From Desmodesmus armatus (taxonomy: Eukaryota; Chlorophyta; Chlorophyceae; Sphaeropleales; Scenedesmaceae), in assembly GCA_007449985.2 (NCBI GenBank), contig VIIQ02000203.1, positions 62,001 through 126,000 on the forward strand: a DNA stretch of 64,000 nt, read 5' to 3'. Made by a program: the position numbers and the translations under genes. Shown here piece by piece: positions 1 to 64,000 of this stretch (within the stretch, counting starts at the first letter, position 1; every line of letters starts with the position of its first letter). Under the pieces are notes generated by a model that saw only the letters and a list, made by a program, of their open reading frames with translations, ran no database searches and was not told where the DNA came from.

Positions 1-1084
1 GACAGTACAGTCCCGTCTGTACAGTAAAAGGACCAGACGGGACAGACCTGTGCAGTGTCTTACGTAGTTGGATCCGTTGCTTTTCAAATGACAATGTGCC
101 CCGTGTATGTCAGTGGCAAAGCTATGTGCAATGGGAGTACAGTTGACAGGCAGTGCTGAAACCCCGACAAAGCAGGTGTTATGTTGTTGACTGGATGGTA
201 TTGAGGCTTGACTGCGCAGGAGCCACGCGGCCTGAGTTGTTTGCCGCCCAGCTCGGTGCCGTTGCTGTTGTACGCTGGCCGCAACAGCAGCAGGTGTGTC
301 CCATAGTGCCCTCAGAAGTCACCTGTGGTTTTGTTGGTCAGCCTGAGTAGGTGCCGTGGTGCATGAACCTGTGTGGTGTTTTGTGTGAGACGGTCTTGTT
401 GCTTTTCGGGTGACGAGATGGCCCGTGTGATGCCAGTGGTGAGGCTATGTGTGCTAGCAGTACAACCGGTGTGGACAAATGTGGTGAAGCAGGTTTTTGG
501 CTTGCAAGTGCAGCGTGTTGCTTTGCAGATATGCAGGTCTCCAGGTAGCTTTGTTTTGCTCTGTGGCCCTTGCTTGTGGATTATGCCCTATGAGCCTAGT
601 TTGGCTCCAGAAAGGGCGGTCAGGCGTGGCCCTGACCCAGTTTAGTAGTAGTAGTAGTAGTAGTAGTAATCCTGCAGCATGGTGCATAACATCCTGTGCC
701 ACTGTTATCGATGCAACACCAATGCAGTGGCGTACACTTCATTCATACAAATAGACCACACTACCGTAGTCAGCAGCAGCATATCAGACTAACATCTGCC
801 CTCGTAGGGTCCACGCTGCAGTCCCAGTCATCCCCCCCCCTCCAAACATGTCTCACCGGCTCCTACTTGTACTGCGCCCCATCCCTCCAACCCCCCATTC
901 CCCCACCCAACCCTTCAGCACCAGGTCTGCTCTCACCTCTGCCCTGTTGGGTCCACACTGTAGTCCTTGTCATCCCCCACCCACTCCACATCCGACCCAA
1001 ATCCAACATGCACGCAACTCGACTGCTCAAAGCTAAACTTTCAACTTTCAACCCCCATAATCTAATGGACACTCACAGCCTCAC
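1..1084. other. Left flank, terminal intron of the L2HGDH-like gene
   Basis: No independent gene is visible. A short (TAG)n run lies near 644-668. From about 795 to 1000 there are decayed copies of the end of the neighbouring exon. The C-terminal exon expected for the dehydrogenase was not recognised here, so it probably lies beyond the left edge. Confidence 0.5.
795..1000 (-). repeat. Decoy copies of the 3' edge of L2HGDH exon 5
   Basis: Two diverged copies (about 795-830 and 920-1000) of the exon-5 end and its donor (1085-1150) lie downstream of the functional exon in the sense of transcription. The phrase reading CCTCGTAGGGTC is kept in the outer copy and altered in the other. Confidence 0.7.
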
Positions 1085-1636
1085 CTCTGCCCTCGTAGGG
1101 TCTACGCTGTAGTCCTTGTCATCCTCCACCCACTCCACATCCGGCCCAAACCTCGCCTGGCCCGCCAGATCCAGCGTCAGGTGAACCCCTAGACCCCCGT
1201 CCTCAGGGATAGGGTATATCAACCGGCTGAACGGCGGCTTATACCCCAGGCTGAAGTAATTCCCCTTGGCAAGGTACTGCTTGGGTATGGCTTTGGGGGT
1301 GGGGGTGATGGTTTGGGCAACGGCCTGTGCTGATAGCCCTGCTGCGTTGACTAACCATCGGGTGGTTAGGATAGTCATTGCACCTGAGCCGGTGTCCTGG
1401 ATCAACAGCTGCAGTAGCGGCTTGGCCGTGGTGCTCAGAGGTTTTCTTCTCCTGCTTTTGCTTTTGCTGCTGCTGCTGCTGCTGCTGGAAGGGGGTTCAG
1501 GCATGGTGAAATTGCCGGGGACCTGTTTCACGGCCAGGAGTTTGCTGTGTGTGGATAGGAGTCCATATTCTGATGCCCATATGTCATCTGCAAGTGATTC
1601 CATGAAGGCATGGCTGTCGATGATGCCTGCAGGGGC

Positions 1637-1700
<64 letters not shown>

Positions 1701-4412
1701 GCAGCAAGTGTTCAGTGAGCTGTTGCCGGCATCAGCATGACACCCTGGAGACGACATGCAGTTTGTTCACAATCCCTTGCTAATCTATGCTGTTGCTGCT
1801 GCTGCTGCTCCTACTCCTCCCAACACCCCTCTCCACTTCCCTTCCCTAGGACCCCCCTTTGGCACCAACACACACCTGTTGATGGCGACAGTAGTGCGGC
1901 AGCAGACAGCTGATGCTCCAGTGCCCTGGCCGCATCACCGTAACCCTCTCTGATGCCCCCCCCCCAAAAAGAAACACACATGATCACCAGTCTCCTATCC
2001 CCCTTGCCCCCCCCCCAAGGGACCCCCCCCCCCTGATGCATCGGCTGGAAGCACTCCCTGTGTCTACACCCACCTGTCGATGGTGACAACAGTGCGGCAA
2101 CAGCAGACAGCTGAGGCTCCAGCTCCCTGGCCTCATCACCCCTCTCTGTTGCCCCTGTTCCCTTTCCTGCCCCCCCCCCACACACACACACACCGCAAGA
2201 CCCCTGCCCCCCAACCCCTGCCCCCCCCCCACACACACCTGTTGATGGTGACAGCAGTGCTGCAGCAGCAGACAGCTGAGGCTCCAACTCCCTGGCCTCG
2301 TCACCCGTCAGCAGCTGCAGGTCTGTCACACCGTTGGCAGCAGCAGACTGCTGCAGCTGCTTCAGCTTGGGAATCTGCCTGGGGGTGCAGCAGGGAGGGA
2401 GGGGTGTGGGACAACGACGGGGAAAGAACGGGGCTAGGGAAATACTTGCCGCAATCGTTCCCTTGTAGCCACGGTCAATTAACCGATCCTCTGTTGAGGT
2501 ACCCCCTCGTGCTGGCAGCACTCACCCCCCCCCCCCCTCCCTCCCCCCTCCCTCCCCCCCTCCCCATGCCACGCAGTGAACAGCCCACTTGCCTATTGCC
2601 GATCTTGTCCAGAGACCCCCCCCAACCACCACCACCACCCCTACTTGCTTTGCAACTGCGGGCCCTCACCCCTGCCACAATGAGCTTTCCACTCCTCTTG
2701 TGCTGCCCCCCCCCCTGTTCTGCAGAAGCCCCCCCTCCCCCCCAACCATCACCAGCACCTCCCCTCTTCCTTGCAACTACTGCCACCTACCCTTCACTGG
2801 TTGCCACGATCAGCTTGCCGATCCTCTTGTGCGGTATTTCATGTTCCTGGCAATAGTCATACAGCCTTTCCTTGCCCTCCACACACAGCCTGGCCTTGAG
2901 GCTGTACTGGGGGTAGTAGATCCCTGCATCAAATCAGTCAATTCAAAGTTACACCTGTAGCTTTGAAGCTCAAGAGCTCATGCCAGCCATTCATTCACTG
3001 ATATCACGGAGATGGCAGAACAAATCAGACGGAACAAAACACTAAATCAAACCAGAGAGTTGCTGACGCCTACCTACTCCTATCTGCCAACCCCTACCTG
3101 CATGTATCACCTCGCTGTGCCTGCTGCTTGTGATGCTGCCAAAGTCTGGCTCTGACTCAAGGACGATGGTTTGCAGGCCTCGACATGCAATGGCTCTGGC
3201 ACATGCCAGGCCGATGACACCTGCATGGGCGGGAGCCAACAGTACAGACAGACAGGGTTGGGGGGGGGGGGAGCAGGGCCCGGAGCGAGGGGAGGGGGGG
3301 GGGGGTCTGCATAGTAGAGCAAGGGGATGAGGGTGGCCGTTTGGGGTTGGGGAGGGGAAAAGAGGCTGCGTGTCTGCTGTTGGTGATGCTGCCAAAGGAG
3401 GGCTCTGGCTCGAGCACCGCTGTCTGCAGGTTGCGACATACATATGCCCTGGCACAGGCCAGGCCGATGACACCTGGGGGGGGGGGGGGGGGGGAGGGGG
3501 GGGGGACAGGGGAAGGCCCTTGAGGGGAGAAGGGGGGGGGGGGTGTAGCAGAAGGATTTGAGGGCAGTATGTTAGTAAAGCTGGAGGGAGGTGGAGAAGA
3601 GTGGAGAGTTGAGCACTGCTGCCAAAGGAGGGATCTGACTCTTGTACCTCTGTCTGCAGGCCACGGCATGCCGCAGTGACCGTTCTTGCATAGGCCACAC
3701 CGATGATGGCTGGATGGTATGATTTGACAATGGGGGTGGGGGTGGTGTTGGTGTTGTGTGTTGGACGGGAGGGGGAGATTGTCATTATGGGTGCGAAGGG
3801 AAGGTGGAAGAGGCTGCAGCGCACATCTGTGAGGGCAGTATGTTAGTCAGAGGTGGAGAACACTAACGTTTTGGGCACTGCTGCCAAAGGAGGGATCTGA
3901 CTCCAGGATGACTGTCTGCAGGCCACGACATGTATTTGCCCTGGCACAGGCCAAGCCAGTCACATCTGGGGGGAGGGGGCCCAATTGGGGGGCGGGGACG
4001 GGGGGGTGGGGGTGGGGGGAGGGGTAACAGGGGGGCCCAGCACTGACAACTGGCCAGCCTGAGACTGTTTTGTGCCACTGCCCCCTTAATCCTTCATCAC
4101 AGCAAGCAGTACCTCGCTCTACCCCTCACCTGCGCCCACCACAACACAGTCCACCACCTCTTCTGTCACTGTTGTTGCTGCTGCTGCTGCTGCTGATGCC
4201 AAGGTGTCACCTGCTGCTGCTGCTCCTGCAGTTGTCCAAAGGGCACGGCCGCCAACACAGCTGTGCCATGCTGCTGCTGCTGCTGCTGGTGGTGGTGGTG
4301 TCACCGCGTTTGCTGCTCTTGCTGCTGCATTTGTCCACAAGGCACAGCCGCCAACACTGCTCACCCAAGGAGCTGCTGCTGCTGCAGCTCTGCCCAGCAG
4401 AAGTCGCTGCAT
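1085..4412 (-). CDS. L2HGDH: L-2-hydroxyglutarate dehydrogenase, FAD-dependent (3'-partial)
   Basis: Known family role: oxidation of L-2-hydroxyglutarate to 2-oxoglutarate with FAD, usually in mitochondria. Proposed exons on the minus strand are 4412-4130, 3220-3098, 2923-2791, 2378-2239 and 1626-1085; all junctions are GT-AG and phases join without a break, giving 407 residues. The N-terminus is Arg/Ala-rich and resembles a mitochondrial presequence. The FAD-binding motif VVVGAGVIG spans exons 1 and 2. Family-typical stretches follow: [41 protein letters not shown], and [14 protein letters not shown] near the end. A Ser/Lys-rich insert follows [10 protein letters not shown]. The expected last 50-100 residues are not seen. 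Start: first Met before the Rossmann motif. It is divergent from the SDR gene, with starts about 840 bp apart. Its introns carry many partial exon copies. Confidence 0.88.
1639..1699. repeat. (CAG)n microsatellite beside L2HGDH exon 5
   Basis: About twenty CAG units lie immediately upstream of the exon-5 acceptor (coding strand CTG). The run belongs to the intron, not to the protein. Confidence 0.9.
1878..2142 (-). repeat. Two decoy copies of the 3' half of L2HGDH exon 4
   Basis: Functional exon 4 ends with [17 protein letters not shown] and SPSTG. Two further copies at about 2065-2140 and 1878-1955 encode recognisable versions ([20 protein letters not shown]), each ending in CAACAG followed by GT. 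They lie downstream of exon 4 on the minus strand, inside the intron, with poly-C tracts between them. Confidence 0.8.
2460..2720 (-). repeat. Decoy copies of the end of L2HGDH exon 3
   Basis: The exon-3 end [11 protein letters not shown] is echoed at about 2690 ([10 protein letters not shown]) and, more weakly, at about 2465-2500 ([15 protein letters not shown]). Both are in the intron after exon 3. Confidence 0.6.
3390..3975 (-). repeat. Three decoy copies of the FAD-motif exon (L2HGDH exon 2)
   Basis: Copies at about 3395-3475, 3600-3700 and 3880-3970 repeat the exon-2 start with its acceptor (versions of [10 protein letters not shown] and EPSFGSI). All lie upstream of the chosen exon in transcription order. 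The chosen copy (3098-3220) is the only one continuing into [11 protein letters not shown] with a good donor. Two of the others have stops or drift early; the 3475 copy stays open furthest. Confidence 0.8.
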
Positions 4413-5254
4413 CAGCAGGAAGGCCTGCCTGGAATACTAGCACACTGCTTGTGCTGCTGCTGCTAGCAGCGCTGCATTTGTGGGACTGGATGCAGTACCC
4501 CCACAGGATCTGTCTGGTGACTATTGCGGTAGTGGTGGTGCTGCTGCTGCTGCTGGCGCCCACAGGCACAATTGTTTGAGCTCCTGCTGTGCTGGGCAGA
4601 TATACACCACTATGGGATGCTGGTGATGGGGGCTGTGTGTGTCTAGGAGGAACTGTTCGAGCTGTAGGGACAAGAGGAGCTGGTGCTGAACTACAGTCTA
4701 TTATTTGTAGTCTAGCTGCGGAGGCTGCTGCTGCAGCCTTTCCTCTGATGCCACAAGACGAGATCCGAACAGAGTAGGGGCGAGACGGACCAGAGAGGGG
4801 GAGGGGGGGGGGGGGGGGGGATGCCGTCTCTTGCGCCTTTGACTGGAGCTGCTGCAACGAAGTGGTGTTGTAGTAATATCCGCACCAAGTTGATGTAAGA
4901 GGTACAAGATTGTGCTGAAGGTTGAAGCCAGATGCTGCTAGAACAGATGGGAACAAGGGTTGTGATCTGCTTTTGGCAGTAGCACTGGCAGCACAAACTG
5001 GTTGCGCAGGACAGGAGTTTGCGGCACCGTTGCATCCAGCAGCAAAAATTACTAGCAGTAATAGTACTGTGACAACTCAACACTGTGTTCCCTCCGTGCA
5101 AGGACGCGAGTTTCCGTGAACAGATCAACTACATGACATCGTCAAATTCACCACGGGGACTGCATGTCCGCCAAAAAGTCCTTGCAAACTGCACGCAGCA
5201 CCGCAAGCTTTCAATCAGGAAGTTATCGAACCACAAGCACAACCAGCAGTAGCT
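4413..5254. promoter_or_regulatory. Divergent upstream region shared by the L2HGDH-like and SDR genes
   Basis: About 840 bp separates the two proposed start codons. It holds CTG-rich stretches and a G-homopolymer tract near 4800-4820. No TATA box or other motif could be assigned with confidence. Open frames here are CTG/CAG-driven and not convincing as genes. Confidence 0.45.
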
Positions 5255-8200
5255 ATGTTGTCGAGACTGGGCACAATGCGGCACGTTCAGCGAGCCCTGA
5301 GCATACCAAAAGCTTCGTTTGATGCATATGCGAGCTATGCCACGGATGCAGCAGGCCCAGGTGCGGTTGCAGTACTGCCAGACTTGTCTGGTCCTGGGTC
5401 CCGCTGCTGTCAGTGTGTGGTGACAAATGCACTTTTGCCTTGCTCAGCCGAACTACAGCTCTGTACCGCAACATAGAGCTGCACAATATCTACAAAGCGT
5501 GTACGTTGCTTGCTGGCTGCATAGGCAGCGTAACTCCCTTCCCACCAATCAGGGGAGGGGGGGGGGGAGGTAGAAGACAAAGATCCATGGTTTGGCGGTT
5601 TGAGCAGCATCAATGCAGTGTCTCTGTCATAGATGCTTTGCTTCCATCTGCAAACGTTGAGCAATATGTGTCTGGAGGGCTGGGGCAGAAGGGGGGGTCA
5701 GTGCTGCTGATGCGCATTTTACAAGAAGACACTTGACCTATACAGTCAACAAAGACACATGAACTATACAGTCAACTCACACTGCAGCATCCTGTTGCTG
5801 CTGCTGTTTGTGCTACTGTGCAGTGTATGTTGTGTTTGGTGCCTCTGGCGGCATTGGTTCAGCCCTCAGCAAGCGGCTGCTGGCACAGCCAGGCTCCACA
5901 GTGGTGCTGGCAGGCAGGGACGAAGCCAAACTGCAGCAGCTGGTCAGCAGCCTAGGGGGAGGTGAGTGCCTTCTCCTCCCTCCTCCTTCCGCCCCCCCCT
6001 TCCCCTCCCCCGCTTTCAGTCTCCCCCCCCCTCCCCCCCGCGCCCTGCACTGTGGTGCTGGCAGGGATGAGGCGGAACTGCAGCAGCCGGTCAGCAGCCT
6101 GGGAGGAGGCGCGTGGGTGTTGTCAAGGGTGTGCCTGTGCAATCCCCCCCCCCCTTCTTGGAAACACCCACCCACCCACTCACACCCCACTCCCCCGCCC
6201 AACATCACTAGCAGGCAGGGACGAAGCCAAACCGTTGCAGTGCAGCAGCTGGTCAGCAGCCTAGGGGGAGGTGAGTGCACATCAGGGTGGGGTCACAACC
6301 GTGCTAGCAGGCAGAGACACGGTAAAACTGCAGTTGCTGGTCAGCAGCTTGATAGGGGGGGTGCACACGTTAGTGTACCCCCCCCCCCCCCCCCCCCCGG
6401 GTGCTGGCTGGCAGGGATGAGGCCAAACTGCAGCAGCTGGTCAGCAGCCTAGGGGCAGGTGAGTGCACATCAGAGTGGGGTCACAACCGTGCTAGCAGGC
6501 AGAGACACGGTAAAACTGCAGTTGCTGGTCAGCAGCTTGATAGGGGGGGTGCACACGTTAGTGTACCCCCCCCCCCCCCCGGGTGCTGGCTGGCAGGGAT
6601 GAGGCCAAACTGCAGCAGCTGGTCAGCAGCCTAGGGGCAGGTGAGTGCACATCAGAGTGGGGTCACAACCGTGCTAGCAGGCAGAGACACGGTAAAACTG
6701 CAGTTGCTGGTCAGCAGCTTGATAGGGGGGGTGCACACGTTAGTGTACCCCCCCCCCCAGTGGTGCTGGCTGGCAGGGATGAGGCCAAACTGCAGCAGCT
6801 GGTCAGCAGCGCACCCTTGACAACGTCCACTCACGCCCCCCTAGGGGGAGGGTGGGTGGGTGGGGGTGTGGGTGGGGGTGTGGGTGGGGGGTGGGGGGGA
6901 CAGGCACACCCGTGACAACGTGCACTCAGCTCCCCCTAGGTGAGTACCCGTTATCGCAGGTGAGTGACAACGGGTACTCACCTGGGGGGAGGTGACTGCA
7001 TGATGTCAAGGGTGTGCCTGTACCCCCCCCCCCCTAAAACACAAAACACCCACCCACCAGTTATGGCTTAACGCAGGGGCACAATTCGCCACCAGCACTC
7101 GTCATAGGACAATGCCCATTCAACGTGCCATTGGCAATGCATGGGCCGACACCAGGCTTACCCCCCCCCCCACCCCCTCCCTGTACTGCTGTTTGGCAGA
7201 TGTCCCCCTGATGGGTGAACCCCTCTGACACCGAAGCAGCAGAGTTGTTCATCCATGAAGCAGGGGCACAACTCACCACTAACACTCATCCTCAAAACAG
7301 CCTCATTTATTGTGACATTGGCAATGCAGATACCAACACCAGGCTTACCCTCCCCCCCCTCCCTTCCACTGTACTGCTGTCACTCAGATGTCCCCCAAGT
7401 GGGTGACCCCCTGGACTCCAAGGCAGCAGAAAGCAACACCATCGCAGCCGTGGTGCAACAACCCCCAGTCATATAGACATACTGTGCGGGACTTGCAATG
7501 CACATGTCAATTACCCCCCCCCCCCTGCTCCCCCCTCCCCCCGGCCCTGTCCCAGGTGTCCCCCTAGTGGGTGACCTGCTTGACTCCAAAGCAGCAGAGT
7601 TGAGCATCAATGAAGGGGCACAACTCACCCACCAGCCACTCACCCTCCAACAAGCACAAGTTTCATCGAGTACACCAATGCACATGCCAACACCAGGCTC
7701 GCCTCTCCCCCCACCCCTGCTACACACTACAGGTGTCCCCCTAGTGGGTGACCCCCTCGACTCCAAGGCAGCAGAGTCAGTCATCAACGCAGCAGTGGCA
7801 CAGCACGGCAGGGTTGATGGTGTGGTCAACTGTGTGGGCAGCATCGTCCTCAAGTCGGCACACACAACCAGCGATGCTGACTTTGACCAGGTGAGTTGGC
7901 GCAGTGGGTTGATATGTCCTGGGGAAGGGGGGATAGCGAGCTAGTTACAGTGGGCAGGGGGGTGATGGTGCCACTCCATCAAACACCACGATGGTGGGCA
8001 GCATCGTCCTCAAATCAGCACACACAACAAACGACACTGACTTTCACCAGGTGATTCGAGAGGGGGGGGGGGTAGTGATGTGTCATGGTCGCAGGGCGGG
8101 AATGGGCTGGATAGTAGAGATTGTCAGTAGGAACGGGTCGGAGAGTTATGGTGCCAACTGTGTGGTCAGCATTGTCCTCAAGTCAGTACACACAACCAGC

Positions 8201-9612
8201 GATGCTGACTTTGACCAGGTGTTTGGAATGGGCTGAGGATGTTGGGTGGCAAGGTGCCACCCTATATTTGGTGGGCAGCACTCCTCAAATGGGCATGCAC
8301 GTTGTGGTGAGCAGCGACCCTGACTTTGACTTGGTGTGTTTGCAATGGTGCCACCCTTTTGTGGGCAGCATTGTCCTGCAGTCAGCACACACAACCAGCG
8401 ACGCTGACTTTGACCAGGTGTGTCGGTCAGCACAGTACTGACCTCAATGCAGGACTGAGGGGGGAGGGCAAAGTGGGCTTACATTGTTTGACTGGGAAGT
8501 TGCGATTTGCTGGGTTGCTGGGCTGGTGTGGGTGCAAGTGTGGCAGGCCTATGGGGCAGGAGTTTGTTTGACAGGTGCTGCAGTCCCCTGATCGCTGTTA
8601 CTGTTACTGTTACATGGTTCAGGCTGAATCTGAACACCCCGTAGGGTGCCAACGAGGCTCATGGGGCATCAGCATGATCACCAAGGGCCTGAGGCTTGCA
8701 TGCCCGTCCATTGTTTCCTCGCGCCGGCGCCACCACACATGACACTGTGCCAAGGGCACCTTTGCTTCGTGACTACATTACTAATAGTATCTCGTGTGCT
8801 CTCTGTACCCCCCCCCCCTTCAGGTTCTGCGGACCAACCTATAAAGCTGTTTCAACATCCTGCGGCCGTCAACGAAAGCTATGATGAAATGCGCAGGGTG
8901 TGTCGATATCATCACCAGTACTCCACATACATATTGCACTCAAGTATCCTGCCCCCCCCCCCCCCCCGGGCCACTGCTGTTCCCTGCCCCCCCCCCCCGC
9001 CCACCACACACACACACACACAGGTGTTGCGTACCAACCTGTACAGCTGTTTCAACATCCTGCGGCCGTCAGTGAAGGCCATGATGAAGAGTGGAGGGGG
9101 CTCCATCGCATTCTGCAGCTCAGCAGTGGCACAGCACGGCATACCAAACCACGAAGCCATCGCAGCAGCGAAAGCGGGTGTTGTAGGTGAGATATGGGGG
9201 GAAGGAGGTTTATGCTAGACCAACTTCCCCTACACTGCGGCTGCTACCGCTGCTGCCTTTTTTTGCTGTGTGCACCACTGCAGACAGCAAGTCAGGTTGA
9301 GTCAGCTGCCAGCGCCATCCTGTAGCATCAACACGCCTGTTTGAAAAGTCTCCACCGGCAGCTACTGCTGCTATCGCTGCCACTGGCAGATGCAGTAGTA
9401 CTATTGCGAGGCCACCACATATGTGCAGCTGCTGTCGTCCTGGATATATCATATGTGCCGTGTGTTGTACTGCTGCTGCTGCTGCCACTGCCGCTCCTGC
9501 TGTCCTGCGCTTTCCATGGCGGCTGCTGCTGCTGCTGCTGCTTCTGCTGCTGTAGGCCTGATGCTGTCGACCTCAAGAACATCCGTGTGAACTGTGTGGC
9601 GCCTGGTCTCAC

Positions 9613-9650
<38 letters not shown>

Positions 9651-10707
9651 ATCTGCTGACATCGTTGTTTCCTCCACTTCTGCTGCAGGCCTGATGTTGT
9701 CGTCGGCCGCCACGTACGCCCCCAAGAACATCCGTGTGAACTGTGTGGCGCCCGGTCTCACGCGCACCCCCCTGGCGGAGCGTATCACCAGCAACGCAGC
9801 TGCACTCAAAGCCAGCGAGGGCATGCACGCACTCAAAAGGTGAGGGAGCAGCGGGGTGTGTGGAAGGGGGGGGGGGTTCAGGCACATCTGGCAGAAAGCA
9901 TCCGCACCAAACCACCACCACCAGCAGCAGCAACAGCGAGTAGCACTCTGGAAGAGGTGTGTAGCCTGGTGGGGAAAATGGGCGTGTAGGGCGGGGCATC
10001 CCCAACCAAGGTGCATCTTGAACGGTTTGAAGGGCGCAGATACATATATGCTCGCCTCCCAGATAGTACTGATGCCCCCCTGCCCCGATCAGCAGAAAAG
10101 TAGATGAGGCTGCTGCCGTGCTGATTGCTTACATACACACGTCCCCCTTCCCCCACCTCAAGGGTTGATGGGGTTGTTGAGGTTGCACTGCAACTGAGCT
10201 GCCCTTATTTTTACTACGACTTGTTCATTGTCGCCCGCTGATTGACGCACTGCGTAATGCCCACCACCACCACCACCACCACCCCGTCCTGCAGGATTGG
10301 TGAGGCTGATGAGGTTGCTGCTGCGGGGGCTTTTGTTTGCCAACCTCCTGCACTCCTGCTGCCTGTAATTGCATTATCCCCCCCCCCCCCCTCATCAGCC
10401 CACCCACCCACATACCACCCACCCACAATTCATGCCCCCCCCCCCCCCCCTCTTCCACCCCCCACCCTGCAGGATTGGCGGGGCTGATGAACTTGCTGCT
10501 GCACTAGAGTTTGTATTGCCAACACTCTTGACTCCCACTCACTTATTGATGCACTTTCCACTCCCCTCCCTCTGATTCTGCAACAGGATTGGTGAGGCTG
10601 ATGAGGTTGCTGCTGCCCTGGAGTTCCTGCTCAGTCCCAGCAACAGCTTTGTCACGGGTCAGGTGCTGGGCGTGGACGGAGGACTGGGGCGCCTCAAGCC
10701 ACAGTAG
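5255..10707 (+). CDS. Short-chain dehydrogenase/reductase (SDR), six exons, atypical active site
   Basis: Proposed exons 5255-5360, 5824-5961, 7733-7890, 9024-9186, 9689-9839 and 10587-10707 have GT-AG borders and continuous phases, giving 278 residues. Residues 1-35 resemble an organelle transit peptide. The NAD(P)-binding motif VFGASGGIG is at about 40-47, followed by VVLAGRD. Further SDR landmarks are VVNCVG (112-117, NNAG position), N139 in [13 protein letters not shown]166/S167 in FCSSA, K184, [10 protein letters not shown] and the C-terminal [11 protein letters not shown]. The YxxxK tyrosine is replaced: the motif reads IAAAK with Ile180, inside [10 protein letters not shown]. Substrate is unknown. 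Introns hold numerous partial exon copies. Confidence 0.88.
6046..6815 (+). repeat. Six decoy copies of SDR exon 2 end, including a ~182-bp tandem array
   Basis: The exon-2 end ([20 protein letters not shown] plus donor) recurs at about 6050-6112, 6210-6272, 6300-6356, 6401-6464, 6583-6646 and 6763-6811. The last three belong to near-identical units with a period of about 181 bp that include a poly-C tract. Most copies still end in a GTGAGT-type donor. Confidence 0.9.
6939..6982. repeat. Perfect 14-bp inverted repeat built on a splice-donor sequence
   Basis: Arms GGTGAGTACCCGTT at 6939-6952 and its exact complement at 6969-6982 enclose a 16-bp spacer that itself contains CAGGTGAGTG. The pairing extends outward imperfectly into the CCCTAGG / CCTGGGG flanks. 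Confidence 0.9.
7194..7660 (+). repeat. Three decoy copies of SDR exon 3 start
   Basis: Copies at about 7198-7275, 7388-7475 and 7549-7650 carry the acceptor and versions of [14 protein letters not shown]. They lie upstream of the functional exon (7733). They diverge after 15-25 codons: one has a stop after GEPL and others lose the [10 protein letters not shown] continuation. Confidence 0.85.
7985..8425 (+). repeat. Four decoy copies of SDR exon 3 end
   Basis: Copies of [19 protein letters not shown] plus the following GT occur at about 7990-8052, 8155-8220, 8270-8335 and 8358-8420, all downstream of the functional exon end at 7890. The second and fourth remain almost unchanged at the protein level. 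Confidence 0.88.
8819..8900 (+). repeat. Decoy copy of SDR exon 4 start
   Basis: CAG followed by a copy of [15 protein letters not shown], with a TAA where Tyr-Ser should be, lies about 200 bp upstream of the functional exon 4 (9024). Confidence 0.85.
9549..9620 (+). repeat. Decoy copy of SDR exon 5 start
   Basis: This copy keeps the acceptor, the start GLML and the block [12 protein letters not shown], but lacks the SAATYAP segment between them. It runs into a (CTG)n tract. Confidence 0.82.
10085..10545 (+). repeat. Two clear and two faint decoy copies of SDR exon 6 start
   Basis: Clear copies at about 10292-10345 and 10471-10530 read [10 protein letters not shown] and [13 protein letters not shown] after a CAG acceptor. 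Weaker ones occur near 10100 and 10160. The functional exon begins at 10587. Confidence 0.78.
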
Positions 10708-11110
10708 AGCAGCAGCAGAAGCAGCAGCGGCGGCGATGGCTGCCTCACAGCTGCAGTCGACTTTTGTGAGACTTCTGCGGTCGTGCTGCCAAAACACCCG
10801 TCGCATTGTACAGATTGACGCCTCAAGACACAACAGCAGCAGCAGCAGCAGCGGCGGCGGCGGCGGCAATGGCAGCCGCGCTGCTGCAGTGATGGAATTT
10901 ATACTGTAGCAGTGCTGCTTCCTGGTGTAACTTGCCGTGTACCATACAGTGTGGCCACTCAAGGCACAGCAGCAGCAGCAGCAGCAGCCTGCGGCAGCAG
11001 CGGGTGTCTCACAGCCGCAGTCATTACTTGAGACTGGTGCTGGATCCTCCAGCCGTACTGTACAGTAGGGCGCCTGAAGGCAAAGCAGCAGCAGCAGCAA
11101 CAGTGTTGGT
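10690..11110 (+). repeat. Tandem copies of the SDR stop-codon/3'-UTR junction
   Basis: The segment GCGCCTCAAGCCACAG followed by (CAG)n at the stop codon recurs in variant form at about 10822, 10954 and 11072, each followed by a CAG/CGG-rich stretch. These are probably exon-edge duplications at the end of the last exon. Confidence 0.6.
10926..10930 (+). terminator. Candidate polyadenylation signal TGTAA of the SDR gene
   Basis: TGTAA, the usual chlorophycean polyadenylation signal, lies about 220 nt after the SDR stop codon. Confidence 0.5.
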
Positions 11111-11838
11111 GCAGTGTGCTGTTGATGGACTTCAAGTTGATAGTGTACCCCCTGGTAGACCTTGCTATAAGATACAACTTCAGACATAAAAAGCAGCAGC
11201 GCAGCAGGCACTTTCCCTCAGTGAGGCTGTACTGCATGACACCTGAACTTGTATCGCATAGTACACTAACGTGTCGTCGTTGTGTTGTAGTGGGGCAGAC
11301 TAGGGGTGACCACAGCAAACGCAAAACTGCATCAAATGGGCGTTCGCACAGTGGTGTGAACCAAAGGCATTCGTTCACCGCTGGAAATGCTCAGCAGCAG
11401 TGTTGTCAAATGACTCTGCAAGGACTGATATGTTGCTGCCAACTTGGTTGAACCCTGGTCCATCACAGTATGCCTGCATAATTCCATGACCAGCCGCAGT
11501 CCAAGGCTGCATTCTAGATGGCTTGTGTGGCAGCTGGTGTGGGCTTTGATGCAATGCCACACACTCCTTGACTCCGGCAGCACAGTACATGTGTTGTGGA
11601 CAATGCTTTTTCACAAAGCACCTGGGGCCAGGGACTTTAGGGATGATTTCAAAGATCATGCATTTGCAGAAAGTACCAGCCAAGCCCACTATCCACACAT
11701 GCCATTTGTAGCAAGGCAACTTCCCAAAAAGACAGCACCAGGCGCAACACAAACACGGTTTGCCCCCCTAATCATACATGCTGTGTCACAGACACTACCG
11801 GCACGGATGGTATGTCCCTGATGGCTATGCACCAATGT
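11111..11838. other. Intergenic, nothing recognised
   Basis: Short frames only; no family resemblance or strong repeat seen. It lies between the SDR 3' end and the TIR element. Confidence 0.4.
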
Positions 11839-14819
11839 CATCGGAAATTTGTACCCCACTGAATCGGTCTGGCTGTTTCAGCCGATAGCTTTTCAGTGGA
11901 GCCAGCCGGCTGTACAGTCACGACTGGCGCGACTGAACGTCGACTGCCACACAACAGTCGACGGTCACTGAAACAGTCGGGAGTTTCCCAAACGGCCAGA
12001 GTGCCATTTTGACGTCGTAGATAATTTTAATACCACTATCAAAACATTGTTTTCAAGCCTACGGGGCTGAATAGACTGTTTGCAGAGTGGCATGCATAGC
12101 AGGCGCACAAAAACATGCAGCAAAGTCTGCAAGGGTGCATCAGTGTGGCAGGAACACAGCAGATGATCAATCCTGAGCAACTTTACCAGCTGACAGAAGC
12201 ACCACACGTATGGGGTCCCACAGTCAGTTGACTGGTACATAGTGGTGGACGTGGACCAAGGGCCGGGTGTGTGTGCATAGGTGTGTGCAGGTATGTGGAT
12301 ATACATAATAAAACCGACAATTGTACTGAATTTGTGATCAAAGCCCGTTGTGCAGGGTGTTCTCAGCCTGGGCAGCACAGCTGCAGTCGCAGCACAGCAG
12401 AACCCTGCCCAGGGTGGAGCCTTGTGTGTCAACTCAACCATCCCAGGCTCTGCTAGGTTACGACAGGCATGCTTACGATGGTTGAATCACAATACCCTCG
12501 CTTCGTTCCAGAACTCGCTTCGCGATGTGGTTGTCTTATCGTGTCCATTCATGATCTGGGCATGCGCACGACGCTGAAGCTTCATTCCGTTCAAGCTGCA
12601 ACAAAGATCATCGATAAATTGAAGTGGACTCATGTGTTCTGTGCCGTCGGCCTACGGGCCCCTGATGTGGTGCCAAGACCACCAACTACCTTCGGCCTAC
12701 TGCTTTACTTGAAGGACACAATCCACGAGAAAGCGCGGCGATCGCAGGTCAGGACGTGCGCAATTGTTGTGTTTCAGACTATCACCAAATACTGACGAGG
12801 TTGCATAAGCAACTGAAGTCAGCAGACAACCAGAAAGCCTGTTCTGCACAATCAGCTGCCTGTGCTGGAGACAGCAGTCAACACCAAAGATGCATATGTC
12901 CATCAGCAGCAGGTTTTCAAGGCAGCACATGGATGAGATGTACAACTGAAGCAGTTCGCTACATGTTTGCTGTTGGTGTGATATCACCGTGTGGGACCAC
13001 AACAAGTTTGGCTGCACCCAACTGCGCAGGAACCCTGCTGGCCACAAGAGATGCTGCACCACGGTGCTCTTCTCAAGGTTGTGCAGGCTGACAAGCCAGC
13101 ACCCTCACTACTGGCAATGCCTGATACTACCAAGCACAAGCAGGTGCCGGCAGCGCAGCAGCTCAAGCCAGCATGATAGGGGCGGTTGGCGTCAACTGCA
13201 AGCGAAGGTGGTCGTGGCACTTGAGGAGGTTTGAGAACGCCTCTGCTGATGCCAGTCGCAGAACAACCGTAAGTATGCAGCTCTGCATATCATGTCTGCA
13301 GTGTGTGACAGCGATGCAGCACCCTGCTGGATTGCGTTGTGATCACAACCCTCGCTGCTACTTCAACAGCTGTCATCCACTTAGAGACAATCCTGCTGCA
13401 CCTGGCTGTGCCTCCATGTTGTCACGCCTGAGTGTGCGTCAGTGTGTTTTGTGTGCATATGCAGCAATGTTTGCAGCGGGCCGCACACCGTAGCATTGTA
13501 GCAGCCTTGCTGCGCACATGCCACAGTCTGCAACACGTGTTGCATGTCCACATGCTGCACGGTCTCCCGCCCATGAGCTGACTGTAACACAACCCTTGTG
13601 GCTGCTCCCTTGCAGGTACAGCGCACCATGGTGTAACCCAGTATCCAGGATCAGAGGGACCTCCACCAGCTGAGAAAGCGGAGCATGCAGATGACTCTTG
13701 CTTTATGGAAGGTATGCATGAGCAGGCAGCAGCACAAACTCATGCACACACGTGGTGGTTGCATTAGCAAGCATACTGGTTGCACGGCTCAGCCACAACG
13801 GTTGTGCAAGGCTCAAAAACAAGGCACTGATTGGCTGCTTTCTTTGTCAAACGGCAATGCACGGAGTTCTGTACCTTGGCACCAGCCTGTACAGTGACAG
13901 TTACTGACAGCTTAAAGATCCTGCCGCTCTGCGAACCCTTTGCATGCCTATTTGGTGACCAACTGCTCTATGTGCTGCTTGCTGTTTGACTCGGAGGAGA
14001 GTGCGGCTGTGAGCGAGGCTGGGGCACTGTATCCCTCATTCAAGTGGGCTGCACAGGGCGCATCGATCAACGACCACATGTGGAGGCGGTTGCCGCCGAG
14101 CAATCTGGCCCTCTCTGCATTGAGCCAGAATGCGCTGCTGCCCTGAGCCAGAATGCGCTCCTGCCCTGCTGTGTGTGATGATGACTGTTGTGTGGTGAGG
14201 CGTGTGGGGTGTGTTGGCTGCAAGTGGTGTGCAGCCTTCTACTGCAATTGCAGTGGCTCAGTGCAGTCTGTGGCTGTCATGGGATGCACATTGTGAAGGG
14301 TGCCAACATGGTGTTGCTTGGAGACAGTTGTGCCACGTGCTGGTGTACAGCATGTTGGGTTGGGTGAGATGGTACATGTAATGAATGGGCACCAGCCCAT
14401 GGTGGCATGGTGGCAAGTAAGGGGGCCTTGGCAGTCAGCTTTGTATGAAAATCGGCACAGTCACAAACAAACAGCGATAATGTCACAGTGAGCCAAGGGT
14501 TGGGGGCCCCGAAGCTCGTCTAGCCGCATGTGCACCTGCATATGCATCACTAACCACTTCTTTTCGTTGACAGACACGACAGCTTCAGCCTCTGCGATCT
14601 TATTACAACAAAACAGCGATAACTTGTTTGTGATCTTCCCAGTCGGCTTGTCAGTCGGCTTCACAGTCGACTGAACAGCGCGCGCTGTCAACAGTCTGCT
14701 GTTTTAGCACGAGCTGTCAACAGTCGACTGTTTCAGCACGCGTTATGCCATGTACTGAATCAGCCACGACTGAAAAATCGCTCTAGTCGACCGATTCAGT
14801 GGGGTACAAATTTCCGATG
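11839..14819. mobile_element. DNA transposon-like element with 31-bp perfect TIRs
   Basis: The 31 bp at 11839-11869 (starting CATCGGAAATTTGTACC) are repeated exactly in inverted orientation at 14789-14819. Subterminal zones (11870-11990 and 14640-14790) are dense in motifs such as CAGTCGAC and CTGTTTCAG in both orientations, as in elements whose transposase binds subterminal repeats. Internal frames (for example 12469-12795 and 12991-13176 on plus) are short and not recognised as a transposase. No clear target-site duplication was found. It may be non-autonomous or decayed. Confidence 0.75.
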
Positions 14820-15305
14820 CGTCAACATCATTGTCACTTAGGCTCCACCAGACCAGTAAACAATACAGACAAGCCTGTCACATCGCAATTGCAATAGCCA
14901 CCGAGGAACTCAGCCTGCACTCCTCACTGCTCGAACATTAGCGACGTACTGCGTACATGCATATTGTGTGCTTATTCAATTCAGTACTGACGTACTGCTA
15001 CCTTGCAGGCCGAGCGCCACGCTCATGATCATTATGAGGCACATACAGGTGCTGAGCAATTGACGACTGAGCAACAAACAACCCCACCAACTTGTGCTAA
15101 AAAACAACCAGTGGTGGCACAGACCCGCTGTGACACAAAGACAATGCTTCACAACACGGCTGCCATCCACTCAAACAGCCCGTCAACAAACCAGCAAGGC
15201 TTCCAGTCAACCCGGCTACTCCTTTGCAAGACGCACATGCATCTCAAGCACTCAGTGCACACGTCATTGCAACAACAGTTCATCTTCAGCAGCTGGGTTC
15301 AGCAA
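14820..15305. other. 3' flank of the rhodopsin-kinase gene
   Basis: This lies between the TIR element and the stop codon of the minus-strand photoreceptor gene and presumably holds its 3' UTR. No TGTAA in minus orientation was seen in the first few hundred bases after the stop. Confidence 0.4.
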
Positions 15306-41454
<26,149 letters not shown>

Positions 41455-42033
41455 CTCTGCTACTGCTGTCCCCCAAAGATCGCGCTGATCATCGTCCCGA
41501 CACCTTCAAAGCACATATGTGCTCATTAAGATAAGCAGCGGTATATCGTGCGTTCTGGTGGGCGAAAACAGAGTGGAAGGGACCCGCTGCGAACCGACTG
41601 CGAGTATGACACTGCCCTTCCGACCCAGACGTCGAACCAAGCTTACGAAACTTTCTCTGAAAGCCCAAATGAAACGGTCGTATGCCGGGTTGCCGGGAAA
41701 CGCTGAAACGCCCGATCTGGCAGTTACGAGCAACTTTCGGTCTGTGAGGAATGCACACAGTAACAGCGACTTGTGGAGGTGCGCAGCAGCTGATATGCCT
41801 GAACGCTCCATTCCCGCAACAAACTCAGTGCATTCTCCCATCTGTTCGTGCAACCGGTAATTAATGATCTGGATCACTGTCTGCACAGTTCCAGTTGCAG
41901 TTGCTGCCATCCGTTGCTTGCAGCCTCTGCAGAGCGCTCCGTCTCTCTGATAACATTTATTCAATCATCCCCAGCACTGCCAGCTTCCCGCACCTCAAAT
42001 CCTTTGGCCTAGACCTGTCAGGGCCTGGCAAGC
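41455..42033. promoter_or_regulatory. Divergent upstream region of rhodopsin-kinase and LOG genes
   Basis: About 580 bp separates the two candidate start codons. A 152-codon minus frame and a 113-codon plus frame overlap here, but neither resembles a known family. No core promoter motif was identified. Confidence 0.4.
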
Positions 42034-43088
42034 ATGACCATCAAGCGTGTGTGTGTGTTCTGTGGCTCTAAGCACGGCGTCAGGTGTGTTCAAGCTACAT
42101 TGTATTGGAACTATCTGTTTGGTTGCCAGGTTTTCAAGCCCAACATCCTGATTGAATCAGCAGGTGTGGTGGTGGGGGGTGCGAGGAATGCTGGGTGACA
42201 CTGCCGAGGCCTGTCTGGAGAGGGTCAGCTTGCCAAATGGGCTGAGCAGGGGGCTGATAGCAGTGAAACTGGTGTAATGGTTCACTGGTGGGTGCATTGA
42301 GCCTTACAACCCACAAAAGCAAGACCCATGCCCTCACACCCCCCGCCCTTTCTTTCCCCTTCAACCCCTGTCTCAGCCCCTGCCTACCTCCACCACCACC
42401 CCTCCTTTATTTCCCCCCCCCCCCCACCCAAGTCCTCAGGCCAGGTTACACAGAGGCAGCCCGTCAGCTAGGTCGAGTGATGGTGTCAAAGGAGCTTGGC
42501 TTGGTGTATGGAGGGGCAACAGTGGGCCTCACAATCCACAAAATCTAGACCCCTGCCCTCAAGCTTCACCCCCCCCCCCTTCCTTCACCGCCTGTCTTAG
42601 CCCCCTGCCCACCACCACCACTCCTCCTGAATTACATATCCCACCCCATTATTCAGGCCAGGTTACACAGAGGCAGCCCGTCAGCTAGGTCGAGTGATGG
42701 TGTCAAAGGAGCTTGGCTTGGTGTATGGAGGGGGCACAGTGGGCCTCACAATCCACAAGAGCGATACCCCTGCCCTCAAGATCCCCCCCCCCTTTCCTCC
42801 TTCACCCCCTGCCCCCCCCCCCCCTGCCCCCCGAACCTCAGGCCAGGTTACACAGAGGCAGCCAGGCAGCTTGGTCGAGTGATGGTGGCAAAGGAGCTTG
42901 GTCTGGTGTATGGAGGGGGCACAGTGGGCCTCATGGGGGAGCTGGCCAGGACAGTTCAGGATGGCCTGGGGCCACAGGCTGTGCTGGGAGTGATCCCCAA
43001 GGCATTGACACCGAGGGAAATCAGCAATGAGTTAATTGGAGATACAAAGGTGGGTAGTGTTTGTGTGCCTGGAGGGGGGGGGGTCTGC

Positions 43089-43153
<65 letters not shown>

Positions 43154-43866
43154 GGGGTTAATTTGTGGGCGGGTGGCAGCATTGCAAAGCACAACGGGCC
43201 TCATGGGGGAGCTGGCCGAGACTGTGCAAGACGGCCTGGGGCCACAGGCTGTGCTACTAGTAGCCCTGATCCCCAAGGCGTTGACGCCAAGCAATGAGCT
43301 CATCGGAGACACTAAGGTGGGTGTTGTTGTGTGCCTGGAGGGGGGGTCCTGCAAGCAGCAGCAGCAGCACGGCAGCAACAGCAGCAGGAGATAAATTGTG
43401 GGCTGCTGGCAGCATTGCAAAGCACACCGACCCTATTAGGAGCTGGCCAGGACAGTTCAGGATGGCCTGGGGCCACAGGCTGTGCTGGGAGTGATCCCCA
43501 AGGCATTGACACCAACAGAGATCAGCAATGACCTGATTGGAGATGCGAATGTGGGTGTGCTGTTGTGCGGAGGGGGGGAGGGAGAGGGGGGTTGCAAGCC
43601 GCCGCCGCCGCAGCAGCAGCAGCAGCAGCAGCAGGACATAAACTGTGGCGGGTGACAGCATTGCAAAGACACCGGGCCTCGTTGGGGAGCTGGCCAGGAC
43701 TTTACAGGATGACATGGGCCCACAGGCTGTGCTACTAGTAGCCCTGATCCCCAAGGCATTGACGCCAAGGGAAATCAGCAATGAGCTCATCGAAGACACG
43801 AAGGTGGGTTGTGTATGTGACTATGGAGGATAGTGGGAGGTGTGTGTGTGGGGGGGGGGGGCTACA

Positions 43867-43897
<31 letters not shown>

Positions 43898-45436
43898 AGA
43901 GATGAATTGGGGCCGGGTGGCAGCATTGCAAGCACTGTGGGCGTGATGGGACAGCCAGTCAGGGCTGTACAGGCAGTCCAGGGGCCACAGGTAGTTGGGG
44001 GGGGGGGACCTCCGCAAGCAGCAACAGCATGAGGTCAGATGGGGGCCCCTTGGAGTCGCACTGAGCACAACTTTTGGTTGGTCAAACCCATTGCTGCAGG
44101 TCGTGGGTAACAGGCATGCAATGCTCAGTTCGCGGAGATCATCCACCCTCTTTGACTTCAACCCTTCCAAACTCTCTCTGTTTTTAACCCACCCCCCTCC
44201 CAGATCGTTGGTGACATGCATGAGCGCAAGGCTATGATGGCGCGGCATGCAGACGCCTTCGTGGCCATGCCAGGAGGCTTTGGCACACTGGAGGAGCTGC
44301 TGGAGGTGTGTGGCTCAGGGGCGGAGTGGGAAGGGGGGGGGGGGGAAGCCCAGGATATGGGTAGAGGAATGGGATGGGAGGGGGGGGGGTCATGCAGTGG
44401 GCAGACGCGGGTGGCCTCTGGAGACATTGCTGGACGTATGGGCAGAACGCCCAAGGGGTTGCTGCAAGGGTCGCTCCCGCTCCATGTCCGTGCAAAGTGT
44501 AGTTCTGCAATTGACGGGGACAAAGTGGGTTTGATAGTGATGTTGGAATGCACGGGCCGTTGGTTGGTGGTGTGATGCGTGGGGAGGACGGGCAACGCTC
44601 AACCATGCGGAACATGGAGGGGCAGTGCAGTCACTGCTCGGCTTGAACTGCAGTGCATCAATCAGCCATGGGGAAGGAGTTGGCTTGGGGCCTGGGCAAA
44701 CATGGGGGGGCGCAACTTGCTGCCAGGCCATCAGGGCAGGCTTCGTACGGGGCAATGCACGCGCAGTGTGGCCACATGGAAATGGAGACAAACATATGTA
44801 TGCATGTATGACAGGGATAGTCAGCAACAGCGTTGTTTGTGTGGGCTGCTGCTTTGTGTACAGCCGCCGTACCAGGCTGAGCTTGGGCCAAGCCGATGCA
44901 ATCCTGTTGTGTTTGCATCTGCAGGTCATCACGTGGCAGCAGTTGGGGTTCCACCAGAAGCCCATTGGTCTGCTCAACACTGAGGGCTTCTTTGACCATT
45001 GCTCAAGGCCTTTGACAGCTTCATAGCGGAGGTAAGCTACAGTTTGCAGTATAGTATCTGGCACCACAAGCCGTGCAACCCGCAAGGGAGCCAGGGGCTC
45101 ATGGGGAAGCTACAGCAGTGACTTTGAGAGAGTTGGGTGGGTGCAGTCGGGGAGTTACGAGGCAGCAGAAGGGGGCAGGGGCCAAAATCAGACGTCCACG
45201 AGGAAACATTGTGCGATGTCTTGGATCTGGACAAGATGTTGTGTGTTGGCAAACTTCACTCCACACACCCAATGTGCAGGCTGCCCCACATCATCATCCT
45301 CACACCAACATACGCAGCTCAGCTTTCTTCATGTCTGCCCCCCCCCCCCCACCACCACCACCACCACCCGTTCGTTGCAGGGTATTATCATGCGGGCCCA
45401 TGTCAGACCTTGCCCCCCCCCACCCCCCCCCCCCAC

Positions 45437-45519
<83 letters not shown>

Positions 45520-45940
45520 AAGCCGATCAGCGCCCAACTCACTCCATCCCCCCCCCTTGCGCTCGCACACGCAAGGTTTTTTCAGGCAAGAGCACAGCGT
45601 GACTGTTGGTGTTGGTCAGTAATATGCCTGAGGAGCTGGTGGGCTACTGTTGCTATCCAACACACTCAATATGCTACCTTGGACACCCCCCCCCAGCTGA
45701 ACACCATCATTCGTGAGTGCCGTGCACTGACCTGCTTGCCCCCCCCCCCCCCCCCCCGGGGCGTAACTGCAGGGTTTCATCAGGCAGGAGCACAACAACG
45801 TGCTGGTCAGCGACAAGCCCGAAGAGCTGGTGGGTCTGCTGCAGGCCTGGAGCCCACCAGCCAGCAACGTACTGGCTGATGCAGCCAGCAGGGCAGCAGC
45901 AGTTGGGGCGGACATCAGCAAACCCTCATATGATGCGTGA
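42034..45940 (+). CDS. LOG: LOG-type cytokinin riboside 5'-monophosphate phosphoribohydrolase, with frameshift
   Basis: Family role: releases active cytokinin base from its riboside monophosphate. Exons 42034-42083, 42842-43049, 44204-44305, 44925-45031 and 45773-45940 have GT-AG borders. Motifs: KRVCVFCGS at the N-terminus, [26 protein letters not shown] and PGGFGTLEE, the last two being the family signature (residues 90-98 and 109-117). Exon 4 is 107 nt, but the flanking exons need a multiple of three. After EGFFD the frame shifts by one base near 44996-44998 and would hit TAG at 45023-45025; the other frame continues as [11 protein letters not shown], then [11 protein letters not shown]. 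With that base counted, the length would be 211 residues, normal for LOG. Either a sequencing error in a CC run or a real lesion. Confidence 0.85.
42434..42770 (+). repeat. Two decoy copies of LOG exon 2 start
   Basis: Copies at about 42438-42545 and 42657-42770 encode [20 protein letters not shown] and [20 protein letters not shown], then diverge at TIHK. They lie upstream of functional exon 42842-43049. A CAG acceptor precedes each. Confidence 0.92.
43085..43990 (+). repeat. Four-unit array of LOG exon 2 end plus (CAG)n
   Basis: Units of about 240 bp contain the donor region, TGCAAG(CAG)n, a GGCAGCATTGCAAAGCAC-like segment and a copy of the exon end. The copies end near 43316, 43550, 43803 and 43990 and encode variants of [20 protein letters not shown] and [19 protein letters not shown]. 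The third is open throughout with a good donor; the fourth is strongly decayed. Confidence 0.92.
45442..45513. repeat. (CA)n microsatellite
   Basis: About 35 CA units in the last LOG intron. Confidence 0.95.
45572..45655 (+). repeat. Decoy copy of the last LOG exon
   Basis: TTTTTTCAGGCAAGAGCACAG and following text echo the exon start [20 protein letters not shown] (45773), with [12 protein letters not shown] readable. Two indels break it. Confidence 0.75.
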
Positions 45941-46066
45941 TGGGGCAAGGCGGTGATGCATGTGTGTTGGTAGTAATGGTTGTGAGACAGTGCCCGGAAT
46001 TGGGGAGGTAGCAAGATTTCCTGTGGAGACACTGGGAACACACAAAGATGGGAACACAGAACACAA

Positions 46067-46071
46067 TGTAA
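46067..46071 (+). terminator. Candidate polyadenylation signal TGTAA of the LOG gene
   Basis: TGTAA lies 127 nt after the LOG stop codon, the usual position for chlorophycean genes. Confidence 0.6.
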
Positions 46072-47005
46072 CTAGCACTGGGTCCCCCACCGCCACCCCA
46101 GGCAACGAAAGCCTAACAAAGCAACCTCACAGTACAATAGAAGGCGTCCAGCTTTAAGCTGTGAGTCCAGCAGCCCCATCAAGCCTAGTAGGATTACCTG
46201 CAAGCAGCACCGCCACCGCGCAGCGAGCGTCAGGAACAGCCCACCAGGATGCCAGGAAGGAGCATGTAGGCACAAGGGGGGAGGGTGGGGGTCCTCCCCC
46301 ACCCCCAGCGTAGGCTGGCAGCACCAAGTAGGCCGTCACCGTGGGACCTGAACAGGCACAGCAGACAGAAACAACACAGGACAGGCGGGGCACACAAAAA
46401 ACAGACAGCCGGGCGGCAAAGAGCACAAGGCACAAGAAAAACCACCCTGCCACCCAAAATTTAACGCAGCACGGTGTGAAGTTAACCACCAACGGGGCAA
46501 GAAGCCCCGCCGTTGCTAAACGGTGGTACTGACACTGCTACAGGAACGCACCGGGCGCAGCCCAAAGAGAGATAGGCTTAAGAGATATGCATATGTGTAT
46601 GAGTGACAGCAGAGGTTTCATGTAAGTGAGTGGGCACAAGGGGAAGAGAGGGTAGGAAGAAGATGCGGGGCGGGCGCCGTAGCGGTCCCCACCCCCAGCG
46701 TGGCCCAGTGTCCCTGCATCAAGCACAAGACAAGGGGAGGGGAGCAAGGCAGTGTAACACAAGGTGGGGAGGGGGTGGGAAGGGGGGTGGACCATGCAGA
46801 GGCGACTGATGAGGTGGGTGGACCGATCCGGGTGGCTGGTTTCAGCAGTGCTTGATGATTGTGATTCTGTTCATGAAACTGCTGGTTGTCCGTTGGCTAC
46901 CTCACGAGCTTCGGGCTCCCTTGTGGATTGTACGGCTTTGGTCGTGCCAAATGCTGTATCTGTATCTGTAACTGAAAAGAGTCCAAAGTCATATGTTCCA
47001 AGAGT
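46072..47005. other. Intergenic, nothing recognised
   Basis: Between the LOG 3' end and the reverse-transcriptase remnant; perhaps the 3' part of that retroelement. A shared CCCCACCCCCAGCGT phrase occurs near 46297 and 46687. Confidence 0.4.
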
Positions 47006-48756
47006 TCAAGAATCACGGACGGCCGCCACAACATCATTCCACAAAGGGTCCACGGAAATGTCGCCATAAGTGTCAAAATGACGGGACAAAAACCGACAAA
47101 GAATCTTGAACAACGAAGACCGAACGTGCCCGCGCTTTTCCAGGTTCACAATGCACCGGGCTGCCTCCTCCACAAAGTTAGACCTGTCCATAATGATGGT
47201 GCTGAAGCAAAACAACTGCCCGTGCAAGACGTTTGGGCCCACGCGCGCTGAGACTGCGCTAGCAACATGAACGTAACCCACCACAGGAATGTCAGCATAG
47301 CAAGACTCCCGGCGTTTGTCATACAAGTGTGTAGTGCTGCAAACCCGTCCGTCAACCACCTGTGACACGATGCGGATGTCCAAGGTGGGGTAGCCCCAAA
47401 TGTCCCCTGGCACCCGCGCCAACTCCAAAACCTCCGGCCCTGGGTAGATGCCAGTGATGGCGCCCCCGGCAATAGATTAGCTGTCATACCACAAGAACGG
47501 TAACAAGCGGTTGGGACCAAATGTGAAATCGTCAACAAAGCGAGCCATAAACCGAAAACAGCGCCAGACATAACGTGCCACGTCACCAAGGCGGTGTGGG
47601 GGTACATGCGCCCCCACCCAAGCTGGTGTCGGGCTGGTATCAGAAAAAAAAGCCTCAGCATAAGTGTCGCCGTCCTGATTGGGCGGGTGAGCCTCCACCA
47701 GACCGGCAAGCCGCTCAACAAAGGAGACCTCATAGGAGTACAAGAAATAATTAGCCATGTACACAGCCGGGTTTATACCCATGGGGATACCCATAGTCTG
47801 CTGAAACACAGTGTCCCCCAGCCGCACGTAAGAGTTACACACCAGTAGCTGCAAAACTGCCTTAGCCCCGGCTCTATCAAACATGTAGCAGGCGCCCTTC
47901 TGCTTGTGTTTACCCAACCGCACGCCCTGTAGTCCAACCGCACGCCCTGTAGTCCAGTGCCAACCCGCTTGTCCCGGTACACCAACAAAACGGGCGTGCT
48001 TGGATGGCGATCCCAAGCCGTGTCCACCACCCAATCTAAAATAGTCAGCAAAGGAGTATGGGGGATGTTGGTGTAAAGGCGCATAAAATCTGCTCCCTGC
48101 CAACCCCCGCCCGCTACAAAATCTGCCTCTGACACCCTGGCGGAGTTGAAGCGAGCCACCAATTTTGTCAACTGGTGGCTGGCAGAAATGTACCAAGGTG
48201 GCACATCGCTCCCTACACCTCCAATCCGCTGTACTGTGGTCTGCCATATACCCTAAACATCGTCATACAAGGCACGTAGCAAGGCTGTGGTCCACACAGC
48301 TGGCTCCCTTAGTGCATTGATGCGACAGCATGCAAAAAACCGGAAAGCATACGGTGATTTATGAAGTTTAATAAGGCCAGCCGCATAAGGGACGTCTGAC
48401 ATGGTAGATGCAAACGCCTGCGGATCCAAATGGTCATACATCCTAGGCGCCAATGCCGCGACCTGCGGGCGAAGGGCCTGTTCAACATCAAACCCTGCTG
48501 GCATGCGTGTGTAGTAAGTGCTATGGTCCAGGTCCTCCAAAACGGTCTGTAAATACAGTTTCTTGCAGCACACAACGTAGTTGTTACCCAGCTTGTCAGC
48601 GGTGGTGACAATAAACTGTGCATGCAAGGCTGACAATGCGCGGTCATATGAGAACTCCCAAGGTTGGAACCTGGTATCCGCCTGGTGTGGCCGAGAGCTC
48701 GTGGAGACCACCTGTCCATTTTCAAACCGGGCCTCACCCTCAAGCACAGCAGACAA
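47006..48756 (-). pseudogene. Reverse transcriptase of a Penelope-like or unclassified retroelement, broken
   Basis: Motif A is DFMRLYTNIP, motif B is TMGIPMGINPAVYMANY and motif C is ARFVDDFTF, so the reverse-transcriptase fold is clear. A C-terminal part with DKRRESCYADIPVVGYVH follows, a layout seen in Penelope-like and related algal elements. The coding line is interrupted by an in-frame TAG near 48253, a 20-bp tandem duplication at 47914-47953 that shifts the frame, and an in-frame TAA near 47477. No GIY-YIG endonuclease or terminal repeat was recognised. The N-terminal limit is uncertain. Confidence 0.75.
47914..47953. repeat. Exact 20-bp tandem duplication in the reverse-transcriptase remnant
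   Basis: The unit CCAACCGCACGCCCTGTAGT occurs twice in direct succession; the frames on the two sides differ and would be continuous with a single copy. Confidence 0.95.
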
Positions 48757-48869
48757 AGGTAGTAATGGTTGACTGGTGGTGATGATGTCAGAGTTTGGGT
48801 CAGACGATACGCCGGCTGTGCATTGTGGCGTTGATGACGGGACAAGGTCGGTTTGGATTCAGTTTCGTG

Positions 48870-48920
48870 ACGCAAAGGCATTTTTACAGTGGATTCAGTT
48901 TCGTGACGCAAAGGCATTTT
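48870..48920. repeat. Short tandem duplication
   Basis: GGATTCAGTTTCGTGACGCA and the next bases AAGGCATTTT occur at about 48856 and again at 48892. Confidence 0.85.
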
Positions 48921-49129
48921 GCAGGACAAAATGGGATGATGGAGGGCAACATAGCATTGCGACGACACCATTGGCATCCACACATCAGCCAAGCTTTGAA
49001 GAAGATGTGTCTAGCTGCCTTCAAACCGCCGCCCTCATCAATGTCTTTGCCTGCACGCCCCATGGCATGGGACGGGTGAAACTGCCATCAATGGCCATGA
49101 ACTTGCAAAGAGTGTGTATCTTTGTTCTC

Positions 49130-50680
49130 AAAAATTAGGCAACACATTGAACGCTGCGCCACACCGCTTGCTAGCAGCACACTGCAAGGCCATGTGGCAA
49201 TGCCTTGGTGCTAGCCGCCCCTCACAAGAGTCACTGTCGCAACGCCCCTTGGGATGGTCAAAACTGCCAACGATGGCCATGAGCTTGCAAAGAGTGCGTG
49301 TCTTTGTTCTAACAACTCAATCAACACAATGAACCTTGCGCCACACCGCTTGCTAGCAGCACACTGCAACGCCATGTTGCATTGCCTTGGTGCCGGTAGC
49401 CCCTCACAAGCCTTGTGAGACGGTCTTTGTCGAAACGCCCCTTGGGATGGTTGGAATTGCCATAGATGGCCATGAGCTTGCAAAGAGTGCGTAAATTTGT
49501 TCTGAAAACTTGATCAACACAATGAATGCTGCACCACACCGCTTGATAGCAACACATTGCAAGGCCTCGTCGCACTGCCTTGGTGCCAGCCGCCCTTCAC
49601 AAGAGTCACTGTCGAAACACCCCTTGGGATGGTCAAAACTGCCAACGATAGACATGAACTTGCAAAGAGTGAGTATCTTTGTTCTGAAAATTTAATCAAC
49701 ACAATGAACGTTGCGCCACACCGCTTGTTAGCAGCACACTGCAAGGAATGTGGCACTGCCTTAGTGCCGGTAGCCCCTCACAAGAGTCACTGTCGAAACG
49801 CCCCTTGGGATGGTTGAAACTGCCAACGATGGACATGAACTTGCAAAGAGTGTGTATCTTTATACCAGAAACTTGATCAACACGCCCTGGGCATGGCGTA
49901 AAACTGCTTGGGAGGTTGCCTTGTGAGCTGAAGGTTTGGGTTTCGATTCCCACCCGCAGCAAGGTCTCTCTTTGGGGCATTGGCAACAATGTCCGGCTTA
50001 CTGAGTGGCCTGTGTCCCTTGTGGGGCCTCAGTGAGGGGTAGAGGATTTGGGCACTTTGCCTCTACCAAGTGTCACCCCGTGTGATAATAATGCTTGGAG
50101 AGTGTGTCAGGAGGGGTAGACCCCGCCGTCCTTACAGGGCGTGAAGCCAATGGGAGGTAATCCTATGGCGTTACTGGGTTAGGAGGGGGCCCTGAAGCAT
50201 TATTATTATTATTATTAACACAATGAATATTGCGCCACATCGCTGGCTAGCAGCACACTGCAACTCCATGTTGCATCGCCTTGGTGCCAGTAGCCCCTCA
50301 CAAGAGTCACTTTCAAAACCCCCTTTGGGATAGTTGAAACTGCCAACGATGGACTTGACCTTGCAAAGAGTGCGTATCTGTGTTCTGAAAACTTGATCAA
50401 ACACAATGAATGCTCTAGTCTGTCGTCGCAGCATGCATCAACACAATGGACCGTGTGCCACATTGCTTGCTAGCATCACACTGCAAGGCCATGTGGCACT
50501 GCCTTGGTGCCAGCCGCCCCTCACAAGAGTCACTGTCAAAACCCCCCTTGGGATGGTTGAAACTGCCAACGATGGCCATGAACATGCACAAAGTGCGTAT
50601 CTTTGATGAAATACCCTCATAGATAATAAACACAGCGCCACCATTTTTGCCATGTGGCACTGCCTTGGTGCCAACCGCCC
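49130..50680. repeat. ~183-bp minisatellite array (interrupted)
   Basis: Units contain AACACAATGAA, GCCACACCGCTTG, CCTTGGTGCCAGCCGCCCCT, AGAGTCACTGTCGAAAC and GATGGCCATGAGCTTGCAAA. Successive units start near 49141, 49324, 49516, 49700, 50217 and 50440. Divergence is about 5-15 percent. A SINE-like insert splits the array. Confidence 0.9.
49884..50216 (+). mobile_element. SINE-like element with tRNA-like promoter and (ATT)n tail
   Basis: The 333-bp insert interrupts a minisatellite unit. An A-box-like TGGCGTAAAACTG near 49894 and a B-box-like GGTTTCGATTCC near 49939 are spaced as in a tRNA-derived head. The tail is (ATT)6-7. CAACAC before and AACAC after the insert may be a short target-site duplication. 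Confidence 0.7.
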
Positions 50681-50689
50681 TCACAAAAT

Positions 50690-51865
50690 GTTCGCCACTT
50701 CATGGGCTGGTTGAGACTACTTGAAATGGCCACACACTTGCAAGAGTGTGTTTGTTGACTTTAATCACTTTGGGTCCACATCGCTGCACGTATTCTGGCA
50801 GCACGCTTCAAGGCTATGTGACGGCGACAGTGCAATTTGGATGTCATGACAGTTGAGTACAAGGTCGATCACCGCTGAGCGTTGGATGCATTCCCAATGC
50901 TGAAGCAGTGTGAAACGCGAAAATGGTCATAACAAGACCATGCCATCACCGACTGCCTTTCACTCTGTGTCTCTGCACGTTGACCAAAGCAAAAGGTGTG
51001 TTTAGCTGCCATAGGGCAAGCCGCCTTCACTGTTGTCTTCGTGGTCCCCAGTTGTTGTGGTTGGTGGGTTGTGCGAGGCACACCAGCCACTGAGGAGGCG
51101 ATGTAGAGGTTGGATGATGGTTGTTACAAATCGTGTATGGTGTTTGGTTGCATCATACATTGCCATGTTGTCGACTGGCAAGCTGCACCTGTGATGATCT
51201 TTGAGGCTTTCAAGGTGCATGCACCGCTGACGGGGCCCACACAACAACACGGCATATTGTCCATGCGGCACAATTGAGACTGGTGCTCCGTGGATGTCAT
51301 GGAGTTCAGTCAACAACATTTCACATTTGCGACACGTTGAGCATGTCCACAATATGTCATCATGGCATCATTGTATGCCACATGCTGAGCAACCTTCAGC
51401 GCCTCTATCCAACAAAATAACACTCTGGCTCTGCATGTTAGTCTTCCGGGTGTGTTACACAGTCCGAACCGCAACAACCATGAATGCTGATGTTGCATCA
51501 CTGCTTGCCCTGGCTGGTGGCCCATTGTGCCAACAATGCTGCTCCATATCCGGTGGGCAGAGCCGCCTTTTCATCCCACACCTGCACACAAGCAAAGGAA
51601 ATGAAGTTCATGAATTGAGTGGCGCACATGGTGTGCCGTCATAGGTTCGCACATGAGCACGCCGGGCACCAAACCACACATCGTGATCGCATGTAGCGCA
51701 GTGTTGCGCAAGTACCCACAGATACTACGAACGGAAACTCCAAATGATAATTTACACTAGGGGCGAGGCAGCTGACGCATGCGCTGACGACGGACGGACA
51801 TTTGGAGTGCAAATGCGCTCTAGATCCTGTTGTCGAGTGAAGCTTGATGGCTTGGTAGGCCATAT
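50690..51865. other. Intergenic, nothing assigned
   Basis: Frames with Cys/His-rich patches exist (for example CSTCRKCEML on minus near 51340), perhaps a decayed transposon protein, but no family could be named. Confidence 0.35.
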
Positions 51866-51869
51866 GCAA

Positions 51870-52935
51870 TGGCACAAGCCATGATGCTTGGCATGCCATT
51901 GGCAACATCTCAAACCCACATGCTCGCACGCAAATGGCGACAGCTCAAACCAGGATGCTCGCATGCCATTGAAACTGGCACAAGCAGGTTGCCCGGCATG
52001 CCATTGGCAAGCTCTCAAGCAAGGATGCTCGCGTGCCATTGACGATGGCACATGCCAGGTTTCTCGGCATGCCTTTGGCAAGAGATCAAGCCATATTGCT
52101 CATGTGCCATTGACAATGGCACAAGCCAGCTTGCTTGGCACGCCATCGACAATGGCACAAGCCAACGGGCCAACCCGGCCCACCCACCGGCCCCCTAAGG
52201 GGGGTAATAATACCCCAAGCCAGGCTGCTTACCCGGGCAAGTGCAGTGAAGGGAGAGGGATCCCCTGATGCTGATTACTGCCACAAAGGCAAAGGAAGGA
52301 ATGGGTGCAGAATACAGCCGGAAAAGGCATGGAGCCCGCTATTGGGTGTGCTACCCTAGGGATTCAAGGTTCTCTCAGGTCGGGACTGAGGGGACTCTCC
52401 CAATGGGTCAAGGGTGATACCTTACAGCATCCAATCTCCCATGTCAAACAACATCTCCAGCCTGAATTTCGGTGGGTTTACACAGCCCCCAGGTGTGCCC
52501 CTAGGGAGTGAGATGTGGCCACGAGTGCCGTTGCCCTAGACCCTCAGGAGTGTTGGTGTGAAGAGCCGTCCTCAACGGACGCGAGGCCAATGGGAAGAAG
52601 TCCTATGGCGTTAAGAGACCAAGGGGGTGTCTCTGTATCTTTCTTTCTTTCTTTTAAGTTGCTTGTCATGCCATTGGCGAAAACTCAAGCCGGGATGCTT
52701 ATGTGCCATTGACAATGGCACACGCCAGGTTGCTTGGCATGCCATTGGCAAAAACTTGAGCCGGGATGCGCGTGTGCCATGGACAATGGCACAAGCCAGC
52801 TTGCTTGGCACGCCATTGGCAGTGGCACAACCTCGGCATGTCATTTGCGACGGCTCCAACTGAGATGCTCGCGTGCCAACGACAATGGCACAAGCCAAGA
52901 TGCTCGGCATGCCATCAGCGAAAAGCATGGGGTGT
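51870..52935. repeat. Minisatellite built on TGCCATTG / CAATGGCA inverted pairs
   Basis: Irregular units of about 55-65 bp contain GCATGCCATTGGCAA, CTCAAGCC, GGATGCTCGCGTGCCATTG and ACAATGGCACAAGCCAG. The sequence TGCCATTGACAATGGCA, a perfect 8-bp inverted pair around one base, occurs repeatedly. A non-repeat block at about 52165-52660 interrupts the array. Confidence 0.85.
52165..52662 (+). mobile_element. Second SINE-like insertion
   Basis: This block splits the minisatellite and ends in (TTTC)n. Near its end, GAGGCCAATGGGAAGAAGTC and CTATGGCGTTA match the end of the 49884-50216 SINE (GAAGCCAATGGGAGGTAATC, CTATGGCGTTA), suggesting a related 3' region. The head is unlike the first. Confidence 0.5.
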
Positions 52936-53223
52936 CATTGGCAGCGACGCAAGTTGGGGCCACACCCGCCACAAAACAGTGTTGTGCACGAAAGTCCCTT
53001 TTATCACTCCTAGCTTGGTGTGCACGAGCGGATTGGTACACCTTACAAGAGTAACATGCAGAAGTGTTCTTCACAACCTTGCACAATGTCAAAGTGTACT
53101 CGAGGCCATTTCAAGTCCAACCAAGTACACAACGTTATCGTTTTGCAAGACCCAAGCCATTTCAAAGCAAAAGTTTTGGTAGGGGCAAACTGAGAGATCC
53201 ATTGCCAAGCGAGTGGGCCTTAC

Positions 53224-56200
53224 CGGTCCGGCAATGTCCAAGTGTGCCCACTCCACGCCCTCCTTCACAAACTCCTTGAGGAACAGAGCTGCAGTAATGC
53301 TGCCACCCGCACGACCACCTGCAATTTGCAACAGGCACAAATCTGTTGACCGCCAAATGTCTGCTACGTGTGATTTCTTGAGGACAAGCTTGTTGGTAGT
53401 CAACAAGGTCCACACATGTGTGTGCACAGACGGTGGTGCATGCCTTCTGTGCTGGGCTCAGATGAAGTTTGGCTTGCTTTGTGGGCAAGTCAGTGTTGAA
53501 GAGGCGACATTTGCAGATGCTCATCATGACTGCACTTGCACGAGATGTCAAAGTGTTTGGCGTGCCTTGTGCGCTTGCAACAGGAAATCCGTCACAACTG
53601 CTGAGCACGGTCACTTATGCCACCACCAACTGAGTAAAACATTGAAAGCACAAGCAACACTGCACTGCTACCCCGGTTTGTTGATTGCCTCTGACAAGAT
53701 TGCTGCAGCAAGACCTAAGACCTAAGCGGTGACTCCAATGGTGATGCCGCAACCACCAATTCAGCTGCCGCTGCTGCTGCTGCTGATAAGGCCACTGCAC
53801 CCTACCTGTGTTTTTCATGTCCGCCACGCTGCTCTTCAGCTGCTCCGCATATGACGCCTCCATGGGCATCCGCCACACCTTCTCACCAGCTGCCCTGCTG
53901 GCAGCACCCAGTGAGTCAGCCATGGCGTCACTGGGTGTGAACAGGCCCGCCACCTCGCCACCCAATGCAATGATGCAGGCGCCAGTGAGAGTGGCAATGT
54001 CCACGATAGCCTGAGAGGGGTGAATGTAAAGGGAAATGGGGTGGGGGGAGGGCAGTCAGGTCAACTGGATGTGAACAGGCCGGCCACCTCCCCACCCAGT
54101 GCGATGATGCAGGCGCCAGTGAGGGTGGCGATGTCCACAATAGCCTGCGAGGGAGGGGGAGTGCCTGCGAGGGAGGGATGGACTGCATTATGAGAAGTGT
54201 GGGAGTCAGCTAACTGGGTGCGGACAAGCCCGCCACCTGCCCACATAGTGCGATGATGCAGCCAGTGCGTGTGGCTGTCTGCAGGGCAGGGAGGAGCAGG
54301 GACAGGGCAGGCGGGAGAGTAGCAAGATGGTGCAAGCCGGTCATCTCCCAACCCAGTTCGAAGATGCAGGCGCCAATGAAAGTGGGCAATGTTGGCCGAG
54401 AACGGGCAGTGACGCCAACCAGGGAATGAAACCCGGCGTAAGGATGACCGGTCGATCTTTGGGGCGACATGCAGGGTGCCGGAGCAGGCTCTCATCGAGG
54501 GAGGAGAAAAGGAAAAAAGAACAAAAGGCAAAGTAGCAAAGTAGCAAAGAACCATATACACAGGCTGCTAATTTGGTGACACAGCATTCGACACCTTGGT
54601 CATGCACCCTCTTCCTTCTCTGTTGCCCCCCCCCCCACCACCACCACCCTGTTGCCCCCCCCACCACCACCACCCTTCAAAAAATCCTTGAAGGTCCAAA
54701 TTGACCAAAACAGCAGCAGCACTTGCAGCAGCAGCAGTCCCGTCTATGTCAGGTGAATGCAGGGATGCCGTGCCATCGGCATCCCACATATCACGTGAAA
54801 CAAGTGGAGACTGCTGCAGCAGCAGTTGCTGCTGCTGGTGGTGCATGTGCTCTAACACCCCGAAAGGCATGGCAGCAACTGCAACGACAACAACAGTGAT
54901 GTCGCTCATGCTGCCCCTCCCCCCCCCCCCCCACACACACACACATGTGTGTTACGCCTGCCCACCTTTCAGCAGCAGCGTGTTGCTGCAGTTTTGAGCC
55001 AGCCGGTGCGACTCTGCCGCTACAGAAGCTGCTCCTCCTGCTGGCTGCTGGGGAAGCAGCTGCTGCACTGCTTCTGCGATCACAGCCTCCCTCTGTGCAT
55101 CAGTCAGTGGGGCTGACATTGTAGGAGGTGCTGCAGATCTAGCTGCTGCACGGGCTGCCCTTTCACACACACAAACTACCACCACCAGCAACAAGTTAGT
55201 GGCCAGTCATGGAGACACTTACTGTTGCGCCTGCCTTCTCCTGAGCAAACCACAGGGCGTCAGCTAGCGTCAAACGGCCCTCAGCATCAGTGCTGCAGGC
55301 GGCGGCAGCAGCAGGAGCAGCAGCAGCAGCAACAAGACCACGAGCAGCCGCAACGTAAGCTACGACAGAGCACAGATACAGACGCAGGTGCAGCAGCACC
55401 TGGCAAGACCAGCAGGTTGTCGAAACATGTTTTGCTGCAGGTCTGGCCTAATTTATATTCAAAGTGTTGCTGAGTATGAGCATCCAACCACCTACTTCAG
55501 GAAACTGTACTCAACCTGTCAACAGACTGTACCTCGTCAACCCCTGGCCCGTCATAAGCTAGCCAGCTGAGCTCCAAGTTGCAAGTGCTGTTCTTGCCAG
55601 AACTGTGCCATTGGCTGTGTGGCTGCAAAGTGTGCAGCAACTGCAGTGCTCCCTGGCTACAGCCTGACTGCATGTACGGCTGGTGTGTAGTGACTGTACA
55701 ATATTACGTATCAGCAGGCCACGCCAACACAGATCTGTAAAAATCTGCAAGTAGCACAACCGCAGCAGCCTGTAGTGCCCCATGACTCACTTGTTGACCT
55801 CCACTGTCTTGCCGTTTGCTGCTGTCAGCACGTCACCGGGACGCATGCCCTTGCCAGCCACCATGTTCTCACATGAAGCGATGATAAAGTGAACCTGCAT
55901 GCAACACACAACAGTTACACCAGAAACAAGTATAATGGGGTTGGTTGAATTGTACGGTTGCATGGCCCTTGCCGGCCACCATGTTCTCACACGAAGCGAT
56001 GATGAAGTGAACCTGTAGGCGCAGCACACAACACCAGAGCAGACGCGGCTTCTGTCTGTACTTACCCTAGAACTGGTGCTGGGCCCTTGCCAGCCAGCAT
56101 GTTCACATGGTGGCTGCCACTATCACAAGGCCTGGCCCACCGCCGATCCGACCCAACGCTAAGTACAACCATCCACCCTCAACATGAAAAGCTGCAACTT

Positions 56201-56327
56201 CAGCCACCCGCTCCCAGCAAATTACCACCCCCCTGAGAACCATGTAGCTCACCTCCACTCCGTCTGGCTGTGTGTCAGCCAGGATGCGTGCAGCACCCAA
56301 CGTGGCAGCAGAGCCACCCATATCAAA
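53224..56327 (-). CDS. LAP: Leucine aminopeptidase, M17 family (partial at both ends)
   Basis: Family role: metal-dependent removal of N-terminal residues from peptides, hexameric, often plastid or cytosol. Exons 56327-56253, 55894-55791, 55292-55223, 54010-53806 and 53318-53224 join in phase. They encode [18 protein letters not shown] (metal-binding Asp), [20 protein letters not shown], the signature [14 protein letters not shown] (metal Asp and Glu), [43 protein letters not shown] and WAHLDIAGP. The N-terminal domain and first catalytic exons, expected to the right of 56327, were not recognised. The last exon (expected W-x-x-K and ATGFG-type motif) was not found left of 53224, where minisatellite begins. 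Confidence 0.85.
54060..54400 (-). repeat. Decoy copies of LAP exon 54010-53806 start
   Basis: A close copy at about 54068-54147 encodes [19 protein letters not shown] and AGLF. Weaker ones at 54215-54270 and 54340-54400 follow. All lie upstream of the functional exon. Confidence 0.88.
54690..55187 (-). other. Intronic coding-like segments in the LAP gene
   Basis: Inside the intron between exons 55223 and 54010, two minus-strand frames look protein-like: [20 protein letters not shown] running to [12 protein letters not shown] before a GT donor (about 55118-54966), and [20 protein letters not shown] running to about 54690. The flanking LAP exons join in phase without them. They could be a nested gene, a cassette exon pair, or chance. 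Confidence 0.35.
55960..56110 (-). repeat. Decoy copies of LAP exon 55894-55791 start
   Basis: About 55965-56013 repeats [15 protein letters not shown] with its acceptor; a shorter echo is at 56085-56105. Both are upstream of the functional exon. Confidence 0.85.
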
Positions 56328-56424
56328 CTGAAGCAGGCAGCACAGCACAGCACAGCACACAGCACAACACCAGGTGAGCAGAGGATGAATTTGACTGCGG
56401 CATGACAGGAAACTGCTGTTGGCC

Positions 56425-56705
56425 GCCGCTAGGTGTGTGCTTGTACAGGAGTGCACGTGTGTGGTGTGATGGTAGCAGACTGCACGGCTAACGCCACAGC
56501 AGAGAGCAGTACAGCAGTACATTCAACGCATGATGTACAACGCTGCGTTGGCGAACCTCGGCTACGAAGCGTTGTACATCATGCATCAAACAAATGTACT
56601 GCCGTGCTGCTCTCTGCTGTGGCGTTTGCAGTGCAGTCTGCTACCATCAGATCCGCACACATGCACTCATGTACAAGCACACACACAGCGCCACACCTAG
56701 CGCCC
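56425..56705. repeat. Long foldback hairpin (~115-bp arms)
   Basis: The core arms GCATGATGTACAACGCT (56528-56544) and its exact complement (56568-56584) enclose 23 bases. Pairing continues outward with mismatches through CAGAGAGCAGTACAGCAG, ATGGTAGCAGACTGCA and GTGTGCTTGTACAGGAGTGC to about 56425 and 56705. It lies upstream of the first recognised LAP exon. Confidence 0.85.
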
Positions 56706-56840
56706 CCATACCCCCCCCCCTAAACCCTAACCTAACCCCCCATACATAGTGCTTGATCATGTTCCCACGCACCTCCAAAGTTCGATCATTGCAGTTCAGT
56801 ATGCTGCCATAAATCACCCCACACATGCACTCTGCATGTA

Positions 56841-58054
56841 CACTTAGGGACAAAAGTTTTTACGACCGACACAATGAATGAAGGTGTTACACGGGTTTCT
56901 CAAGCAACTACGTTGCAACTGAACCCAGCCACGGATGGACACAACCAGCACGGAAGGGGGCCGTTCGGACAAACCCCACCATCAAAAGCTTGTCACGCAC
57001 ACTCAGTGTGCTTCCAGATTGCGAACACAGAGATATAATACACTGGAAGGACTGAATGGCGCCAACGGCACTGCTTCTCGCACCTGCAGGGTTGCGACAA
57101 GAAAGGGCGGACGGAACAGAAAACAGCGAACACACAGCTGCGAGCCACAAAACACTCCCACATGTTGCAGTGGGCGCACGTGGGGGCAACTTCACCGACA
57201 CCACCAGTCGCTGCACTGTTCACAAGCCAGCAGGATAGAAGTCACACAGCAGCCAGCAACTCACATGTCACCACATGCAGAAGCTCAATGCCTAACTACC
57301 CGCAAACCGCAAACGACCGACACAAATTCCCTGTCACCCCAAGACAGCGGCAGTTTCCGTTGATGTTCGGTATCTGAACGTTTCTCAGCTTTCCCATTGC
57401 ACTACTGTAGTGCGTTGGCCAAGGTGGTCAGCGCGGTGTTTTGTGGTGCGTGCAGCCGGCGATCGAGACTACCCCCCCCCCCCACCCGGTTGATGCCACG
57501 CGCGCGCCTAGCCTTAGCCTTAGCCGCACGCCGCACCAGCACCAAGCACCTAGCTCCTCTGCCTATACCCTCCTTATTGATGGGGTGGTGGGAGCCTTGG
57601 GGTGCCTGCTCAGCTTCCACCAGCCTGTGGCCTGTTGTGTGTGTGTTCCAGAGGTGAAATTGCCACTTGCTTTCAGGGGTGCTGGCTGCCAGGTTGGCCT
57701 TCTCTGTGCTGAAGCTGCACATGGCTTTGGGGGACAGGGGGATGGGCTGGGGTTGAGGCATACATGCAGCTGGTGGGGCTATCTGCAGCATCCATTCTTG
57801 TGGCTGCAGCCTGGACTGAAGGGTGTGGGGGTCAAAATCACCTTGCAATTTCAGGCACTTTTTGAGGGGGTCACCCCCAGGGTTGCACTTGCATGCATTG
57901 ATGGTTGCAGTGATTGGCAGAGCCTGTCATGCAACTGCTCTGGTAGTGCACCTCTTCAGCTGTGTGGTGGTGGGTACTGATGACAAAGCTGATGTTCTAG
58001 CTTGTGAGTGCTACTGTGTCAGTCACATTGAGCACAAACTTTTGTCCCTAGGTG
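56841..58054. mobile_element. TIR-bounded element, long form (1214 bp)
   Basis: The left end CACTTAGGGACAAAAGTTT at 56841 is preceded by TA; the right end AAACTTTTGTCCCTAGGTG finishes at 58054. Start sequence and TA flank recall Tc1/mariner-type ends. The direct repeat ACGACCGACACAA at 56862-56874 and 57313-57325 brackets 451 bp absent from the later copies. No transposase was recognised in either strand. Confidence 0.65.
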
Positions 58055-61000
58055 TGCGCCACTGGTGGATTTTCCTCATTGGTCCCTGCAAGGTGTCCTT
58101 GCATCTGAGGTGGGGCAGCACCCTGCTGTTGGTATATGCCTGCTGTTGTCCCTCATGGTGTGATGGGTGTGCTGGCTTCCCCCTGTGAGTGGCTGGATTG
58201 ATTGCAAGCATGTTCGATTTTGGCCACTTTTTGACCATCTTGGTGGGTGACATGGGCGCACGGGGCGACTGTTTTCTTCTGCCAGTGGTAAAGCCACCAA
58301 CAACCCTTGAGGCTGTCACATGTGTGCTTCTGATGCTCCCCACTGTGCTGCTTCCTATCACTCTTTGTAGCTGTGCTGCTGCTGCTTTGTGAGATACTAC
58401 AAGCAAAATGCAGGCTTTAGGGGTGCACTGTGGGGGTCAGCCAAGTTGAGGTAAAAAGCTGCCAGCTGCAACAGCAACAAAGACAAGCAGTTTTACATTC
58501 ATAAATAAGACCACTGCACCTGCTACTGATTGGCACCAACAGCTTACCCACAGGGGTTGGTGGCAGCAATGGGCGGCGGCAGCGGTTTGGGGTGCCGGGG
58601 GGCTGGGTGTGGCGCACACTTAGGGACAAAAGTTTTTACAACCGACACAAATTCCCTGTCACCCCAAGACAGCAGCAGTTTCCGTTGATGTTCGGTATTT
58701 GAACGTTTCTCAGCTTTCCCATTGCACTACTGTAGTGCGTTGGCCAAGGTGGTCAGCGCGGTGTTTTGTGGTGCGTGCAGCCGGCGATCGAGACTACCCC
58801 CCCCCCACCCGGTTGATGCCACGCGCGCGCCTAGCCTTAGCCTTAGCCGCACGCCGCACCAGCACCAAGCACCTAGCTCCTCTGCCTATACCTTCCTTAT
58901 TGATGGGGTGGTGGGAGCCTTGGGGTGCCTGCTCAGCTTCCACCAGCCTGTGGCCTGTTGTGTGTGTGTTCCAGAGGTGAAATTGCCACTTGCTTTCAGG
59001 GGTGCTGGCTGCCAGGTTGGCCTTCTCTGTGCTGAAGCTGCACATGGCTTTGGGGGACAGGGGGATGGGCTGGGGTTGAGGCATACATGCAGCTGGTGGG
59101 GCTATCTGCAGCATCCATTCTTGTGGCTGCAGCCTGGACTGAAGGGTGTGGGGGTCAAAATCACCTTGCAATTTCAGGCACTTTTTGAGGGGGTCACCCC
59201 CAGGGTTGCACTTGCATGCATTGATGGTTGCAGTGATTGGCAGAGCCTGTCATGCAACTGCTCTGGTAGTGCACCTCTTCAGCTGTGTGGTGGTGGGTAC
59301 TGATGACAAAGCTGATGTTCTAGCTTGTGAGTGCTACTGTGTCAGTCACATTGAGCACAAACTTTTGTCCCTAGGTGTGCGCCACTGGTGGATTTTCCTC
59401 ATTGGTCCCTGCAAGGTGTCCTTGCATCTGAGGTGGGGCAGCACCCTGCTGTTGGTATATGCCTGCTGTTGTCCCTCATGGTGTGATGGGTGTGCTGGCT
59501 TCCCCCTGTGAGTGGCTGGATTGATTGCAAGCATGTTCGATTTTGGCCACTTTTTGACCATCTTGGTGGGTGACATGGGCGCACGGGGCGACTGTTTTCT
59601 TCTGCCAGTGGTAAAGCCACCAACAACCCTTGAGGCTGTCACATGTGTGCTTCTGATGCTCCCCACTGTGCTGCTTCCTATCACTCTTTGTAGCTGTGCT
59701 GCTGCTGCTTTGTGAGATACTACAAGCAAAATGCAGGCTTTAGGGGTGCACTGTGGGGGTCAGCCAAGTTGAGGTAAAAAGCTGCCAGCTGCAACAGCAA
59801 CAAAGACAAGCAGTTTTACATTCATAAATAAGACCACTGCACCTGCTACTGATTGGCACCAACAGCTTACCCACAGGGGTTGGTGGCAGCAATGGGCGGC
59901 GGCAGCGGTTTGGGGTGCCGGGGGGCTGGGTGTGGCGCACACTTAGGGACAAAAGTTTTTACGACCGACACAAATTCCCTGTCACCCCAAGACAGCAGCA
60001 GTTTCCGTTGATGTTCGGTATTTGAACGTTTCTCAGCTTTCCCATTGCACTACTGTAGTGCGTTGGCCAAGGTGGTCAGCGCGGTGTTTTGTGGTGCGTG
60101 CAGCCGGCGATCGAGACTATCCCCCCCCCACCCGGTTGATGCCACGCGCGCGCCTAGCCTTAGCCTTAGCCGCACGCCGCACCAGCACCAAGCACCTAGC
60201 TCCTCTGCCTATACCTTCCTTATTGATGGGGTGGTGGGAGCCTTGGGGTGCCTGCTCAGCTTCCACCAGCCTGTGGCCTGTTGTGTGTGTGTTCCAGAGG
60301 TGAAATTGCCACTTGCTTTCAGGGGTGCTGGCTGCCAGGTTGGCCTTCTCTGTGCTGAAGCTGCACATGGCTTTGGGGGACAGGGGGATGGGCTGGGGTT
60401 GAGGCATACATGCAGCTGGTGGGGCTATCTGCAGCATCCATTCTTGTGGCTGCAGCCTGGACTGAAGGGTGTGGGGGTCAAAATCACCTTGCAATTTCAG
60501 GCACTTTTTGAGGGGGTCACCCCCAGGGTTGCACTTGCATGCATTGATGGTTGCAGTGATTGGCAGAGCCTGTCATGCAACTGCTCTGGTAGTGCACCTC
60601 TTCAGCTGTGTGGTGGTGGGTACTGATGACAAAGCTGATGTTCTAGCTTGTGAGTGCTACTGTGTCAGTCACATTGAGCACAAACTTTTGTCCCTAGGTG
60701 TGCGCCACTGGTGGATTTTCCTCATTGGTCCCTGCAAGGTGTCCTTGCATCTGAGGTGGGGCAGCACCCTGCTGTTGGTATATGCCTGCTGTTGTCCCTC
60801 ATGGTGTGATGGGTGTGCTGGCTTCCCCCTGTGAGTGGCTGGATTGATTGCAAGCATGTTCGATTTTGGCCACTTTTTGACCATCTTGGTGGGTGACATG
60901 GGCGCACGGGGCGACTGTTTTCTTCTGCCAGTGGTAAAGCCACCAACAACCCTTGAGGCTGTCACATGTGTGCTTCTGATGCTCCCCACTGTGCTGCTTC

Positions 61001-64000
61001 CTATCACTCTTTGTAGCTGTGCTGCTGCTGCTTTGTGAGATACTACAAGCAAAATGCAGGCTTTAGGGGTGCACTGTGGGGGTCAGCCAAGTTGAGGTAA
61101 AAAGCTGCCAGCTGCAACAGCAACAAAGACAAGCAGTTTTACATTCATAAATAAGACCACTGCACCTGCTACTGATTGGCACCAACAGCTTACCCACAGG
61201 GGTTGGTGGCAGCAATGGGCGGCGGCAGCGGTTTGGGGTGCCGGGGGGCTGGGTGTGGCGCACTGTGCGCCACTGGTGGATTTTCCTCATTGGTCCCTGC
61301 AAGGTGTCCTTGCATCTGAGGTGGGGCAGCACCCTGCTGTTGGTATATGCCTGCTGTTGTCCCTCATGGTGTGATGGGTGTGCTGGCTTCCCCCTGTGAG
61401 TGGCTGGATTGATTGCAAGCATGTTCGATTTTGGCCACTTTTTGACCATCTTGGTGGGTGACATGGGCGCACGGGGCGACTGTTTTCTTCTGCCAGTGGT
61501 AAAGCCACCAACAACCCTTGAGGCTGTCACATGTGTGCTTCTGATGCTCCCCACTGTGCTGCTTCCTATCACTCTTTGTAGCTGTGCTGCTGCTGCTTTG
61601 TGAGATACTACAAGCAAAATGCAGGCTTTAGGGGTGCACTGTGGGGGTCAGCCAAGTTGAGGTAAAAAGCTGCCAGCTGCAACAGCAACAAAGACAAGCA
61701 GTTTTACATTCATAAATAAGACCACTGCACCTGCTACTGATTGGCACCAACAGCTTACCCACAGGGGTTGGTGGCAGCAATGGGCGGCGGCAGCGGTTTG
61801 GGGTGCCGGGGGGCTGGGTGTGGCGCACACTTAGGGACAAAAGTTTTTACGACCGACACAAATTCCCTGTCACCCCAAGACAGCAGCAGTTTCCGTTGAT
61901 GTTCGGTATTTGAACGTTTCTCAGCTTTCCCATTGCACTACTGTAGTGCGTTGGCCAAGGTGGTCAGCGCGGTGTTTTGTGGTGCGTGCAGCCGGCGATC
62001 GAGACTACCCCCCCCCCACCCGGTTGATGCCACGCGCGCGCCCTAGCCTTAGCCTTAGCCGCACGCCGCACCAGCACCAAGCACCTAGCTCCTCTGCCTA
62101 TACCTTCCTTATTGATGGGGTGGTGGGAGCCTTGGGGTGCCTGCTCAGCTTCCACCAGCCTGTGGCCTGTTGTGTGTGTGTTCCAGAGGTGAAATTGCCA
62201 CTTGCTTTCAGGGGTGCTGGCTGCCAGGTTGGCCTTCTCTGTGCTGAAGCTGCACATGGCTTTGGGGGACAGGGGGATGGGCTGGGGTTGAGGCATACAT
62301 GCAGCTGGTGGGGCTATCTGCAGCATCCATTCTTGTGGCTGCAGCCTGGACTGAAGGGTGTGGGGGTCAAAATCACCTTGCAATTTCAGGCACTTTTTGA
62401 GGGGGTCACCCCCAGGGTTGCACTTGCATGCATTGATGGTTGCAGTGATTGGCAGAGCCTGTCATGCAACTGCTCTGGTAGTGCACCTCTTCAGCTGTGT
62501 GGTGGTGGGTACTGATGACAAAGCTGATGTTCTAGCTTGTGAGTGCTACTGTGTCAGTCACATTGAGCACAAACTTTTGTCCCTAGGTGTGCGCCACTGG
62601 TGGATTTTCCTCATTGGTCCCTGCAAGGTGTCCTTGCATCTGAGGTGGGGCAGCACCCTGCTGTTGGTATATGCCTGCTGTTGTCCCTCATGGTGTGATG
62701 GGTGTGCTGGCTTCCCCCTGTGAGTGGCTGGATTGATTGCAAGCATGTTCGATTTTGGCCACTTTTTGACCATCTTGGTGGGTGACATGGGCGCACGGGG
62801 CGACTGTTTTCTTCTGCCAGTGGTAAAGCCACCAACAACCCTTGAGGCTGTCACATGTGTGCTTCTGATGCTCCCCACTGTGCTGCTTCCTATCACTCTT
62901 TGTAGCTGTGCTGCTGCTGCTTTGTGAGATACTACAAGCAAAATGCAGGCTTTAGGGGTGCACTGTGGGGGTCAGCCAAGTTGAGGTAAAAAGCTGCCAG
63001 CTGCAACAGCAACAAAGACAAGCAGTTTTACATTCATAAATAAGACCACTGCACCTGCTACTGATTGGCACCAACAGCTTACCCACAGGGGTTGGTGGCA
63101 GCAATGGGCGGCGGCAGCGGTTTGGGGTGCCGGGGGGCTGGGTGTGGCGCACACTTAGGGACAAAAGTTTTTACGACCGACACAAATTCCCTGTCACCCC
63201 AAGACAGCAGCAGTTTCCGTTGATGTTCGGTATTTGAACGTTTCTCAGCTTTCCCATTGCACTACTGTAGTGCGTTGGCCAAGGTGGTCAGCGCGGTGTT
63301 TTGTGGTGCGTGCAGCCGGCGATCGAGACTACCCCCCCCCACCCGGTTGATGCCACGCGCGCGCCTAGCCTTAGCCTTAGCCGCACGCCGCACCAGCACC
63401 AAGCACCTAGCTCCTCTGCCTATACCTTCCTTATTGATGGGGTGGTGGGAGCCTTGGGGTGCCTGCTCAGCTTCCACCAGCCTGTGGCCTGTTGTGTGTG
63501 TGTTCCAGAGGTGAAATTGCCACTTGCTTTCAGGGGTGCTGGCTGCCAGGTTGGCCTTCTCTGTGCTGAAGCTGCACATGGCTTTGGGGGACAGGGGGAT
63601 GGGCTGGGGTTGAGGCATACATGCAGCTGGTGGGGCTATCTGCAGCATCCATTCTTGTGGCTGCAGCCTGGACTGAAGGGTGTGGGGGTCAAAATCACCT
63701 TGCAATTTCAGGCACTTTTTGAGGGGGTCACCCCCAGGGTTGCACTTGCATGCATTGATGGTTGCAGTGATTGGCAGAGCCTGTCATGCAACTGCTCTGG
63801 TAGTGCACCTCTTCAGCTGTGTGGTGGTGGGTACTGATGACAAAGCTGATGTTCTAGCTTGTGAGTGCTACTGTGTCAGTCACATTGAGCACAAACTTTT
63901 GTCCCTAGGTGTGCGCCACTGGTGGATTTTCCTCATTGGTCCCTGCAAGGTGTCCTTGCATCTGAGGTGGGGCAGCACCCTGCTGTTGGTATATGCCTGC
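57290..64000. repeat. ~1323-bp tandem (satellite) array, continuing beyond the right edge
   Basis: Units begin at 58617, 59940, 61828 and 63152, after the first long copy. Each consists of a 760-762-bp TIR-bounded block (58617-59377, 59940-60700, 61828-62589, 63152-63911) and a roughly 562-bp spacer. Identity is nearly complete; differences are mainly C-tract length. One unit (about 61251-61827) has spacer only. A 178-193-codon plus frame (for example 58722-59303, ending LQLCGGGY) and a 127-codon minus frame recur in every unit, but match no family I recognise. Confidence 0.93.
61251..61276. other. Empty site within the satellite array
   Basis: Where other units read GGCGCA, then the 761-bp block, then TGCGCC, this unit reads GGCGCA-CTG-TGCGCC. 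The 758-bp loss thus coincides with the block ends and leaves three bases. Confidence 0.85.

Follow-up and report, generated by a model that had tools for sequence, protein, structure and literature searches.

We have identified, in all five genes of one stretch of the Desmodesmus armatus genome, direct copies of exon edges that usually carry the splice site and lie in the introns flanking their source exons, which bears out part of what the initial annotation of this DNA had claimed. The stretch, called the window below, spans 64,000 nucleotides (62001-126000 of contig C199, which has 162,192 bases; the genome comprises 115.8 Mb in 831 contigs). Recurrent tandem duplication of units of 100-400 bp, filtered by selection and followed by neutral decay, is probably the best explanation. 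The pattern is true and readable, and remarkable for its local density; most likely it is the outcome of a familiar type of mutation on which ordinary selection acted.

The five genes are referred to as L2HGDH-like, SDR, HKR, LOG and LAP. The product of the first is an FAD-dependent oxidoreductase of the DAO family that matches the structures 3dme and 8w75, and which we take to be named L2HGDH; SDR is a short-chain dehydrogenase gene and LAP encodes a leucyl aminopeptidase. Rhodopsin, histidine-kinase ATPase, response-regulator and cyclase domains are combined in the product of HKR, as this gene is presumably to be named. The best named matches of LOG and SDR are from Tetradesmus obliquus (82% identity over 95% and 82% over 98%, respectively), and the best match of LAP is protein P0241 (69% over 96%; longest contig 2,068 bases). 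Exons of LOG (4), SDR (6) and LAP (15), 25 altogether, were set by spliced alignment to homologous proteins, P0122 for SDR and the relative's P0241 for LAP. The SDR and LAP alignments run without frameshift; that of LOG breaks down past about 45000, where the frame shifts at 44995 and the final piece, being out of frame, was dropped. The window ends before nine of the 15 LAP exons, which are in L027; five of these nine have copies. The 19 exons of HKR and five of the L2HGDH-like gene came from a purpose-written HMM gene finder trained on 344 kb of the same genome, with copy-like pieces removed by hand; the splice signals it learned resemble CAG/GTGNG at donors and TGCAG/G at acceptors (slash at the junction). 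Rfam at gathering thresholds gave no match in the window.

A nearby partial self-copy accompanies 24 of the 49 curated exons, and 19 of the 40 inside the window (LOG 1/4, SDR 5/6, LAP 7/15, HKR 8/19, L2HGDH-like 3/5). The copies reported by the initial annotation therefore exist, but they were attributed to nearly every exon and belong to only about half. When the three alignment-verified genes were probed on both strands within 3 kb, one or more near matches were found for 13 of the 25 exons. Of the 40 matches obtained, with overlapping matches unmerged, 14 are exon ends located downstream, 13 are exon starts located upstream and 13 are internal pieces; none was inverted and no edge copy lay on the wrong side. 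Across all 49 curated exons, 64 non-overlapping matches were obtained (plus strand only): 25 are exon starts situated upstream, 23 are exon ends situated downstream, and 16 are internal. Two of the internal matches reflect one and the same 21-bp resemblance of SDR exons 3 and 4 and are not decoys. All 48 edge copies thus lie on the predicted side. They are 72-100% identical to their exons, and the splice dinucleotide is retained in 23 of 25 start copies (AG) and 18 of 23 end copies (GT). The strict polarity that had been described stands for these curated exons; it does not extend to the raw HMM exon calls of C199, whose 108 matches include 26 ends downstream and 27 starts upstream, but also six ends upstream and four starts downstream, together with 30 that touch both edges, 14 internal and one inverted. 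We attribute the off-polarity cases, as a group rather than traced one by one, to copies having been called as exons by the HMM. Repeated VLSVDDDQ pieces are an example of copies called in this way. Copies from both neighbouring exons do meet in one intron, as had been noted, both at 35332-35926 and in the SDR intron 7891-9023, which contains 8400-9000.

Table 1. Source exons, exon-edge copies and repeat arrays in the window. Percentages are identities; "upstream" and "downstream" refer to the direction of the gene.
Feature	Position	Strand	Details
L2HGDH-like, two copies of exon 1085-1626 end	936-1001, 795-840	-	91%, 87%; downstream in gene
L2HGDH-like, two copies of exon 2239-2378 end	2074-2144, 1873-1939	-	90%, 82%
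L2HGDH-like, two copies of exon 3098-3220 start	3370..3957	-	78%, 80%; upstream in gene; farther copy begins at exon base 9, classed internal
SDR exon 2, authentic	5824..5961	+	spliced alignment to P0122
SDR, copies of exon 2 end	~6045, 6208, 6400, 6582, 6755 (6045..6810)	+	81-93% to exon
SDR, 182-bp x 3.1 array, from copy of exon 2 end	6241-6810	+	96%; exon itself outside
SDR, three copies of exon 3 start	7201-7270, 7389-7453, 7556-7600	+	80%, 83%, 91%; AG kept
SDR exon 3, authentic	7733..7890	+	spliced alignment
SDR, three copies of exon 3 end	7994-8050, 8155-8218, 8360-8417	+	88%, 94%, 91%; each ends CAG/GT
SDR, copy of exon 4 (9024-9186) start	8828..8888	+	89%
SDR, two copies of exon 6 (10587-10704) start	10295-10324, 10473-10511	+	100% over 30 bp, 85% over 39 bp
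HKR, two copies of exon 15306-15932 start	16086..16380	-	94%, 95%
HKR, two copies of exon 19331-20140 start	20256..20520	-	80%, 90%
HKR, young array, 134 bp x 5.4	23731-24447	-	begins inside exon 23625-23780
HKR, copy of exon 30103-30308 end	29908..29977	-	81% over 43 bp
HKR, copy of exon 30103-30308 start	30490..30562	-	96%; spacer homology not detected
HKR exon 31423-31547, end copy and start copy	31323-31359, 31648-31704 (31323..31704)	-	91%, 89%
HKR, copies of exon 35119-35331 end	34965-35015, 34729-34795, 34553-34595	-	81-89%; internal one 34853-34895
HKR two-neighbour intron, copy of downstream exon	35423-35518	-	86%; from base 24, classed internal
HKR two-neighbour intron, copy of exon 35927-36037 end	35573-35655	-	88%
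LOG, two copies of exon 2 (42842-43049) start	42440..42748	+	91%, 93% over 92 bp
LOG, copies of exon 2 end	~43189, 43439, 43674; internal 43932 (43189..43991)	+	75-93%; spacers 83-90% alike
LAP exon 53806-54010 start, one copy and two farther	54064..54392	-	90%, 79%, 78%; farther two begin at exon bases 16 and 11, classed internal
LAP, copy of exon 55791-55894 start	55960..56012	-	92%
Array at the window end	57313-64000		repeats 99.5-100% alike; copy number uncertain

Several observations speak for tandem duplication, and in young arrays the whole unit is seen to be repeated. Within 84 kb of C199, all 132 near pairs (lag below 2 kb), which form 43 clusters, are direct and none is inverted; for the window alone the figures are 108 of 108 at the same limit and 110 of 111 at 3 kb, and repeat identities range from the 60s to 100%. 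The unit of the young HKR array comprises the first 53 bases of exon 23625-23780, the acceptor and the adjacent intron, with spacers that are 91-96% alike among four copies. Three copies of this exon start are 98% identical to it and three 82-85%, the last (about 24551-24600) lying beyond the array. The second young array, in SDR, likewise repeats a copy of the exon 2 end plus the donor and intron belonging to it. The spacer that separates a copy from its exon was compared with the sequence on the far side of that copy, and 19 of 48 tests showed likeness at p<0.01 against shuffled controls; among the 25 nearest copies, 14 showed it at p<=0.05; in 18 of 48 cases the likeness extends outward from the splice site further than the 99th percentile of unrelated flanks. 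The suggestion that the copies consist of exon plus splice site only, and never of spacer, is contradicted as a general rule by the young array and by these 14 nearest copies, though it may apply to old ones. The origin originally proposed for this pattern, recurrent tandem duplication of segments that span exon-intron junctions, is accordingly favoured, as is the growth of introns by this route; its weak point is the 29 of 48 spacer tests that were not significant at p<0.01, one of which concerns a copy whose exon-derived part is 96% alike.

This weak point is also what sustains the strongest rival. During repair by synthesis-dependent strand annealing or template switching, a junction piece could be copied into a break tens to hundreds of bases away, and the spacer need not be duplicated. 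Many copies, some of them 88-96% alike, show no spacer homology, as such capture would leave them, and a vertebrate study of captured proximal DNA describes closely linked duplications, as long as 619 bp, in which exons and intron splice sites were copied along (PMC2671141). The decay of the flanks points in the same direction: the mutual difference is 0.346 for the flanks of copies and 0.482 for unrelated flanks, against 0.162 for the exon-derived parts, so that flank decay exceeds a single neutral clock. This excess arises in part because the copies were found through their exon part, an ascertainment effect, and in part because simple repeats grew next to splice sites, as is visible in the sequence. 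Since the two explain it only partly, repair capture remains a live rival. Captured pieces can be inserted either way round, and that vertebrate account includes one exon in opposite orientation (PMC2671141), yet none of the 132 pairs in the contig is inverted, and the young arrays run head to tail with their spacer. The vertebrate duplications are alike in being short, closely linked and furnished with exons and splice sites, but differ from those of the contig, where all near pairs are direct and the young arrays keep their spacer (PMC2671141). We regard capture during repair as unlikely, though deserving of serious consideration.

Under tandem duplication, repeated local events with lags mostly of 100-400 bp would strike the region. 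A duplication within an intron, or across one exon edge, would leave the mRNA intact provided that splicing takes place at the site belonging to the complete exon, and could therefore persist; duplications that break an exon would be purged. Each edge-spanning event that survives would lengthen the intron and add to it a spare exon edge, splice site included. The spare copies would then decay neutrally, with the intron spacers changing faster, partly through indels and the growth of simple repeats. The molecular step might be slippage, unequal exchange or end joining, the introns were presumably of ordinary length when first struck, and the decoys would be mostly unspliced. A copy lying on the opposite side of the splice site would enter the mRNA and be selected away; polarity thus follows from selection and offers no separate clue to the mechanism.

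The preference for edges was compared with random placement. We simulated random placement of units with the observed lags on the HMM genes of three other blocks of the genome, counting as tolerated the duplications that fall within an intron only or span one edge, and 70% (C545), 77% (C4) and 59% (C526) of the tolerated events spanned an edge. In the curated genes this holds for 51 of 83 pairs (61%); since pairs are not independent events, the comparison is one of agreement and not a precise test. The same simulation on the present-day, lengthened LOG, SDR and LAP genes gives an expectation of only 20%. The observed preference thus agrees with random placement if introns were of ordinary length when struck, and is otherwise an excess; any such excess may partly reflect slower decay of exon-derived pairs.

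Once formed, the copies behave as unconstrained and the exons as constrained. Changes private to copies are spread over the three codon positions as 52:52:66 (p = 0.32 against an even distribution), and those private to exons as 8:4:26 (p = 2e-5). The even pattern in the copies rules them out as alternative coding exons. The spliced alignment to P0241 skips every LAP copy, and the authentic junctions are therefore supported through the relative. By position weight matrix, decoy donors have a median score of 6.4 against 6.8 for authentic donors, and decoy acceptors 5.2 against 6.3; 10 of 23 donors and 10 of 25 acceptors score at or above the authentic median, a level that 0.8% of GT and 2.3% of AG dinucleotides attain across the contig. 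By this measure the decoys are about as strong as real sites, and they could, as had been suggested, supply alternative junctions. It could be argued from these scores, and from the retention of AG in 23 of 25 and GT in 18 of 23 copies, that selection keeps the copies as working alternative or regulatory splice junctions. Against this, the private changes are even over codon positions, the alignment to P0241 bypasses the LAP copies, and retention of the dinucleotides is near what an estimated neutral divergence of about 10% would give, copies with lost ends being under-detected. We consider such selection very improbable.

The initial annotation further proposed a genome-wide mutational habit acting on every gene, and this did not hold in our sample. 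Counting exons of at least 40 bp, and including internal and inverted matches elsewhere, 42 of 93 exons in C199 have a near match, compared with 14 of 318 in blocks of 50 kb taken from five large contigs (p = 8e-20; C545 0/78, C3 6/65, C4 2/78, C526 4/55, C26 2/42) and three of 10 in C208; the sample outside the window covers 300 kb of the 115.8-Mb genome, with 5 kb of N in the C26 block. Inverted matches were found in C3 (five), C526 (one) and C26 (two). The 43 clusters per 84 kb of C199 compare with 2, 11, 0, 3 and 5 per 50 kb in C545, C3, C4, C526 and C26, and C208 has four in 10 kb. For C199 the mean near-direct coverage per 10 kb is 0.33, and for the five blocks it is 0.035 (p = 4e-5); the settings used for the window yield 0 near-direct pairs per 50 kb in C4 and four in C545. 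Direct edge copies elsewhere show the same polarity as in the window (C3 10/10, C208 4/4), and the small contigs C366 (8 kb) and C291 (6 kb) have four direct pairs each. A LAP paralogue on C7 shows no near repeats in 6 kb. Genome surveys were made for the families PF00069, PF13561 and PF00005, and the PF00069 profile matches revealed no overlapping local pairs by eye, a result that carries no weight because profiles are too insensitive to short copies. The process is patchy and found beyond C199, and the sampled sequence gives the picture of a regional hotspot; poor assembly of such regions may explain why small contigs are small. In 10-kb bins, neither coding density (Spearman -0.28, p = 0.11) nor homopolymer content (0.32, p = 0.06) emerged as a plain cause of the regional signal. 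Homopolymers of 7 or more are commoner in C199 than in the five blocks (p = 0.003). We tentatively envisage patches in which tandem duplications of 100-400 bp and the growth of simple repeats are far more frequent than elsewhere, or far better tolerated, and in which introns accumulate neutral fossils of exon edges; at present this is a possibility that we would not yet favour.

Least credible of all is an assembly artefact, with collapsed haplotypes or a contaminant contig as variants: at 162 kb the contig is a small one, such repeats also occur in stretches of three further small contigs, and the array at 57313-64000 is 99.5-100% alike with an uncertain copy number, but the exon-edge copies, 72-100% alike, are of mixed age and match gene structure, k-mer PCA gave no clear second group, and elsewhere only diverged LAP and SDR paralogues appear among the matches listed. 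A contaminant contig in particular was rejected for want of a clear split in that PCA. Its first axis gives the impression of tracking coding density.

No title among the matches listed in our literature search, which had most subscription journals outside its scope, describes the exon-edge pattern in algae. Gao and Lynch reportedly treated internal gene duplication and intron creation, and Achaz and others are said to have treated close direct repeats. They are reported to share with the present case an excess of local direct intragenic duplications that decay over time; what would set the present case apart is the regional density (43 clusters in 84 kb) and the readable polarity of the junctions. 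The potato RdRp gene is similar in that the duplicated segment spans an intron-exon boundary and carries splice signals, but there a single event produced a new intron, whereas here many events lengthen existing ones (PMC4974935). New introns were not seen in the verified genes. Human internal tandem repeats likewise alter gene structure through repeat change within genes; they are described as minisatellite expansion in recent paralogues, in contrast to the exon edges of single genes and units of 100-400 bp in this region (PMC2812944).

The growth of introns is visible here as a series, from young arrays through diverged copies to faint remnants, within one 84-kb stretch. As the source exon stays constrained, each fossil is readable and roughly datable, and dating of this kind is rarely possible inside introns. 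Near-authentic decoy donors and acceptors beside the real ones make exon definition testable with RNA reads, and if the patches are true they would offer a natural setting in which to ask how strong decoy junctions are passed over by the spliceosome. The regional concentration raises the question of what makes a region prone to, or tolerant of, duplication. A published table gives a mean intron length of 462 bp for the related alga Tetradesmus obliquus and 230-302 bp for the four other algae that it lists (PMC5966456, Table 1). Exon-edge duplication could contribute to the long introns of T. obliquus and, if the patches are true, would be part of the reason for long introns in Tetradesmus-like algae.

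Repeats other than the direct exon-edge copies are also found in the window (table below). Both homopolymer and CA tracts are more abundant here than in five 50-kb blocks from large contigs of the same genome (homopolymers, p=0.003). One tandem array lies within a 9-kb intron of the leucyl aminopeptidase gene (LAP); its units are 99.5-100% identical to each other, and their number may be misassembled. On contig C3, the direct repeats share 61-77% identity in a stretch that is called coding for the most part, and this region is perhaps a gene for a repetitive protein.

Genes and repeat features, with coordinates in the window unless a contig is named
Feature	Position	Strand	Details
HKR	15306-36037	minus	bacteriorhodopsin-like, histidine-kinase ATPase, response-regulator and guanylate-cyclase domains
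Homopolymer/CA tracts (examples)	34275-34303, 35747-35914, 40989-41050		
Diverged array	49068-50605		182-bp unit; downstream, beyond LAP
Minisatellite	51859-52924		35/71-bp; last LAP intron
Tandem array	57313-64000		~1.3-kb units; LAP intron 56328-65293
Overlapping direct repeats, many	C3 (L009), about 440400-443700		3 kb

The domain set of HKR is, we presume, that of the green-algal light-sensing histidine-kinase rhodopsins. Further direct copies, including one of 62 bp at 97% identity, lie at 36040-36687, and their source is probably an upstream HKR exon absent from the curated set.

The short-chain dehydrogenase gene (SDR) and LOG, another window gene (together spanning 5270-45031), match Tetradesmus obliquus OEZ85_011420 and OEZ85_011414, respectively, and the closeness of these locus numbers suggests that SDR-LOG gene order is conserved with this relative.
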